A stretch of DNA of 64,000 bases from Roseburia intestinalis L1-82 (lineage in GTDB: Bacteria > Bacillota > Clostridia > Lachnospirales > Lachnospiraceae): the NCBI RefSeq assembly GCF_900537995.1, contig NZ_LR027880.1, forward strand, positions 3,875,001 through 3,939,000. Direction: 5' to 3'. The notes beneath the pieces are model-generated. The model had not been told where the DNA came from, did no database searches, and worked only from the letters and a program-made list of their open reading frames with translations. Positions 1 to 64,000 of this stretch are shown here, piece after piece. Position numbers and translations under genes: made by a program. The stretch's first letter is position 1, and the number at the start of each line of letters is the position of its first letter.

Positions 1-125
1 TCTACAAGAATATCTGCGATTGCGATTTTCATTTTAGATGCCGGAACATCAACTGTATCATGTTTAGCAGTATTTGCATTACGGATTCTTGTAAGCATAT
101 CTGCGATTGGATCACTTGTTGTCAT
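1..125 (-). CDS. rpsH: 30S ribosomal protein S8 (partial, N-terminal part)
   Basis: The minus strand from 125 reads [20 protein letters not shown] and continues in frame to the window edge, about 41 residues. This is the typical S8 N-terminus. S8 binds the central domain of 16S rRNA and, in the bacteria studied, also represses the spc operon. The gene follows rpsN by 60 bp, the normal spc order, and an SD-like GGAGGAAAT lies just upstream of the ATG. The C-terminal two thirds lie outside the window. Confidence 0.95.
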
Positions 126-185
126 GATGTATATTTCCTCCTTTATTAAGTTACTGTGCCGCACATAGCGGACACAGCCGTCTGA

Positions 186-371
186 TTACCAGCTTGCTTT
201 CTTAACGCCTGGTATCTGGCCTTTGTATGCTAATTCACGGAAACATACTCTGCAGATTCCGTATTTTCTTAAAACAGAATGTGGACGTCCACAAATTTTG
301 CAACGTGTGTAAGCTCTGGTAGAGAACTTTGGTTTACGCTGCTGTTTTACTTTCATAGATGTTTTAGCCAT
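186..371 (-). CDS. rpsN: 30S ribosomal protein S14, zinc-binding (type Z)
   Basis: This 61-residue protein has two cysteine pairs, CKIC and CRVC, spaced as in the zinc-ribbon form of S14 (C-x2-C-x12-C-x2-C). It sits in the 30S head near the decoding site. The length and cysteines mark the zinc-containing (C+) paralogue rather than the longer C-minus form that some Firmicutes switch to under zinc limitation. It lies between rplE and rpsH and its start has a GGAGGG ribosome binding site. No second S14 gene is visible in the window. Confidence 0.96.
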
Positions 372-386
372 TAAAATTCCCTCCTA

Positions 387-926
387 TTATTTGGCGAACG
401 GCATATTGAACAATGTCAATAACTCACGAGCTTCTTCGTCTGTTTTTGCTGTGGTAACGAAAATGATATCCATACCACGAACTTTATCAACTTTATCATA
501 CTCGATCTCCGGGAAGATTAACTGCTCTTTGATACCAAGGGCATAGTTTCCACGGCCGTCAAATGCATTCGGGTTAACACCTCTGAAGTCACGTACACGC
601 GGTAATGCAAGGTTGATTAAACGATCCATAAACTCGTACATCTTCTCGCCACGCAGTGTTGTCTTACAACCGATTGCCATTCCTTCTCTGATCTTGAAGT
701 TTGCAATCGCGTTTTTAGCTTTTGTAGGAACTGCTTTCTGACCTGTGATTGTCTCCATATCTTTGATTGCAGCTTCTAATAATTTTGCGTTCTCTTTTGC
801 TTCGCCAACGCCCATGTTTACAACGATCTTATCGAGCTTCGGCACTTCCATGATATTTTTATATCCAAATTTTTTGATCATAGCATCTACGATCTCATTC
901 TGGTACTGTTCTTTAAGTCTGCTCAA
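387..926 (-). CDS. rplE: 50S ribosomal protein L5
   Basis: The 179-residue length is normal for L5. [20 protein letters not shown] at the start and the [15 protein letters not shown] and [14 protein letters not shown] segments are characteristic. L5 binds 5S rRNA and forms part of the central protuberance and the inter-subunit bridge to S13. It is translated just after rplX (22-bp gap) and before rpsN, and is preceded by AGGAGGCAAAACAG. Nothing unusual is seen. Confidence 0.97.
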
Positions 927-948
927 CTGTTTTGCCTCCTCTCTTCAA

Positions 949-1260
949 TTAATCGATCACTTCGCCTGTTTTCTTTGCGAAACGTACTTTTTTATCTCCA
1001 TCCATCTTGAAACCTACGCGGGTAGCTGTTCCTTTGTGAAGATACATAACGTTTGAAATGTCAACAGGTCCCTCCTGATGGATGATACCACCCTGCTGAT
1101 TAGCCATGCTTGGTTTTGCATGTTTTGTCACCATGTTGATACCCTCTACCAGAACGGTATTGTTCTTTGTATTTACAGCAATAACTTTGCCTTCTTTGTC
1201 TTTATCTTTACCAGCGATCACTTTGACCATATCGCCTTTTTTAATTTTCATGGTTGCCAT
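949..1260 (-). CDS. rplX: 50S ribosomal protein L24
   Basis: This 103-residue protein begins [20 protein letters not shown], a KOW-type SH3 barrel near residues 5-40, as in L24. L24 is an assembly initiator protein that binds 23S rRNA domain I. Between rplN and rplE, its position is standard for the spc operon. AGGAGGACCAGGAT supplies the ribosome binding site. An ATG three codons in (MKIKKG) is a possible alternative start. Confidence 0.96.
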
Positions 1261-1272
1261 ATCCTGGTCCTC

Positions 1273-1641
1273 CTACAATACTTCCGGAGCTAAGGAAACA
1301 ATTTTCATGAACTGTTTCTCACGAAGCTCTCTTGCTACTGGTCCAAAAATACGTGTTCCTCTTGGAGTTTTGTCATCTTTAATAATAACTGCTGCGTTTT
1401 CATCAAATTTGATATAAGAACCGTCTTTACGACGTGCGCCTTTTACTGAACGAACAACTACAGCTTTTACGACATCACCTTTTTTAACAACACCGCCTGG
1501 TGTTGCCTCTTTGACCGTAGCAACTACTACATCACCAATATTCGCATATCTTCTAGTAGATCCACCCATAACACGAATAACGAGTAACTCTCTTGCTCCT
1601 GTGTTATCGGCTACCTTAAGTCTACTTTCCTGTTGTACCAT
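1273..1641 (-). CDS. rplN: 50S ribosomal protein L14
   Basis: The 122 residues starting [20 protein letters not shown] match L14 in length and sequence, including the [14 protein letters not shown] stretch near the C-terminus. L14 binds 23S rRNA near the factor-binding region and contacts 16S rRNA. It is spaced 12 bp from rplX and 18 bp from rpsQ, with AGGAGGCTACAAGC before the ATG. Confidence 0.97.
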
Positions 1642-1659
1642 GCTTGTAGCCTCCTTTAA

Positions 1660-1917
1660 TTATTTTGCTCTTTCCATGATTTCTACAAGTCTCCATCTCT
1701 TATCTTTCGATAATGGTCTTGTCTCCATAACTTTTACTTTATCACCGATCTTACATTCGTTATTCTCGTCATGAGCTTTTAATTTGTATGTTTTCTTAAC
1801 GATCTTGTTGTAAAGAGGATGTCTTACGTTATCCTGGATTGCAACAGTGATTGTTTTATCCATCTTGTCGCTTACAACAATACCAACACGTGTTTTTCTA
1901 AGATTTCTTTCTTCCAC
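1660..1917 (-). CDS. rpsQ: 30S ribosomal protein S17
   Basis: This 85-residue OB-fold protein starts [20 protein letters not shown] and carries the [20 protein letters not shown] signature of S17. It is a primary 16S rRNA binder of the 5' domain. It lies between rpmC and rplN in the usual order, and the ATG is preceded by AGGAGATTAATCGGTCGTGG. Confidence 0.96.
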
Positions 1918-1943
1918 GACCGATTAATCTCCTTTCTGGAATC

Positions 1944-2153
1944 CTACTGCGCAACTTTTTCTTTCTCAGTAATGATTGTCTGAATTCTTGCAATATTCTT
2001 TCTTACTTCTTTGATTCTGCTTGTGTTGTCCAGCTGATTCGTTGCGTTCTGGAATCTCAAATTGAAAAGTTCTTTTTTAGCTTCTACTAACTGCGCATTT
2101 AAGTCTGTTACAGACTGGCCTTTTAATTCTTCTAAATATTTACTAGTTTTCAT
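1944..2153 (-). CDS. rpmC: 50S ribosomal protein L29
   Basis: The 69-residue protein from [13 protein letters not shown] is a two-helix L29 with the [13 protein letters not shown] core. A start three codons further upstream is possible, but it has a poorer ribosome binding position. The chosen ATG (2153) overlaps the last 11 bases of rplP, which suggests translational coupling; the shared bases contain the rplP stop TAG. L29 lies near the peptide exit tunnel and helps form the docking site for trigger factor and SRP. Confidence 0.93.
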
Positions 2154-2580
2154 TTGATACACCGCCTTCTAAATCTGCACGTGAAACTACTTTACATTTG
2201 CAAGGTAATTTGTGTGTAGCAAGACGTAACGCTTCTTTCGCAACGTCTTCCGGAACACCGGAGATTTCAAATAATACACGACCTGGTTTCACAACGGCTA
2301 CCCAGTACTCTGGAGCACCCTTTCCTTTACCCATACGAACACCCATAGGTTTATGAGTAATTGGTTTCTCTGGGAAAATTTTGATCCAAACTTTACCACC
2401 ACGTTTGATATATCTTGTCATCGCAACACGGGCTGCCTCGATCTGATTTGCTTTGATCCAGCATGGCTCAGTTGAAATAATACCGTACTCACCATAAGTG
2501 ATCGTATTACCTCTTGTTGCCTTTCCGCTCATAGAACCACGGAACTGTTTACGATGTTTTACTCTCTTTGGCATTAACAT
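2143..2580 (-). CDS. rplP: 50S ribosomal protein L16
   Basis: The 145-residue product reads [20 protein letters not shown] and contains IRVP-like and [17 protein letters not shown] segments of L16, which sits at the A-site side of the peptidyl transferase centre. The first ATG overlaps the rpsC stop (TAATG) and is placed about 7 bases after GGAGGAG. The second ATG two codons later gives the shorter MPKRV start. Both are plausible; SD spacing favours the first. A 3' overlap with rpmC indicates coupling. Confidence 0.96.
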
Positions 2581-3236
2581 TACTGTACTCCTCCTTCCTT
2601 ATTAGCTCTTGTCGGAAGTACCTCGCCTTTGTAGATCCAAACCTTAACACCAACTTTACCGTAGGTTGTATCTGCCTCAGCGAATCCATAATCAATATCA
2701 GCTCTTAATGTCTGAAGCGGAATAGTTCCCTCTGAATAGAACTCTGTACGAGCCATATCAGCACCGCCAAGACGTCCGGAACAGGATGTTTTGATTCCCT
2801 TTGCTCCTGATTTCATGGTTCTTCCCATGCAGGATTTCATTGCTCTACGGAAAGAAACACGGTTCTCTAACTGTAATGCAATGTTCTCAGCTACTAACTG
2901 AGCATCACGATCCGGTCTTTTAACTTCTTTGATATCAACAACTAATTTCTTATCTGTGAATTTCTGAACTTCGCCTTTGATCTTCTCGATCTCAGCTCCG
3001 CCTTTTCCGATTACTACACCCGGTTTAGCTGTGTAGATAATAACTTTCACACGGTCAGATGCTCTCTCGATCTCGATCTTAGAAACACCTGCTGCATATA
3101 ATTTCTTTTTCAGACATGTTCTGATATTGTAATCTTCTACTAAGAAATCTGCAAAATCTGCTTCCGCATACCATTTAGAGTCCCAGTCTTTGATAACGCC
3201 GACTCTTAAGCCATGTGGATTAACTTTCTGTCCCAT
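2580..3236 (-). CDS. rpsC: 30S ribosomal protein S3
   Basis: The 218 residues begin [20 protein letters not shown] and include the KH-domain motif [14 protein letters not shown] (about residues 75-90), as expected for S3, which lines the mRNA entry tunnel with S4 and S5. It lies between rplV and rplP and shares its stop codon bases with the rplP start. A GGAGGTCAAAT ribosome binding site precedes the ATG. Confidence 0.97.
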
Positions 3237-3247
3237 ATTTGACCTCC

Positions 3248-3634
3248 TTATTTCTCGTCAAGCACGATTGTGATGTGGCTCATTCTCTTCTCGATTCTGT
3301 AAGCTCTACCCTGTGCTCTCGGTCTGATTCTCTTCATTGTCGGTCCTTTATTTGCGTAGCACTCTGCAACATAAAGGTTTTCTGCTTTCATTCCATTGTT
3401 GTTCTCAGCGTTTGCGATTGCTGACTCTAATAATTTCTTTACTAAGCTTGAAGCATATCTCGGATTGTATGTTACGATAGCCAATGCTGTCTGAACATCC
3501 TTTCCACGGATTGCATCTAACACGAAACAAGCTTTCTGAACAGACACTCTTGCGTAAGATAACTTAGCGGAAGGTCTGGTATCTTTTACTTCATTTCTCT
3601 CTCTTTTAATCTGACTTCTATGTCCCTTAGCCAT
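3248..3634 (-). CDS. rplV: 50S ribosomal protein L22
   Basis: The 128-residue product begins [16 protein letters not shown] and has the L22 core [19 protein letters not shown] plus the tunnel-reaching beta-hairpin [16 protein letters not shown] (about residues 98-114). This hairpin narrows the nascent-chain tunnel and is where macrolide-resistance changes occur in other bacteria; no such change can be judged here. AAAGGAGGTTTCATCC precedes the start. Confidence 0.97.
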
Positions 3635-3658
3635 GGATGAAACCTCCTTTCAAATATC

Positions 3659-3940
3659 TTATCTAACGCCTGATTTCTTTTCGTCTTTTCCATGTCCTCT
3701 GTAAGTTCTTGTTGCAACGAACTCACCAAGTTTATGTCCAACCATATCCTCTGTTACATATACAGGTACATGTTTTCTTCCGTCATGAACAGCGATGGTA
3801 TGACCAACGAACTGAGGGAAGATTGTAGAACGACGTGACCATGTCTTAATAACAGATTTGTCACCAGATGCATTCATAGCGTCTACTTTTTTCAGCAGGC
3901 TTGCATCAGCGAATGGTCCTTTTTTTAATGAACGAGCCAT
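3659..3940 (-). CDS. rpsS: 30S ribosomal protein S19
   Basis: This 93-residue protein begins [20 protein letters not shown] and ends with the basic tail [16 protein letters not shown], as in S19 of the 30S head. It is normally translated directly after rplB with a gap of a few tens of bases. Here the gap to rplB is 242 bp and contains a good promoter (4013-4041), so rpsS may be the first gene of a second transcription unit. An AGGAGGTAAATT ribosome binding site is present. Confidence 0.97.
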
Positions 3941-4012
3941 AATTTACCTCCTATTTTGTCAGTCCCCTTTACACACTGCCGTGTGTTTCCTCGGACTCCG
4001 AACATCTTGTTT

Positions 4013-4041
4013 ATTATATCAGAGATTACCGGAAGAAGCAA
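4013..4041 (-). promoter_or_regulatory. Predicted internal S10-operon promoter upstream of rpsS
   Basis: On the minus strand TTGCTT (4036-4041) and TATAAT (4013-4018) are separated by exactly 17 bases. Transcription would start near 4006 and reach rpsS after about 65 bases. It lies inside the rplB-rpsS spacer, where most relatives have no room for a promoter. The call rests on sequence alone. Confidence 0.6.
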
Positions 4042-4160
4042 GTAAAACTTCTCCCGGTTTTCCAATTTTTTATTATTTTTTTCAAAGACCGGAAGAAGCC
4101 GTCTCTTATCTCTCCCCGGATCACCGTTGTGAACCGGAAGAAACCGTCCTTGCTTCTTCC
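4029..4160. repeat. Three CCGGAAGAAR repeats in the rplB-rpsS spacer
   Basis: CCGGAAGAAG occurs at about 4029 and 4089, and CCGGAAGAAA at about 4134, each followed by a partly complementary CTTCTCCCGG-like stretch that could fold into a short hairpin. The first repeat overlaps the -35 region of the predicted rpsS promoter. An A/T run of about 20 bases lies between the first two. Function is unknown; they could be an attenuator, RNA-processing sites or a small repeat family. Confidence 0.6.
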
Positions 4161-4196
4161 AAGCCTTAAAATAAGCGCCAGCTTATTTTAAGGCTT
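4161..4196. repeat. Perfect 16-bp inverted repeat over the rplB stop codon
   Basis: AAGCCTTAAAATAAGC and its exact complement are separated by GCCA. The 36-bp palindrome includes the last codons and TAA of rplB. On the minus strand it is not followed by a T-run, so it is not a classical terminator. It may protect or define the rplB mRNA end, or lower transcription into rpsS. Confidence 0.8.
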
Positions 4197-5028
4197 TTCC
4201 GTCTCTACGTCTTACGATCAGCTTGTTAGAAGATTTATTCTTCTTTCTAGTCTTAAGACCAAGAGCAGGTTTACCCCAAGGAGTACATGGGCCTGGACGT
4301 CCGATCGGAGCACGTCCTTCACCACCTCCGTGTGGATGGTCATTCGGGTTCATAACAGAACCGCGGACTGTTGGGCGAACGCCCATATGACGTTTACGTC
4401 CTGCTTTACCGATGTTAACCAAGTTGTGGTCACCGTTTCCGATAACACCGATGGTTGCGCGGCATTTTAAAGGTACCATACGCATCTCGCCTGAAGGAAG
4501 ACGAAGTGTTGCATATTTTCCTTCTTTTGCCATTAACTGAGCGCTCATACCAGCGGAACGAACTAACTGTCCGCCCTTGCCCGGATATAACTCAACGTTG
4601 TGTACCTGAGTACCGACTGGGATATTCTCAAGCGGTAAGCAGTTACCAACACGAACTTCTGCTGTTGCACCACTCATAACAGTCATTCCGTCTGTTAATC
4701 CCTGTGGAGCAAGGATATAAGCTTTCTCACCATCTGCGTAGCAGATTAAAGCGATGTTAGCTGTTCTGTTCGGATCGTACTCGATTCCGACTACTTTAGC
4801 CGGGATTCCATCTTTACCGTTTCTCTTGAAATCGATAACTCTGTATTTTCTTCTGTTTCCACCACCATGGTGTCTTACAGTGATTTTACCCTGATTGTTA
4901 CGACCAGCATTCTTCTTTAAAGAAGTTACCAGAGATTTTTCCGGAGTTGTTTTTGTGATCTCGGAGAAATCAGAGCCAGTCATATTTCTTCTGGAAGGTG
5001 TATATGGGTTATATGTCTTAATTCCCAT
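4183..5028 (-). CDS. rplB: 50S ribosomal protein L2
   Basis: The 281-residue protein starts [18 protein letters not shown] and contains the C-terminal [20 protein letters not shown] loop (about residues 216-236) whose histidine is near the peptidyl transferase centre. L2 is required for subunit joining. It follows rplW after 69 bp, and the start has a AAAGGAGAACAAC site. Its 3' end is embedded in a perfect hairpin (4161-4196), which is unusual for this operon. Confidence 0.97.
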
Positions 5029-5097
5029 TGTTGTTCTCCTTTCGATGTTTGTTATCGCGCATCGCTGCGCTTAGGTTGCAATCGAACGTTGTTTTTC

Positions 5098-5397
5098 TTA
5101 CAGACCAGCGAAGATCTCGATGTCTTTGCTGTCTTCTGTTAACTGTACGATAGCTTTCTTTGTCTTAGCAGTTTTTCCGTAAACCATTCCACGTCTTTTA
5201 TTTTTTCCGTCCATGTTCATGGTATTAACGCTGGCAACTTTTGTGCCTTCGAACATTTTTTCAACTGCTTCTTTAATCATGGTCTTGTTTGCTTCCGGAT
5301 GAACTAAGAAAGTATATTTCTTCTCAGCCATAGCTGCCATGGATTTCTCGGTGATAACCGGTTTGAGGATTACATCATAATACTGTACGTTTGCCAT
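5098..5397 (-). CDS. rplW: 50S ribosomal protein L23
   Basis: The 99 residues begin [20 protein letters not shown], with the KPVITEKS motif of L23. L23 is at the tunnel exit and docks trigger factor and SRP. Its ATG overlaps the rplD stop by one base, so translation is probably coupled. The 69-bp gap to rplB carries only the rplB ribosome binding site and a short GC-rich palindromic stretch (GCGCATCGCTGCGC). Confidence 0.96.
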
Positions 5398-6017
5398 TAT
5401 GCATACACCTCCTCGATAGTCTTAACAGCGTCTTTTGTTACAACAACTGTATCATATTTTAATACATCAAATACGTTTAACTCGTTTGTCTGAGCAGTTT
5501 TAACAGTCGGAACATTGCTTGCAGATTTGATCACGTTTGTATCCATATCGTTTAATACAACTAATGCTTTCTCAACTTTTAAGTTGTTCAGAACCTGAAC
5601 GAAGTTCTTTGTTTTGATAGAGTCAAGTTTTAACTCGTCAACAACGATGAACTTGCTCTCATTTACTCTGGATGTGAGTGCAGATTTTAATGCTGCTCTC
5701 TTCTCTTTTTTGTTTAATTTGAAAGAGTAGTCTCTTGGTACCGGAGCAAATACAACTCCACCATGAGTCCACTGTGGAGCTCTTGTTGAACCCTGTCTTG
5801 CATGACCGGTTCCTTTCTGTCTCCATGGTTTTCTACCACCACCGCGAACTTCAGAACGTGTTTTTGCTTTCTGAGTTCCCTGACGGTTATTTGCAAGCTG
5901 CTGAAGTACTGCCATGTGTACGAGATGCTCGTTAACTTCTACTCCGAAAACAGCATCGTTTAACTCCAGGCTTCCTACTTCTTTGCCTTCCATATTATAA
6001 ACAGCTACGTTAGCCAT
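5397..6017 (-). CDS. rplD: 50S ribosomal protein L4
   Basis: This 206-residue L4 has the long tunnel loop around residues 45-95 ([20 protein letters not shown], then [13 protein letters not shown]). In Escherichia coli L4 also represses the S10 operon through its leader; whether this holds here is unknown, but rpsJ has a structured leader of about 300 nt. It lies between rplC and rplW, and is preceded by AAAGGAGGAAACAAC. Confidence 0.97.
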
Positions 6018-6044
6018 TGTTGTTTCCTCCTTTCCTATCTAGCA

Positions 6045-6728
6045 CTATTTACCTGCTTTTACAGTTTCTTTGATTGTTACCATGCATTTCTTAGCGCCTG
6101 GTACAGCACCTTTTACTAAGAGCAGGTTGTTCTCAGCGTCAACTCTTACAACTTCAAGATTCTGTGTTGTAACTTTTACGCTTCCCATATGTCCAGGCAT
6201 TCCTTTTCCCTTGAATACACGGCTCGGTGAAGAACATGCACCGTTGGAACCCTGATGACGATGGAATTTAGAACCATGAGCCATAGGACCTCTATGCTGT
6301 CCTAATCTCTTGATAGCGCCCTGGAAACCTTTACCTTTGGAAATTGCAGTAGCGTCGATTTTGTCGCCCTCTGCAAAGATATCAGCTTTGATAACATCTC
6401 CAAGTTTGTACTCGTCTGCGTTCTCAAATTTGAACTCTCTGACGTATCTCTTTCCGGATACACCAGCTTTTGCAAAGTGTCCCATCTGAGCTTTGTTTAC
6501 GCCATGTCTGTTTCTGATTTCTTTCTTACCATTTGCATCTTTGCTGACAACTTTTTCTTTCTTGTCTGCATATGCAACCTGAACTGCGCTGTATCCGTCG
6601 TTCTCCACAGTTTTGATCTGTGTTACGGAGCAAGGACCAGCTTCCAATACAGTAACCGGCACTAATACGCCGTCTGCGTTGAAGATTTGAGTCATTCCGA
6701 CTTTTGTTGCTAAAATCGCTTTCTTCAT
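6045..6728 (-). CDS. rplC: 50S ribosomal protein L3
   Basis: The 227-residue product starts [20 protein letters not shown] and includes [20 protein letters not shown] and [10 protein letters not shown], the extension that reaches the peptidyl transferase centre. L3 is an early 50S assembly protein. AGGAGGTAAAAGA gives the start. The 185-bp gap to rpsJ is longer than usual and is described separately. Confidence 0.97.
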
Positions 6729-6913
6729 TCTTTTACCTCCTGTTTACTCTACAGCGGAACGCTTCATGCCCATCGATGTGGGGTAGCGGAACCGTTCATC
6801 CTAGAAAGTCCATATAAGTGGATGTGGAAAACCACATAGAATGGAGGCTGATGCCGAACATTCTTTGCTTCTATATAAAACCCTTCAGGATATTAACAAA
6901 TTTGTTTGAAGAA
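6729..6913 (-). other. Long rpsJ-rplC intercistronic region with hairpins
   Basis: On the minus strand this 185-nt spacer contains ATGTGG-TTTT-CCACAT, a perfect stem, flanked by partly complementary CCATTCT and CACTTATATGG, and two AGCGGAAC boxes (about 6752 and 6785) bracketing a GCCCATCGATGTGGGG stretch. In most Firmicutes rpsJ and rplC are only tens of bases apart. The layout suggests an RNA control element, but I recognise no named class. Confidence 0.45.
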
Positions 6914-7231
6914 TTATTTATTCTTCATTTTGATATCGATGTATACACCAGCCGGCATCTCTAAACGAGATAAAGCATCAACTGTTTTCTGAGTTGGTGT
7001 TACGATATCGATCAGTCTTTTATGAGTTCTCTGCTCGAACTGCTCGCGTGAATCCTTATATTTGTGAGTCGCTCTTAAGATAGTAACTACTTCCTTCTTA
7101 GTAGGAAGAGGTACCGGTCCGCTCACCTGTGATCCGTTCTTCTTTACAGTCTCGATGATTTTTTTTGCTGATGAATCTACTAATTCGTGATCATAAGCTT
7201 TTAATGTGATTCTCATTACTTGACTTGCCAT
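6914..7231 (-). CDS. rpsJ: 30S ribosomal protein S10 (NusE)
   Basis: From ATG 7231 the protein is 105 residues, [19 protein letters not shown], with the usual [14 protein letters not shown] and [12 protein letters not shown] segments. The open frame extends 24 codons upstream, but AAAGGAGG lies 11 bases before 7231 and S10 homologues start here. S10 is a 30S head protein and, as NusE, part of the antitermination complex with NusB. It is the first gene of the operon, about 310 nt after the predicted promoter. Confidence 0.96.
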
Positions 7232-7535
7232 AAAAAAAGTCGCCTCCTTTTCGCACTTTTGCAAGCGATAAACTCGCTTTGGTACGACAAGCGGTGACTG
7301 CACACATTCCCGTGCGTATCATGAGCTTTTACCCATAAAAAGAAACTTCTCCGCACCATCGAATGCTAGGAGTTCTTCTGACAGCCTTCCGGTCTGCCCG
7401 CACGTTGTTTCTACTTTGTAGATGTTACTCGTATACAGTGACTTGTCGCCAGTTTCCTAACTTGACATTCGCTCCACGGAAAACCTGCCATATCGGCAGC
7501 AACCTCACGCTTCTACGCTATCAATGTCACAGCAC
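7232..7535 (-). other. S10 operon 5' leader
   Basis: The predicted transcript has about 300 untranslated bases before rpsJ. A clear stem-loop is visible on the minus strand, GGCAGACC-GGAA-GGCTGTC (7378-7396), with one bulged A and a GGAA loop. Autoregulatory leaders bound by L4 are known for S10 operons in Gammaproteobacteria. This leader is a candidate for analogous control, which I cannot assign to a known RNA family by eye. Confidence 0.45.
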
Positions 7536-7540
7536 TGCTT

Positions 7541-7569
7541 AGTATATACGATAATTTTGAGAAATGCAA
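7541..7569 (-). promoter_or_regulatory. Predicted S10 operon promoter
   Basis: The minus strand has TTGCAT (7564-7569), 17 bases, then TATACT (7541-7546). It lies about 310 bases before rpsJ, and the next gene in the other direction is trkA, so this is the only good candidate for the main operon promoter. Confidence 0.65.
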
Positions 7570-7699
7570 GTATTTTTTCCATTTTTCTTTCATATTTTTT
7601 TGCGGGTTTCTTTGTCAATGTAACCCCCGTCTTTCCCTGCCACTCTTTCCTTTTTTATTCTGCTAATGTTTTATACTTTTTGTGGCTTTTCTGTGCGCA

Positions 7700-7803
7700 T
7701 ATGATATAATGAACGCAAGTGAGTCAACATGCCTGCATGATTGACGAACGGTGAATTGGAACATGTGCTGGTTTTGCACATGCTATAATGTGCGTAAGTA
7801 ATG
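7700..7803 (+). repeat. 79-bp-period intergenic repeat with extended -10 (copy A)
   Basis: The unit starts with ATGATATAATGAACGCAAG and carries GAGTCAACATGCCTGCATG, GATTGACGAACGGTGAATTG and a CATGTGC...GCACATG stem. A second, partial unit begins 79 bases later at 7779. The same unit with the same 79-base period occurs at 21668-21805. Each unit start contains TGNTATAAT, an extended -10 promoter motif. The nature of the repeat is unknown; it is not an insertion sequence. Confidence 0.8.
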
Positions 7804-8025
7804 AGCAGTGCCAAATGAGTGAAAAACAAAAAATGACTGCTTGCAGGCACTTTTTTGTTTTTTGCTCATTTGATAGGGCGGTGCTAGGTGCCGGTGGCAC
7901 CTGTTTAGCACGGACCGAAGTGGAACGTAGATGCCCGTCAGACCAGGAAATCTCTGATTTTCCGGTCTGGCACTGCGTACTCAAGTACATTCAAATCAGA
8001 CTATTATTAGAGGAGTTACCATATC
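7784..8025 (+). promoter_or_regulatory. Extended -10 promoter and structured leader of trkA
   Basis: TGCTATAAT (TATAAT at 7784-7789) inside the second repeat unit is a good extended -10 pointing at trkA. The following 230-nt leader has three strong hairpins: a 22-bp-arm inverted repeat at 7812-7872 (CAAATGAG...CTCATTTG, enclosing CTGC-TT-GCAG then a T-run), GTGCTAGGTGCC/GGCACC...TAGCAC at 7882-7911, and CAGACC-GGAAA/TTTCC-GGTCTG at 7937-7969. This looks like an attenuator. The conserved sequence of the c-di-AMP (ydaO) riboswitch was not found. Confidence 0.5.
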
Positions 8026-9384
8026 ATGAAGATTATTATCGTAGGCTGTGGCAAGGTGGGCTATACTCTCGTAGAGCAGCTTGGCAGCGAAGACCACGAT
8101 ATCGTAGTCATTGACGAGAAACCGGAAAAGGTTTCCACCATCACAAATAATCTCGATGCGATGGGCATCGTAGGAAACGGAATCAACCACCAGACTTTAA
8201 TCGACGCCGGCATCACAACCGCCGACCTTCTGATTGCCGTGACCGGTGACGATGAGAAGAATCTGCTCTGCTGTGTCATCGCGAGAAAGACAGGCCACTG
8301 CCAGACCATCGCCCGTGTGCGCAATCCTATATATAATAAGGAAATAGAATTTTTAAAGAAAGAATTTGGGCTGGCAATGATCATCAACCCGGAACTTGCC
8401 GCTGCAAACGAGATTGCACGCATTTTCCAGTTTCCATCTGCGATCCGTGTGGATACCTTTGCCAAGGGTCATGTAGAGCTTCTTCATTTTAAAGTAACCA
8501 AAGGCTCTCCGCTGATCGCCTTAAAACTGTTTAACCTGCATCAGACATTGCACAGCAACGTTCTGGTCTGCACCGTCATCCGTGGGGATAAAGTCATCAT
8601 TCCAAACGGTGATTTTGAATTTCAGGAAAACGACGTGGTTGCGATCGCATCCGAGCGCCGCAATGCGATCGACTTTTTCCGCAAGATCGGCATCGTGAAA
8701 AACCGTGTCGGAAACGCCATTCTCGTCGGTGGCGGCAAAGTGTCATATTATCTGGCAAAAAGTCTGCTCGCTTCTGGCATCCGTGTGACGATCATTGAAG
8801 TAGACCGCGAACGCTGTGACATATTAAGTGAACTGCTGCCGCATGCCACCGTGATCTGCGGGGATGCAACTGATCAGAATCTTCTTTTACAGGAAGGTCT
8901 TGAACATGCGCAGGGTTTTGCAGCGCTGACCGGATTAGATGAGGAGAATATCCTTCTCTCCCTCTATGCAAATGATATCTCCAACGCAAAGACCGTGACA
9001 AAAATCAACCGGATCAATTTCCATTCGGTCATCAACGAGCTGAATCTTGGAAGTATTATTTATCCGCGTATCATTACGTCGGATTACATTTTAAAATATG
9101 CACGTTCCACTTATAATTCCAAAGACAGCAATGTAGAAACGCTCTATAAACTTGCAAACGGTAAAGCCGAGGCTTTGGAATTTATTATCAAAGCAGACTC
9201 CGCCGTTGCAGGAATTCCACTCGCAGATCTGCATTTCCGAAAAAATACTCTGATCTGCTGTATTTACCGCAATGGCAAAGTTATTATCCCGAGTGGTCAG
9301 GATATCATGATGGCCGGTGACTCTGTTTTAGTCGTACTATCCGGTTACCGCATTTCCGATATCAAAGAGATTCTGGAGGACTAG
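8026..9384 (+). CDS. trkA: Trk-type potassium uptake regulator TrkA, two RCK domains
   Basis: This 452-residue cytoplasmic protein begins MKIIIVGCGKVGYTLVEQLG, a Rossmann GxGxxG nucleotide site, and has a second one near residue 228 (LVGGGKVSYYLAKSLLASG). Each is followed by an RCK_C-type domain, the second ending in VVIIPSGQ-like and DSVLVVLSGYRISDIKEIL. It gates the TrkH channel in response to NAD(H) or ATP in studied homologues. trkH follows after 6 bp, so the pair is an operon for potassium uptake. GAGGAG lies 10 bases before the ATG. Confidence 0.92.
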   Translation: MKIIIVGCGKVGYTLVEQLGSEDHDIVVIDEKPEKVSTITNNLDAMGIVGNGINHQTLIDAGITTADLLIAVTGDDEKNLLCCVIARKTGHCQTIARVRNPIYNKEIEFLKKEFGLAMIINPELAAANEIARIFQFPSAIRVDTFAKGHVELLHFKVTKGSPLIALKLFNLHQTLHSNVLVCTVIRGDKVIIPNGDFEFQENDVVAIASERRNAIDFFRKIGIVKNRVGNAILVGGGKVSYYLAKSLLASGIRVTIIEVDRERCDILSELLPHATVICGDATDQNLLLQEGLEHAQGFAALTGLDEENILLSLYANDISNAKTVTKINRINFHSVINELNLGSIIYPRIITSDYILKYARSTYNSKDSNVETLYKLANGKAEALEFIIKADSAVAGIPLADLHFRKNTLICCIYRNGKVIIPSGQDIMMAGDSVLVVLSGYRISDIKEILED

Positions 9385-9390
9385 GCGGCA

Positions 9391-10830
9391 ATGAATTATT
9401 CGATCGTTTTATATATTTTAGGCTGTGTTTTAAAATTTGAAAGTGCCTTTCTGATACTTCCAGCACTGGTCGGACTGATCTACCGTGAACATGCTTCTGT
9501 CTCCTATCTGGCAGTTGCAGTTTTATGTCTGATACTCGGTGTTCTTCTGACTCATAAAAAGCCACGTTCTACAAATCTCTACACCAGGGAAGGTTTTGTA
9601 GCTGTCGCACTCAGCTGGATCATCATGAGTATTTTCGGTGCCATTCCTTTTGTGCTGACCGGAGATATTCCGTTTTATGTGGATGCACTGTTTGAGACGA
9701 TCTCCGGTTTTACTACAACGGGGTCAAGTATTCTGACCGATGTGGAGAGCATCTCAAAAGCCAGCCTGTTCTGGCGCAGTTTCTCCCACTGGATCGGCGG
9801 TATGGGAGTGTTCGTTTTCATTATGGCGATCCTCCCTATGATGGGCGGCTCCACGATGAACCTGATGAAAGCAGAGAGCCCCGGGCCTTCCGTGAGCAAG
9901 CTGGTTCCGCATGTGAAAGATACCGCAAAAATCCTTTACGGCATCTATATTGCCATCACGATCTGTGAAGCGACGATTTTGCGTGCACTCGGCATGCCGT
10001 TATTTGATTCGCTGACGACTACCTTTGGTACTGTCGGCACCGGTGGATTCGGCATCAGAAATGACAGTATTGCCGGTTATTCCCCTGCGATCCAGATTAC
10101 GATCACAGTTTTCATGATCTTAAGCGGTATCAATTATACTGCCTATTTTTATATACTGACAGGCAAAATAAAAGAGCTCTTTAAAATTGAGGAAGTCCGC
10201 TGGTATCTCGCGATCATCTTCGGATCGGTGGCTGTCATCACATGGAATGTCCGGTCCTTGTATCCGACGTTCAGCGAGACTCTGCGCCATGCATTTTTTC
10301 AGGTTGGCTCCATTATCACAACGACCGGATATGCGACCACAGACTTTGATCTCTGGCCTGCTTTATCTAAAACTCTGTTGGTAACACTAATGTTTATCGG
10401 TGCCTGTGCTGGAAGCACAAGCGGCGGTATAAAAGTTTCCCGTATCCTGATCTTACTGAAAACGATCCGTAAGGAACTTTCACTGATCATCCATCCGCGT
10501 CAGGTAAAAAAGATCCGTATGGACGGACATCCGGTCGATCACGAAACCTTACGTTCCGCGAACGTATTTCTGGTCGTTTATTTTGTACTGCTGCTGACTT
10601 CTATGCTCCTGATCAGTGTGGATGAGTTTGATTTTTCAACGAATTTTACTTCCGTTGTCACGGTGTTAAATAATATCGGCCCCGGGTTAAATCTCGTCGG
10701 TCCGACACAGAATTTTTCAATTTTTTCTCCGTTTTCCAAATTTGTTCTGATGTTTGACATGCTTGCCGGAAGACTGGAACTGTTTCCGATGATGATTCTT
10801 TTAATGCCATCAACCTGGAAACGCAAATAA
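9391..10830 (+). CDS. trkH: Trk potassium transporter membrane subunit TrkH
   Basis: The 479-residue integral membrane protein has about ten hydrophobic segments and the four TrkH pore-loop regions, for instance ISGFTTTGSSIL, FGTVGTGGFGI, GSIITTTGYATTD and LNNIGPGLN. These correspond to the P-loops whose glycines form the K+ filter. It is translated after trkA (ribosome binding site GGAGG overlapping the trkA stop). The C-terminus MPSTWKRK is normal for this family. Confidence 0.94.
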   Translation: MNYSIVLYILGCVLKFESAFLILPALVGLIYREHASVSYLAVAVLCLILGVLLTHKKPRSTNLYTREGFVAVALSWIIMSIFGAIPFVLTGDIPFYVDALFETISGFTTTGSSILTDVESISKASLFWRSFSHWIGGMGVFVFIMAILPMMGGSTMNLMKAESPGPSVSKLVPHVKDTAKILYGIYIAITICEATILRALGMPLFDSLTTTFGTVGTGGFGIRNDSIAGYSPAIQITITVFMILSGINYTAYFYILTGKIKELFKIEEVRWYLAIIFGSVAVITWNVRSLYPTFSETLRHAFFQVGSIITTTGYATTDFDLWPALSKTLLVTLMFIGACAGSTSGGIKVSRILILLKTIRKELSLIIHPRQVKKIRMDGHPVDHETLRSANVFLVVYFVLLLTSMLLISVDEFDFSTNFTSVVTVLNNIGPGLNLVGPTQNFSIFSPFSKFVLMFDMLAGRLELFPMMILLMPSTWKRK

Positions 10831-10902
10831 TCGGATATGTGATGCAGACATTCGATTGTCATGGATAACAGAATCACAAAATGACTATGAAAGGATTTAT
10901 TT

Positions 10903-11763
10903 ATGTGGATTGCAAATAACTGGAAAGATTATGAAGTAATAGACTGCTCCTGTGGCGAAAAGTTAGAGCGCTGGGGTAATTATACGCTTGTGCGCCCGGA
11001 CCCGCAGGTCATCTGGGATACGCCAAAAAAAGAAAAAGGCTGGAAACACATGAACGCTCACTATCATCGCAGCAAAAAAGGCGGTGGTGAGTGGGAGTTT
11101 TTTGATCTGCCGGAGCAGTGGAGTATCCATTACGGTTCTCTGACATTCCAGCTGAAACCGTTCAGTTTTAAACACACCGGACTTTTCCCGGAGCAGGCGG
11201 TAAACTGGGACTGGTTTTCCGATAAGATCCGTTCGGCAAAACGCCCGGTCAAAGTCTTAAATCTGTTCGCCTACACGGGCGGTGCCACACTTGCCGCTGC
11301 CGCTGCCGGAGCTTCGGTCACACATGTGGATGCCTCAAAAGGTATGGTCACCTGGGCAAAAGAAAACGCTGCATCCTCCGGTCTCTCGGATGCGCCGATC
11401 CGCTGGATCGTAGATGACTGTGTCAAATTCGTGGAGCGTGAGATCCGCCGCGGCAATCACTACGACGCGATCATCATGGACCCGCCTTCCTACGGAAGAG
11501 GCCCTAAAGGTGAGATCTGGAAAATCGAGGACTCCGTTTTTCCGCTGATCAAACTCTGCGCCCAGCTGCTGACAGACAAGCCTCTGTTTTTCCTTGTAAA
11601 TTCTTACACAACGGGACTTCAGCCTGCAGTGCTGCGCTATATGATCGCCACTGCGTTAGAAAAATATGACGGAACCGTCACCGCAGATGAGATTGGACTG
11701 CCGGTGTCCTCCAATGGACTGGTGCTGCCTTGCGGGGCAAGCGGACGGTTTGAGGGGAAATAA
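10903..11763 (+). CDS. Class I SAM-dependent methyltransferase (COG1092-like)
   Basis: This 286-residue protein has motif I LNLFAYTGGATLAAAAAG (about residues 123-140), a post-I aspartate in THVDASKGM, and the catalytic-loop motif MDPPSYGRG (about 192-200). These match the RlmI/RlmK-type family of rRNA m5C or m2G methyltransferases, although the N-terminal PUA domain of RlmI is replaced by a short beta-rich segment (MWIANNWKDYEVIDC). Cytoplasmic; exact substrate not decidable. It follows trkH by 72 bp and precedes a strong terminator. Confidence 0.75.
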   Translation: MWIANNWKDYEVIDCSCGEKLERWGNYTLVRPDPQVIWDTPKKEKGWKHMNAHYHRSKKGGGEWEFFDLPEQWSIHYGSLTFQLKPFSFKHTGLFPEQAVNWDWFSDKIRSAKRPVKVLNLFAYTGGATLAAAAAGASVTHVDASKGMVTWAKENAASSGLSDAPIRWIVDDCVKFVEREIRRGNHYDAIIMDPPSYGRGPKGEIWKIEDSVFPLIKLCAQLLTDKPLFFLVNSYTTGLQPAVLRYMIATALEKYDGTVTADEIGLPVSSNGLVLPCGASGRFEGK

Positions 11764-11799
11764 AGACTACCCTGATTTTTTTATATAACTTTCTCAAAA

Positions 11800-11842
11800 A
11801 AGGAGTTCTGCATCAACAAAAGTTGTTGACGCAGAACTCCTT
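11800..11842. terminator. Bidirectional terminator between methyltransferase and corA
   Basis: AAGGAGTTCTGC-rich arms of 18-20 bases pair around a short A-rich loop. On the minus strand the stem is followed by TTTTTT, on the plus strand by AACTTTTT. It would end both convergent transcripts. Confidence 0.88.
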
Positions 11843-11848
11843 AACTTT

Positions 11849-12787
11849 TTACAACATCTTCTTCTTCCGAAGCACCAGCATCGTCACAATGCAAATCAGC
11901 AGTGTCAGAACACAGATGATCAGAAATCCGTGCGGTGTATTTGCAAACGGCATCCATTTTTCATTGACATTCATTCCATAGATACCGGAAATAACAGTCG
12001 GGATTGCCATGACGATCGTGATGGATGTCAGGTATTTCATGACATTGTTCAGACGATTATCAATGACAGATGACATCAATTCTCTGGTACCATTGATAAT
12101 ATCACGGTAAATGGATGTCATCTCGATTGCCTGCCGGTTCTCGACAATAACATCACCTAGCAGTTCCTTGTCCTCCGGGTACTGCTCTAAGCGCTTATAC
12201 CTGGTCAGTCGGTCTAAGACCACGCCATTTGCACGCAGGGATGTCGCAAAGTAGACCAACGTAGACTCTAATTCGTGAAGGTCGATCAGATCGATATCCT
12301 CTGTATTTTTGCCGATCCGCTCCTCGATCTCCGTTCTTTTCTTATCGATGACACGCAGGTTCATCTGATAGTTTGTCGCCGTGCGGAACAAAATCTGATA
12401 TACAAAACGCATTTTTTTCTTCGTGCTGAACTCTTTCACACGGTTGTTGACAAAGTTCTGCAATACCGGTGTATCATCGGTACAGACTGTCACGATCACA
12501 TCCTGCGTTAAAATGATACCGAGTGGGATTGTCGTGTAACTCTGTTTTTCATGACGTATCTCAACCGTTGGAATATCGACTAAAATCAAAGTATAACCAT
12601 CCTGAAGTTCGATACGGGAGCTCTCCTCCTCATCGAGTGCGGCCTGGATATCTTCGATATCTACATTCAATACTTCTGCAATCTCGGCACATTCCTGATG
12701 CGTCGGCTGGAGCATCTGCACCCATACGCCGTCCCCGATCTTTTCCTCTTCCTGGATCCGCTGATTATCCGTCTTAAAATATCTTAT
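11849..12787 (-). CDS. corA: CorA-family divalent metal ion channel
   Basis: The 312-residue protein has a long cytoplasmic N-terminal region and two C-terminal membrane helices. The signature YGMNV (GMN at about residues 271-273) sits between TM1 (SITIVMAIPTVISGIYGMNV) and TM2 (GFLIICVLTLLICIVTMLVL), followed by a basic KKK tail. CorA forms a pentameric Mg2+ channel. The start was set at ATG 12787, which has GAGG nine bases upstream; a longer frame to 12823 lacks a ribosome binding site. It ends right at the shared terminator. Confidence 0.9.
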   Translation of the reverse strand: MRYFKTDNQRIQEEEKIGDGVWVQMLQPTHQECAEIAEVLNVDIEDIQAALDEEESSRIELQDGYTLILVDIPTVEIRHEKQSYTTIPLGIILTQDVIVTVCTDDTPVLQNFVNNRVKEFSTKKKMRFVYQILFRTATNYQMNLRVIDKKRTEIEERIGKNTEDIDLIDLHELESTLVYFATSLRANGVVLDRLTRYKRLEQYPEDKELLGDVIVENRQAIEMTSIYRDIINGTRELMSSVIDNRLNNVMKYLTSITIVMAIPTVISGIYGMNVNEKWMPFANTPHGFLIICVLTLLICIVTMLVLRKKKML

Positions 12788-12867
12788 CATGGCATTTTCC
12801 TCAATTTCCCGGGATACTGCCATGTATCATGCCAGGTTTTTGCACATTACATTTTCCGGGAATCTTT

Positions 12868-13368
12868 CTATTCAATTTCTCTGTCATAAATGATCTGATA
12901 TGCGTTTAAGCCCAGTTTCCTGCCAAACTTAACGCCTGCCTGTCTGATCTGACCACAGTAAGAAAAACCAAAGCGTTCATGCAGACGGATACTGACTTCA
13001 TTTTCACTGGTAATCAGTGAAACAACTGTTCCGATCTGCGGGCACTCTTTGGCATATTGCAATGTTTTCTCCATGAGACTGCGGCCAATGCCACGCCCTC
13101 GATAACCCGCATGAATATAAATAGAGATCTCAACTGCAGGGTCAAAAGCCTTTCTTTCCCTGTAACGTGAAAGAGAGGCATAACCCGCGACTGTGCCTGC
13201 CTCTTCATATACAAAGATCACATACTGGCCTGTGTGTGCCTGAAACCACGCCAGACGATCCTCGTAATCCTTGATTTCCGTATCAAATGTTGCTGTTGTA
13301 TGTAAAATGGCATCGTTGTAAATGTCCATCACTGCCGGAATGTCTTTTAACTCTGCTTTACGAATCAT
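12868..13368 (-). CDS. GNAT N-acetyltransferase, phosphinothricin/methionine-sulfone type
   Basis: The 166 residues from MIRKAELKDIPAVMDIYNDA include the acetyl-CoA pyrophosphate loop GYRGRGIGRSLMEK (about 85-98) and FDTEIKDYEDRLAWF, typical of the PAT/bar-like amino-acid N-acetyltransferases. These usually detoxify phosphinothricin or methionine sulfoximine/sulfone. The longer open frame begins 25 codons upstream, but GGGGATTATT directly before ATG 13368 supports the shorter start. Gene is monocistronic. Confidence 0.8.
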   Translation of the reverse strand: MIRKAELKDIPAVMDIYNDAILHTTATFDTEIKDYEDRLAWFQAHTGQYVIFVYEEAGTVAGYASLSRYRERKAFDPAVEISIYIHAGYRGRGIGRSLMEKTLQYAKECPQIGTVVSLITSENEVSIRLHERFGFSYCGQIRQAGVKFGRKLGLNAYQIIYDREIE

Positions 13369-13396
13369 AATAATCCCCATTTTTGCGCATCTCAAG

Positions 13397-13445
13397 TTTG
13401 TGCGTAAGCACAAATCTTGCGTGTGAAAAATCTTATTTTTCACAC
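13397..13445. repeat. Two adjacent stem-loops upstream of the acetyltransferase
   Basis: TTTGTGC-GTAA-GCACAAA (13397-13414) and GTGTGAAAAAT-CTT-ATTTTTCACAC (13421-13445) are perfect inverted repeats in the 5' leader of the gene starting at 13368. They could be a regulatory leader or the end of an upstream transcript. No T-run follows either on the minus strand. Confidence 0.6.
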
Positions 13446-13545
13446 TGATACCTCAACATTATTTATCATAGCACAGATTTTTATACGACGCCATGAAAAG
13501 TTTGTAAATTCCATGTAAATGAGATTTTGGGTTATCATTTATTTT

Positions 13546-14202
13546 TCATATTCTTCCCACAGCTTCCGCAAACGCTTCCAGATAAATATCTGCCTGCTCC
13601 CTGATCTTGTCCTGTTCCTTTTCACTTGCCGCATCATAAATACCAACCGTCACAAACCCGGCTTTTTTCGCCGTCCCGATCGCATAAAGTGCATCTTCAA
13701 ACACCAGCGTGTGTTCCGGTTTTGTTCCAAGGAAATCAGAAGCCGCATGATAAATGTCCGGCTCCACTTTTCCTTTGCCGATTTCCGTGCAGGTAAATAT
13801 CCGTTCAAAATAAGAAAGCAGGCCTGTGCGCTTTAATGCTGCCTCCACCATAGGGCGGTCTGTCGAGGTTGCCACGACCATTTTTATTCCTTCTGCCTGC
13901 AGTTTATCCAAAAACTCCCTCACGCCCTCTTTGGGCTGTACCTCTTTTTCATACGCAGTATAAACGATATTATTTACACCGGTCACGATCTCATCCGTCG
14001 ATTCCGTGAGGTGGTAATTTTCTTTCACGTATTCCGCACCCTTTTGCATGCTCATGGAAAACAAAATCTCCGAAAGTTTTTCCCGCACCTCAATTCCTTT
14101 GTTCTGCAGATACCGCTCGCTGGCGTGTTCCCAGACCGGCATGGAATCAAGCAGTGTTCCGTCCATATCAAAAATTGCGCCCTGTATCAGCTCTGTTTTC
14201 AT
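13546..14202 (-). CDS. HAD-superfamily hydrolase, beta-phosphoglucomutase-like
   Basis: From ATG 14202 the protein is 218 residues and begins MKTELIQGAIFDMDGTLLDS. HAD motif I is DMDGT (D12, D14), motif II ATST near residue 113, and motif III/IV KVEPDIYHAASDFLG and VFEDALYAIGTAKKAG. The alpha-helical cap after residue 16 puts it in the subfamily I phosphatase/phosphomutase group. Substrate unknown. AGGGATGAAT precedes the start; the longer frame upstream is not supported. Next to thiE on the same strand, 103 bp away, so it might dephosphorylate a pathway intermediate, but this is a guess. Confidence 0.8.
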   Translation of the reverse strand: MKTELIQGAIFDMDGTLLDSMPVWEHASERYLQNKGIEVREKLSEILFSMSMQKGAEYVKENYHLTESTDEIVTGVNNIVYTAYEKEVQPKEGVREFLDKLQAEGIKMVVATSTDRPMVEAALKRTGLLSYFERIFTCTEIGKGKVEPDIYHAASDFLGTKPEHTLVFEDALYAIGTAKKAGFVTVGIYDAASEKEQDKIREQADIYLEAFAEAVGRI

Positions 14203-14305
14203 ATTCATCCCTATTCTTGCATTTGTAGTTTTGCTTTTCTTCAATGTCAGACTCATGCATCTCAAAAATTTATTTACCATTAATGCCAGGTTCATGCATT
14301 TTGAC

Positions 14306-14944
14306 TTACCTGCACACTTCCTCGGACAACTTCCTCAGTTCCTGTGCAGCTGCCCTGATATCCTTCTGCGCAAAGATAGCGCTGATCACAGCCACGCCGT
14401 CAATCCCCGTTCCCTTTAACTGTAAAATGTTGTCCCGGCTGATCCCGCCGATCGCAACCACGGGGATCTGTACTGCTGCACAGATTTCTTTTAACACCTC
14501 ATGATCTAACGTTCCCACATCTTTTTTCGTGCCGCTTCCAAACACAGCACCGGAGCCAAGGTAAGTCGCCCCGCATTTTTCAGCGCGCAGCGCTTCCTCC
14601 ACCGAGTGTGCCGAAACTCCGATGATCTTATCCTCTCCAAGTCTTTTTCGCACTTCCCCTGCCTCCATATCATCCTGTCCGACATGCACACCGTCCGCAT
14701 CAATCTCCAATGCAAGATCCACGTTGTCATTAATGATAAACGGCACCTTGTACTCCCTGCACAGTTTTTGTATCTCTTTTGCCTCCTCTAAAAATGCCTG
14801 CTCCGAAAGATTTTTCTCGCGAAGCTGTAAAAAGGACACACCGCCCTCCAACGCCTGTCTGACCTGCTCATATAATGTCTGACCATTTAACCAGCTTCTG
14901 TCTGTTACCCCATATAATAATAACTGTTTTCTATCGAATCTCAT
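14306..14944 (-). CDS. thiE: Thiamine-phosphate synthase
   Basis: The 212-residue TIM barrel contains LYGVTDRSWL, LQLREKNLSE, INDNVDLALEIDADGVHVGQ-DD, IGVSAHSVEEA and VVAIGGISRDNI, the phosphate and pyrophosphate binding loops of ThiE. It joins HMP pyrophosphate with hydroxyethylthiazole phosphate to give thiamin phosphate. Its start overlaps the thiM end by 14 bp, so the two form a coupled salvage operon. GAGGAGCACGTT precedes the ATG. Confidence 0.94.
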   Translation of the reverse strand: MRFDRKQLLLYGVTDRSWLNGQTLYEQVRQALEGGVSFLQLREKNLSEQAFLEEAKEIQKLCREYKVPFIINDNVDLALEIDADGVHVGQDDMEAGEVRKRLGEDKIIGVSAHSVEEALRAEKCGATYLGSGAVFGSGTKKDVGTLDHEVLKEICAAVQIPVVAIGGISRDNILQLKGTGIDGVAVISAIFAQKDIRAAAQELRKLSEEVCR

Positions 14945-15851
14945 AACGTGCTCCTCTCTCTAATATATCTCCATCCATACACGACACTGCATCCATCAGG
15001 CTCACACGGTAAGTTCCGCTGCCCGACTGTCCGCTTTTCTCCGCCGCAAGCTCCCCGGCATATCCCATCATGCAGACTGCTGCCGCCGCTGCCTGTAACT
15101 TATTTTCCGGATTCGCAGCAAGAAATGCGGTTAAAATACCGGACAGCTGACATCCTGCCCCGGTCACATGCCCCATCTGCGGATTACCATTTCGAATCAC
15201 ATAACAACTGCTGCCATCCGTGACCAGATCTATGGCTCCGGTGATGGCAACGATCGTCTGCAGTTTCTTTGACAGCATTTTTGCATTACTAATATGCTGT
15301 GCTAAATTTTCCTCTGTCACTGTATCTGCATTATCTGCGTCCACGCCTCTTCCAGAACCATCTATACCTGTAATTTTTCCACAATGATCTGATTTATCAG
15401 TAATTTTTTCCACATCCATTGTATCTGACACTGCCATATTTCCACTATTTTTTTCCTGTGTTCCACACAAAGATGCCAAGGTTTTGATCTCTGAAATATT
15501 TCCCCGGATCGCATCAAACCGTACTTCCTTTAAAAGCTGCTCCGCCGTCTGTTTCCGGAAACTGCTTGCACCGACTCCAACCGGATCTAACACCACAACA
15601 TGTCCAAGTTTATTTGCCATTTTCCCCGCTTTTTGCATTGCAGGGATTTTCTTTTGATTTAGCGTTCCAAGATTTAGATTTAACCCCATGCAGTGTGCCG
15701 TGATTTCTTCTACCTCTGCCTCCTCATCTGCCATGATCGGACTTGCCCCGCATGCCAAAAGGACATTTGCAACATCATTTGCTGTCACATAGTTTGTTAT
15801 ATTATGGATCAACGGTGCCACGCACCGCACATTTTCCAGATACTCTTTCAT
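14931..15851 (-). CDS. thiM: Hydroxyethylthiazole kinase, with an extra internal loop
   Basis: This ribokinase-like enzyme phosphorylates hydroxyethylthiazole for ThiE. Motifs include PLIHNITNYVTANDVANVLL, VVVLDPVGVGAS, DAIRGNISEI and the ATP/anion-hole region GHVTGAGCQLSGILTAF. At 306 residues it is about 35 longer than most ThiM. The excess is a polar segment (about residues 131-165) between LASLCGT and GSGRGVDA, where relatives have a short loop. The frame is open and key residues are kept, so it is probably active. No TPP riboswitch was found upstream; TATAAT at 15930-15935 (minus strand) is the likely -10. Confidence 0.92.
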   Translation of the reverse strand: MKEYLENVRCVAPLIHNITNYVTANDVANVLLACGASPIMADEEAEVEEITAHCMGLNLNLGTLNQKKIPAMQKAGKMANKLGHVVVLDPVGVGASSFRKQTAEQLLKEVRFDAIRGNISEIKTLASLCGTQEKNSGNMAVSDTMDVEKITDKSDHCGKITGIDGSGRGVDADNADTVTEENLAQHISNAKMLSKKLQTIVAITGAIDLVTDGSSCYVIRNGNPQMGHVTGAGCQLSGILTAFLAANPENKLQAAAAAVCMMGYAGELAAEKSGQSGSGTYRVSLMDAVSCMDGDILERGARYEIR

Positions 15852-16214
15852 AAATTTTCTCCATTATAAAATTCCACAGTAGATTTCACTGACAAAATTT
15901 CCTGCCCTGTGTTAACCACTTTTACGCACATTATACCTCATTTCCCCCTTCCCGCCTATGCGACTTTATGAATTTCTCATCTGTTTTTAAGATTTCCTTC
16001 ATTTTCCAGTCAAGAAATGGTCACAATTATTCCGTATCATTAATAACATCAAAAGGAGCTGTTGAGTTTCGACTCGGTGGTTGGGGTTCTGTCAGTTCCG
16101 TCAAAAAACAATCCTGCCAGATTTTCCGGCAGGTTTACATATAAAAAGGACTTTAGAAAACATCTCCTCCGTTTTCTAAAGTCCTTTTCCATATACCGGT
16201 CCAATGAGCATTCA
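15852..16214. other. Gene-free stretch: thiM promoter region and terminators
   Basis: The thiM side holds a -10 TATAAT at 15930-15935 (minus strand) with a weak -35. On the other side are CCTGCC...GGCAGG at 16113-16133 and an 18-bp-arm stem at 16144-16188 (AAAAGGACTTTAGAAAAC and complement), a bidirectional terminator ending the TraX-like gene. The rest, about 15960-16100, shows no pattern. Confidence 0.6.
16144..16188. terminator. Terminator of the TraX-like gene
   Basis: AAAAGGACTTTAGAAAAC and its perfect complement enclose a nine-base loop. The stem ends in runs of T on both strands, so it can act in either direction; its natural use is to end the minus-strand gene at 16215. Confidence 0.85.
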
Positions 16215-16943
16215 CTATATTGCAGGCACGGATCCATATCCCATTTTATATACGATCAGATACAGGATCAGCAGATGCACCGGATAAAATGCGTAAAAGA
16301 AATATTTCATTCCAAAGCCACGTTTTCCATTGTAATAAAAGATTGGAACGAATGCAAACACTGCTGCCCATTCCCACCATACAAATGCCAGACATCCAAA
16401 CACGACCTGCTGTATTCTGCTTCTCCGGAACAGGTAAAATACCATAATGCAGAGAACTCCGAGTGCGCCGTAATCCGTTGATAAAAACTCTGCCGCAAAC
16501 ATTCCGGCAAGGATTGCAATCGTAGATAATGCCGTCCGCTTCCAGACACTCCAGCGGCTCTGGTTCATCACCGCATCATACGCCATCATGGTAAGCAGAC
16601 CCAGCAATAATGTAAAAAACACATTCTGATATCCGACTTCCAAAACTTTTCCGTTGAATGCCAGATCAAACGGGATCTCAGATACTGCCGCAAAACATCC
16701 CAGACGCAGTGCATATTTTTCCCGGTCTCTTGTATGCATAAATCCTTCTACCAGAAGAAAACAGAATATCGGAAACGCAATTCTTCCGATATTCCGCATC
16801 ACACGATACAGCTGATAAAGGCCGTCATTATAGCCTCCGAATTTTAATATACGAATGATCACGGTTGCCGCAATATGATCGATCAGCATTGTTACGATCG
16901 CGATTATTTTTAATGCGCTTCCACTGAGTCCTTTTCTTTCCAT
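16215..16943 (-). CDS. TraX-family integral membrane protein
   Basis: The 242-residue protein begins MERKGLSGSALKIIAIVTML and has about eight hydrophobic segments. ALKIIA...MLIDH, MRNIGRIAFPIFCFLLVEGF and VSEIPFDLAF match the TraX family. F-plasmid TraX acetylates pilin, but chromosomal homologues in Firmicutes are generally unlinked to conjugation and probably acylate envelope or extracellular molecules. Nothing conjugative is nearby. Start 16943 is preceded by GGGGATTTC; the frame could extend seven codons upstream. Confidence 0.8.
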   Translation of the reverse strand: MERKGLSGSALKIIAIVTMLIDHIAATVIIRILKFGGYNDGLYQLYRVMRNIGRIAFPIFCFLLVEGFMHTRDREKYALRLGCFAAVSEIPFDLAFNGKVLEVGYQNVFFTLLLGLLTMMAYDAVMNQSRWSVWKRTALSTIAILAGMFAAEFLSTDYGALGVLCIMVFYLFRRSRIQQVVFGCLAFVWWEWAAVFAFVPIFYYNGKRGFGMKYFFYAFYPVHLLILYLIVYKMGYGSVPAI

Positions 16944-16982
16944 GAAATCCCCTATCTGTCTCAAATTTCTCTCTTAACCGAA

Positions 16983-17014
16983 AAAAGAGAAAGACCCGTT
17001 CATCTTTCTCTTTT
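16983..17014 (-). terminator. pyrF terminator
   Basis: AAAAGAGAAAGA and its exact complement flank an eight-base loop just after the pyrF stop. The stem ends in T residues on the minus strand. The TraX-like gene begins about 40 bases further on. Confidence 0.75.
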
Positions 17015-17031
17015 CCTGTTTTCATCTGGTA

Positions 17032-17730
17032 CTAGCCTACAAATTCTTCTACACATCTGCGGTATGCTGCTACCGGATCATCTGCCTGAGTAATCGGTCT
17101 TCCGACTACGATATAGTCAGAACCAAGTTCTTTTGCCTTTGCCGGTGTTGTCACACGTTTCTGATCGCCAACATCGCCGTCTGCAAAACGGACACCCGGT
17201 GTAATGGTAAGGAATTTGTCTCCACATACCTCGTGTACTTTTCCTGCTTCAAGCGGAGAACATACAACGCCGTCTAATCCGGCTTCCATCGTATTCTTAG
17301 CATAATGCATAACAGTCTGGTCGATCGGTTTATCGATCCACAGTTCCTGCTGCATTACCTCTTCACTGGTGGAAGTAAGCTGTGTGACTGCGATCAGCAG
17401 TGGTCTTGTTCCATCTTCTCTCGTGAGTCCCTCGATGGCTGCCTGCATCATCGCCTTGGTACCTGCCGCATGTACGTTACACATATCCACGTCCAGTCCT
17501 GATAATACGGACATTGCTTTTTTAACGGTATTTGGAATGTCATGTAATTTTAAATCAAGGAAAATCTTGTGTCCCATCTGTTTGATCGTGCGGACGATCT
17601 CCGGTCCCTCTGCATAAAACAGCTCCATGCCGATTTTTACAAAAGGTTTTTCCTCTTTGAATTTTCCAAGAAAATTGATCACTTCTTCTTTGCTGTTAAA
17701 ATCACATGCAATAATAACGTCTCTTCCCAT
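17032..17730 (-). CDS. pyrF: Orotidine 5'-phosphate decarboxylase
   Basis: The 232-residue TIM barrel contains [11 protein letters not shown], the active-site [12 protein letters not shown] (D, K, D of the catalytic tetrad, about residues 57-68), [13 protein letters not shown], and [18 protein letters not shown] with [10 protein letters not shown] at the phosphate loop. It performs the last step of UMP synthesis. It stands alone here rather than in a pyr operon. AGGAGGAAGAT precedes the ATG, and a good promoter lies 66-94 bases upstream. Confidence 0.95.
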
Positions 17731-17795
17731 ATCTTCCTCCTGCTTTACCCTATCCGGTTTATTTTCCCATTGTCAAATGCAATCTATCGTCAAGA

Positions 17796-17824
17796 ATTAT
17801 ACCCGTATAGCAGGTGTTTTGCAA
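17796..17824 (-). promoter_or_regulatory. Predicted pyrF promoter
   Basis: The minus strand reads TTGCAA (17819-17824), 17 bases, TATAAT (17796-17801). It sits between the chemoreceptor stop and pyrF, making pyrF a separate transcription unit. Confidence 0.75.
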
Positions 17825-17838
17825 GTCATTTCCATGCC

Positions 17839-19956
17839 TTAAGCGAGCTTAAAACGATTGATCGTCTCCATCAGGTCTTTTGCGATTGCCTGCAGCGTCT
17901 CGGTATGTTCGCTGATCTCTTCCATTGTAACATTTACCTGCTCGGTGGAAGCATTGACTTCCTCGGTTGCCGCTGCGGACTGCTCAGATACCGATGCGAT
18001 CGTTCCCATCTTATCCACAACAAGATCTTTGTTGGCAGACATAGTGTCATTCAGGGCATTGATACGTTCCATACCGGAGCCTAACATTTCGATCTGTTTC
18101 ATAATCTCGCCAAAGATCTCTTCCGTGCGGTTGATCGCCTCCTGCTGCTCAGTCTGCAGTACTTCATTTTCCTGCATCGTGGACTCAACCAGTTTTGATT
18201 TTTCCGTGATTTCCGTGATGATCTTCTTGATCTCATCCGTTGACTCTTTCGACTCATCCGCCAGTTTACGGATCTCATCTGCAACAACTGCAAAACCTTT
18301 TCCCATCTCTCCGGCTCTTGCTGCCTCAATACTTGCATTTAACGACAACAGGTTCGTCTGGGATGTGATGTCTGCGATCGTATCCGATATGTAAAAAATC
18401 TTATCAATACTCTCAACCATCTCATTCATAACCTCTAACGAAACTTTTGATTTTTCAGCTGTTTTTCCTGATTTTTCAATCAGATCTTTTACACTCTCAA
18501 TTCCCTCGGTGCTGACTTCATTTGCCTTTTCTGTCATTCCATTCATGCCGGAAACATATTCTTTTGTCTCATCTAAGCTGTTCTTTAAATGCTCTACTTC
18601 CGTGTTGGCTTCCTGTGTACTTTCCGCCTGTTTTACCGCACCCTGCGCCACACTGTCGATTGCCTGTGTTACCTGCTCGATCGTTGTTTTTGTATTTCCA
18701 GCGACTTCTGAGATGCCTCCTGCAACTTCAAGAATATGGTTTGATTTATCCTCGACTGCATGGATCAGTTCGGACACATCATCCATCATACCGTTAAAGT
18801 TCGTCTCAAGCACACCAAACTCATCGCTTCTGGTAACTTTGATCTTCTCGGAAAAATCACCGCCCGCCACACGATGTGTCGCATTCTGGAGTTTTTTGAT
18901 CTCGCGGTTAAAACTGAGCGCTGTCAGGACTGCGATCACACATCCAAAGATCAGACCGATCACACCGGCCATCAACGTTCCTATGTTAATGTTGATCAGG
19001 TTCTTCTGGTTTTCCTGATCACTGATACAGCCGAGCAGTCTCCATCCGGTAATGCGGTCTGTCATCGCCGTAATGGCACAGTCCCTTCCCTCTGCACGCA
19101 TGGTATAAGATGCCTGCAATACGATATCATCCGCTGCCGGATCTTCATTTTCCTCCAGCTGTGCTTTCTGTTCTTCGAGTTTATCTAATTCTTCTGTTAA
19201 CGGAGCAAAAAATTCGAGGTCAGCAACTGTACCATCTGCAAAAGTATTACTTTCGCTGTCAACCACGATATTTCCCTGCTCATCTACCAGCATAACAAAT
19301 CCCGTATTTAAAAGTCTGATATTTTCCACATAGTCTGCCAGTGCAGATGCATCAATATCCATCGCAACAACGCCCTGGACAACATCTTTATATTTTACTT
19401 CCTGACATACCGTAATGATCTGCTCCCCGGTTTCTTCATCCACATACGGCGCAGTGATATAGCTGAAAATAGAATTTACTTTTGCTTTTCTTCCCTGACA
19501 TGCGGTGTACCATTCTTTCCCGGAAAGGTCTTTATTTTCCACCGTGTTCATCGCTGTCTTTGAACCGTCAGCTTCGTATTGTACCCATCCGGTGATTGTT
19601 CTGCCATCATTTAAAGCATAATAGGCACGCACCGAACCATTTACGACTTTACAGGCTGCAACCAGTTCGTCGTTTACATTGTCAATATATTTATCATAGT
19701 TTTCCGGCTCAAGCAAAAGCTGTTTGATACTGTCTTTTCTCGTCAAAAGATCTACCGGTATACTGATCGTTTTCTCATATGTCTGCAGACTTGTCATCGC
19801 ACTGTTTAGTGTCTGCTCACTCGTAAGCTGCATGTTACTGTTTAACACGCTCTCTACTTTACTGTGTGTCAGAAGTGCACAGATCAAAACACTTCCAAGA
19901 ATCGCAGCCATAAACGCTGCGATCAGCTTCGCACTAAGACTTGTTTTTTTCTTCAT
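17839..19956 (-). CDS. Methyl-accepting chemotaxis protein with dCache-type sensor
   Basis: The 705-residue receptor has an N-terminal membrane helix (about residues 8-28), a large extracellular dCache-like ligand domain (about 35-320, with [10 protein letters not shown] and [19 protein letters not shown]), a second helix near 325-348, a HAMP domain (about 350-405, [20 protein letters not shown]), and a cytoplasmic signalling coiled coil with the conserved hairpin tip [19 protein letters not shown]. It would sense a small solute and control CheA. The ligand is unknown. No che genes are adjacent. AGAAGGAGGATTTCATAA precedes the ATG; a -10 TATAAT lies at 20005-20010. Confidence 0.92.
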
Positions 19957-20054
19957 TTATGAAATCCTCCTTCTTTCCTCGTTATGTAAGCGGTTACATT
20001 TTTTATTATAACATAGATATGACAAATAGGGAATATATTTTAAACAAAGAAAAA

Positions 20055-20086
20055 CCGCCAACCCATGATCTCTCAAGGATTGACGG
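20055..20086 (-). terminator. Terminator of the tRNA-Pro gene
   Basis: CCG-CAA-CC pairs with GG-TTG-CGG across ATGATCTCTCAA; a T-rich run follows on the minus strand at 20048-20054. The stem and loop closely resemble the stranded tuf terminator at 30240-30269. Confidence 0.8.
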
Positions 20087-20101
20087 CTTCCCATCTCATA
20101 G

Positions 20102-20175
20102 TCGGCGCGACAGGATTTGAACCTGCGACCTCTGCGTCCCGAACGCAGCGCTCTACCAAGCTGAGCCACGCGCCG
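20102..20175 (-). tRNA. tRNA-Pro (CGG anticodon)
   Basis: On the minus strand the cloverleaf starts CGGCGCGTGGCTCAGCTTGG and closes with CGCGCCG plus discriminator A. The acceptor stem is CGGCGCG/CGCGCCG, the anticodon arm CTGCG-TTCGGGA-CGCAG gives anticodon CGG, and the T arm has GGTTCAAATCC. CCA is not encoded. A terminator follows directly. Nothing suggests an integrated element at this tRNA. Confidence 0.95.
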
Positions 20176-20373
20176 TAATCAAGTCGTCTTGAATCGTGCT
20201 TGATTATATTATCACATCTCTACGGAAATGTCCATACCTAATTTTATATTTTTTCAAATTTTTCTCTTAAACTCACTTGCAGAGTTAAATTCTACCCTTC
20301 TATGAAATTTAATCCTGTAAAAACATGCTGTTTCTTTTTACACATTACTATTCATATCAGTTTATACTAAATA

Positions 20374-20765
20374 CCATGATGGGCTACACTTTTATTACAT
20401 TAAGCAGATCCACCCGTTTTCTTTATCCAACTATCTGCAGCCGTCTTATATGTTATGGGCTATTTTTTTCAGCGTTCGTGTATTTCGCCCGTTCTCCCAC
20501 TTCATTGCTTATGTTTTGGGTTATTTTTTTCCGCATTCATATATTTTGCCCATTTTTTCATGTATCCTCCTCTTTTATTTTCAAAATGGGTGAATTTCTT
20601 CATTTAACATCAAAATAGCCCTCGTTTTTTCGTTTTCATGGACTATTTTAAGTATTTCGACCTAATTTTCACCCATTTTGATTGAAAAATACTATAATTC
20701 AATAAAATTTCGGACTATTGGTTTCTGATATATATACCTTTCGCCCATTTGAATACCTATACATT
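20374..20765. repeat. Degenerate tandem array of about six 55-75 bp units
   Basis: Reading the plus strand, a unit of the form TRGGCTATTTTTTTC-N(20-25)-TATTTCGCCCATTTT recurs at about 20374, 20449, 20509, 20584, 20637 and 20709. The two best copies (20451 and 20512) are 61 bases apart and agree at most positions. In most units the first GGGC/GGAC and the last GCCC/CCC are complementary, so each could form a long weak hairpin. The array fills the gene-free stretch between tRNA-Pro and the broken nuclease gene. Copies differ too much for CRISPR; function is unknown. Confidence 0.6.
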
Positions 20766-20767
20766 GT

Positions 20768-21487
20768 TCATGTAAAATAATATTGAATCAGTAGTTCTAC
20801 ATACTCATAATCTAAAGGATTCTACAACTGTAACTTTGAATATACATTATGAGCATAATTTTCATTATCCATCATTCCAAAATGTTCCCAATAATACACT
20901 TCACCTGTAACAGGATGACGGATGGTGAAATCCGGATATATACTAACATTTTGAATCTGTAATAAACATTCATAACGAAATGGGATTTTGTGTTCGAATA
21001 ACGCATTTATGATTAAAGCTTCAGATTTTGACCGGACCAGAATTCCGGGAATGGTTTTATGTATCAATTTTTGTGGTTCTTTCGGATTGTTTGTGTAAGA
21101 AGCATTTACCCACTCATCCAGTTCTTGCTTTAACGGTACATAGACTCCTGACAAAAGTTTCTGCAACTCTGGATGTTCCTCTACATGATATGAAGAAAAT
21201 TCATCTAAGCTATATTGCTTCAGATAAATATCTATCCTTTTCTCCTCCTGCTTAAGTTTTCGCAGCCTGCTCTCTAAATATTTTCGTTTTACCAGTTGTT
21301 CCGCAAGTTTTCGTTCACTTTTGGAAATGTATTTTGTTTTACCCTTATCGGTATAATACCACTTATAGTACTTATTATTTCTCGTACAGAAAAATGTACC
21401 TGATGGAAGCACGTCAATCTGGCTTTGTAAGTCATTGATCCGATCCTCCACTTTTTGTTTTTCCTTCATCATTCGTTGATATAGCAC
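20768..21487 (-). pseudogene. PD-(D/E)XK nuclease-like protein gene, 3' part broken
   Basis: From a GTG at 21487 (GGAGGACTTATTTT upstream) the frame encodes 221 residues: a coiled-coil basic N-terminal part, then RSKSEALIINALFEHKIPF, YPDFTIRHPVTGEVYYW and EHFGMMDN, the core of a PD-(D/E)XK-like family common in Lachnospiraceae. The frame stops at TAG 20822-20824 just after KLQL. Reading through the stop gives NPLDYEYVELLIQYYFT and a second stop at 20768, which looks like the end of the family. The usual segment between the two parts seems missing, so I read this as a deletion plus stop. Family membership comes from memory of similar proteins. A readable alternative is a shortened but functional protein of 221 residues. 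Confidence 0.55.
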
Positions 21488-21608
21488 AAAATAAGTCCTC
21501 CAATACTATTATTTTTATGCAATAATTCTAACACAGTGCTGTTTCCCTGCAAATCTACAATTTTAATTTCATTTAGATTTTCATTGAAATTGTTTCATTG
21601 ATTTATTC

Positions 21609-21805
21609 ATGATATAATAAGACTGCCGAGCGAAGCGAGTGTAGATCACGATCATGAAGCATTGCTTCATGATATAATGAGCGCAAGTGAGTCAACATGC
21701 TCGTATGATTGACGAACGGTGAATTGGATCATGTGCTGTTTTTGCACATGATATAATGAGCGCAAGTGAGTCAACATGCCTGCATGATTGACGAACGGCA
21801 AATGG
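21609..21805 (+). repeat. 79-bp-period intergenic repeat with extended -10 (copies B, C)
   Basis: CATGATATAATGAGCGCAAG starts at 21668 and again at 21747, exactly 79 bases apart, with a shorter related start CATGATATAATAAG at 21609. Each unit has GAGTCAACATG and ATTGACGAACGG. The junction forms ATCATGTGC-TGTTTTT-GCACATGAT (21728-21752). The family also occurs at 7700-7803. It lies in the 430-bp gene-free gap before the SDR gene and could supply its promoter. Confidence 0.8.
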
Positions 21806-21917
21806 CATCATAAATGAGTCAAAATACTATGTATTAGAATGAACATAAAAAAATATACAAATATAGCGTAAACACAAACTGGAAATGTTCCAGTAACGGA
21901 CAAGAATGGAGATTTTT

Positions 21918-22649
21918 ATGAATAGAACCGTACTAGTTACCGGTGCCTCCCGTGGAATCGGACGCGCGATTGCATCCGCATTTGCCGCAGAGGGTGACCG
22001 GCTGATCATTACCTGTTCCAGATCAGAACAGGAACTTTTAAATTTCAAAAAAGAACTGGAAGAAACTTTTCACACGGAAGTGCTCGCCAGCGTGGGCGAT
22101 ATTTCTTCCTTTGAATATGTCGAACAATTATTTGAACAGATCACAGAACGCTTCGGTGGAGTGGATGTCCTCATCAACAATGCCGGTATTTCCTATATCG
22201 GGCTGCTGACGGATATGTCGATCGATGACTGGAACCGCATTGTCTCCACAAACCTCACATCCGTCTTTTCCACCAGCCGGCTCGCAATCCCACATATGGT
22301 GCACGAAAAGAAAGGAAAAATCATCAATATCTCTTCCGTCTGGGGCATTGCCGGTGCCTCCTGTGAAGTTGCTTATTCCGCATGCAAAGGCGGCATCAAT
22401 TCCTTTACAAAAGCACTTGCAAAAGAACTTGCACCGAGCAATATCCAGGTCAACGCGATCGCCTGTGGTGTCATTGATACGCAGATGAATGCCTGTTTTT
22501 CCGAAGAAGAACGCGCAGAACTTGCAGATGAGATCCCGGCAGGAAGATTTGGAACGCCGGAGGAGACTGCCCATCTAGCAGTACAGCTTGCCACAGGAAA
22601 TGAATACCTGACCGGGCAGATCATTACATTAGACGGCGGGTGGCTGTAA
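21918..22649 (+). CDS. Short-chain dehydrogenase/reductase, FabG-like
   Basis: The 243-residue protein starts MNRTVLVTGASRGIGRAIAS, with the TGxxxGIG NADP(H) loop, LINNAGIS (about residues 80-87), the catalytic S-Y-K set (INISSVWG, then YSACKGG) and the C-terminal LTGQIITLDGGWL. It resembles 3-oxoacyl-ACP reductase but is not in a fatty-acid operon, so another keto substrate is possible. ATGGAGATTTTT places the ribosome binding site for ATG 21918; a longer frame starts four codons earlier. Confidence 0.85.
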   Translation: MNRTVLVTGASRGIGRAIASAFAAEGDRLIITCSRSEQELLNFKKELEETFHTEVLASVGDISSFEYVEQLFEQITERFGGVDVLINNAGISYIGLLTDMSIDDWNRIVSTNLTSVFSTSRLAIPHMVHEKKGKIINISSVWGIAGASCEVAYSACKGGINSFTKALAKELAPSNIQVNAIACGVIDTQMNACFSEEERAELADEIPAGRFGTPEETAHLAVQLATGNEYLTGQIITLDGGWL

Positions 22650-22656
22650 CCCGCCG
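22634..22656 (+). terminator. Terminator overlapping the SDR stop codon
   Basis: CGGCGGGT-GGCTGTA-ACCCGCCG includes the codons for GGWL and the TAA stop, and is followed by ATTTTT. The convergent glgX-like gene ends 17 bases beyond. Confidence 0.85.
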
Positions 22657-22673
22657 CATTTTTATGTCCCACA

Positions 22674-24788
22674 CTATTCTGCCACTAAAATAACCACACT
22701 TCTCGGCGGAACTTTCAATGTTTTTTTATAATAAAACTCGGTCTGTGCCTCCACATCTTTTCCATCCTCATACTCTATGTTTGTATTGACACAGATCTTC
22801 CACTGCAGATTGTTCGGCAGTTCCGGAAGCTGCATCACAAGTGTTTCCCAGTATGCATTCATTCCATAGAAAATGATATCATCCCTGGTATCCGCGTCAT
22901 CCCTGCCGGCATACATGATACCGATCAGTTTACTGGTATAATCCGTACCCCCATTCCACGGGAAACCATTGTGGATACTGATCTCCGGTAGGCCGCAGAG
23001 CGCTTTTTTCGTGGAGCGGCGCAAAATCGGATATTTTTCGCGAAATGCGATCATATACCGGAAGAAATCATGGATCTCCTGATATTTCTCCAGTCTGGTC
23101 CAGTCAAGCCAGGAAATGATATTATCCTGGCAGTAGGCATTATTATTGCCAAACTGTGTATTACAAAATTCATCTCCCGCATAAAACATGGCAGGTCCCC
23201 TGCTGCACATTAAGGTTGCACATGCATTTTTTACCATTCTAAGACGCAGTCCTTCGATCTGCGGATCATCTGTCTCTCCCTCTGCTCCACAGTTCCAGCT
23301 GTTTCCGTTGTTATCACCATCCGAATTATTCCAGCCGTTTTTCTCATTGTGCTTCGTATTATAGGCATACAGATCATACAATGTAAATCCATCATGACAG
23401 GTGACAAAATTAACGGATGCACTGTCTCCGCGGTGCTCCGGATAAAGATCTTTTGAACCGGTGATACGCGTGATTGCTGTTCCTGCCATACCATCCGTAC
23501 CTTTTAAAAACTGACGGATATCATCACGGTATCTTCCATTCCATTCTGACCATCGGTTCCATGACGGAAAACTTCCAACCTGATAGAGACCACCCGCATC
23601 CCATGCCTCCGCGATCAGTTTGACCTTTCCAAGAATGGCATCACATGCAATCGCCTGAAGCAATGGCGGATCTGCCATCGGTGTCCCTTTTTCATCGCGG
23701 GTTAAAATGGATGCCAGATCAAACCGGAAACCATCGACACGATACTCCGTTACCCAGTATCGCAGACAGTCAATGATAAAACGTCTTACTGCCGGATGAT
23801 TACAGTTCATGACATTGCCACAGCCACTGAAATTATAATAGTATCCATCCGGTGTCAGGATATAATAAATATCATTATCAATTCCCTTAAAAGAAAAACA
23901 TGGACCATGTTCATTTCCCTCTGCCGTGTGGTTAAATACAACATCCAGGATAACTTCGATTCCATTTTCCTTTAGCTCGTAGATCAGTTCTTTTAACTCA
24001 TCGCCCTCGTGGTTATGTTCCACCACCGAGGTATAACTGGTATTGGGCGCAAAAAAACAGACTGTATTATAGCCCCAGTAATTATACAGGCGCTCTCCGT
24101 CTACCACTCTGGTGCTTTCCATCTCATCAAACTCAAAAATCGGCATCAGCTCGACTGCATTCACTCCCAGATCCTTCAAATACGGGATCTTCTGGCGCAG
24201 TCCCTCATAAGTGCCTTCTGCCCCCGGTGTAACACCCGATGATGCATCTTTTGTAAATCCCCTCACATGCATCTCATAAATAACAAGATCCTCAAACGGA
24301 TGCTCCGTCGGACGGATATCTCCCCAGTCAAAGTTGTTTTCCACAACCCTTGCGTGATAAATAAAATCCGCTCCGCCTTCCGGGCGTTCTCCCCAGTTAC
24401 GCTGTCCCGTTACTGCCCTCGCATACGGATCAAGCAAAACATTTTCTTTCTTAAATAATAACCCCTTTTTCTCATCATAAGGGCCGTCCAACTGAAATGC
24501 ATATTCAAACTCTTCGATTTTCAATCCAAAAACGAACATGGAATATGTGTTTCCAATATGATAAGCCTCCGGATATTTTAGGGTCACATACGGCTCTTTT
24601 TCCTGCGGCCGGAACAACAGAAGATAACATGCCGTCGCACCAAAGGAATGGATCGTAAAGCTGACACCTCTTGTGGTTGCTGTCGCACCATCTCTGTTAT
24701 AAAAACCCGGACGTACCTGATATCCATTGATCTCATCCAATGGCTGCAGCCCAACGCCGCGTTCCTGTTTATGTCTGCCTGTACTCAT
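22674..24788 (-). CDS. glgX: Glycogen debranching enzyme / isoamylase-type GH13
   Basis: The 704-residue protein has an N-terminal CBM48-like domain (about residues 15-130, FGATACYLLLFRPQ), then the GH13 barrel with VILDVVFNHTAEG, DGFRFDLASIL (nucleophile D), LIAEAWDAGG (acid/base E) and NFVTCHDGFTL. This order is typical of GlgX/isoamylase alpha-1,6-glucosidases acting on phosphorylase-limit glycogen. There is no signal peptide, so it is cytoplasmic. Its ATG overlaps the stop of the upstream aldolase by 4 bp (ATGA), so the two are cotranscribed. AAGGAGGATCGCAG precedes the start. Confidence 0.9.
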   Translation of the reverse strand: MSTGRHKQERGVGLQPLDEINGYQVRPGFYNRDGATATTRGVSFTIHSFGATACYLLLFRPQEKEPYVTLKYPEAYHIGNTYSMFVFGLKIEEFEYAFQLDGPYDEKKGLLFKKENVLLDPYARAVTGQRNWGERPEGGADFIYHARVVENNFDWGDIRPTEHPFEDLVIYEMHVRGFTKDASSGVTPGAEGTYEGLRQKIPYLKDLGVNAVELMPIFEFDEMESTRVVDGERLYNYWGYNTVCFFAPNTSYTSVVEHNHEGDELKELIYELKENGIEVILDVVFNHTAEGNEHGPCFSFKGIDNDIYYILTPDGYYYNFSGCGNVMNCNHPAVRRFIIDCLRYWVTEYRVDGFRFDLASILTRDEKGTPMADPPLLQAIACDAILGKVKLIAEAWDAGGLYQVGSFPSWNRWSEWNGRYRDDIRQFLKGTDGMAGTAITRITGSKDLYPEHRGDSASVNFVTCHDGFTLYDLYAYNTKHNEKNGWNNSDGDNNGNSWNCGAEGETDDPQIEGLRLRMVKNACATLMCSRGPAMFYAGDEFCNTQFGNNNAYCQDNIISWLDWTRLEKYQEIHDFFRYMIAFREKYPILRRSTKKALCGLPEISIHNGFPWNGGTDYTSKLIGIMYAGRDDADTRDDIIFYGMNAYWETLVMQLPELPNNLQWKICVNTNIEYEDGKDVEAQTEFYYKKTLKVPPRSVVILVAE

Positions 24789-25513
24789 CTGCGATCCTCC
24801 TTTTTTTGCGGAGCAAAATGCGACTCACCACTATATTTCTTATACCCCGGATGTTTTCCACTCATTTTATAATAATTGTTTCTAAGATCCACAAGCCGGT
24901 CGATATTTTCCCGGTCAATTTCTTTTGCACCTCCGAGCAGATGTGCCGTCAGTGTTATTTTTGCAAACTGCTCTAACGTTTCCATCCGGTAATATGCCGT
25001 ATAAACATCGGCTCCAACTGTTACCGCTCCATGATTTTTTAACAGGATCGCATCATGTTCCTGCAGATACGGGGTAATGGCATCCGGCACCTCATCTGTG
25101 GAAGGTGTTGCATAAGGCGCAATCGGCACTGAACCAAGTGCGAGCACAGTCTCGATCATGGAATACTCATCGAGCGGAATGTCTGCCACGGCAAATCCCG
25201 TTGCAACCGGAGGATGTGCATGTAATACCGCCCCGACATCTTCGCGTTCTTCATAACATCTGAAATGCATCCGCATTTCGGACGACGGGCGGTACCCGTC
25301 CACAGTTTCGATCATCTCTCCTGCTTTATTTATATGCACGATCATTTCCGGTGTTACCATACTTTTTGACACGCCGGTCGGCGTTGCTAAAAATGTGCCA
25401 TCGGAAAGTTTTACCGACACATTTCCGTCATTCGACGCAACCCATCCAAGCTGCCACATCTTATGGCACACATCACAGATCTGTGCTCTGATTTCTTTAT
25501 AACTGAGTTCCAT
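24785..25513 (-). CDS. Class II aldolase, L-fuculose-phosphate aldolase-like
   Basis: The 242-residue enzyme shows WVASNDGNVSVKL, the phosphate-binding TPTGVSKSMV, a zinc-ligand cluster VLHAHPPVATGFA, the catalytic glutamate region SSEMRMHF, and a third histidine in LLKNHGAVTVGAD, all as in the FucA/RhaD/AraD family. It cleaves a sugar 1-phosphate to dihydroxyacetone phosphate and an aldehyde, but fuculose, rhamnulose, ribulose or methylthioribulose phosphate cannot be told apart by eye. It is first in an operon with glgX. GGAGGAGATT precedes the ATG. Confidence 0.85.
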   Translation of the reverse strand: MELSYKEIRAQICDVCHKMWQLGWVASNDGNVSVKLSDGTFLATPTGVSKSMVTPEMIVHINKAGEMIETVDGYRPSSEMRMHFRCYEEREDVGAVLHAHPPVATGFAVADIPLDEYSMIETVLALGSVPIAPYATPSTDEVPDAITPYLQEHDAILLKNHGAVTVGADVYTAYYRMETLEQFAKITLTAHLLGGAKEIDRENIDRLVDLRNNYYKMSGKHPGYKKYSGESHFAPQKKEDRR

Positions 25514-25644
25514 AATCTCCTCCCACCGTACTTTTTTCCTATTTTACTTTCCATTATAATCATCCTCTTTCCTAATTTCAACCAGGCAATATCTGTGTTA
25601 TACTATCCTCAGAAAATATTAAGAAACAAAGAAAGGCTTTTCCC

Positions 25645-26751
25645 ATGCAAAAAATACTTCATGTTTCCGACAACCCGGAACATTTTTCCTCCATCGGCTC
25701 TGCCCTTGCACAAATTCCCGCTAATAACACAACACCTGTTATCATTGAAATTGCACCGGGCATTTACCATGAAAAACTAACCATAAATAAACCATATATC
25801 ACACTTCGCGGAATGGGCGAAAGCAGTGCTCACACCGTCATCAGCTATGATGATTATGCCCTGGATCTGATGGAAGATGGCAGTAAGCGCGGTACATTCC
25901 GCACTTATACCCTCTTTATCGATACACATGATGTAACGCTCCAGCATCTCACCATCGAAAATGCCTCCGGGGATTCCGCAACACACGGACAGGCGATCGC
26001 TCTCTATGCCGACGGGGACCGTCTTATGATCGATTCCTGCCGCCTTCTCGGCCATCAGGACACACTTTTTACCGGGCCGCTTCCCGAAAAAGAACGACAG
26101 CCTGGCGGTTTCATCGGTCCAAAACAGTTTGCCCCGCGTATCAATGGCAGACAATATTATAAAAACTGCTATATCTGCGGCGATATTGATTTTATTTTTG
26201 GAAGCGCCACCGCATATTTTGAACACTGTACCTTAGAATCCCTGCTGCGCACAAAAGCATCTGCACAGTCCGATTTAGTTTCCACTACATCCACCCTGCA
26301 TGATTCCGGTTCTGATACATCTGCACTGTGTCATTCCAATTCAGATATGGTTCAGAAAAATTATACACTCCCTCCTATCCAGGGTTATGTAACTGCCGCC
26401 TCCACACCGGAAGGCCAGGAATACGGCTACATTTTTTCCGACTGCCGGTTCATCTCCAAAGACTGTCCTGCCGGTTCCGTCTATCTTGGCAGGCCATGGC
26501 GCGACTATGCAAAAACGATCCTGATTTCCTGCGAACTTGGTGCGCATATCCATCCCGCCGGTTTTCATGACTGGAACCGCGAAAATACACATGACACAGT
26601 ATATTATGCCGAATACGCAAGTTTCCCTGCCACCTCTGACTACCGTCCGCTTTCTGACCAGGCTGATTTTGTTCAAAATCTGAATGAACAACAAGCCGGA
26701 TATTTTGCAAAAGAACTGGTTCTCGGTGACTGGGCACCTGATAAACTGTAA
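25645..26751 (+). CDS. Pectinesterase (CE8) without signal peptide
   Basis: The 368-residue beta-helix protein has the CE8 motifs GHQDTLF (D139), GDIDFIFG (D182) and LGRPWRDYAK (R283, W285). It removes methyl groups from pectin. It starts MQKILHVSDNPEHF with no secretion signal, so it probably acts inside the cell on imported methylated oligogalacturonides. A serine/threonine-rich insert (about residues 202-242) lies between the catalytic segment and IQGYVTAASTPEGQ. No pectate lyase or transporter is adjacent. AAAGG is a modest ribosome binding site. Confidence 0.88.
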   Translation: MQKILHVSDNPEHFSSIGSALAQIPANNTTPVIIEIAPGIYHEKLTINKPYITLRGMGESSAHTVISYDDYALDLMEDGSKRGTFRTYTLFIDTHDVTLQHLTIENASGDSATHGQAIALYADGDRLMIDSCRLLGHQDTLFTGPLPEKERQPGGFIGPKQFAPRINGRQYYKNCYICGDIDFIFGSATAYFEHCTLESLLRTKASAQSDLVSTTSTLHDSGSDTSALCHSNSDMVQKNYTLPPIQGYVTAASTPEGQEYGYIFSDCRFISKDCPAGSVYLGRPWRDYAKTILISCELGAHIHPAGFHDWNRENTHDTVYYAEYASFPATSDYRPLSDQADFVQNLNEQQAGYFAKELVLGDWAPDKL

Positions 26752-26779
26752 TTTTTAGCAGATATTTTTTAATCTGGGT

Positions 26780-26808
26780 TTGTATATTCATGAGAATAAT
26801 GATAGAAT
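26780..26808 (+). promoter_or_regulatory. Predicted promoter of the 50-residue membrane protein gene
   Basis: TTGTAT (26780-26785), 17 bases, TAGAAT (26803-26808). It lies 48 bases before the ATG at 26856. Confidence 0.6.
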
Positions 26809-26855
26809 AATATACATTAGGAATATGAGAAATCCAAACAAAGGGGGCATATAAG

Positions 26856-27008
26856 ATGGACGAGAAAATTTATAAGACAATGGGTTCTGCCGGAGCTTCC
26901 ACACTGGCAGTTGGTATCTGTGTCCTTGCAGGTGGAATCACCGCCGGGATTCTTCTGATCGTAAATGGAGCCAGACTGTTAAAGAATAGATCCAAAATTA
27001 TGTTTTAA
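26856..27008 (+). CDS. Small single-span membrane protein, 50 residues
   Basis: The frame begins MDEKIYKTMGSAGAST and continues into one hydrophobic helix LAVGICVLAGGITAGILLIV, then a basic end GARLLKNRSKIMF. AAGGGGGC lies eight bases before the ATG and a promoter lies upstream, so it is probably translated. I recall similar short proteins in Lachnospiraceae but know no function. The N-terminus would face out and the basic C-terminus the cytoplasm. It is monocistronic. Confidence 0.7.
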   Translation: MDEKIYKTMGSAGASTLAVGICVLAGGITAGILLIVNGARLLKNRSKIMF

Positions 27009-27010
27009 CC

Positions 27011-27071
27011 AAATGTTTCCGCGAAGCTGTTGCTTTTAAATATAGAATACACGCTCCGCGAACATTTTATT
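27011..27071 (+). repeat. Dispersed imperfect inverted repeat (copy 1; 33 bp identical to 54888-54920)
   Basis: The first 33 bases, AAATGTTTCCGCGAAGCTGT and 13 more, recur exactly on the other strand at 54888-54920, between fusA and rpsG. Here the end is GCTCCGCGAACATTT, which can pair with the start, so the element is a loose stem-loop of about 60 bases. It lies directly after the small membrane gene. It looks like a REP/MITE-like intergenic repeat. Confidence 0.75.
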
Positions 27072-27082
27072 ATCATGTACTG

Positions 27083-27145
27083 AAAAGCGCATATACAGTA
27101 AAATCATCTTTCCGACGATCTGTTTTTACTGTACATGCGCTTTTT
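27083..27145. terminator. Bidirectional terminator before the CPBP gene end
   Basis: AAAAGCGCATATACAGTAAAA pairs with TTTTACTGTACATGCGCTTTT almost perfectly around a 20-base loop, with T-runs on both sides. It can end both the small membrane gene and the minus-strand CPBP gene. Confidence 0.82.
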
Positions 27146-27187
27146 CATATGACACCATCTGCTTTTTACAGGAAATTTTTACTCAAA

Positions 27188-28249
27188 TTACTCCTCTTCC
27201 TGAACTTCTTTCTTTTTAAATACATCTGCAAGCAGGAAAAATCCAAAGCACAATCCATTTAACACCAGTGCAACCGGAAGATCCTTCCAGCTTACCGTCT
27301 GATTTTCCAGAACATCTGCAGAAAACGTTCCTGAGATGATCGGTATCAGGTTGTTATTCAGATAGTGCAGACAGACCGGCACCCAGATATTCTGCGTTTT
27401 CATATAGGCATATGCAAAAAAGATTCCAAGTGAAATACATGTGATCTGCTGCGCAAAAATCATCTGGATTCCTGATGTCTGTGTATAATAAAACAGATCA
27501 TCCGGGATATGCCATAATCCCCATACAACGCCAAGTATGATCACACCTGCACGAAGTCCGAACCGTTTCTGCAAAACCGGCTGCAGGTAATATCTCCAGC
27601 CATATTCTTCTCCAAAAAATGCAATAAACACGAAGAAATAATTGATCGGAAGTGCAGCAATATTCAGCCACATCATTGGATTTTTAAACATTGCTGCCCA
27701 TTCTTTTACATACTGCATCCCACTGCCGTCAGACACACCCTGTACCGCTACAGACACTACAGTTCTTACTATATAAATGCCCACAAACGCAAGTACAATG
27801 AGCACAGCACTTTTCCAGTTTTGTCTGGTCAGTCCTGCTGCCGCACGCTTTTCATTTCCCGCTACTGCAAGAAAAACAAGTGCCACGATACTCCCGATAA
27901 TAAGTATATACTGGGAAATCAGATTATAAACGGACATCGTCATCCCTGCAATGTTCAAATCATTTACCGGCAGAAATACGGATAAAAGTGCCAATACGAT
28001 CAGGACACCCGTCGTTGCCAGAACCGTAATAAAAAAACCTGCTGGCAGGATTTTCTCTCCTTTGTGTGCCAGAAAAAGTCCAATGATCACACCGGCTGCC
28101 GGATACATCATCTGCGCTGTTGGAAATACCGTAAGGTCATAACCCTTTGTACTGCCATACCACATCAGAATTCCCATCAGATAGGTCAGACCGTAAGCCA
28201 TCAGCACATAAATAATCAGTCTTGTTTTTGCCATTTCTTTTTGTTCCAT
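27188..28249 (-). CDS. CPBP-family (CAAX protease-like) membrane protein
   Basis: The 353-residue protein has about eight membrane helices and the CPBP signature EEYGWRYYLQP (EExxxR, about residues 216-226) followed by VWGLWHIPDD (third motif with H) and CLHYLNNN (fourth). These are the glutamates and histidines of glutamic-type intramembrane proteases related to Rce1. In Firmicutes they act on bacteriocin or signalling peptides or are of unknown use. Start ATG 28249 is preceded by GGAGGAGTTTGAAA. Function here cannot be fixed. Confidence 0.82.
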   Translation of the reverse strand: MEQKEMAKTRLIIYVLMAYGLTYLMGILMWYGSTKGYDLTVFPTAQMMYPAAGVIIGLFLAHKGEKILPAGFFITVLATTGVLIVLALLSVFLPVNDLNIAGMTMSVYNLISQYILIIGSIVALVFLAVAGNEKRAAAGLTRQNWKSAVLIVLAFVGIYIVRTVVSVAVQGVSDGSGMQYVKEWAAMFKNPMMWLNIAALPINYFFVFIAFFGEEYGWRYYLQPVLQKRFGLRAGVIILGVVWGLWHIPDDLFYYTQTSGIQMIFAQQITCISLGIFFAYAYMKTQNIWVPVCLHYLNNNLIPIISGTFSADVLENQTVSWKDLPVALVLNGLCFGFFLLADVFKKKEVQEEE

Positions 28250-28291
28250 TTTCAAACTCCTCCCCTTACAATCATGAATGATACATGTTTA

Positions 28292-29143
28292 TTAGTCCAA
28301 TTCGATCGAATCCGATATATAATAATGAAACTTATTTTTTCTGCAATACTGTTTAATTCGTCTGATCAGTTTTTTATCTTTCGTGTATTCTAAAAGATAG
28401 ACTTCCATTCCATCTTTTTTGCATTTTTGAACATAATCGGAAAAGTATTTGCGCACATCTTCTGGCTGTTTTCCAAACGTACCCGTTTCAAACTGAATAC
28501 TGCTCCACACAGATTCCTGATTGACAGCAGTCATGATATTCTTCGCCGATCCGTATGTTTTTCTGTACTTTGTCACAAAAACATCTCCGCCATTGATCAT
28601 GACATCTTTTCCAAGACGTTTGATATTTTTCAGTATTTTGGCCAGTCCTTTAAAATTTTTCTTTGTCTTTGCATAATCGTAGACATCGCAGTTATCAATA
28701 AAGAAACCATCCACCCCTTTTTTCAGCAGCTTCTTCGACAGTTTTCCCATAAACTTCTGCCAGTCCTTATTCGAAACATCTACCCACTTTTCTTCTTCCC
28801 AGTTTTCATAAGTTCCGATCGTAAGGTATTCATATTTCTTATAATAATCGCGAAAATTCTCGATGGAGCCGACATTTAAGTAGGTATATACTTTTACGCC
28901 TTTTTTGTGCAGGGTACGGATATCTTTTGCAGAAAAATACTGTGCATCAATGACCACCAGCCTATATCCGTATAACTTTTTTATCTGAGACGAATCAATG
29001 CTTAAAAATACGCCATAATCCTTTTTCTCTTTTTGGTTCTTTGCGTCTATCGCACATGGTCCTGCCAGTATGCCAAGAAATAAACTGAACATCCATGTTA
29101 AAATCATAATCTTTTTCCATAAATATTTCGATTTTTTACTCAT
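28292..29143 (-). CDS. Secreted GH114-like (endo-alpha-1,4-polygalactosaminidase family) protein
   Basis: The 283-residue protein has a basic start MSKKSKYLWKK, a hydrophobic segment (IMILTWMFSLFLGILAGPCA) and AIDA, a signal peptide or anchor. The barrel has YRLVVIDAQYFSAKDI, VYTYLNVGSIENFRDYY and GVDGFFIDNCDVY, as in the TM1410/GH114 family. Members hydrolyse galactosamine-containing polymers or related envelope glycans. The start overlaps the EamA stop by 8 bp, so it is coupled to that gene. GGGGAG is the ribosome binding site. Confidence 0.72.
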   Translation of the reverse strand: MSKKSKYLWKKIMILTWMFSLFLGILAGPCAIDAKNQKEKKDYGVFLSIDSSQIKKLYGYRLVVIDAQYFSAKDIRTLHKKGVKVYTYLNVGSIENFRDYYKKYEYLTIGTYENWEEEKWVDVSNKDWQKFMGKLSKKLLKKGVDGFFIDNCDVYDYAKTKKNFKGLAKILKNIKRLGKDVMINGGDVFVTKYRKTYGSAKNIMTAVNQESVWSSIQFETGTFGKQPEDVRKYFSDYVQKCKKDGMEVYLLEYTKDKKLIRRIKQYCRKNKFHYYISDSIELD

Positions 29144-30101
29144 TCCTGTTCTCCCCATGACTTTCACCTGCAAATTTTGCTTTTCGCTGTACCGGCAGCT
29201 GCGCTAAAATGATCGCCGAAAAAATCAGACAACATCCCAGTATCTCCTTTGTACTCAGCTTCTGCCCAAGAATCAGCCAGCCAAATACCGCCGAAAATAC
29301 GGCTTCCAAACTCATGATTAAAGAAGCCACTGTAGGATTGAGTCCATTCTGTCCAATGATCTGTAACGTATATCCCACACCACATGACATAATTCCCGCA
29401 TACAAAATCGGAACCCACGCTGACCATGATAAAAAGGCTGACGCCCACGCTTCGATACCCGAAATTGAATGCTGCATATCAACTGTAAACATCGGAATCG
29501 CAGTCAGCAAACCGGTTACCAGAAACTGTATCATGGAAAGACGTACCCCATCAACCTTCGGTGAAAAATAATCGACAAATAAAATCTGTATGGAAAAACC
29601 GAGTGCACAGCAAAGAAGCAGCAGATCCGCCGGCTGAAATCCATTCTTATCCTGCATACACAGAAAATACAGTCCAACCAGTGCCAGAGCAACTGCAAAC
29701 CAGATATTTATCCCACATTTTTTATGTAAAAATAATCCGAGAATCGGCACCAGTAATATATACACCGCTGTCAGGAAACCTGCTTTTCCCGCACTTGCCC
29801 CCATCAAAATTCCAACCTGCTGTAAGTTTGTAGAAATACAAAGTGCTACACCACAACAGATTCCGCCTTTTATCAGCAGTTTATAATCTTCTTTCGTCTG
29901 TGGTTTTCTTGGCGACAGATCTTTTTTATCTAAAAATTTCATGACAGGTATCAATACCAGTGCCCCGATAATACACCGGACACAATTAAACGAATATGCT
30001 CCGATTGTCTGTCCACCAACTGTCTGAGCCACAAATGCAGCCCCCCAGACGGCTGCCGTTACCAATAACAGGATACTGTTTCTTGTTGTTTTATTGTTCA
30101 T
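29136..30101 (-). CDS. EamA/RhaT-family drug/metabolite exporter
   Basis: The 321-residue protein shows ten hydrophobic helices in two EamA repeats: LLVTAAVWGAAFVAQTVGGQ at the start and VASLIMSLEAVFSAVFGWLI in the second half, both DMT signatures. It probably exports a small metabolite; substrate unknown. It is the first gene of an operon with the GH114-like protein. It is the last chromosomal gene before the elements in tuf, and originally lay next to the tuf terminator. Confidence 0.85.
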   Translation of the reverse strand: MNNKTTRNSILLLVTAAVWGAAFVAQTVGGQTIGAYSFNCVRCIIGALVLIPVMKFLDKKDLSPRKPQTKEDYKLLIKGGICCGVALCISTNLQQVGILMGASAGKAGFLTAVYILLVPILGLFLHKKCGINIWFAVALALVGLYFLCMQDKNGFQPADLLLLCCALGFSIQILFVDYFSPKVDGVRLSMIQFLVTGLLTAIPMFTVDMQHSISGIEAWASAFLSWSAWVPILYAGIMSCGVGYTLQIIGQNGLNPTVASLIMSLEAVFSAVFGWLILGQKLSTKEILGCCLIFSAIILAQLPVQRKAKFAGESHGENRNE

Positions 30102-30239
30102 CTTCTGCCTCTTTCTAAATCAATCATATTACTGTAAGTCCTGCCTATTACCTCTTTATTTCCTGCAGGCTCATTAGATAATAGTTTACCATTCTTTTGG
30201 AATAAATGCATCAGCAAAAACTGTTTTAGATAAAAAAAA

Positions 30240-30269
30240 CCGCAACCCCTGATTGCTCAAGGATTGCGG
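30240..30269 (-). terminator. Original tuf terminator, now cut off from tuf
   Basis: CCGCAACCCC-TGATTGCTCAA-GGATTGCGG pairs with a few mismatches, followed on the minus strand by TTTTTTTT (30232-30239). It lies 33 bases past the stranded tuf stop in repeat copy 1 (30303-30358). Now it can end integrase 1 transcription. The present tuf uses a different terminator supplied by element 2. Confidence 0.8.
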
Positions 30270-30302
30270 AATACAATCTGCAATATATAATTTAAAATTA
30301 TA

Positions 30303-30358
30303 AATTACTCGATAACTGTAGCAACACGTCCAGATCCTACTGTACGTCCACCCTCACG
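30303..30358. repeat. Attachment-site repeat copy 1 (stranded tuf 3' end)
   Basis: These 56 bases, AATTACTCGATAACTGTAGC to CCACCCTCACG, are identical to 44376-44431 and 51300-51355. On the minus strand they encode [17 protein letters not shown] and the TAA stop of EF-Tu. Flanks differ after the repeat. This copy keeps the chromosomal sequence downstream of tuf, so it is the left junction of element 1 (attL). Confidence 0.92.
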
Positions 30359-30645
30359 TTATTTGAATACCGTATTTCTGCATATTTTCTATGCTTTTGG
30401 GTGGCAAAATCCGCATAAAACTGCTGTTTTTACACAGTGTATTTTTATTTGCTTAAGTTCTTGGCACCGTTTTGGCACCGTAGGTACTTCATCTTCCTTT
30501 ACTACTATAAACTGGAATTTATATAATTATCTCTCTAACTTTCCCCATTTTATAGGCTTTCCCGCCTGTCCATTAGTGAAATGATATGTAGTTTCCCTTA
30601 TTTTTACCCTTATGAGATAATCACAAGGGAAATAAGGGAATTTTT
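30359..30645. other. Left arm of element 1
   Basis: No gene is seen in these 287 bases. TTGGCACCGTTTTGGCACCG (30461-30480), a direct repeat of TTGGCACCG, is identical to 51197-51216 at the right end of element 2; it is a candidate integrase arm-binding site. TTTCCCTTATTT at 30592-30603 pairs with AAATAAGGGAA at 30630-30640 and may end the integrase transcript. Confidence 0.6.
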
Positions 30646-31941
30646 TTAATCATTGCCTACCACTTTATCAAGAAGCCTAACTGATTTTCGTTTAGCATCT
30701 CTTGTGGAGTGAGCATAGACATTCATTGTGGTACTTACATCTGAGTGTCCTAACAGTTCCTGCACATCTTTTGGGGCAGCTCCATTTGCTAAAAGGTTGC
30801 TTGTATAGGTGTGACGTAACTGGTGGAAATGAAAGCCTTCAAATCCCTCTAATGTTTTTGCCACCTTTCTGCAAACAGTCCCCAAAGTAGTTGGAAGTTC
30901 CAGACAACCATCCGGTCTTAAACAGACGAAAGAAATTTCTTTATAATCTGCCGGGACTTCCTCTGTTCTGTCTAAGCAATAATATTCGTAGTACACTCTG
31001 TTTTTCTCTTTGACCGCTTTGTAGTAGTTCGTGTGATAAAGTTCTCCGTACTGCATTCGATTTTTTAACTGCTCTTTCCGGGCATTACGGAAAATCTCTA
31101 CCAGCGTATCTCCAAAATCAACAATCCTCACTTTTTTCCGCTTAGTTGGTCCGATGATATATTTGCGCTTTGAGCCATCATATCGGATGCTGCGTCTTAT
31201 GGTAAGGCATTGTTCTTCCAGATTTACGTCCTGCCATGCCAAACCACAAGCTTCTCCAATACGAAGCCCGGCATAATAGGCTATCTGGATTGGAAGTATT
31301 GCGGCTGGGTTCTTTTTTTGAAGATACGCAAGCAGTCTTTCATAATCTTCTCGTGAAATTGGTTGGATATTTCCGTCCATGTCCTCATCCGAAAACAAAT
31401 CAACTTCGTCCGTCTGATACCGCAGTTTAATATACTGCATGGGATTGAACGTAATATACTGTTTTGGAAATACTGCAAAGCGGAAGGACTGCTGCATGAC
31501 TGCGGAAAAAGAATGGATGTAATCTTTGCTGTAACCCTTTCTCTCTTTTCCATCGGGATGAACTCCCCCAAAGGAAAGCAAATCAAAGAAGGATTGCAAA
31601 TGCTCAGAGGTTACATTTTTTAATTTCCGTTCTGCCAATGGGTGTTTCTTAATATTTCGGATTGTTCCGAGGTAATTCTCCACAGTACCATTGCTGAGCG
31701 TACCTGTTTTTAATTCCTCCTCTGCCCACACATCCAGAAGTTGTCCGACTGTGAGATTTTCCGCTTTGGCAACAAATTTCTTTTTCTCATAATCATCCAT
31801 TGCCTGACGGAGCAGCTTTTCAGTTTCACTTTTGCTTTCTGTTCCAACGCATTCTTTCTGAACAAGATTGCCGCTTGCGTCCTCTACATAGAAGCGGTAG
31901 TACCATTTCTTTCCTTTTTTTCTTACAGATCCTTTTGCCAT
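30646..31941 (-). CDS. Site-specific tyrosine recombinase (integrase of element 1)
   Basis: From ATG 31941 the protein has 431 residues. MAKGSVRKKGKKWYYRFYVE is an N-terminal arm-DNA-binding domain, a SAM-like core-binding domain spans about 60-170, and the catalytic domain has R227 (YAGLRIGE), H373-x-x-R376 (HFHQLRH), H399 (LLGHS) and Y409 (MNVYAH). All catalytic residues are present. It lies 290 bases inside the left junction. AAAGGAGATATACGATT gives the start; the frame extends ten codons further. Its target is inferred to be the tuf 3' end. Confidence 0.94.
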   Translation of the reverse strand: MAKGSVRKKGKKWYYRFYVEDASGNLVQKECVGTESKSETEKLLRQAMDDYEKKKFVAKAENLTVGQLLDVWAEEELKTGTLSNGTVENYLGTIRNIKKHPLAERKLKNVTSEHLQSFFDLLSFGGVHPDGKERKGYSKDYIHSFSAVMQQSFRFAVFPKQYITFNPMQYIKLRYQTDEVDLFSDEDMDGNIQPISREDYERLLAYLQKKNPAAILPIQIAYYAGLRIGEACGLAWQDVNLEEQCLTIRRSIRYDGSKRKYIIGPTKRKKVRIVDFGDTLVEIFRNARKEQLKNRMQYGELYHTNYYKAVKEKNRVYYEYYCLDRTEEVPADYKEISFVCLRPDGCLELPTTLGTVCRKVAKTLEGFEGFHFHQLRHTYTSNLLANGAAPKDVQELLGHSDVSTTMNVYAHSTRDAKRKSVRLLDKVVGND

Positions 31942-32027
31942 AATCGTATATCTCCTTTCGATATTAGACAATCGGAACTGATGAAATGCTTCGTGCGTGT
32001 AAGTATATCATAACTCCGGCTGTCTTA

Positions 32028-32657
32028 CTATACCGATTCGGAATCTTCGTATAAGACTTCTGATAAAAGATTTGCAAGCCTTTGCTCTGCTGTTTTGGGT
32101 TTCTTGGAATAGAGCCTTACGATGTCTGCCATCTCATTAAAAGCATTGATGGTGTGAGTGATTTCCCTTAAGAACATAATCTCATTATATTCATCATTCG
32201 ATTCAAACCCTATTGTTTTGGCAATATCCGTCTGACCATCATTCCCCTTAAAGTTTTTGCAGGCGAACTGAAAGGAATCCAAAAACAGACCATATTGTTT
32301 TAACATCAGCAGTAATAAATCTTTTGAAAAAGCATCTTCTTCTTTGGTAAGGGCAAGTGGTAACTGTTCCAGAATATCTCCCATCGCATCACGAATCTGT
32401 AATTCTCTCTTATCCGTAATATCGGTTTCATATTCATCTGTTTCCCCTTTGAGCCATTCCACAGATACATGGAGTGCTTCCGAAAGACCTTCCAACACCA
32501 TTTTTTTCGTATTGTCAATCGAACCATTCTCATAACGCAGGATTGTAGAAGCGGTAACACCCATCTTTTCTGCGACATAAGGCTGTGTCAGATTCAATTC
32601 CAGACGGCGCTGTTTTACTCTGCTCCCTATCAGCTTGCGTAATTCTTTATCTTTCAT
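32028..32657 (-). CDS. XRE-family repressor of element 1
   Basis: The 209-residue protein has an N-terminal helix-turn-helix (about residues 10-65, VKQRRLELNLTQPYVAEKMG and TILRYENGS) and a helical C-terminal part with no protease motif. It is divergent from the excisionase gene and its promoter region has two palindromic sites (ATTGCA-N3-TGCAAT), one on its own -35. It probably represses itself and xis, keeping the element integrated. AAAGGAGG lies nine bases before ATG 32657. Confidence 0.85.
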   Translation of the reverse strand: MKDKELRKLIGSRVKQRRLELNLTQPYVAEKMGVTASTILRYENGSIDNTKKMVLEGLSEALHVSVEWLKGETDEYETDITDKRELQIRDAMGDILEQLPLALTKEEDAFSKDLLLLMLKQYGLFLDSFQFACKNFKGNDGQTDIAKTIGFESNDEYNEIMFLREITHTINAFNEMADIVRLYSKKPKTAEQRLANLLSEVLYEDSESV

Positions 32658-32687
32658 GCTGACTGCCTCCTTTTTCGGTATGTATGA

Positions 32688-32810
32688 ATTATAGCATTGT
32701 TTTTCCGAAATTGCAATATGCAATACAAAGTTTGTTTTTAATATTTCGTAACGCTTGACAAAAAGATATGAAAAGGATATACTTACATCACAAGAATTGC
32801 ATAATGCAAT
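32688..32810. promoter_or_regulatory. Divergent promoters and two palindromic operators (XRE/xis switch)
   Basis: Minus strand: TTGCAA (32711-32716), 17 bases, TATAAT (32688-32693) with TG extension, for the XRE gene. Plus strand: TTGACA (32755-32760), 17 bases, TATACT (32778-32783), for xis. Operators ATTGCAATATGCAAT (32710-32724) and ATTGCATAATGCAAT (32796-32810) share ATTGCA-N3-TGCAAT. The first covers the XRE -35, the second the xis transcription start. This is a textbook lysogeny-like switch, read from sequence. Confidence 0.8.
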
Positions 32811-32828
32811 TTATAAGGAGGTGATTAT

Positions 32829-33059
32829 ATGACGCAAAGAAAAATTGCATTATCCATCGAAGAAGCTGCTGACTATACGGGAATCGGCAGAAATACCTTA
32901 AGACAGCTTGTAGAATGGAAGAAACTTCCAGTATTAAAGGTTGGTCGCAAAGTCCTGATTAAAACCGATATTCTGGAAATGTTTATGGAAGCGAATGAAG
33001 GTCGTGATTTGAGGGATAGAGGAAATGTAAAAGCCGTAACAAGAACTGCGGCAAATTAA
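32829..33059 (+). CDS. xis: Excisionase, Tn916 Xis-like winged helix
   Basis: The 76-residue protein begins MTQRKIALSIEEAADYTGIG and continues RNTLRQLVEWKKLPVLKVGR and KVLIKTDILEMFM, the helix-turn-helix plus wing of small excisionases of the Tn916/MerR-like group. It would bend DNA at the left arm and turn the integrase to excision. AAGGAGGTGATTAT precedes the ATG and a strong repressed promoter lies 46-74 bases upstream. Confidence 0.88.
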   Translation: MTQRKIALSIEEAADYTGIGRNTLRQLVEWKKLPVLKVGRKVLIKTDILEMFMEANEGRDLRDRGNVKAVTRTAAN

Positions 33060-33199
33060 AAAGGCGGCTTCCAAAGAAACCGCCAAAGGTTCTATCAGAC
33101 CGAAGCCATGATATACCTACACGCAAGAAGATTATACCATGTGCTTCTTCTGATACGCAACCAAGAACTTATGTTTGCAAAAGAAAGGGGAATGTAATA

Positions 33200-33514
33200 A
33201 TGGCAAAATCAACAAAAAGTTATGAAGAACGAATGCTTGAAATGGAAAAGAAGGAACAGGAAAGCCTTGAAAAAGCAAAACGATATGCAGCACAGAAGAA
33301 AGAACTTCTGAAACGAAAGAAAGCCGAAGAAAGTAAAAAACGAACCCATAGGCTCTGTCAGGTTGGCGGTGCGGTGGAATCCGTTCTTGGTGCGCCTATT
33401 GAGGAGGAAGACATCCCAAAGCTGATTGGTTTTCTGAAAAAGCAGGAAGCCAATGGAAAATTTTTCTCAAAGGCAATGCAGAAAGAAACAAATACCGATA
33501 TGGAGGAAGTGTAA
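33200..33514 (+). CDS. DUF3847-like small protein, next to the relaxase
   Basis: The 104 residues have a lysine/glutamate-rich coiled coil (about 1-48) and then THRLCQVGGAVESVLGAPIE and LIGFLKKQEANGKFFSKAMQ, which I recognise as the DUF3847 pattern found next to MobQ relaxases in Firmicute elements. It may be an accessory that binds oriT, similar in position to MobC; this role is inference. GAAAGGGGAATGTAATA precedes the start. The oriT lies just after its stop. Confidence 0.7.
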   Translation: MAKSTKSYEERMLEMEKKEQESLEKAKRYAAQKKELLKRKKAEESKKRTHRLCQVGGAVESVLGAPIEEEDIPKLIGFLKKQEANGKFFSKAMQKETNTDMEEV

Positions 33515-33560
33515 TGACGGAGGGGATGAGTTTTTCATTCCCTTCATTGCTTTTTCATGA

Positions 33561-33600
33561 AGGGCGCACTTATGGACAACCAGAGGTCGTCCAAATAAGT
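33561..33600 (-). other. Predicted oriT, RSF1010/MobQ type
   Basis: The minus strand reads ACTTAT-TTGGAC ... GTCC-ATAAGT directly followed by GCGCCCTTC. This gives an inverted repeat next to TAAGTGCGCCCT, which is the RSF1010 nic region (known cut after TAAGTGCGC). Order and spacing are as in MobQ origins. It lies 240 bases before the relaxase start. Confidence 0.8.
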
Positions 33601-33841
33601 TTGCCACAAGTGGCAACCGGTCTGCGCTCACGCTTGCCGGGCTCGTTCCGTCGGCGGGGCTTTCAGCCAGACCTGCTCATGCCGCAGGAGGCACTCTTCG
33701 CCAGAGGGGCGCATTCCATGCAGGCTGTTATGCGCAGGGCACTCTTACGCAGAGGGCGTTCCGTCAATGCTGCTTTTTCTAAAACTGAAAGCAATGTTGC
33801 CGGAAATCTATGCCGGATGTGCAGAAAGGAGGAATCCAGAC

Positions 33842-35563
33842 ATGGCGATTTTTCATTACACAGTCAAAATAGTCGGACGAAGTAAAGGGAAATCTATTAT
33901 CTCCGCTTCCGCATATCTCAATGGGGATGTGATGAAAAATGAGGAAACCGGGCGAATCAGTTATTACACATCTAAAAAAGAAGTGGTCTACACCCGACTG
34001 ATGATGTGCGAAAACGCACCTCCTGAATGGCAGATAGTACCAGAAGAAAATATAAAACGCTTTCAAAAATCTGTCCGATACAAAAGGTCAGAAGATAAAG
34101 AAGCTGCCTTAAAAAAATTCAAAATCACATTTCAGAAACAAAGGTTATGGAATGAGGTATTGAAGATTGAAAAAAGTGCAGATGCCCAACTTGGCAGGTC
34201 ATTTGAATTTGCCCTCCCAAAAGAATGGAGCAGACAGGAACAAATTCAATATACAACCGACTATATCCAAAAAACTTTTGTAGATAGAGGAATGTGCGCT
34301 GATTGGAGTATCCACGACAAAGGGGATGGCAACCCCCATGTCCATCTGCTTCTAACTATGCGTCCTTTTAACCCGGATCATTCTTGGGGAAAGAAAGAAG
34401 TCAAGGATTGGGATTTTGTCAGAGATAAAAACGGAAATATCGTGATTGATGAATCCCATCCGAACTGGTGGCAGGATAAGAAAAACCCTGACCGTCATGG
34501 AATCCGTATCCCTGTATTAGACGAAAACGGAATTCAGAAGATTGGAGCAAGAAACCGCCTGCAATGGAAACGGGTGCTGACCGATGCTACTGGATGGAAC
34601 AATCCAAAAAATTGTGAACTGTGGCGGAGTGAATGGGCAAAGGTATGTAATGAACATCTGCCTTTGCATAATCAAGTTGATCATCGTTCTTATGAAAAGC
34701 AGGGAAAACTCCAGATTCCTACCATCCATGAAGGAGCTGACGCAAGAAAGATTGAACAAAAGTTTTTTGCCGGGCAGGAAATAAAAGGCTCGTGGAAAGT
34801 AGCGGAAAATCAAATCATAAAACAACAAAACACGTTATTGCAAAAGATACTAAACACCTTTGGGAAAGTATCGGGTGCATTATCATTATGGAAGGAGCGA
34901 TTAAATGACATTAGAAGAAAGCCGGGAAATTATACCCTTAATGGAATCCATGATTGGTCAAATCGAAGAACAGCAGAACCTAATGGCAGAAATGATTCTG
35001 GAAATGCAGAACCGGGACACTCAACTCTCTCTTATGCAAAAACAGAATCAGAAATTACAAAAATTAAACAACGAGTTATCCGAGCTGCTCAACATTTTGC
35101 CAAATACCGAGGAACTGCTTTCCAAGATGGAAGAACAGAAAACGAAGATAGAGCTTTTGGAAAACGAAAATCAGCAATGGCAGAAATTGGCACAGAAGCT
35201 GAACAGCGAAAACAGTTTATTACTGAAACAGAACACCGAATTGCTGAACTGGAACAGCAGATAGAGAAAGGACGTGATATAGATGAACGAATCCAGAGAA
35301 TCAAAGAACGCCGAACAGTTGGAAGAACTTCTGCTCTTGACCGAGGAGATACAAGAAGAACTAGAACAGAAAGAACAGCTTATCGTGGAACTGAAGACGC
35401 AGCTCAGCGAATCTCTGACCTTGAACGAGAAATTAAACAAAGAGAACAGAGCCGGGAATATTCAAGCATTAAAGAACGACTTGAAGCTGGCAGACAGAGC
35501 ATTGCGGATCGAGAAAGAGAAGTTGCGAAGCGCAAACGTCATGATAGAGGAATGTCAAGATAA
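33842..35563 (+). CDS. mobA: MobQ (MobA/MobL) family relaxase
   Basis: From ATG 33842 (AAAGGAGGAATCCAGAC upstream) the protein has 573 residues. MAIFHYTVKIVGRSKGKSII and SASAYL contain the N-terminal motif I; the metal-binding histidines are H158, H166 and H168 (IHDKGDGNPHVHLLLTMRPF). The C-terminal third, about residues 355-573, is arginine- and glutamate-rich and predicted helical. It nicks oriT at 33561-33600 and pilots the strand. The last 660 bases overlap two other genes in a different frame. A longer frame starts at 33767 but passes the ribosome binding site. Confidence 0.92.
   Translation: MAIFHYTVKIVGRSKGKSIISASAYLNGDVMKNEETGRISYYTSKKEVVYTRLMMCENAPPEWQIVPEENIKRFQKSVRYKRSEDKEAALKKFKITFQKQRLWNEVLKIEKSADAQLGRSFEFALPKEWSRQEQIQYTTDYIQKTFVDRGMCADWSIHDKGDGNPHVHLLLTMRPFNPDHSWGKKEVKDWDFVRDKNGNIVIDESHPNWWQDKKNPDRHGIRIPVLDENGIQKIGARNRLQWKRVLTDATGWNNPKNCELWRSEWAKVCNEHLPLHNQVDHRSYEKQGKLQIPTIHEGADARKIEQKFFAGQEIKGSWKVAENQIIKQQNTLLQKILNTFGKVSGALSLWKERLNDIRRKPGNYTLNGIHDWSNRRTAEPNGRNDSGNAEPGHSTLSYAKTESEITKIKQRVIRAAQHFAKYRGTAFQDGRTENEDRAFGKRKSAMAEIGTEAEQRKQFITETEHRIAELEQQIEKGRDIDERIQRIKERRTVGRTSALDRGDTRRTRTERTAYRGTEDAAQRISDLEREIKQREQSREYSSIKERLEAGRQSIADREREVAKRKRHDRGMSR
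34905..35264 (+). CDS. Coiled-coil protein nested in another frame of mobA
   Basis: This 119-residue frame lies wholly inside mobA, in the +1-shifted frame. Its ATG has AAGGAG seven bases upstream. The product MTLEESREIIPLMESMIGQI and following LSLMQKQNQKLQKLNNELSE forms a clear heptad coiled coil with no membrane segment. The regular heptads and strong ribosome binding site argue for real expression. The partner is unknown; it may be the next gene in the same frame, which also begins with a coiled coil. Confidence 0.6.
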   Translation: MTLEESREIIPLMESMIGQIEEQQNLMAEMILEMQNRDTQLSLMQKQNQKLQKLNNELSELLNILPNTEELLSKMEEQKTKIELLENENQQWQKLAQKLNSENSLLLKQNTELLNWNSR

Positions 35564-36248
35564 AATATGCTATTTAACACAGGAACGGGATTATGCCCGG
35601 ACACATCAGAAAATCGTAGAAATACCGGTAGAAAAGCCGGTACTCTATGAAAAATGTGAAGCCTGTAACCGGACAGCCTATCAGAATGCAAAAGCAAAAT
35701 ACGAAACACAAAAAGAGCGACTTGCAGGACAGTATAAAGCAAAAACGGTAATGTTCCAAACAACCTTGTTCCTTCTTGCATGGTATTCGTTGACAACCAC
35801 TCTTTTTCAGGCAGTACAGTCAGATATGTTCCTTGTCGATTGTAAATTATTTTTCAACGATTTAACATCATTCATACAGACTTTTATCGGATGGACGATT
35901 GATGCCGGGCAATCTGCGGCACAGATCAGCACAAAAATTCCAAATGCTTTTATAGCCGGAATGGTATATTGGTTATTGCTAATATTGATTGTAGGAATAT
36001 GTATGGCAGGAACAGGGATGCTGGCGATACTGATAGAAATAAAGGTTATAGAATTATATAAGAAAAACTGTTGGGATGTTATTACTCTACTAATGATACT
36101 GACAAGTGTTGCTATTGTCATTTATTTTGGAGAATCAATCAAAAAAGTACTGTCAGTAAATCTTCTATTGCTTTTCGTACTTTCGCAGGGCGCATATGTT
36201 GGAATTAGATGTTATCTTAAAGTTTGGTTAGAAAAAAGACCATATTAG
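35283..36248 (+). CDS. Coiled-coil membrane protein overlapping the mobA 3' end
   Basis: The 321-residue product starts 281 bases before the mobA stop, in the frame of the preceding nested gene. Residues about 1-95 form an acidic coiled coil, CEACNR (near 124) is a possible metal knuckle, and three to four membrane helices follow (about 155-175, 215-240, 263-283, 290-310). GAAAGGACG lies ahead of the ATG. I recall such proteins as a DUF (perhaps DUF6040) next to MobQ relaxases. A role in docking the relaxosome at the membrane is possible but not shown. Confidence 0.75.
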   Translation: MNESRESKNAEQLEELLLLTEEIQEELEQKEQLIVELKTQLSESLTLNEKLNKENRAGNIQALKNDLKLADRALRIEKEKLRSANVMIEECQDKICYLTQERDYARTHQKIVEIPVEKPVLYEKCEACNRTAYQNAKAKYETQKERLAGQYKAKTVMFQTTLFLLAWYSLTTTLFQAVQSDMFLVDCKLFFNDLTSFIQTFIGWTIDAGQSAAQISTKIPNAFIAGMVYWLLLILIVGICMAGTGMLAILIEIKVIELYKKNCWDVITLLMILTSVAIVIYFGESIKKVLSVNLLLLFVLSQGAYVGIRCYLKVWLEKRPY

Positions 36249-36355
36249 TATTTTCAACTTACTGTATAGACAGTAAAATTACTCCATACCAGCCTAGTGA
36301 AAATTTACTGTATGAAAAGAAGTATTACAGAGAAAAAAGGCTGTAAAAACAGGAA

Positions 36356-36387
36356 CAGCCAGCCCGAAAGAATTTACGGACTGGCTG
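36356..36387. other. Hairpin between the mob genes and the ABC genes
   Basis: CAGCCAG and CTGGCTG pair around CCCGAAAGAATTTACGGA (CCG/CGG extend the stem). It ends the convergent stretch 36249-36443; no T-run follows on the plus strand, and the remaining bases show no gene. Confidence 0.5.
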
Positions 36388-36443
36388 TATCAGCAGAGTA
36401 ATGTAATTGTGGAGCTGACCGAGATATGAAAAGCTTTCTATCA

Positions 36444-38771
36444 TCAATTTCGCATTATTGCAATAACAGATTGCTTCTTCCATGAATGAATAAGCAATAT
36501 TGTCATCAAACTTTCAAGCATAAACATAGCAACAGCAAAAAGAGTAAAAGCAACAACCGGAAATACAAATCCCGTAGACATGCCTGCATTTTTCAAAAAT
36601 ATACCGATTGCATATCCGCCGGGGATTCCAACAACAGCAGTTATAAGCAATGCAATCAAAGTAGTAAAAAGACCTTCCATCATAAATGCTTGCTTCAACT
36701 GCTTATTTGTCATACCAATAGATTTTAGTGTGCCCATTTCCTGTTTCTGTGATAAAAGATTTGTCACAGTAAGATTGATTTGATTGATGACCGCAAATAT
36801 CCACAAGATGGCTGCAATCGCATAAGCTAATGTAAAACCTGCACGATTGTCTGATTGGTGTTCTACAATAAAATCTTGAAGGGTTTGTAAGCGAACATCC
36901 CTATTGTCAGAAACGAGTAATTTGAGTTCTTGCTCGATTATCTCCTGATATTCAGCTTCTGCTTGTATTTCGATTGCGTATGTACAGTCATAACCTGCAA
37001 GTTCTTTGAGCATATTTTCCGGCATTCTGAAAATATAGCCACCCATTCCATCATTGCTGGAAGTGATTGCACCAATTTTGAATGCTTTTGTTATTGTTTT
37101 ACCACTATGATTTTTGAAATTAAAGGTCACAGTATCCCCAATTTGAGGTTTCCAATGGTAAACATCATAAATACGTTCGGGATCACTTACAACTAATTCT
37201 GTATCATCAGTAATATTTCCAGACAAAACCGCTGCATTTAGCGACGCCAAATCCTTTTCATTATAGCCGAGCATCAAGGTGCTATCTGAAATATCATTGT
37301 CTGTTGAGAAATCAACTGGTACGGTAGCATAAGTAAATATATTGCTAACTCCCTCTATATCTCCAACACGCTTTACATAATCAGAAAAATATTCTTTCTG
37401 CAAGAGAGCATCCAAATTTTCACTTTCGTTTTCTAAATCAATGCTGATTTTGAAATCTCCGTACTTCATATCCCAATAACGAGCCATACTCTCGGCATTA
37501 AAAGAACTCTGATAACTTGCTGCAAGGAAAAATATAACTCCGCACAGTCCCAATGATAAAATGGTCAATAGAGATTTTTTTCTGTTTCTGGAAAAGCTGA
37601 TTTTCGCTAAATATACAGGCGTAATACGATGTCTTTTGTGAGTGCGGTAATTTACAATTCCCACTGGATTTTTCAGGGCGGAAATTGGAGAAGTATTCGC
37701 TGCAATTTTTGCTGGTTTACGAACACTAATATAAACAAGCAGTATTCCAAAAAGGCATGCGCCACATAGAGAAACAATAAATGCAAATACTGACCAGCCT
37801 TTTGATTGCAGACAATAGCTGATGATCGTTCCCATGATACTACCAATTAAAATCCCCGGAACTGCAAGCATATAACCCTGTTTAAGAACTATTTTATAAA
37901 TTTGCTTTTTACTTGCCCCTATTGTCCGAAGCTGTCCGAACTCAGCAACTTTTTGTCCAACCGAAATATAGAAAATGCTGTAAATTACAAGTGCGGCAGC
38001 TAAAAACAAAATGGCAGCAACTACACCATATACCGCATAATTACTGAAGGACAAAGTTGTATTTACATAATCATAGTAACTGCTGACTGTCCAATTATTC
38101 AGTCCAGTCTCCTCTGAAATTTGAGATAATATTTCTGTTGCTTCGTCTTTTGTAAGGGTATCTGCATTTTCAAGCCAAACATATCCATTAAGCAGGTTAT
38201 TTCCACGTAATTCCCGGCATTTTTCAAGTGAAACAAAAACAGGATAAGCGGTAGAAGTTTTATCATGATAAATACCAACAATAGTATAATTCTTCAAAGT
38301 ACCATCCAGATTCAACTGAACTATGGCGTTGATTTCCGGAGACTTATTTTCACTGGCAAAAAAGGCATCTGTAACAGCAATTTCACTTGCTTTCTCTGGA
38401 TATTTTCCGTCAAAGGCAGGAATCAAACTAAGCATGTCATCATCATAATAAATCAGAGACAGTTCTTTAGAATTTTCTTTCACTGTTTTGATATTACAGG
38501 AAAGTCCTACACTTTTTACTTCTTCGTTTGCTAACAACTTTTCTTTACTGTCCTGCGTAATGTCAAAGAAAATCCCTTGATGTAATCCTTCGATTTCTTT
38601 CTGATTTTGATAAATGATATTTTGCACTGTGAGCAACGACATCATTATCATAGCAACGGCTACAATAATTGCCGAAAGGCAAAATAAGTTTTTCTTCTTA
38701 TCAAAACGCACACTTTTTCGTGCTAATTTTTTAATTACTGCACTGGTATCATTTTCAAAAGGATAATTCAT
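36444..38771 (-). CDS. ABC transporter permease, double FtsX/MacB type
   Basis: The 775-residue protein has a first helix (about 28-48), a large outside domain (about 50-235), three helices (about 245-345), then another helix (about 392-410), a second outside domain and three last helices (about 665-765) with the FtsX motif QEMGTLKSIGMTNKQLKQAF. The first FtsX motif is AEFGQLRTIGASKKQIYKIV. This is the MacB_PCD-FtsX duplicated form used to export or sense peptides, not the ten-helix BceB form. AGGAGG precedes ATG 38771. It is cotranscribed with the ATPase 14 bp upstream. Confidence 0.88.
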   Translation of the reverse strand: MNYPFENDTSAVIKKLARKSVRFDKKKNLFCLSAIIVAVAMIMMSLLTVQNIIYQNQKEIEGLHQGIFFDITQDSKEKLLANEEVKSVGLSCNIKTVKENSKELSLIYYDDDMLSLIPAFDGKYPEKASEIAVTDAFFASENKSPEINAIVQLNLDGTLKNYTIVGIYHDKTSTAYPVFVSLEKCRELRGNNLLNGYVWLENADTLTKDEATEILSQISEETGLNNWTVSSYYDYVNTTLSFSNYAVYGVVAAILFLAAALVIYSIFYISVGQKVAEFGQLRTIGASKKQIYKIVLKQGYMLAVPGILIGSIMGTIISYCLQSKGWSVFAFIVSLCGACLFGILLVYISVRKPAKIAANTSPISALKNPVGIVNYRTHKRHRITPVYLAKISFSRNRKKSLLTILSLGLCGVIFFLAASYQSSFNAESMARYWDMKYGDFKISIDLENESENLDALLQKEYFSDYVKRVGDIEGVSNIFTYATVPVDFSTDNDISDSTLMLGYNEKDLASLNAAVLSGNITDDTELVVSDPERIYDVYHWKPQIGDTVTFNFKNHSGKTITKAFKIGAITSSNDGMGGYIFRMPENMLKELAGYDCTYAIEIQAEAEYQEIIEQELKLLVSDNRDVRLQTLQDFIVEHQSDNRAGFTLAYAIAAILWIFAVINQINLTVTNLLSQKQEMGTLKSIGMTNKQLKQAFMMEGLFTTLIALLITAVVGIPGGYAIGIFLKNAGMSTGFVFPVVAFTLFAVAMFMLESLMTILLIHSWKKQSVIAIMRN

Positions 38772-38785
38772 AATTCCCACCTCCT

Positions 38786-39451
38786 TTAGCCAACAATTTT
38801 ACCATCTTCAATCCGTACAATGCGGTCTGCGAGTTGAGCGATCTCGTTGTTGTGAGTAATCATTACAATGGTCTGATTAAATTCTCCGCTGGTATGCTTC
38901 AAAAGCCCTAACACATCTGCACTGGTCTTGCTATCAAGATTTCCGGTCGGTTCATCAGCAAGGATAATCGCAGGCTTCGTAATTAAAGCTCGTGCAATCG
39001 CTACACGTTGCTGTTGACCGCCTGAAAGATTGTTCGGCATATTTTCCAGTTTATCTTCTAAAGCCAACATATACACAACTTCGTCCATAAATTTCTGGTC
39101 TACTGTATCGCCATCCAGTTCCACAGGCAGGACGATATTTTCATATACATTCAAAATCGGAACCAGATTATAATTTTGGAAGATAAATCCGATGTTACGA
39201 CGGCGGAAAATTGTCAATTCATCATCATTCTTTTTTGCGAGTTCTTCTCCCCGTACAATCACGCTGCCGGAAGTGGGGGTATCAAGTCCTCCCATCATGT
39301 GAAGCAATGTAGACTTACCGCTGCCGGAAGTTCCAACTACGGCAACAAATTCTCCCTGTTCCACAGTAAAATTTACACCATTAAGGGCACGAGTAATATT
39401 TGGTTCTGTGCCGTAATACTTCTTTAAGTCGATTGTTTGTAAAATGCTCAT
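38786..39451 (-). CDS. ABC transporter ATP-binding protein, LolD/MacB type
   Basis: The 221-residue protein has Walker [10 protein letters not shown] (about 40-48), Q-loop [10 protein letters not shown], signature [15 protein letters not shown], Walker [14 protein letters not shown] and switch MITHNNEIA. This is the LolD/MacB/BceA class that pairs with FtsX permeases. AAAGGAG precedes the ATG at 39451. Upstream at 39518-39583 are boxes shared with the response regulator gene, so the pair is probably its target. Confidence 0.92.
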
Positions 39452-39517
39452 ATTCAAATGCTCCTTTCAAGGCTTTCTATCTGTTGATAAAGCCATTGTA
39501 AACCACAAATGTTACAC

Positions 39518-39583
39518 AAATGTCCGAGATAGAAAAAATTTTTATCGAAAATCAGAGTGAAATGTTACAACGCTCGGACATTT
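39518..39583 (-). promoter_or_regulatory. Response-regulator boxes and promoter of the ABC operon
   Basis: AAATGTCCGAG (39518-39528) and its exact complement CTCGGACATTT (39573-39583) face each other, each with a GTTACA/TGTAAC neighbour. The minus strand then has TTTACA, 17 bases, TAGAAA, a weak promoter that would need an activator. The same AAATGTCCGAG...TTGTTACA box recurs at 41361-41382 before the response regulator. Confidence 0.65.
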
Positions 39584-39602
39584 CAAAAAAAGTGGTTATA
39601 TC

Positions 39603-40634
39603 TTACCTTACAGGAAGCATAATAGAAAATTCTGAGCCTTGCCTCAGCTCTGAAACAACCTTGATATAGCCCCCTTGCCTTGTTACAATCTCACGAGCCA
39701 AATACAAACCTATTCCCACACCCTGTTGATCGTGTACTTCTTCCTCACGATAGAAGCGCCGGAAGATGGCAGCCTGATTGCTTTCTGAAATGCCCTTGCC
39801 GGTGTCGGTCACTTTGACCTCTACGTACATTTCCCACTGAACCACTGATACAGAAATCTTTCCACCTGACGGAGTGTATTTTACTGCATTGTCCAGCAGA
39901 TTGAAAAGGGCTTCGCTTGTCCACTTGCTGTCATGGGAGATTATCAAATTTTCCGGGCAATCCACGGATACAGCAATTTCTTTTTTCTCTGCGGCATATA
40001 CAATACTGCTCATGGCTTGTGCAAGCGTATGGAATAAGCTGCTGTCTTTCTTTTCTAATCGTATTGCTCCGGTTTCCAACCGGGACGTTTTAACCAGTGC
40101 TTGGAACAGAAAATCCAGTTTATCAGTCTGACTACGTATGCCTTGTAAAAAGTCCATCCGTTCTTCTTCTGAAACAGGCTTTGTTAAAAGTGTGTCCGTT
40201 ACCATTTGCAAATTGCTGACAGGCGTTTTAACTTGATGTGAAATATCAGAAATCAGCATTTGAAGCTCCTGTCGTTCCATGTCTACCTTGTGCCGGTTTT
40301 TCTGCATAATCTCATACAACCGAATTAAGCGGTGGTTGATACGGGCAAAAAGAGTTTCACTATCATTTGACTTTTGTAATTCCTCGTTTCCATCAATCAT
40401 GTTGTCCAGCGTCCGGCACAAATTAGAAGTAAAATGAGAAAGGCGTTTTCCAAAAATCAGCACCAATAGCCAAATCCAGAAAAACGCACAGAGTGTCAAT
40501 GTTCCACCCACTATAAAAATTCGTATATCCTGCATTATACCGCCGAAAATACCGGTAATTACCAGCATAGAGAAAACCATGCCAGCACTAACCAGTCTAC
40601 AAATTTTCTTAGCAGAAAGGTTATTCAGATTCAT
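39603..40634 (-). CDS. Sensor histidine kinase, intramembrane-sensing type
   Basis: The 343-residue kinase has two helices (about 12-32 and 37-62) with almost no outside loop, then a DHp domain with H133 (ISDISHQVKTPVSN), the N-box LFNLLDNAVKYT, and G boxes TDTGKGIS and GVGIGLYLAREIV. Such kinases often sense through an associated transporter, as in BceS-type systems. The start ATG overlaps the regulator stop (ATGA), with GGAGG 11 bases upstream. It lies convergent in function with the ABC pair just downstream. Confidence 0.92.
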   Translation of the reverse strand: MNLNNLSAKKICRLVSAGMVFSMLVITGIFGGIMQDIRIFIVGGTLTLCAFFWIWLLVLIFGKRLSHFTSNLCRTLDNMIDGNEELQKSNDSETLFARINHRLIRLYEIMQKNRHKVDMERQELQMLISDISHQVKTPVSNLQMVTDTLLTKPVSEEERMDFLQGIRSQTDKLDFLFQALVKTSRLETGAIRLEKKDSSLFHTLAQAMSSIVYAAEKKEIAVSVDCPENLIISHDSKWTSEALFNLLDNAVKYTPSGGKISVSVVQWEMYVEVKVTDTGKGISESNQAAIFRRFYREEEVHDQQGVGIGLYLAREIVTRQGGYIKVVSELRQGSEFSIMLPVR

Positions 40635-41320
40635 TTCTTTTCGCCTCCTGTCCATTGATACCCCATACCATAAACCGTTTTGATATATGTGTCGCCATCC
40701 GCTTCAATCTTACTGCGAATACGGCTGATAGAAGTAGTAAGGGTATGTTCATCTACATATTTTTCATCAACATCCCACAGTTTTTCTAAAAATTGTTGGC
40801 GAGTAAGTACCTGCTTCGGATTTTTAAGAAATAGGTTCAACATTTTATATTCCATCGCAGAAAGTGCTAATGGTTTCCCGTTCAAACTTGCAAATTGTTC
40901 CGAAAAATCCAGAAACAAGCTACCATCCTCGTAAATATCCTTAGCTGGTTTGTGATGCTCCAACATAGCGAACATGGCTTTGATTTTTCGCTGCAAAGCA
41001 CTAATCGAAAAAGGTTTCGTGATATAATCCACTGCACCAGCTTCATATCCCCGTATCTGATTGCTTTCCTGATCGTTGGCAGTTAGAAATATAACTACTG
41101 TATCAGGATGCTCTGGCTTGATAAGACGGCATAGGTCATAACCATTTCCGTCTGGTAAATTTATATCCAGCAATACCAAATCAAAAATGTTTGTTTTTAA
41201 TGATTCAGCGGCTGTCCTTGCATTCAGAACAGAAGTTATTGTGTAACCGTCCAATTCCAAATTATAAGTAAGCGTTTTATTCAAAAGATTATCATCTTCG
41301 ACAATTAAAATATGCTTCAT
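40631..41320 (-). CDS. OmpR-family response regulator
   Basis: The 229 residues begin MKHILIVEDDNLLNKTLTYN. The phosphorylation site is D52 (LVLLDINLPDG), K in YITKPFS completes the pocket, and the C-terminal winged helix has LSAMEYKMLNLFLKNPKQVL and LTTSISRIRSKIEADG. ATG 41320 has AAGGAAGTG upstream; the frame could run further, but without homology. Box 41361-41382 upstream suggests it activates its own operon as well as the ABC operon. Confidence 0.93.
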   Translation of the reverse strand: MKHILIVEDDNLLNKTLTYNLELDGYTITSVLNARTAAESLKTNIFDLVLLDINLPDGNGYDLCRLIKPEHPDTVVIFLTANDQESNQIRGYEAGAVDYITKPFSISALQRKIKAMFAMLEHHKPAKDIYEDGSLFLDFSEQFASLNGKPLALSAMEYKMLNLFLKNPKQVLTRQQFLEKLWDVDEKYVDEHTLTTSISRIRSKIEADGDTYIKTVYGMGYQWTGGEKK

Positions 41321-41360
41321 ATTATCACTTCCTTTTCTTTTTGCAGATAGTATAACAGGC

Positions 41361-41382
41361 AAATGTCCGAGAATTGTTACAA
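41361..41382. promoter_or_regulatory. Response-regulator box upstream of its own gene
   Basis: AAATGTCCGAGAATTGTTAC matches the boxes at 39518 and 39560-39583. A minus-strand TATACT lies directly downstream at about 41350-41355 with no good -35, as expected for an activated promoter. Confidence 0.6.
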
Positions 41383-41435
41383 GGACAAATATATTTTTCA
41401 TTTTACAGCTTTTTTCTGTGTACTGCAATTTTATA

Positions 41436-41477
41436 AAAGAAAGGACAGCAGTGTCAAATTGCTGTCCTTTCTTTTAT
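41436..41477. terminator. Bidirectional terminator
   Basis: AAAAGAAAGGACAGCA pairs with TGCTGTCCTTTCTTTT around a ten-base loop. It ends the small gene at 41570-41809 and insulates the two-component operon from it. Confidence 0.85.
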
Positions 41478-41569
41478 CATAGCTGGTAGTGTAGAAGCGT
41501 GGGTTCATCATATCGGGTGTGGTATCTTTAACTACAGGAAACTCCCTACAACACTATCTCACTTCTTGC

Positions 41570-41809
41570 TTAATAAAGTTCTAATGAATCTTCTGTATCC
41601 ACCCACATCTGTAAATTGCCATCAAGATATAATCTTGCATATTCCAAAGGCTCATCCACAGCCAATGAAGTAAGCGCACATTCTGATCCATATGTGGTTT
41701 TTAAATTTTTTTCAGCTTCCCAGCAATCAATGCGAAGCATATATCCAGCACTTGTGTAAACATCAATACTATCGTGGTTTATATTATATTCTGCATAAAT
41801 TGTTCTCAT
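41570..41809 (-). CDS. Small hypothetical protein, 79 residues
   Basis: MRTIYAEYNINHDSIDVYTS opens an acidic, soluble 79-residue protein ending WVDTEDSLELY. It looks like short proteins (perhaps DUF6061) frequently found on Clostridia mobile elements. No catalytic motif, signal or membrane segment is visible. No strong ribosome binding site was seen (GAGATAAGATACG). It ends just before a strong terminator, which supports it being a real gene. Confidence 0.55.
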   Translation of the reverse strand: MRTIYAEYNINHDSIDVYTSAGYMLRIDCWEAEKNLKTTYGSECALTSLAVDEPLEYARLYLDGNLQMWVDTEDSLELY

Positions 41810-42162
41810 CGTATCTTATCTCCATTTTCTTTTGATAATCAGTTACAGAGTTAAATATCGAAAACATTTCAATCAGTTCACCATGTCGTTATTGTTATAT
41901 GTTATATTGTGTTATGAAATTTTCTTTCCCTTAATTTTTCCCATATTAAGGTTCATGAAAAGCAATGGGAAAATGTAACACAAGGGAAAGAGTAAGGGAA
42001 AGTTCACTTGCTACAAACTTAGTATTTTCAAGGGTTTGCGAAGAATTTGATAATCAAATATAACAGTTATTAAATTTCCTAAAATATGTGAAATATCAAC
42101 TTGAATTTATCCCTCGCTTTGTTTGTCACCTCTCCATTAATAATTCAATATGCGACCACACA
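41810..42162. other. Gene-free stretch with AGGGAAA repeats
   Basis: CTTTCCCTTAATTTTTCCC (41924-41942) and AAGGGAAAGAGTAAGGGAAA (ending at 42002) can pair. The same pattern (TTTCCCTTATTTTTACCC ... AAGGGAAATAAGGGAA) is in the left arm at 30592-30640. It may be a second arm site or an old element border, because gene style changes here. Otherwise AT-rich with no gene. Confidence 0.5.
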
Positions 42163-43110
42163 TTATTCCTCAACACGAGCGTACAGCCTGACAAATCCAT
42201 CATCCTGCATTACTTCAAAGACAATCTCATCACCGTACTCAATGTGGGAATATCCACCATCTGAATAACTGTAATATGTATTTTCTCCGCCGGTAAAGCT
42301 CAAATAGTACCCAGTGCTTGCGGGATGGGTACAGATGCTGGCCACAACCCGCCCTCTGTTTGTAAACACAACATGGTTCATACCCTCGCTGACACTTTCT
42401 TTCAAAGCGGGGCTTTTCGAACCGACCACTCGCTCAATGCGTTCCTTTGAGGTATAGGGATCAAAGGTATATACAGTGGTCCATTCAAAGGGGACAATCT
42501 CCTCCAAAGTGATGCTGTCACATTCCAAAGCGGTTAGTGTTTTTTCCAGTTTGGCGTTATTGAAATAAATCCTCGGATCTCCGAAAATGAGATAAAGAGC
42601 AAACAACACCCCGGCAATTCCGAGAATTATACCGTGCCACAAATTTGAGCGTTTCCACGCTTTCTCGTCTTCTGCACTTAAAATCCCTGTACCCCACTCA
42701 CCGTTTTTCATGCGCAGCCGTTTATGCTTTGAAACATACCAACTGAACCAGATAGCATATCCCACTGCAATCAGCAGAAGTCCCATCAGGGTGGCTCTGA
42801 GTAGCGTTGTTACGGAACAGACCGAAGCCAAAAGGCCCGCCAAAAGAATCAAAAGAATCGGGACATCTGCTGCAATGTATGCGAATTTGCCAAACAGGTC
42901 ACGGTACAAGACCTTTCCCTGCTGTGCCTGCCTTATATCCTCATCATAGGCTTCCTGGGAAAACGCTGTAACTATGGCTTTAACGGTCAGGTATCCGATC
43001 AATATGATCCAAAACATATCCACCAGCCCGTCAAAAGTCATCACTTTCATAACAACAAATGTGCAACCCAGCAACGATGCCAGCAATGTTTTCGGACTGA
43101 CTAATTTCAT
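42163..43110 (-). CDS. Unknown membrane protein with outside C-terminal domain
   Basis: The 315-residue protein has about five hydrophobic helices (roughly 8-25, 28-45, 72-90, 98-125 and 160-182), a cytoplasmic loop between (KHKRLRMKNGEWGTGILSAE), and a C-terminal domain of about 130 residues with SKERIERVVGSKSPALKESV and YYSYSDGGYSHIEYGDEIVF. I do not recognise a family. It is the last of three genes on the minus strand with the next two; the product could be a membrane stress or immunity protein, but nothing proves it. Confidence 0.7.
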   Translation of the reverse strand: MKLVSPKTLLASLLGCTFVVMKVMTFDGLVDMFWIILIGYLTVKAIVTAFSQEAYDEDIRQAQQGKVLYRDLFGKFAYIAADVPILLILLAGLLASVCSVTTLLRATLMGLLLIAVGYAIWFSWYVSKHKRLRMKNGEWGTGILSAEDEKAWKRSNLWHGIILGIAGVLFALYLIFGDPRIYFNNAKLEKTLTALECDSITLEEIVPFEWTTVYTFDPYTSKERIERVVGSKSPALKESVSEGMNHVVFTNRGRVVASICTHPASTGYYLSFTGGENTYYSYSDGGYSHIEYGDEIVFEVMQDDGFVRLYARVEE

Positions 43111-43185
43111 GAGAACACCCCCTCCACAGATTTCGTTCCGCTATCATAAATTCAAATTTTCCAGCTCGACAAGCTGAAATTTTTG

Positions 43186-43593
43186 TTATTCTACGATACC
43201 TTCAATATAGCTGTAATCAATATTTCCCTTTGTAACAGAATAGAAAAATGGATCTTTTCTAATTGTATCATCTGAATTGATAATAAAATTATTCCAATCG
43301 CCTGCCTCGTTGCCATCAGACAAATAAATAGTAACTTTGAAACTATATCCCATATATCCCAAAGATAGCTTTGACCGCTTTACTTCGACGCCATTCAAAT
43401 TTTCGACAATATGCTGAATCTGCTCTTTGTCGGTAATATGTGTTGCGTTTCCGCTATTGCCATTGAAAACAACTATTTCCATGACCTCATTAGGGTCTAA
43501 GTCCATCAAGTCGAGTGGAATATTAAACCATACAACAATGCCCATCAAAAGAATTATCACAACAGACAGCAATATGATGATTTTCTTTTTCAT
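43186..43593 (-). CDS. Unknown small membrane-anchored protein
   Basis: This 135-residue protein begins MKKKIIILLSVVIILLMGIV, an uncleaved-looking N-terminal anchor with no lipobox, followed by an outside domain with EVMEIVVFNGNSGNATHITD and VKRSKLSLGYMGYSFKVTIY. It resembles small surface proteins of Firmicutes with a DUF-type fold, unidentified here. GGAGGTGAGCTGAT precedes the start. It lies between a zinc-ribbon gene and the 315-residue membrane protein, likely one operon. Confidence 0.7.
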   Translation of the reverse strand: MKKKIIILLSVVIILLMGIVVWFNIPLDLMDLDPNEVMEIVVFNGNSGNATHITDKEQIQHIVENLNGVEVKRSKLSLGYMGYSFKVTIYLSDGNEAGDWNNFIINSDDTIRKDPFFYSVTKGNIDYSYIEGIVE

Positions 43594-43623
43594 ATCAGCT
43601 CACCTCCTTTGTCAACTTTCGAT

Positions 43624-43836
43624 TTATCTATTTTCATAATCAATCAAAATCTTCTTACAACTACTACAACGATAAGCTTCACAATGAGGGATTCCTTCTG
43701 ACCCTTTACTCAATTCCAGATCGTCCGATTTTTTAATACGAAAAGCTTTTATCGGATTATCAACTGCAAAAGTAATGTCTCGTGAACTCATTAGGTATCC
43801 TCTTATCATTTCATCACCACAATATGGACATTTCAT
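43624..43836 (-). CDS. Small double zinc-ribbon protein
   Basis: The 70-residue protein starts MKCPYCGDEMIRGYLMSSRD and ends with CSSCKKILIDYENR, so it has CPYC and CSSC knuckles at the two ends of a single ribbon, with GIPHCEAYRC adding cysteines. It matches the family of short proteins often called PF20097/DUF6487-like in clostridia. AGGAGGTGAATTTT precedes the ATG. It is the first gene of the three-gene group. Confidence 0.75.
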   Translation of the reverse strand: MKCPYCGDEMIRGYLMSSRDITFAVDNPIKAFRIKKSDDLELSKGSEGIPHCEAYRCSSCKKILIDYENR

Positions 43837-43925
43837 TAAAATTCACCTCCTATAAATTCCGATTGATCTAATTCTCTTTTTTTATCATATCATTTCATTG
43901 TTCCTTTTTCTATACAATTTTCAAA

Positions 43926-43947
43926 AGGGCAGTCCGAAGACCGCCCT
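43926..43947 (-). terminator. tnpV terminator
   Basis: AGGGCGGTCTTCGGACTGCCCT on the minus strand is a stem with a short loop, followed by TTTTGAAAATT. It lies right after the tnpV stop. Confidence 0.75.
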
Positions 43948-43952
43948 ATCAA

Positions 43953-44309
43953 TTACACATAAACTATATCTCTCAACACCACTTCTTCCGCACAGTGCCG
44001 GATATTGTTCATCATTCCAACCCACTGCATTTGGTTCTCCGACTTCAACTGCTCCGTTACTCTTTGCTTTACTTTCATCCACTCCACCAACTGCTCCATC
44101 ATCTGATAACATTCTTCGTCCATCTGGTGCAGATATTCATTTAAATTTCCATCCAACAGCAATTCCAGATACAATGCTCTATGGTACTCTTTCAGATACT
44201 CTGCTCGCATCCGTCCGTATCTGCCGATTTCATAATGCGTTCCTTCCGGGAGTCGGAGATCCGGATAATACAGACCATCCTCTTTGGCACCGCTCACACC
44301 CATCTTCAT
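43953..44309 (-). CDS. tnpV: TnpV-like protein at the right end of element 1
   Basis: The 118-residue protein reads MKMGVSGAKEDGLYYPDLRL then GRYGRMRAEYLKEYHRALYL, matching TnpV of Tn4451/Tn4453-type clostridial elements. TnpV is not essential for excision there; its role is unclear. The ATG lies inside the 149-bp repeat shared with element 2, 67 bases past the tuf stop copy, and has no clear ribosome binding site, so it may be read from tuf or from the gene upstream. In element 2 the same start exists but the rest is gone. Confidence 0.75.
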   Translation of the reverse strand: MKMGVSGAKEDGLYYPDLRLPEGTHYEIGRYGRMRAEYLKEYHRALYLELLLDGNLNEYLHQMDEECYQMMEQLVEWMKVKQRVTEQLKSENQMQWVGMMNNIRHCAEEVVLRDIVYV

Positions 44310-44431
44310 TATTATCGCATGTAAAAAGGGTTCCGGAGAAATCTCCGAAACCCTTGAATTTACTGAATAATATTTAATTACTCGATAACTGTAGCAACAC
44401 GTCCAGATCCTACTGTACGTCCACCCTCACG
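44283..44431. repeat. 149-bp right-end repeat of element 1 (includes attachment copy 2)
   Basis: These 149 bases are identical to 51207-51355. They contain the first nine codons of tnpV, a terminator hairpin (AAGGGTTTCGGAGA/TCTCCGGAACCCTT form), and the 56-bp tuf 3' end (44376-44431). It is the right junction of element 1 and the left junction of element 2. It carries a spare tuf 3' end and terminator. Confidence 0.92.
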
Positions 44432-44590
44432 AGCTTTAGGAAATTAAATCGGAATGTTTTTCGTTGATTTTACTGCATATTTTTATTCACATTCTCCATT
44501 TTTTCTCTTTATTTTTGTGATTACAAAAAATTTTAGAGCCAAAATAGAGCCACTCCAAAAATACCGATTTTCTCCTTAATTACCTTTATT

Positions 44591-44610
44591 ACATGGTGCT
44601 AGCACCATGT
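44591..44610. repeat. Perfect 20-bp palindrome after the deaminase-like gene
   Basis: ACATGGTGCTAGCACCATGT is its own complement. It lies 41 bases past the deaminase-like gene stop. On the minus strand it is followed by AATAAAGG rather than a T-run, so it is either a weak terminator or a protein site. Also in this left arm, AGAGCCAAAATAGAGCCAC at 44536-44554 is a short direct repeat that may be an integrase arm site. Confidence 0.7.
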
Positions 44611-44650
44611 TTAGATATGATCAATAAGGAAGTCTGCAATTTCAATTTGT

Positions 44651-45598
44651 CTATATAATTATAGGTTTTAGTCCATTTTTTCTTATGTTTTCTAATTCTT
44701 CTGCTGTTAAGCACTGAAACTCATAAAGCCGTAGATATTCTTTGGATACATCTGAATCAAATATTAATACATCATCGGAATTTATAGTAACATCAACACC
44801 ACTACGATACAGTTTTCCAATCGGATGCATAGACATATCTGCTACCCTTCCAAGTAAAATATTACTTGTTGGTGTAATATTTAATCTAATTTTATTATCT
44901 GCCAAAAAACGGATTACTGATTCATCACTGACTGCCGCTATCCCATGCTGAACCTCATCAAGTTCTAATTCTTCTACGGCTGTTCTTACGTCTTTAGCAG
45001 TCCCCCATTCTCCGACGTGTGCTTTTAGCCTTAATCCTTCTTTTTTTGCACGCCGATAAATTCCTTTAAAATTTTCGATAGGTTGTGCTAATTCATCACC
45101 GTACAAATCAATAGAATAAAAATTCTTATTTCCCCAAAAATATGATAAACAATCTTCTAAATAACTGATCGAACAATGTCTTGATAATCCAATTTGAAGC
45201 CTTAATTCTATATCGGGAGCGATTTCTTTTTGAGCACTTGTAAAAGCATTAACCAACTCATCAATATCATTATTAAAAAATTCGTTTAAGCCCCACACAT
45301 CTTCACCAATTTCAAGCACAGTTACTCCATCCTCTCTGGCTTGTTGAAATGTTGCTCTGATCAAAAATTTTCTCATCGCAGTGCTATTAAAGTCTTGACT
45401 AATATATTTTTGACTCCATTGATTCATCTCATCCATTGATGACAAAGGATTAGCTAATGGCTCAATTTTTTTTCGAGTTTCCTGATATATGAACCGTCTA
45501 TTTCCGCCAAGCACAAAATGATTGTGCAAATCTGCCTTAGGATACTTTCTTAACTCTTCCAGATTTCTTTGTTCCAATGCATCTGTAAAACCATTCAC
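44651..45598 (-). CDS. Adenosine deaminase-family enzyme (element cargo)
   Basis: The 315-residue protein keeps all residues of the adenosine/AMP deaminase fold: HxH at H25/H27 (KADLHNHFVLGG), H194 and E197 (KAHVGEWG), H218 (VQHGIAAVSD) and the D275-D276 pair (TINSDDVLIF). LNITPTSNILL is also typical. So it should bind zinc and hydrolyse an adenine nucleoside or related amine. It is slightly short at the C-terminus, ending NGLKPIII. No signal peptide. AGGAGGAAACGTATTTGTG precedes the start. It stands at the element end, a usual place for cargo; purine salvage or defence are both possible. Confidence 0.82.
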   Translation of the reverse strand: MNGFTDALEQRNLEELRKYPKADLHNHFVLGGNRRFIYQETRKKIEPLANPLSSMDEMNQWSQKYISQDFNSTAMRKFLIRATFQQAREDGVTVLEIGEDVWGLNEFFNNDIDELVNAFTSAQKEIAPDIELRLQIGLSRHCSISYLEDCLSYFWGNKNFYSIDLYGDELAQPIENFKGIYRRAKKEGLRLKAHVGEWGTAKDVRTAVEELELDEVQHGIAAVSDESVIRFLADNKIRLNITPTSNILLGRVADMSMHPIGKLYRSGVDVTINSDDVLIFDSDVSKEYLRLYEFQCLTAEELENIRKNGLKPIII

Positions 45599-45690
45599 AA
45601 ATACGTTTCCTCCTATGTTTTTAATTTTCTCTACAATTTTTTCCTTTTAATTGTAGCACTTTTCCCTCATCCCGACTACCATAAAAAACA

Positions 45691-45712
45691 GGGCATGACA
45701 ACCACCATGCCC
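45691..45712 (-). terminator. Terminator of the mob operon
   Basis: GGGCATGGTGGTTGTCATGCCC on the minus strand folds into an eight-base-pair stem and is followed by TGTTTTTT. It separates the mob genes from the deaminase-like gene, which is then its own transcript. Confidence 0.85.
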
Positions 45713-45719
45713 CTCTTTC

Positions 45720-46034
45720 CTATCGTTCCAACGCCTTCTCCAGTTTCCATTTCTGTCCTTTCAAATCATTCTGTTTTTCATACAGGCTGTTACGCTCTTT
45801 GCAAAGCTCTTTCATACGCTCCAGCTTCTCCTTTACTCTCGCCCGGCAATCCGGCTCTATCTGCTTATATTCTCCGGTCAGATTACGGATTACATTATTG
45901 TTCTCTTTCATCTGCTCCGACACCAGCACCCAGTCTATCAGATTTTGTACCTCTTTATCGGTATCGTAAAGGTCTGTTTCCGTCAGAATTTTGGCACATA
46001 ACCGCACCATAACTTTCTTCTCCATATCTGTCAT
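45720..46034 (-). CDS. Hypothetical coiled-coil protein after the MobV relaxase
   Basis: The 104-residue soluble protein starts MTDMEKKVMVRLCAKILTET and ends in a charged helical stretch (KEKLERMKELCKERNSLYEK). No known domain. It is 20 bases after the relaxase stop and directly before the terminator, so it is cotranscribed and may be an accessory of mobilization. AAAGGATGGGATTGCTGGA precedes the ATG. Confidence 0.65.
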   Translation of the reverse strand: MTDMEKKVMVRLCAKILTETDLYDTDKEVQNLIDWVLVSEQMKENNNVIRNLTGEYKQIEPDCRARVKEKLERMKELCKERNSLYEKQNDLKGQKWKLEKALER

Positions 46035-46054
46035 TCCAGCAATCCCATCCTTTC

Positions 46055-47425
46055 CTATCTGCCCATATCATAGGCTCGTTTCGGGCGTTTCTCTGCTCTT
46101 TCAGCCTGCTCGATTGTCTTTGACTGTTCCACTATCGCCTGTACCCGTTCCTTGCCGAAATAACGCTCCAAATGCCCCAAATCCGATACTTTTTCCTGCA
46201 ATCTTTCAATCATATCATTCTGCTCCATAGCTTTGTCTGTCAGCCTGCTAATCTGATTCTGCTGTCTGTCCACCTTAACAGTCAGCTTCTTGACCTGCTC
46301 TGTAAGCTGTATACACTTGAGTGTCAGATTTTTTACCAGTTCTTTCAGCTTTTGCACAAGCGGCAGAGCCTTTTTATCCCGGTATGCCTTTGCGCTCATC
46401 AACGTACCCGGTTCCGGTAACTGCCACTTCTCATCTTCATCATAAGTGTGAATATTCCGCTCCATAGTTTCCTTAGACTGCACCATCTTATTGATTTCCC
46501 GCTGTAATTTCTTCTGCTGGCTCTCCAAATTTTCATTTTCCGATAGCAGTTTTTCCTTATCCTCCGACAATATTTCTGTCTGCTCTTTCAGCCAGTCACT
46601 TTCTGCTGAAAGCTCTGACACCTCCTGCCGTATTACTTCGCCCTCTTTGCGTATCTGCTCTGTTTTCTCCTCTGCCATAATCTGCTGATATAAGATATTG
46701 TTTAATTCCACTTTATTATCTGAAAGTGTCTGTTCCAGCTGTGCAACCTCTTTCTGTCGCTCCTGCTTCTCAAAATCAAGTACCGACAAATGCTTGTTGT
46801 GTGTTCCCAAATGTTTCCATTGCACATCATACCGCTCCATGACCTTTGAAAGCTCCTGCTTTTCCGATTCCATCCACTGATTCCATTCCGTTGCCCCTCT
46901 TGTACCGCCCTTAAAGCCCTGCTCTGCCAATGCTCCCTTTAGGGAAACTCTGGTATCAAGTCCACGCTTACTGTTACGGATAAAAGGAACAAAATCAATG
47001 TGAATATGCGGTGTTTCCTCATCCATGTGCAGATGAGCCGAAAACACATAGAGATTCGGATTTCGTTTCTGAAAATCCTGCATATAATCAATCAGAATTT
47101 CCTTTGCAAGCTCTCCCTCTTTGCTTTTTGAGTTCATATCGTCTTTATTGCCAATTTGCAAAATAACCTCATGGAACAGCTTCTCCTGCTTACTCTGTCT
47201 GATTTTTTCATAATAATTATCAATCTTCCGGTTACTTCGTTTCTGCTTTGCATTATACCGCTCCAATGCTTCATCAAATAATTCGTGATATACCTTTTTG
47301 ATACTGGTATTGCAAAACTGCACATTGTAAATGCTCCGTTCCGGGTCAACATTTTTTGCATTAAAAGCTCTCGTATTATGATTGATAGCCCCATTTCCCA
47401 TCATGCCGCTAATCGTTCTCTCCAA
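46055..47425 (-). CDS. MobV-family relaxase (Pre/Mob plasmid recombination enzyme)
   Basis: The protein has 456 residues. Motif I NHNTRAFNAKNVDPERSI, then the catalytic HxH set H131/H133, E136, H140/H142 (SAHLHMDEETPHIHIDFVP) and TRGATEWNQWMESEKQELSK are as in MobV/Pre enzymes of pMV158 and Bacteroides elements. Residues about 210-400 form a long coiled coil. Start is TTG 47425: AGGAGGAGTGTTTA precedes it, and the first ATG seven codons later lacks a site. It would nick an oriT in the 47430-47700 gap. Confidence 0.9.
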   Translation of the reverse strand: MERTISGMMGNGAINHNTRAFNAKNVDPERSIYNVQFCNTSIKKVYHELFDEALERYNAKQKRSNRKIDNYYEKIRQSKQEKLFHEVILQIGNKDDMNSKSKEGELAKEILIDYMQDFQKRNPNLYVFSAHLHMDEETPHIHIDFVPFIRNSKRGLDTRVSLKGALAEQGFKGGTRGATEWNQWMESEKQELSKVMERYDVQWKHLGTHNKHLSVLDFEKQERQKEVAQLEQTLSDNKVELNNILYQQIMAEEKTEQIRKEGEVIRQEVSELSAESDWLKEQTEILSEDKEKLLSENENLESQQKKLQREINKMVQSKETMERNIHTYDEDEKWQLPEPGTLMSAKAYRDKKALPLVQKLKELVKNLTLKCIQLTEQVKKLTVKVDRQQNQISRLTDKAMEQNDMIERLQEKVSDLGHLERYFGKERVQAIVEQSKTIEQAERAEKRPKRAYDMGR

Positions 47426-47698
47426 TAAACACTCCTCCTCTTTTATCTATCATAATAATGCCGAACAGGCACATAAGTTTTGTTACTTTTGTCAAAAGTA
47501 ACGCAAAAGCACTTTTGACAGCTACCGCCATCAAAAATGCAACCCGATAAATCGGGTTTTGCGTCCTGCCGGAAGCTTTTTCTGCCTGCGGCAGTTGTGC
47601 CTGTTCCGGTCACATTGTCATCACTACCACCGTACCATTTTTCCTTAACCATATCATACGGGTGCGTGCCACGCTCCCGTTTTATTCGTCTAAGGAAA
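47426..47698. other. Relaxase upstream region with oriT candidate
   Basis: This gap holds a perfect palindrome GTTACTTTTG-T-CAAAAGTAAC (47482-47502), a partial copy CTTTTGACA nearby and AACCCGAT-AA-ATCGGGTT (47541-47558). MobV origins are near the relaxase start and contain hairpins, so 47482-47502 is the best candidate for oriT. A 94-codon open frame crosses it on the minus strand but looks non-coding. Confidence 0.45.
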
Positions 47699-48031
47699 TT
47701 ACCATCGGAAGCTGTCCGGCACACCACGCTTGTCTAGATATTCCCTACGTGCCTTTTCCTTTTCTTCCTCTGTCGGTGCAGTTTTATACTGCGTATACAG
47801 CTCTCTCATTACCAGGGCATCCATCTTTTTCTCCAATGCCTTAACTATCTCCGGCTCCGTTTCTTCCTGCCCTATGAGAAAATATCTCACGAGCAAAAAG
47901 AACAGTTCCTGCGAAATCTGCACATTCTTCATTTCAATCCACCAATCCTTTCTGCAAGACCGCAACAACGCAATGTCTATATCTTTTGCAACCTTGCAAT
48001 CTTCAAGACCGCATTTCTGTATACTCTGCAT
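47699..48031 (-). CDS. Hypothetical protein following the RepA-like gene
   Basis: The 110-residue protein begins MQSIQKCGLEDCKVAKDIDI. An internal ATG gives MKNVQISQELFFLLVRYFLI, which looks like the start of the conserved part. The C-terminus KEKARREYLDKRGVPDSFRW is charged. Such proteins are common after the replication ATPase on Firmicute mobilizable elements; function is unknown. It starts 21 bases after the ATPase stop. The shorter start at 47933 (71 residues) is also plausible. Confidence 0.6.
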   Translation of the reverse strand: MQSIQKCGLEDCKVAKDIDIALLRSCRKDWWIEMKNVQISQELFFLLVRYFLIGQEETEPEIVKALEKKMDALVMRELYTQYKTAPTEEEKEKARREYLDKRGVPDSFRW

Positions 48032-48052
48032 TGTTGCGTTCTTCCCTTATTC

Positions 48053-49027
48053 CTACTTTACCTTATCCAGTTCCCAGTACCATGCGTTGTTGATTTTTCT
48101 TGCCCGGATACCCAGCTCTTTCTTTGCATTTTCCAGTGTTCGTTTAGAAATTCCCAGTTCATCTGCCCGGTCAAATATCTCATTGCTTAAAACCGCACTA
48201 TGTGTTTCCGCAAGTTCACGTAACATCTGCTTTGCCAGCTCCATTTTATTTGCCTTTGGTGCAATGCCGCCAAGCACCTCATCCACCGTAATCTCATAAT
48301 CTCCAATCCACTGAAAGCCTTCCTCTGATAAGGCAAATGCTTTTGGATGTCCAAATGCTGCAAGGTTATTTTTTATCTGGACAACTGCTCTGGTATTCGG
48401 TTCTCCCTCTACCCTGCCGACCAGAAGAACACTTCTTGCCACTGCAAAGAAATCTATGGAACCCATGCCCCGGTATGCTGCTTTATTGCCGGAAGCCTTG
48501 TTCATGTGACCGATAAGGATAATTGCACACTTTGTTTTCTCTGCCAATGCTCCTAATTTCTTTGTCATATCCCTTGCTTCGTTTGCTCGGTTCATATCCA
48601 TGCCACCGCCCAAATATGCTTGTATCGGGTCTAAAATCAAGAGCCTTGCACCAGTCCTCACAATCGCTTCTTCCAAGCGTTCATCTACCATAGACAGTGA
48701 CTTGTCACTCTCATCAATAACGATAATTCTCTCGCAGTCTGCTCCGGCAAGCTCTAATCTTGGTTTTACTGTATCCGCAAGACCATCCTCCGCAGTCTGG
48801 TATATTACATTGACCGGCTCTGTGACTTTCATATTTTCATCCAGTGCTTCGCCCTTTGACAGCTTTGCCGCCAGATTCAAGACCATTGTTGTCTTTCCGT
48901 CACCCGGATCACCCTGAATAATTGTCAGCTTGCCATAAGGAATGAATGGATACCACAGCCACTCAATCTCCTGCGACTGTACCTCTGACATTCTAATCAT
49001 CTTTAATTCAATCTTCTGTTCTGTCAT
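48053..49027 (-). CDS. RecA-fold AAA ATPase, RepA/helicase-like
   Basis: From ATG 49027 the protein has 324 residues. Walker A is GDPGDGKTT (residues 39-47), Walker B LLILDPIQAYLGG (D133), and LIGHMNKASGNKAAYRGMGS matches motif H4/sensor of hexameric RepA/DnaB-like replicative helicases. A C-terminal helix-turn-helix-like part (FDRADELGISKRTLENAKKE) may bind DNA. It probably supports element replication after excision. GGAGGAGAAA precedes the ATG. Confidence 0.85.
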   Translation of the reverse strand: MTEQKIELKMIRMSEVQSQEIEWLWYPFIPYGKLTIIQGDPGDGKTTMVLNLAAKLSKGEALDENMKVTEPVNVIYQTAEDGLADTVKPRLELAGADCERIIVIDESDKSLSMVDERLEEAIVRTGARLLILDPIQAYLGGGMDMNRANEARDMTKKLGALAEKTKCAIILIGHMNKASGNKAAYRGMGSIDFFAVARSVLLVGRVEGEPNTRAVVQIKNNLAAFGHPKAFALSEEGFQWIGDYEITVDEVLGGIAPKANKMELAKQMLRELAETHSAVLSNEIFDRADELGISKRTLENAKKELGIRARKINNAWYWELDKVK

Positions 49028-49126
49028 TTTCTCCTCCAATTTTAATTTTATAATTGCTACCGGAGAAAACCTCTGCTATACTTAGCTTGTATATACATAG
49101 GATAACAGAGGTTTATCCGGTTATCT

Positions 49127-50209
49127 TTAGTCCTGACAGTTGCCGCTGTTGGGACTTTTTTCTTGTTCATTATCCAGCAAATCTGCAATTCTCCGTTGCT
49201 GATTCGGATATAAGTGACCATAAGTATTTAGGGTAATTCTTATATCCTTATGCCCTAATCTTTCCTTTATCAGAATCGGCTCAATCCCTTTGTTGATGAG
49301 ATATGCTACATGCGAATGCCTTAAATCATGCACTCGGATTTTCTTTACTCCGGCTTTCACCATATTTTGCTTCATCTTATGCTGTACTGCTTCCTGCACA
49401 ATAGGGAAAAGTCTTTCATTCTCCGGCATACCATAATGTCCTTCAATAAATTGCTTTATTTCCTGCTTCAAAAATTCCGGTATTTCTATTGTTCGCACAG
49501 ATTGTTTTGTCTTTGGTTCTGTAATCACATCCTTTCGTTCTGTCCTATAGTACGTTTTTGTGATGCTGATTTGATTTCTTTCAAAGTTTATATCTGCCGG
49601 AGTTAATGCAAGTAGTTCTCCAATTCTGCATCCAGTCCAGAAAAGAATTTCAAAGATGAGATAATATCTTGTTCCCGGTTCTATAGTCTGAATAAACTGC
49701 TGATACTCCTCTGTTGTCCAGAAATCCAAGCTTCTGCTGTCCGAGTTTCCCATCCGCTTTACCTTCTTGCATGGATTCGTATGCAAATCGTAAATCCTTG
49801 AAGCATGAGTAAACAAGCTGGTTAGCTGATTTTGTATCATTCGCAGATATGATTCCGAAAAGCCTTTTGTCTGCATTTCATTCTGCCACTGAATAATCTG
49901 CGAAGCTGATATTTCACTCATCATTTGATTTCCAAAATACGGAATAATATGCTGTTCCATCATATAACGTTTGTTTTTCATGGTACGTTCTTTGAGTTCA
50001 TTCTGTTTGTCCTCAAAATATACCTCCATAAATTCACTCAATTTCATATCCATACTTCGACTGCTATTGAGTTTTTTCTGTCGCTCATATTCCAGAGCTT
50101 CCTTTTTTGTGGAAAATCCTCTCTTTCTTCGTTTTTTCTTTTCGCCCTTTGCATTCGTTTCAAACCACTGGGCAGTCCATTTCTTCGTGTCTTTTTCTTT
50201 GTAAGCCAT
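49127..50209 (-). CDS. Site-specific tyrosine recombinase (integrase of element 2)
   Basis: From ATG 50209 the protein has 360 residues. It starts MAYKEKDTKKWTAQWFETNA (arm-binding, AP2-like), has a core-binding domain about 55-150, and catalytic residues R195 (GCRIGELL), H294-x-x-R297 (VHDLRHSH), H320 (RLGHK) and Y330 (TLNTYGH). All are present. It differs clearly from integrase 1 in length and sequence yet uses the same tuf site. GAGGAGAAGAAAGG precedes the ATG. Confidence 0.94.
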   Translation of the reverse strand: MAYKEKDTKKWTAQWFETNAKGEKKKRRKRGFSTKKEALEYERQKKLNSSRSMDMKLSEFMEVYFEDKQNELKERTMKNKRYMMEQHIIPYFGNQMMSEISASQIIQWQNEMQTKGFSESYLRMIQNQLTSLFTHASRIYDLHTNPCKKVKRMGNSDSRSLDFWTTEEYQQFIQTIEPGTRYYLIFEILFWTGCRIGELLALTPADINFERNQISITKTYYRTERKDVITEPKTKQSVRTIEIPEFLKQEIKQFIEGHYGMPENERLFPIVQEAVQHKMKQNMVKAGVKKIRVHDLRHSHVAYLINKGIEPILIKERLGHKDIRITLNTYGHLYPNQQRRIADLLDNEQEKSPNSGNCQD

Positions 50210-50226
50210 TCCTTTCTTCTCCTCTC

Positions 50227-50421
50227 TTAGTTCGCAGCCAGCTCGTATCCGAACATCTTTTTTGCCCAATATGCTCTTGGAATCCGTCCTGCCATTGTGA
50301 TATATCCCTGCTCCGCAAGTTCCTTATTCATTGCCTTAACCAACTTGTAAGCATAGGACTTGGAACAATCCAGTTCCTTAGCCACATCATCCGCACTCAT
50401 CATATATTGATAGTTCGCCAT
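50227..50421 (-). CDS. Excisionase-like helix-turn-helix protein
   Basis: The 64-residue protein starts MANYQYMMSADDVAKELDCS and continues KSYAYKLVKAMNKELAEQGY and ITMAGRIPRAYWAKKMFGYE, a winged helix-turn-helix of the kind found just upstream of integrases. It is 17 bases before the integrase start, so the two are coupled. GGGAGGATGAATAT precedes ATG 50421. Confidence 0.8.
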   Translation of the reverse strand: MANYQYMMSADDVAKELDCSKSYAYKLVKAMNKELAEQGYITMAGRIPRAYWAKKMFGYELAAN

Positions 50422-50484
50422 ATATTCATCCTCCCTTCTCATTCTACAATTCCGTTACAACTCTTGTATTTTTGTTGTGTACGA

Positions 50485-50640
50485 TTTTCGTAAATTCATA
50501 TTATCACTGTCCGTAAATAATGTCAATACTTCGTAAATAATATTTTACGGTTTTCGTAATTCTAAAATTATGTAATTTTCACTTTTATGTTTTTCGTAAA
50601 TGTGATATGATAACAATTGGATTTATGTTTTTCGTAATTA
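50485..50640. promoter_or_regulatory. Array of six TTCGTAA sites between xis and XRE genes
   Basis: TTTTCGTAAAT (50485), TCCGTAAAT (50510), CTTCGTAAAT (50529), TTTTCGTAAT (50551), TTTTTCGTAAAT (50590) and TTTTTCGTAATTA (50628) are direct repeats; an inverted ATTTTACGG lies at 50542. They fill the promoter gap between the excisionase-integrase genes and the regulator at 50669, so they are probably its operators; replication iterons are an alternative given the ATPase gene. Confidence 0.75.
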
Positions 50641-50668
50641 CTTTGTCTATGAAAATAGGAGGTTACTT

Positions 50669-51151
50669 ATGGGCGATGGAAAGAAATTAAAAGAGTACCT
50701 TGATGAAAAAGGTACAAATGTACGCAGAATTGCAAAAGAAACCGGCATTAGTGCCACCACGTTATACACGATTATTCAAAAAGATTCCAATATCCGCTTT
50801 GACTTTGCACTTCGTCTTGCCAATGCTTTAGATATTGATGTGAATGAGATATGCTCTGCAAGTCCTTTCTCTGGAGCTATTACCGAAGAAGAAATATATC
50901 CCACTCTCCCAGATGGATTGAATGGAGCCTTGGATGCAAGCAGAGTCAAAACCTACTTGAAAAACTCTCTCTATCCACTTATGTACCTATTCGGTAAAAA
51001 TAGTATGCCGGATGTGGATAATCTTCTGACTTCTTTTTATCAGTTGGATGATGAAGCTAGGAAAGAAGTGGTTGAAACGATACAATTCAAACTACAATAT
51101 CACAGAGATCCCGAACGGGCAGAACAGGTAAAACAGATTAAGGGATGGTAA
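50669..51151 (+). CDS. XRE-family regulator of element 2
   Basis: The 160-residue protein has a helix-turn-helix at the N-terminus (MGDGKKLKEYLDEKGTNVRR, IAKETGISATTLYTIIQKDS) and a helical C-terminal part ending EQVKQIKGW. It is divergent from the excisionase gene across the TTCGTAA array. It probably controls excision. AGGAGGTTACTT precedes the ATG; a terminator at 51159-51191 follows. Confidence 0.85.
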   Translation: MGDGKKLKEYLDEKGTNVRRIAKETGISATTLYTIIQKDSNIRFDFALRLANALDIDVNEICSASPFSGAITEEEIYPTLPDGLNGALDASRVKTYLKNSLYPLMYLFGKNSMPDVDNLLTSFYQLDDEARKEVVETIQFKLQYHRDPERAEQVKQIKGW

Positions 51152-51158
51152 GAAAAAA

Positions 51159-51191
51159 GCTCTGTTGAATAGCAAAATTCAACGGAGTTTT
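51159..51191 (+). terminator. Terminator of the XRE gene of element 2
   Basis: CTCTGTTGAAT pairs with ATTCAACGGAG around AGCAAA, followed by TTTTTCTTTTT on the plus strand. On the minus strand it also ends in TTTTTTC, so it may act for tuf read-through. Confidence 0.82.
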
Positions 51192-51206
51192 TCTTTTTGG
51201 CACCGT

Positions 51207-51355
51207 TTTGGCACCGCTCACACCCATCTTCATTATTATCGCATGTAAAAAGGGTTCCGGAGAAATCTCCGAAACCCTTGAATTTACTGAATAATATTTA
51301 ATTACTCGATAACTGTAGCAACACGTCCAGATCCTACTGTACGTCCACCCTCACG
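51207..51355. repeat. 149-bp right-end repeat of element 2 (includes attachment copy 3)
   Basis: Identical to 44283-44431. Here it holds the real 3' end of tuf (51300-51355), the terminator stem at 51250-51279 and the start of a tnpV relic: MKMGVSGAK then a different sequence. TTGGCACCGTTTTGGCACCG at 51197-51216 spans its edge and equals 30461-30480. Confidence 0.92.
51250..51279 (-). terminator. Present tuf terminator, brought by element 2
   Basis: On the minus strand AAGGGTTTCGGAGA pairs with TCTCCGGAACCCTT and TTT follows. It lies 22 bases after the tuf stop. The same hairpin is in copy 2; the original chromosomal one is different and lies at 30240-30269. Confidence 0.88.
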
Positions 51356-52489
51356 GATAGCGAATGTAAGACCCTGCTCCATAGCTACTGGGTGAATTAA
51401 CTCGATAGTCATCTCGATGTTATCACCAGGCATGCACATCTCTGTACCAGCTGGTAAGTTACATACACCAGTTACGTCTGTTGTTCTGAAGTAGAACTGT
51501 GGACGGTAGTTGTTGAAGAATGGAGTATGACGACCACCCTCATCTTTTGTTAATACGTAAACCTGAGCTGTAAATTTACGATGGCATGTAACTGTACCTG
51601 GTTTAGCAAGAACCTGACCACGAACAATCTGATCACGGTTGATACCACGAAGTAATGCACCGATGTTATCACCAGCCTGAGCCTCGTCTAACTGTTTACG
51701 GAACATCTCGATACCAGTTACAACTGTTGTCTGAACGTCCTCTTTAACACCAAGGATCTCAAGGTTATCATTTAAGTGTAATGTACCTCTCTCAACACGT
51801 CCGGTAGCAACTGTACCACGACCTGTGATTGTGAATACGTCCTCAACTGGCATTAAGAATGGTTTATCTGTATCACGCTGTGGATCTGGGATGTACTCAT
51901 CAACAGTATCCATTAACTCCATGATCTTGTCGCCCCACTCGCCGTTTGGATCTTCAAGAGCTTTTAAAGCAGAACCTTTGATGATCGGGCATCCTTCGAA
52001 GCCGTACTCTTCAAGCTGCTCTGTAACTTCCATCTCTACTAACTCGATTAACTCCGGATCGTCTACCATATCGCATTTGTTTAAGAAAACAACGATGTAA
52101 GGTACACCTACCTGACGGGATAATAAGATGTGCTCTTTTGTCTGAGCCATAACACCGTCAGTAGCAGCTACAACGAGGATAGCACCATCCATCTGAGCAG
52201 CACCAGTGATCATGTTCTTAACGTAATCGGCATGACCTGGGCAGTCAACGTGTGCGTAATGTCTCTTCTCTGTCTCATACTCGATATGAGCAGTAGAAAT
52301 TGTGATACCACGCTCTCTCTCTTCTGGAGCTTTATCGATGTTATCGAAATCTGTAGCTGTGTTACCAGCAACTCTTGCAGCTAATACTTTAGAAATAGCA
52401 GCTGTTAAAGTTGTTTTACCATGGTCAACGTGTCCAATGGTACCAATATTACAATGTGGTTTTGTTCTTTCAAACTTAGCTTTTGCCAT
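51302..52489 (-). CDS. tuf: Elongation factor Tu
   Basis: The 395-residue GTPase starts [20 protein letters not shown] and has GHVDHGKT (P-loop), DCPGHADYV (switch II), NKCD and SALKAL for guanine binding, and the C-terminal [17 protein letters not shown]. It carries aminoacyl-tRNA to the ribosome. Its last 18 codons lie in the element attachment repeat, so this end is an element-supplied replacement with the same protein sequence. AAGGAGGATATTCAAAA precedes the ATG, and it has its own promoter (52561-52589) rather than relying on fusA. Confidence 0.97.
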
Positions 52490-52560
52490 TTTTGAATATC
52501 CTCCTTAAAATGATGCCCTATGGGCTATAGTTGTTATTTTCAATAACTCGGCTAACTCTG

Positions 52561-52589
52561 ATTATATAAAATAATCAATCGTTTTTCAA
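52561..52589 (-). promoter_or_regulatory. Predicted tuf promoter
   Basis: TTGAAA (52584-52589), 17 bases, TATAAT (52561-52566) on the minus strand, 72 bases before the ATG. This near-consensus promoter explains how tuf can be expressed more strongly than fusA. Confidence 0.8.
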
Positions 52590-52600
52590 GCTATTTCTTA

Positions 52601-52631
52601 CCGGATTTCCTATATTTTATAGGAAATCCGG
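52601..52631 (-). terminator. Perfect hairpin between fusA and tuf
   Basis: CCGGATTTCCTATA and its exact complement surround a three-base loop. It lies after fusA and just before the tuf -35. There is no T-run on the minus strand, so it may slow or process read-through rather than fully terminate. Confidence 0.6.
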
Positions 52632-52694
52632 ATGTTTTAGTCTTATTTTGACTTATCTGCTAAAACTTTTTCCACAGGAAAAAAAGATGGTCTA

Positions 52695-54812
52695 TTATTT
52701 AGATTTGTCTGCTAATACCTTTTCCTGTACATTCTTTGGTACTGGCTCATATTTCTCGAAGAACATAGAGTAGTTACCACGTCCCTGTGTCTTAGAACGT
52801 AAGTCTGTAGAATATCCGAACATCTCAGCAAGCGGAACATAAGCTTTTACAAGCTTACCGCCACCGATATCATCCATTCCCTCGATACGTCCACGACGGG
52901 AGTTGATATCACCGATAACATCACCCATGTATTCCTCTGGCATAGTTACTTCAACCTTCATGATCGGCTCAAGTAATACCGGACTTGCCTTCTGCATAGC
53001 TTCCTTGAAAGCCATAGATCCGGCAATGTGGAATGCCATCTCGGATGAATCGACTTCATGGTAAGATCCGTCGTATACGTTAGCATGTACACCAAGTACC
53101 GGGAATCCTCCAAGAATACCAGCCTGAGCTGCTTCTTCGATACCTTCACCTACTGCCGGGATGTATTCCTTCGGAATAGCACCACCAACTACGCTAGACT
53201 CGAACTTGAATGTCTCTTCGCCGTTCGGATCCATCGGCTCGAATTTAACTTTACAGTGTCCGTACTGTCCACGTCCACCAGACTGTTTTGCATATTTGTA
53301 CTCAACATCTACAGGTTTTGTAAATGTCTCTTTGTAAGCAACCTGAGGTGCACCAACGTTTGCCTCTACCTTAAATTCACGAAGGAGACGGTCAACGATG
53401 ATCTCCAGATGAAGCTCACCCATACCAGCGATGATTGTCTGACCTGTTTCCTGATCAGTATGCGCACGGAATGTAGGATCCTCTTCTGCAAGTTTTGCAA
53501 GAGCCTCACCCATCTTACCCTGTCCAGCCTTTGTTTTCGGCTCAATAGCAAGCTCGATAACCGGCTCTGGGAATTCCATAGACTCTAAGATTACAGGATG
53601 CTGCTCATCACAGATGGTATCACCTGTTGTGGTGAACTTAAATCCAACTGCTGCTGCGATATCACCAGAGTAAACTCTGTCGAGCTCCTGTCTCTTATTC
53701 GCATGCATCTGAAGGATACGTCCAACACGCTCTTTTTTATCTTTTGTTGCATTGAGAACGTAAGAACCTGCTGCCATGCTACCGGAGTATACACGGAAGA
53801 ATGCAAGTTTACCTACGAATGGATCAGCCATGATCTTGAATGCTAAAGCTGAGAACGGCTCATCATCAGATGAATGTCTCTCTACTTCGTTTCCATCCAG
53901 ATCTACACCCTTGATTGAAGGGATGTCTGTTGGAGCCGGCATGTACTCGATAATTGCATCAAGAAGCTTCTGTACACCCTTGTTTCTGTAAGCAGAACCA
54001 CAGCAAACAGGTACAGCTGTACATTCACAGGTAGCTTTTCTCAATACTTTTTTCATTTCCTCTACGGATGGTTCTTCACCCTCAAGGTACATCATCATTA
54101 AGTCATCATCTAACTCGCAGATTTTCTCGATTAACTCAGAACGGTAAAGCTCTGCATCATCTTTCATATCACCTAAATCATCGGTAACAGTGATATTATC
54201 ACCCTTATCGTCGTTGTAGATGTATGCTTTCATCTCGAATAAATCAATGACACCTTTGAAATCATCCTCTTTACCAATCGGTAACTGAAGAACGATTGCA
54301 TTTTTTCCTAATCTTGTACGGATCTGATCAACAGCACCGTAGAAGTTTGCACCTAAGATATCCATCTTATTGATGAATGCCATACGCGGTACATTGTAGG
54401 TATCAGCCTGACGCCATACGTTCTCGGACTGAGGCTCAACACCACCCTTTGCACAGAAGACGCCGACAGCGCCGTCAAGTACACGGAGTGAACGCTCTAC
54501 CTCTACTGTAAAGTCAACGTGACCAGGGGTATCAATGATATTGATACGATGCTCTAAAGCACCTGCCTTTGGTTTTGTGAACTCTTCCAATGTCCAGTGA
54601 CATGTTGTAGCGGCTGATGTAATCGTGATACCTCTTTCCTGCTCCTGCTCCATCCAGTCCATGGTAGCAGTACCTTCATGAGTATCACCAATCTTATAGT
54701 TAACACCGGTATAGTAAAGAATACGCTCTGTTAATGTTGTTTTACCAGCATCAATGTGAGCCATAATACCAATGTTTCTGGTTCTCTCTAATGGATATTC
54801 TCTTCCAGCCAA
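52695..54812 (-). CDS. fusA: Elongation factor G
   Basis: The 705-residue GTPase begins [20 protein letters not shown] and has AHIDAGKTT (P-loop), [12 protein letters not shown], and domain IV with [20 protein letters not shown]. It drives translocation and, with RRF, ribosome recycling. Length and motifs are normal. It follows rpsG by 117 bp, a gap that contains a dispersed repeat (54888-54920). AAGGAGGAAATACC precedes the ATG. Confidence 0.97.
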
Positions 54813-54887
54813 GGTATTTCCTCCTTAATTTACTAACGATATGCTATCGCCGCGAAAGCAAAAGCTCACGCAGCGATCAAAAATTCC

Positions 54888-54920
54888 ATATTTAAAAGCA
54901 ACAGCTTCGCGGAAACATTT
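54888..54920 (-). repeat. Dispersed repeat copy 2 (33 bp identical to 27011-27043)
   Basis: On the minus strand it reads AAATGTTTCCGCGAAGCTGT and on, exactly as at 27011 on the plus strand. Further along, GCTTTCGCGG at about 54850 could pair with CCGCGAAGC, giving a larger stem. It sits in the rpsG-fusA spacer of an essential operon. Confidence 0.75.
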
Positions 54921-54929
54921 TGGATTCTA

Positions 54930-55400
54930 TTAGAATCTGTAGTGCGCGAAAGCCTTGTTTGCCTCTGCCATTTTGTGCATATCTTCTTTTTTCTTAACAG
55001 ATGCACCAGTATTGTTTGCTGCATCCATAATCTCGTTCGCAAGTCTTTCTTCCATCGTCTTCTCTCCTCTGTTACGAGAGTAAGTGGTCAGCCAGCGAAG
55101 TGCTAACGCCTGACGACGATCCGGTCTTACTTCGATCGGTACCTGATATGTTGCACCACCGATACGTCTTGCCTTTACTTCAAGAACAGGCATAACGTTA
55201 TTCATTGCTGCTTCAAATACCTCAAGAGCTGGTTTCTCTGTTTTCTCCTCAACTCTTGTGAAAGCTCCGTATACAATTTTCTGAGCAACACCTTTCTTAC
55301 CATCTAACATGATGTTGTTGATAAGTTTGGTAACCACTTTGTTGTTGTATAACGGATCTGCTAATACGTCTCTTTTCTGAGTATGTCCTTTACGTGGCAC
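54930..55400 (-). CDS. rpsG: 30S ribosomal protein S7, GTG start
   Basis: The 156-residue protein is read from GTG 55400 as (M)[34 protein letters not shown] lies right before the GTG; the ATG seven codons upstream has no site, and S7 proteins start at this place. [20 protein letters not shown] is the conserved rRNA-binding stretch. S7 organises the 3' major domain and, in E. coli, represses its own operon by binding the rpsL-rpsG gap, which is unusually long here. Confidence 0.95.
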
Positions 55401-55739
55401 GGTTCTTCCCTCCTTAATCATAATTTACTATACAGAAAAAACTTCTGCATTTACTGAGTGCGGCAGCGCCGCCATTTACAGCCTCATAACCTGACAGCAT
55501 ACCGCTATCCGGCAGGCTGTTTCAGTGAACTTCATTTCGATTAATTCAACGGTACTCACAATGTGTAAAATATCGGTCAAAGACCACCTATTTCGCCATA
55601 ATGTTCGTGCGGAAATCTATCGTTTGTGATAATAATCCCAACACCAACCTATAGTCCATCCGGCAGAAGATGCCGGATACAACAAATGTGATACTATGGT
55701 TCGCTAAATTATCAAGCAACTTCGGTCCAATACCTAAAA
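55401..55739 (-). other. Long rpsL-rpsG intercistronic region
   Basis: These 339 bases hold no gene. On the minus strand there are ATCCGGCATCTTCTGCCGGAT (a stem near 55659-55680), GGCGGC-GCT-GCCGC near 55470, and CAGAAG-TTTTTTCTG near 55440. The S12-S7 gap of E. coli is the S7 repressor site; this larger structured gap may have the same use. It could also hold a weak promoter, but none stands out. Confidence 0.5.
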
Positions 55740-56159
55740 TTACTTAGAAGCCTTTGGTCTCTTAGCGCCGTATTTGGAACGAGCCTGCTTTCTGTTAGCG
55801 ACTCCTGCCGTATCAAGTGTACCACGGATGATGTGATATCTTGTACCTGGTAAGTCCTTAACACGACCACCACGGATCAGAACAACGCTGTGCTCCTGTA
55901 AGTTGTGTCCCTCACCTGGGATGTAGCTTGTTACCTCGATTCCGTTGGAAAGACGAACTCTGGCGATCTTTCTAAGAGCTGAGTTAGGTTTTTTAGGAGT
56001 TGCTGTCTTAACAGCGGTACATACACCTCTCTTCTGCGGAGAAGAAGTATTTGTAGGTCTCTTCTGCAGGGAGTTGTAACCCTTCTGAAGTGCAGGTGCA
56101 GTAGACTTCTTAACAGATGTCTGACGTCCTTTTCTTACTAACTGGTTAAATGTTGGCAT
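55740..56159 (-). CDS. rpsL: 30S ribosomal protein S12
   Basis: From ATG 56159 the protein has 139 residues, [20 protein letters not shown]. The decoding-centre loops [20 protein letters not shown] and [16 protein letters not shown] are present; the first holds the lysine (PKKPNS) where streptomycin-resistance changes are known, here in the wild-type form. AGGAGGTGAAAATA precedes the start. It is first in the str operon, 55-83 bases after a consensus promoter. Confidence 0.97.
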
Positions 56160-56213
56160 TATTTTCACCTCCTGTTATATTAAATATGCATCCCTAAATA
56201 TGCATGCTAAATT

Positions 56214-56242
56214 ATTATATAAGTGCAATTCCTGTATGTCAA
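56214..56242 (-). promoter_or_regulatory. Consensus str-operon promoter
   Basis: TTGACA (56237-56242), 17 bases, TATAAT (56214-56219) on the minus strand, matching the consensus exactly. The leader then has two ATGCATATTTA-like repeats. With the rpoC terminator behind it, rpsL starts an independent unit. Confidence 0.92.
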
Positions 56243-56376
56243 GCCTTTTTTCTATTTTCAGACTTTCTTCTATAATAATCTGTTTTTTTTGCACCCTTAT
56301 CTATTTTTTCCAGTTTCTTGTGAATTATACATATTTTTTCCAGCTGCCAGAAAAAAGAATCCTATGAATCAAAAAA

Positions 56377-56420
56377 AGAACCGTGCACCACTGACTTTTA
56401 TCAGCTGGTGCGACAGTTCT
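56377..56420 (-). terminator. rpoBC terminator
   Basis: AGAACTGTCGCACCAGCTGA pairs with TCAGTGGTGCACGGTTCT with few mismatches and is followed on the minus strand by TTTTTTT. It lies 16 bases past the rpoC stop. Confidence 0.9.
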
Positions 56421-56436
56421 TCTCATAAATATTATT

Positions 56437-59400
56437 TTATTCTTCCTCTACCGGAGCTTCTTCGATTTCATTTTCTTCGTCCCTCGGAATCTCTTCCTCA
56501 TAATCGTCGAAGTCATCAAAATCATCAAACATCAGCTCGTCATCCTCATTGATATCAGAATCCAGTTTAATGTTGCGGTATCTCTTCATACCTGTTCCTG
56601 CAGGAATCAGTTTACCGATGATAACATTCTCTTTCATACCGATCAATGGATCGACTTTACCTTTGATTGCAGCTTCCGTAAGAACTTTTGTTGTCTCCTG
56701 GAAGGATGCTGCTGATAAGAAGGAGTTCGTTGCAAGGGAAGCCTTGGTAATACCAAGTAATACCTGTTTGCCCTCTGCCGGCTCTTTTCCTTCTTCTACC
56801 AGTTTCTCATTGGTATCTTCGAAATCAAGTGCATCTACCAATACACCCGGAAGCATCTCTGAATCACCGTTTGTCTCAACGCGTACTTTCTGTAACATCT
56901 GACGCACAATAACCTCGATATGCTTATCGTTGATTTCTACACCCTGCAGACGGTATACACGCTGTACCTCGCGGAGCATGTAATCCTGAACTGCACGGAC
57001 ACCTTTGATCTTTAAGATATCGTGTGGATTTACAGAACCTTCTGTCAGCTCATCACCGGCTTCAAGTACTGCGCCATCCATAACCTTAATTCTGGAACCA
57101 TAAGGGATCAGATATGCCTTTGATTCTCCGGTCTCATTATTGGTAACGATGATCTCACGTTTCTTCTTGGTATCCTTAATCGTTGCTACGCCGCCAAACT
57201 CTGTGATGATAGCAAGACCCTTAGGCTTTCTTGCCTCAAAAATCTCCTCGACACGAGGAAGACCCTGTGTAATATCGTTTCCGGCAACACCACCGGTATG
57301 GAACGTACGCATGGTAAGCTGTGTACCAGGCTCACCGATAGACTGTGCTGCGATAATACCGATTGCCTCACCAACCTGTACAGCCTGGCCGGTAGCCATG
57401 TTTGCACCGTAACATTTTGCACAGACACCCATATGGGAGCGGCAGGATAATACGGTACGGATCTTAACTTTCTTAAGCGGCTCGCCATTCTCATCAACAC
57501 CCTGGCTCATAACTGCAGCTGCACGCTTCGGTGTGATCATATGGTTTGCTTTTACAATGACATTTCCATCTTTGTCACAGATCGTATTGCAGGAGAAACG
57601 TCCTGTGATACGCTCCTGAAGACTCTCGATCTCTTCTTTTCCATCCATGAATGCAGTTACCCACATTCCCGGAATCTCTCTGCCTGTACCCTCACAGCAG
57701 TCAGACTCACGAACGATCATGTGCTGTGAAACATCAACAAGACGTCTGGTCAGGTAACCGGAGTCAGCCGTACGAAGTGCGGTATCGGAAAGACCTTTAC
57801 GGGCACCATGTGCGGACATGAAGTATTCGAGTACGTCAAGACCTTCACGGAAGTTTGACTTGATCGGCAGCTCGATCGTACGACCGGTTGTATCTGCCAT
57901 AAGTCCACGCATACCGGCAAGCTGTTTGATCTGTTTATCGGAACCACGGGCTCCGGAGTCAGCCATCATGAAGATGTTGTTGTATTTATCAAGTCCGGAA
58001 AGAAGTGCATGTGTCAGTTCCTCATCGGTCTCTTTCCAGGTTTCAACAACCTCTTTGTAACGCTCTTCCTCAGTGATAAGACCACGTTTATACTGTTTCA
58101 TGATACGGTCAACAGTATCCTGTGCATCTTTGATCATCTGCGGTTTCTGAGGCGGTACGGTCATATCGGAAATGGATACGGTCATAGCTGCTCTTGTGGA
58201 ATATTTGTAACCCATAGCTTTTACGGCATCAAGAACTTCTGCTGTCTTTGTTGCACCATGGATATTGATTACTTTTTCCAGAATCTGTTTATTCTGTTTC
58301 TTTGCAACGAGGAAATCTACTTCCAGTTTTAATTCATTGCCCGGAATGCTTCTGTCTACAAATCCAAGATCCTGTGGAATGATCTCATTAAAAATGAAGC
58401 GTCCCAGTGTAGATTCTACATTTCCGGTAAGTGTTGTTCCATCCGGCATGGTCTTTGTCATGCGGACGGTGATTCTTGAGTGAAGTGTTACTACACCATT
58501 CTCGTATGCAAGAATTGCTTCGTTTACACTCTTGAAGAATTTACCTTCTCCTTTTGCTCCCGGTCTCTCCTGTGTCAGATAGTAGATACCAAGTACCATA
58601 TCCTGTGAAGGAACGGCAACAAGACCACCATCAGACGGTTTTAACAGGTTATTCGGTGAAAGTAACATAAAACGGCACTCTGCCTGTGCTTCTACAGAAA
58701 GTGGAAGATGCACAGCCATCTGGTCACCATCGAAGTCGGCGTTGAACGCGGTACATACCAATGGATGTAACTTAATTGCCTTACCTTCTACGAGGATCGG
58801 CTCGAATGCCTGAATACCAAGACGATGCAGTGTAGGAGCACGGTTTAACATAACCGGATGCTCTTTGATAACGTCTTCGAGAACATCCCAAACCTCTGTC
58901 TGGAGTCTCTCAACCATCTTTTTCGCACTCTTGATATTGTGTGCAGTTCCGTTTGCAACAAGCTCTTTCATTACGAACGGTTTGAACAGCTCAATTGCCA
59001 TCTCTTTTGGCAGACCGCACTGATAAATCTTTAACTTCGGCTCTACACAGATAACGGAACGTCCGGAGTAGTCAACACGTTTTCCAAGTAAGTTCTGACG
59101 GAAACGTCCGGATTTACCTTTTAACATATCTGAGAGAGATTTTAATGCACGGTTACCAGGACCTGTAACAGGACGGCCACGACGACCATTATCGATCAGG
59201 GCATCAACAGCTTCCTGAAGCATACGTTTCTCGTTGCGGACGATAATATCCGGTGCTCCTAACTCTAAGAGTCTTCTTAAACGATTGTTACGGTTGATGA
59301 TACGTCTGTATAAATCATTCAGATCGGATGTTGCAAAACGTCCACCATCCAGCTGAACCATAGGACGTAAATCTGGCGGGATAACCGGGATCACTGTCAT

Positions 59401-60108
59401 GATCATCCACTCCGGTTTGTTGCCGGACTCACGGAAAGCCTCTACAACTTCCAGTCTCTTGATGATTCTTGCACGTTTCTGGCCGGTTGCATCCTCAAGC
59501 TCTGCCTTTAATTCTGCGGAATCTTTCTCCAGATCGATTGCCTGTAATAATTCCTGAATAGCCTCAGCACCCATTCCAACACGGAAAGAACTGCCGTACT
59601 GCTCTCTTGCTTCCTGGTATTCGCTCTCGGAAAGTACCTGTTTGTACTGCAATGCGGTGTTGCCCGCATCCAGTACGATATAAGAAGCAAAGTAAAGAAC
59701 TTTTTCAAGAGTTCTTGGGGATAAGTCAAGGATTAATCCCATACGTGACGGAATACCCTTAAAGTACCAGATATGGGATACCGGAGCAGCAAGCTCAATG
59801 TGTCCCATACGCTCTCTACGAACGCTTGCTTTTGTAATCTCAACGCCGCATCGGTCGCAGACAACGCCTTTGTAACGGATTTTCTTATATTTACCACAAT
59901 GACATTCCCAGTCTTTGCTCGGTCCAAATATCTTTTCACAGAACAGACCATCTTTTTCCGGTTTTAAAGTTCTATAGTTAATGGTCTCCGGTTTCTTTAC
60001 CTCGCCTCTGGACCATTCCCGGATCTTTTCCGGAGACGCCAATCCAATTTTAATGGCATCAAATGAGATAGACTGACCTGTGGTTTCTTTACTCATTGTT
60101 TCTGGCAT
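56437..60108 (-). CDS. rpoC: RNA polymerase subunit beta'
   Basis: The 1223-residue protein starts [20 protein letters not shown]. The zinc site has [20 protein letters not shown] with CDRCGVE; the catalytic loop is [12 protein letters not shown] (three aspartates binding Mg2+); [19 protein letters not shown] is the trigger-loop region. The acidic tail [20 protein letters not shown] is common in this family of bacteria. It follows rpoB by 19 bp. AAAGGGAGTGTCATA precedes the ATG. Confidence 0.97.
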
Positions 60109-60127
60109 TATGACACTCCCTTTCTAT

Positions 60128-63100
60128 TTATTCTTCGTCAAGAGTATTTTCTTCTGCATCGTCGAAAAAGTCGGAATCATCCTCATCTTCCTCCGGTTCC
60201 TCATCCACATCTACGAGTTCTTCATTTTCCGCATTGAACTCTTTCTGTGAGAATCCCATCTTTGCAAAGGAATCACTGTCCTCAAATGCAAAATCCTTAT
60301 CTCCGGAAATAATGGAATTCAAATCTGTATTGCCGTATTCGCTTGTCTCCATCAGCTCTACTTCGTTTCTGTCCTCATCTAAGACTTTGACATCCAGACC
60401 AAGTGACTGAAGCTCTTTTAACAGAACCTTGAAAGACTCTGGGATACCCGGTTCAGGGATATTATCACCCTTAATAATTGCTTCGTAAGTCTTAACACGT
60501 CCGACAACATCATCGGATTTTACTGTTAAGATCTCCTGTAAGGTATAGGATGCACCGTATGCTTCCAGTGCCCAAACCTCCATCTCTCCGAAACGCTGTC
60601 CACCGAACTGTGCTTTACCACCTAACGGCTGCTGCGTTACTAAGGAGTAAGGACCAGTAGAACGTGCATGGATCTTATCATCTACCAGATGGTGGAGTTT
60701 CAGATAATGCATGTGTCCAATGGTAACCGGTGAATCAAACGGCTCTCCGGTACGTCCGTCACGAAGCTGAACCTTTCCGTCGCGGGAGATCGGAACGCCT
60801 TTCCACAGTGCACGGTGTGCACGGTTGTCAGAAAGATACTTCATAACGTCTTCTCTTAATATATCTTTATATTTTTCTTCAAAGTTCTCTGTTTTGCCTT
60901 CTTTTTCTGCTTCTGCAGCATCAAACGGCATATTTACATAGTCATTTGCAAGCTCAAGTGTATCCTGGATATCAATCTCTTTCGCGCCATCGAATACCGG
61001 TGTCTCGATGTTAAATCCAAGTGCTTTTGCAGCAAGACTTAAGTGAATCTCAAGGACCTGACCAATGTTCATACGGGACGGCACACCAAGAGGATTTAAT
61101 ACGATATCAAGCGGACGTCCGTTTGGCAGGAATGGCATATCCTCAACAGGAAGTACACGGGAAACGACACCCTTGTTACCATGACGACCAGCCATCTTAT
61201 CACCGACAGAGATCTTCCTCTTCTGTGCAATATAAATGCGGACTGCCTGATTTACACCAGGAGATAACTCATCACCGTTTTCTCTTGTAAATACCTTTGC
61301 ATCAACTACGATACCATATTCACCATGTGGTACCTTTAAGGAAGTATCACGTACTTCTCTTGCCTTCTCACCGAAAATCGCACGAAGCAGTCTCTCCTCA
61401 GCAGTCAGTTCTGTCTCTCCCTTCGGAGTAACTTTTCCGACTAAGATATCACCGGCACGAACCTCTGCACCGATACGGATGATACCTCTCTCATCAAGAT
61501 CTTTTAACGCATCATCACCGACACCAGGAACATCTCTTGTGATCTCTTCCGGTCCGAGTTTTGTATCACGTGCTTCTGCTTCGTATTCCTCGATATGGAT
61601 AGATGTATAAACATCATCCTGTACCAGTCTCTCACTTAACAGAACGGCATCCTCGTAGTTGTAACCTTCCCAGGTCATGAATCCGATCAACGGGTTCTTT
61701 CCAAGTGCTAACTCTCCGTTTGAAGTAGACGGACCATCTGCGATCACTTCTCCGGCTTCCACACGGTCACCTTTGAATACAATCGGTCTCTGGTTGTAAC
61801 AGTTGGACTGGTTACTTCTTGAGAACTTCGTCAGTTTATATACATCTCTGGTTCCTTCATCACTCTTAATGATGATCTGGTTTGATTCAGAGCTTTCTAC
61901 GATACCAGATTTCTTTGCGATCACACATACACCGGAGTCAACGGCTGCCTTTGTCTCCATACCTGTTCCGACTACCGGAGCATCTGTGGTAAGAAGCGGC
62001 ACTGCCTGACGCTGCATGTTAGATCCCATCAGTGCACGGTTTGCATCATCGTTCTGTAAGAACGGGATAAGTGCTGTTGCGACAGAGAATACCATCTTAG
62101 GAGATACGTCCATGTAATCAAACATGGTCTTCTCATACTCCTGTGTCTCCTCTCTGTAACGACCGGATACGGAATTACGTACAAAATGTCCTTCTGCATC
62201 CAGAGCCTCATTCGCCTGCGCTACGTGATAGTTATCCTCTTCATCTGCTGTCATATAAACTACTTCATCTGTGACACGCGGATTCTTAGGATCTGATTTA
62301 TCAATTTTACGGTACGGTGCCTCTACGAAACCATACTCGTTGATTCTTGCATAACTTGCCAGTGAGTTGATAAGACCGATGTTTGGTCCCTCAGGTGTCT
62401 CGATCGGGCACATTCTTCCGTAGTGGGAATAGTGAACATCTCGTACCTCGAATCCGGCACGGTCTCTGGAAAGACCACCCGGTCCTAATGCGGAGAGACG
62501 TCTCTTATGTGTCAGCTCACCTAACGGGTTGTTCTGATCCATGAACTGTGACAGCTGGGAAGATCCGAAGAACTCTTTTACCGCTGCCGTTACCGGTTTG
62601 ATGTTAATCAGACTCTGTGGAGAAATACCATCTAAATCTAAAGTAGTCATTCTCTCACGTACCACTCTCTCTAATCTTGAAAGACCGATACGATACTGGT
62701 TCTGTAATAACTCACCAACTGCACGGATACGTCTGTTTCCAAGATGATCGATATCATCATCATTACCAATGCCATACTCTAAGTGCATATTGTAGTTGAT
62801 GGATGCAAAAATATCATCTTTAGTAATATGTTTCGGAATCAGGTCATGCACATTCTTTTTGATAGCTTCTTTTAAGTCATCAATATCGGTATGCTCTTCC
62901 ATTAACTGGGCAAGTACCGGATAATATACTAACTCAGTAATACCAAGATCTTTTGGATTGCAGTCTACATATGCTCTTAAATCAACCATCATAGATGAAA
63001 GGACTTTGACATTTCTTGTCTCTGTCTGGATCCATACATATGGAACGGCTGCATTCTGGATATCATCCGCAAGACTTCTTGTTACCTCCGTACCTGCTTC

Positions 63101-64000
63101 TGCAATGATCTCACCTGTTGCAAGATTTACAACATCCTCTGCGAGAACATGTCCGTTGATACGGTTCTTTAACATAAGTTTCTTATTAAATTTGTAACGG
63201 CCTACTTTTGCAAGGTCATATCTTCTCGGATCAAAGAACATAGCAGAAATAAGGCTCTCCGCACTTTCAACAGTAAGCGGCTCGCCTGGTCTGATTTTCT
63301 TATATAACTCAAGAAGACCTTCTTCATAATTCGTTGCAACGTCTTTTCCAAAACTTGCAAGGATCTTCGGTTCCTCGCCGAACAGATCGACGATTTCCTG
63401 ATTGGTACCGATACCAAGTGCACGGATCAATACTGTAATCGGCACTTTTCTCGTTCTATCAACTCGAACATAGAATACGTCATTGGAGTCTGTCTCATAC
63501 TCTAACCATGCACCACGGTTTGGAATCACGGTACAGGAATACAGCTTTTTACCCACTTTATCGTGAGCAATGCCGTAATAGATACCCGGAGAACGTACCA
63601 ACTGGCTGACAATAACACGCTCGGCTCCGTTGATCACGAAAGTACCTGTCTCGGTCATCAAAGGAAGATCACCCATGAAAATCTCATGTTCATTAATCTC
63701 ATCTGTTTCTTTGTTGTGAAGTCTTACCTTTACCTTTAAAGGTGCTGCGTAAGTTGCATCTCTCTCTTTGCACTCCGGAATTGTATATTTTACATCTGAT
63801 TCACATAATGTAAAATCAACAAATTCCAGACTCAAGTGACCGCTGTAATCTGCGATCGGGGAGATATCGTCGAAAACTTCTTTTAAGCCTTCTTTTAAAA
63901 ACCACTGATAGGAGTCTTTCTGGACCTCTATCAGATTCGGCATTTCCAATACCTCTTTCTGTCTTGAGTAACTCATACGCATGCCTTTACCGGCTTTGAC
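60128..64000 (-). CDS. rpoB: RNA polymerase subunit beta (partial, 5' end outside window)
   Basis: The first ATG in the window (63982) gives 1284 residues, [20 protein letters not shown], but it has no ribosome binding site and the frame stays open to the edge as VKAGKG, which is the usual sequence before it in Lachnospiraceae RpoB. So a few N-terminal codons are missing. [39 protein letters not shown] are the rifampicin region in wild-type form; [15 protein letters not shown] and [20 protein letters not shown] are catalytic-core motifs. The C-terminus is strongly acidic. Confidence 0.97.

Follow-up and report, generated by a model that had tools for sequence, protein, structure and literature searches.

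The 3′ end of tuf as a recurrent attachment site for mobilizable elements in Lachnospiraceae, with a chimeric element stacked on a remnant in Roseburia intestinalis

The 3′ end of tuf, the gene of elongation factor EF-Tu, very probably serves integrative and mobilizable elements (IMEs) of a diverse family as attachment site, and in Roseburia intestinalis L1-82 integration driven by IntA would have given the order tuf–A1–A2–chromosome, in which A1 is a chimera and A2 a remnant. The site, its empty and filled states, the nesting of one element in another, the chimera and the mismatch of arm repeats are all read at the level of sequence in the window (the whole 64,000-nucleotide stretch analysed; Table 1) and its relatives, and from them we infer an order of events in the stack.

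Table 1. Features of tuf and of the stacked units, in window coordinates
Feature	Position	Strand	Evidence or remark
tuf (EF-Tu)	51302..52489	-	Pfam GTP_EFTU domains; one full-length match in genome
Attachment core copy 1, tuf/A1 junction	51300..51355	-	exact repeat
Terminator-like hairpin, A1 left end, now behind tuf	51247..51279	-	fold of 51235-51301
A1, integrative and mobilizable element, chimeric	44432..51299	-	
A1 left arm repeat CGGTGCCAAAACGGTGCC	51199..51216	-	
HTH regulator	50669..51151	+	Pfam HTH_26/HTH_19/HTH_3
Probable excisionase, weak	50227..50442	-	NCBIfam ICEBs1 Xis 35.6 bits, cutoff 100; no Pfam match
IntA, tuf integrase	49127..50269	-	arm-binding, SAM-like and catalytic domains (Pfam); relatives at tuf
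AAA_25 ATPase	48053..49039	-	domain match
oriT-like double hairpin	47480..47545	-	palindrome 47482-47502
MobV-type relaxase	46055..47425	-	Pfam Mob_Pre; NCBIfam MobV 49.4 bits, cutoff 100
Adenosine deaminase, cargo	44651..45598	-	Pfam; NCBIfam NF006856 above cutoff
Perfect palindrome ACATGGTGCTAGCACCATGT before right arm	44591..44610	.	surroundings homologous in several relatives
A1 right arm repeat GGCTCTATTTTGGCTCT, type unlike left arm	44535..44551	-	
Attachment core copy 2, A1/A2 junction	44376..44431	-	exact repeat
A2, integrase-less tuf-element remnant, split by transposon	30359..44375	-	
A2 left end, identical to that of A1, cut inside arm, joined into tnpV	44283..44375	-	
tnpV, 5′-truncated	43953..44309	-	Pfam TnpV 134.8 bits; longer in L161, L236
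315-aa ORF of A2	42163..43110	-	
Nested Tn916-like transposon, ends AAACTGGAATTTAT / CAACTTGAATTTAT	30509..42110	.	copies elsewhere
Transposon cargo: FtsX permease, ABC ATPase, histidine kinase, response regulator	36444..41428	-	
MobQ-type relaxase	33767..35563	+	Pfam MobA_MobL; NCBIfam MobQ 168 bits, cutoff 200
Tn916-type excisionase	32829..33059	+	Pfam Tn916-Xis PF09035 34.8 bits, cutoff 22.9
IntB, tyrosine recombinase	30646..31971	-	Pfam; relatives away from tuf
A2 right arm repeat CGGTGCCAAAACGGTGCC, as in IntA-type elements	30463..30480	-	
Attachment core copy 3, A2/chromosome junction	30303..30358	-	exact repeat
Original chromosomal tuf terminator	30240..30269	-	terminator scan; fold z -4.95; similar hairpin after tuf in L231, L232

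The tuf tail and its repeats

An earlier note on this DNA had claimed that three exact 56-bp repeats of the tuf tail bracket two units, and all three are indeed exact. Read in tuf orientation (minus strand), each consists of the 17 last codons, the stop codon TAA and 2 bp. The 54-bp core, searched with up to three mismatches, gave three matches in the window versus none in 100 shuffles, by which a chance origin of the repeats was rejected; an assembly error was rejected by argument, the genome being a single contig and each kind of arrangement recurring in other genomes. A genome-wide search found tuf to be single-copy in the one-contig 4.49-Mb genome. Its reading frame appears intact, with the last 17 codons, the stop and the terminator read as coming from A1. 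The core copy farthest from tuf is taken to be the displaced original tail, as empty relatives have a related flank behind tuf, and the original terminator now lies ∼21 kb away from its gene. The hairpin that has taken its place folds at -26.2 kcal/mol (z -6.93); it was not reported by the consensus terminator scanner. These features are consistent with a mechanism in which IntA would recombine attP on the circular element with the final 17 codons of tuf, the element bringing its own copy of these codons, stop and terminator and pushing the old tail and terminator downstream. EF-Tu would stay intact because the element carries all three, and elements would stack because the junction beside tuf is again a good target.

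Occupancy of tuf in relatives

The suspicion of a hotspot was borne out by a survey in which at least two matches to the tuf 3′ end were present in 43 of 299 genomes, versus 3 of 299 for the 3′ end of the control gene fusA (Fisher p 2e-10, own genome excluded), and in 11 of 60 genomes of the same genus; genomes with at least two matches and IntA rows near tuf were tallied by eye from tables. Half of the 20 multi-match genomes examined first have, in the stretch examined, a tail with no tuf body, and in the other half the second match was not seen within that stretch and may belong to a second tuf gene. The earlier note had proposed a search of relatives for empty and singly occupied sites, and within the same genus empty, single-filled and double-filled sites were all found. 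Two empty sites (L231 and L232) have behind tuf a terminator resembling the distal one of the window, one genome (G351; L235) has one insert at tuf, and another, a one-contig genome (G314; L234), has a stack there. No relatives of the EamA-type gene after the distal core of the window were found in the tuf loci compared, and gene order beyond tuf was uninformative.

Relatives of IntA point to the same site, with a tuf core or core remnant at 34 of 41 named-genome loci; the seven not counted as tuf comprise four on contigs shorter than 6 kb (L145, L160, L163 and L167) and three partial matches (L175, L177 and L178). A candidate IntA element away from tuf (L151) was rejected, as a scarred core stands at the expected place. 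The IntA relatives that sit beside tuf cores are as little as 40% identical and carry eight left-arm types between them, and a prophage integrase also sits beside such a core. The idea that diverse integrases share the tuf site is thus upheld in these relatives, though not for the second integrase of the window (see below). Taken together, the comparisons support the tuf 3′ end as an attachment site and hotspot recurring across Lachnospiraceae, a scope judged from named relatives.

A1 as a chimeric, putatively mobilizable element

A1 has the composition of an IME, as it carries its own site-specific integrase (Phage_integrase, SAM-like and arm domains), is flanked by direct repeats at a specific site, and has relatives with empty sites, while no family of a conjugation apparatus was seen among the nine A1 ORFs scanned. 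IntA is, by its relatives, the tuf integrase and would have acted at this site as well. A putative oriT is indicated by position, hairpins and conservation, with a Mob_Pre relaxase alongside, and A1 is predicted to be mobilizable by a helper element; among plasmids, the oriT-like stretch had only two matches, both weak and unannotated. The MobV and MobQ types assigned earlier to the two relaxases of the stack are retained, with scores above the Pfam cut-offs and below those of NCBIfam.

From the oriT-like hairpin onward, A1 is 99.4% identical over 3,214 bp to the tuf element L234 of another species, so that its right half is found in G314. Near-identity begins at 47517, to the left of which the two are unlike. 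The left half of A1 is instead 98.5% identical over 3.9 kb to L140, a MAG contig. A1 thus reads as a chimera in which two tuf elements meet at the oriT-like site; the left half (left arm, HTH regulator, excisionase, IntA and ATPase) would derive from an element with GGTGCC arms, and the right half (MobV, adenosine deaminase and right arm) from one with GGCTCT arms. The chimera would have been born by recombination at oriT, either in a stack or in a co-resident pair. A second case is found inside one stack (L051, units 0 and 1), and the two switch points lie 15 bp and ∼60 bp before the same palindrome. A further junction, between L146 and L153, lies elsewhere, as these diverge about 500-600 bp inside mobV and so not at oriT.

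MobV/Pre plasmids (pT181/pE194/pMV158) recombine at an RSA/oriT site. A1 resembles them in its relaxase family (Pfam Mob_Pre) and in a junction at the presumed oriT, and is unlike them in that the partners would be chromosomal IMEs. We lean slightly towards an origin of A1 in which the relaxase had no part, by ordinary homologous recombination or deletion between tandem elements within the oriT stretch. As units share this conserved stretch (21-84 bp matching at 88-100%) and the elements stack in tandem, RecA-dependent exchange would suffice, and the junction within mobV also favours this course. The two switches near the palindrome are, however, also expected from relaxase-mediated joining and do not separate the two.

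Arm repeats and the unit of movement

Short repeats near the ends of the units probably represent the arm sites of the integrase. Where they could be read, right arms stand 119-121 bp before the core (-120 in L240) and left arms mostly 84-88 bp after the stop, and the left-arm type tracks the integrase clade, with the exception of GGCTCT, which occurs in two clades. In A1 the arms differ in type between the ends (GGTGCC versus GGCTCT), whereas the 21-kb stack as a whole has matching outermost arms, the left of A1 and the right of A2 both being CGGTGCCAAAACGGTGCC. The cognate right arm of IntA would now be that of A2, because the right half of A1 comes from a GGCTCT-arm element. Among the 17 distinct complete units in which both arms could be read, 14 have like arms and three unlike ones; here 18 rows were reduced to 17, L058 and L159 being the same contig and counted once, and L161 and L235 were left out as their left arms misfit the exact rule, although both look mismatched.

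The odds are nearly even, if a little short of that, that the 21-kb block is one composite for IntA, in which the outer GGTGCC arms would work as a pair while the inner core, the GGCTCT right arm and the half left arm there go unused. In its favour stand the like outer arms, the GGCTCT type of the inner right arm, the cut in the inner left arm and the share of units with like arms. Against the composite, units with mismatched arms occur naturally (L153 and L236), which suggests that the integrase may tolerate a mismatch; because the arm motif is degenerate, IntA may accept both arm types. That the block is instead a dead, fixed scar from which neither unit moves any more seems unlikely. A2 lacks integrase and relaxase genes and the arms of A1 are unlike, as a scar would have it, but the main genes of A1 look intact, its halves recur at high identity in L140 and G314, and genera with 82-85% identity in tuf itself share other tuf elements at 95% identity over 6-10 kb.

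Unit A2 and its nested transposon

The preferred account, a stack of A1 on an older A2, is consistent with the make-up of A2, which fits a CIME: cores and ends are kept, the left arm is cut, and the genes for integration and transfer are lost. Its right end is 76-78% identical to the IntA-type right ends of L044, L048 and L058, and no relative of IntA or MobV lies within the unit. The earlier note had assigned an integrase, an excisionase and a relaxase to each module, and both sets are present within the brackets, that of A1 with a weakly supported excisionase. The second set, however, belongs to the transposon nested at 30509-42110, and A2 is left without an integrase or relaxase of its own because IntB, the Tn916-type excisionase and MobQ are parts of that transposon. 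The 315-aa ORF of A2 has no match in Pfam or PADLOC. A2 would be the older element, reduced by loss of integrase and relaxase to a cis-mobilizable remnant, which a Tn916-like transposon would then have struck, bringing IntB and MobQ. The two tuf-proximal core copies are part of an identity of 149 bp (44283-44431 = 51207-51355); simple accretion does not account for this sharing of left ends by A1 and A2, which calls for gene conversion or a common parent.

The 11.6-kb transposon is 99.2% identical to a copy in another genus (L094), the near end of which is 76 kb from tuf, and the genome of L1-82 holds a second copy elsewhere. It has its own terminal sequences, and its flanks vary (between 11 stretches for one end and 4 for the other). 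IntB is, as noted before, little related to IntA (20% identical by direct comparison). Its best solved relatives are PDB 6emy/6en0/6emz, labelled ‘Int protein’, which we take to be the Int of Tn1549, and it had no relatives in the IMG/VR scan. The nested element is like Tn916/Tn1549 in its tyrosine recombinase, Tn916-type excisionase and varied targets. Tn916 carries its own conjugation module, whereas the ORFs scanned here hold no full module, only a MobQ-type relaxase, and the likeness is one of integration only. The proposal that both integrases use tuf fails for IntB, as 22 stretches with intB relatives were scored, at 15 distinct places, and the tuf tail was found only in that of the window. 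Two different IMEs in tandem, each with its own tuf-specific integrase, are accordingly a most improbable arrangement: each bracketed unit does hold an integrase and a relaxase, and tuf-element arms lie near IntB, but the IntB element ends inside the unit and its copies elsewhere have unrelated flanks.

Discussion

Tandem accretion is already known, as is one enterococcal island beside tuf; the family-wide tuf site and the chimera are new. The 2017 IME review PMC5704250, in the part of its text available, describes a three-step scheme of accretion in which an element decays to an integrase-less remnant and another integrates beside it. A1 and A2 resemble the IMEs and CIMEs treated there in their site-specific integrase, relaxase, lack of a visible conjugation apparatus and accretion, and differ in the tuf site, the oriT-like chimera joint and the unlike arms; ‘tuf’ and ‘elongation factor’ have no occurrence in that part. 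The available portion of PMC4701971, from 2016, reports ICEs of streptococci at the 3′ ends of rplL, rpsI, lysS, rpmG and guaA, with repeats of 12-54 bp, and also a site-specific element into which one of low specificity has inserted. The likeness lies in conserved housekeeping-gene 3′ ends, direct repeats and nesting, and the difference in the IMEs, integrase-less cassettes and prophage found here; ‘tuf’ does not occur in that portion. The earlier note knew of tuf as no well-described site, although tuf is not wholly unreported. According to the sections available of PMC2858755, the esp pathogenicity island of Enterococcus faecium U0317 has one end downstream of tuf; for the authors the usual site lies downstream of rpsI, and they explain the position found in this single strain by a rearrangement from there. 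Adjacency to tuf is common to both systems, whereas the bacteria and the elements differ.

A more speculative extension, which we regard as tentative and rather doubtful, would make tuf a family-wide dock for cassettes. Diverse integrases, told apart by their arms, would share one core, and because of this, integrase-less cassettes, several with anti-phage genes, would be carried in trans; MobV would reshuffle integration and cargo halves at oriT, and the resulting elements would travel only as composites because their two ends answer to different integrases.

The stack places a docking site in an essential gene, for which the literature found records one case only, as an enterococcal rearrangement, and which here is recurrent in Lachnospiraceae. 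It illustrates how an element can occupy the EF-Tu gene without breaking it, and it makes tuf worth searching for defence genes. With empty, single, stacked, chimeric and integrase-less sites all occurring naturally, one can test what the arms contribute to the choice of integrase and whether relaxases build chimeric elements.

Recurrence of the tuf tail

The last 17 codons of tuf, its stop and 2 further bases form a 56-bp core that recurs in two exact further copies (Table), which bears out the three exact tuf-end repeats described in the earlier note; shuffled sequence gave zero matches to the repeat with up to three mismatches allowed. Identity between the two copies nearer to tuf extends over 149 bp, 93 bp of which are the left end of the element past the core. 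At two empty tuf sites from the same genus (L231 and L232), a terminator hairpin follows tuf by ∼35–75 bp, like the hairpin at 30240–30269 beyond the distal core, and the flank including the core is 69% and 76% identical to that of the window, respectively. The flank beyond the distal core is therefore regarded as ancestral, with the intervening 21 kb as an insertion. The hairpin that now follows tuf rests on its fold (Table), as the consensus terminator scanner did not report it on that strand. At L048, the live tuf tail (762–815) and the next tail (10907–10960) are unlike in the last residues of EF-Tu (...ATIIE versus ...ATLID), and similarly small differences between tails occur at L049, L060, L152, L157, L169, L235 and L236.

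Features at the tuf locus (window of 64 kb, bases 3875001–3939000 of the one-contig 4.49-Mb genome)
Feature	Position	Strand	Remark
tuf	51302–52489	minus	one full-length match in genome
Hairpin now after tuf, brought by A1	51247–51279		−26.2 kcal/mol, z −6.93 (fold)
A1, tuf-proximal unit	44432–51299
IntA	49127–50269
Second core copy	44376–44431
A2, distal unit	30359–44375
Nested transposon	30509–42110		ends AAACTGGAATTTAT (from 30509) and CAACTTGAATTTAT (to 42110)
IntB	30646–31971		relatives at E 1e-70 or better in 33/299 genomes, up to 99% identical
Distal core copy	30303–30358

Across a family sample of 299 genomes (298 genera), the last 99 bp of tuf matched in 247 genomes and gave two or more matches in 43, whereas the last 99 bp of its neighbour fusA, the control, matched in 219 and did so more than once in 3 (42 versus 3 of 298 with the own genome left out; Fisher test, p 2e-10), in agreement with the hotspot proposed earlier for the tuf 3′ end. 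Twenty multi-match genomes were fetched; a tail without a tuf body was seen in 10, and the other 10 had no such tail within the stretch examined. The tail matched in 43 of 60 same-genus genomes, with two or more matches in 11. Relatives checked for the state of the site included, besides the empty L231 and L232, one with a single unit after tuf (G351) and a one-contig genome with two (G314), the tails of which lie 8.4 and 12 kb past the stop.

IntA and the arms of its units

As judged from sequence, IntA is the tuf integrase. A genome-contig search with IntA returned 41 named loci, including Roseburia and Acetatifactor MAGs, Parablautia intestinalis and Lachnospiraceae strains A2, A4 and GAM79. 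A tuf tail or remnant is present at 34 (29 by pattern, three diverged at L164, L165 and L174, L140, which begins within the core, and L151, with a scarred core), and each of the remaining 7 is either on a short contig or matched in part. Among the 24 rows of the family sample that reach ≥50% identity to IntA, 17 are placed, by eye, no more than ∼11 kb downstream of tuf and share its contig; the other 7 are on contigs other than that of tuf. L140, a contig from a MAG with 98.5% identity to the window, runs from inside the core to ∼50 bp beyond the oriT-like palindrome, as if assembly had branched at both repeats. The L169 contig, labelled as a Muribaculaceae MAG, bears a member of this family of tuf elements, and a mislabelled bin is suspected. 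IntA relatives of 34–39% identity at L241, L246 (unit 0) and L243 lie directly after tuf on the opposite strand and perhaps represent another integrase lineage at this site.

Many units have direct repeats of 11-bp period at both ends, with the right arm 119–121 bp before the core where read, and the left arm mostly 84–88 bp past the stop (also 97–112 and 177–214 bp). Tn916 and lambda have arm-type integrase sites, and from the position of the end repeats and the Arm-DNA-bind_4 domain of IntA we infer that these repeats are such sites. Units with an integrase have GGTGCC, GGCTCT, GGCTCC, GGCTAC, GATAAC, GATACT, GGCAAC or GACAAC arms, and the left-arm type follows clade in the integrase tree, with the exception of GGCTCT, found in two clades (L234 and L056). 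Like arms occur in 14 of the 17 distinct closed units having an integrase and both arms read; those of A1, L153 and L236 are unlike. A perfect 20-bp palindrome (44591–44610) lies just inside the right arm of A1; the stretch around it has homologues in several relatives, where they precede right ends with one arm type or the other.

A1 is a chimera joined near an oriT-like site

The alignments indicate that A1 is a chimera. Window 47580–44368, which comprises the oriT-like site, MobV, adenosine deaminase, right end and core, matches L234 unit 0 of another species of the genus (G314) with 99.4% identity across 3,214 bp. Compared letter by letter, near-identity holds from 47517 on; left of the switch the similarity is lost (only 12% of the left kilobase can be aligned), the L234 integrase is 64% identical to IntA, and L234 has GGCTCT arms at both ends versus GGTGCC left and GGCTCT right in A1. 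The switch point falls in a stretch folding as two hairpins (z −5.2), 15 bp before the palindrome GTTACTTTTGACAAAAGTAAC, variants of which retain pairing in relatives; the exact form starts 78–132 bp before the relaxase match, and the palindrome stretch is a putative oriT. A second switch is seen in the stacked units of G232 (L051), which are 99% identical in the kilobase right of the oriT-like site and unlike to its left, changing ∼60 bp before the palindrome. The L146 versus L153 junction lies away from the site. Homologous recombination is a possible source of the A1 chimera.

A2 and other units lacking an integrase

The right end of A2 is 76–78% identical over ∼180 bp, GGTGCC arms included, to those of IntA-type units (L044, L048 and L058). 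Its left end is that of A1 as far as the first arm half, there fused into a tnpV shorter than those of L161 and L236. No IntA or MobV relative was found in A2, which fits a cis-mobilizable remnant. Neither Pfam nor PADLOC gave a match to its 315-aa ORF. There are 8 closed tuf-bracketed units without an IntA relative, counting A2, and two more, L045 and L054, have damaged tails. In the part of their ORFs scanned for families, several of these units, located after tuf in other genera, encode defence-type proteins: type II R-M and an AbiU-like protein (L045), a PDC-S46 protein and an R-M block 88% identical to that of L045 (L057), type I R-M and a Hachiman-type helicase (L060), Vsr, a type II restriction enzyme, a C5 methyltransferase and GmrSD (L054), RelB/ParE toxin-antitoxin (L154) and PDC-S31 (L251); L237 yielded DUF7010 only, and L252 no family match. 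Both ends of L054 are 91–93% identical to the integrase-bearing L042 type, and the last 2.3 kb of L057 are common with L042 (88.6%), which suggests that integrase-less cassettes may derive from, and may be served by, full elements.

A prophage in an IMG/VR record (L269:1448-2632 and L270) also starts at a tuf core. It has head and tail genes (terminase, portal, major head protein, tape measure), and its integrase lies 76 bp past the core, on the opposite strand; L264, another record of the same IMG number, has a tuf-core junction too.

IntB belongs to a nested transposon

The IntB module, which includes a Tn916-type Xis, a MobQ-type relaxase, an ABC transporter and a two-component system, is interpreted as a nested transposon rather than a tuf element, because copies lie far from tuf, their flanks vary, and a tuf tail accompanies only the intB of the window (1 of 22 stretches, 15 intB places). 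Window 30494–42114 aligns over its full length, at 99.2%, with L094 (G138), the near end of which is 76 kb from the tuf gene of G138. The own genome has a second copy away from tuf, at ∼4.453–4.464 Mb (L107, G000:C1:4452878-4464107), with ∼96% identity in its outer parts. Flanks next to the transposon ends vary among copies (11 stretches compared for one end and 4 for the other). The earlier suggestion of a second integrase using tuf is accordingly not sustained, and that of two modules, each with its own integrase and relaxase, holds for A1 but fails for A2, where IntB and MobQ are those of the transposon.

Discussion

IME accretion beside a CIME and housekeeping-gene 3′ ends as sites are established (PMC4701971, PMC5704250), so the kind of element is already known; ‘tuf’ occurs 0 times in both papers. 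In E. faecium U0317, the esp island is reported to have its 5′ end downstream of tuf, which the authors ascribe to rearrangement from rpsI (PMC2858755); in three further papers tuf serves as marker, control or promoter only (PMC10568018, PMC5210298, PMC11513463). The tuf site may be in print elsewhere; the new parts would be its family-wide use and the oriT-joined chimera. We propose that IntA would insert a circular element into the tuf tail, the element rebuilding the tuf reading frame and supplying a terminator, and that units would accumulate because the fresh junction next to tuf is again a target. If IntA reads GGTGCC arms, the outer pair (51199–51216 and 30463–30480) is predicted to let A1 and A2 exit together.
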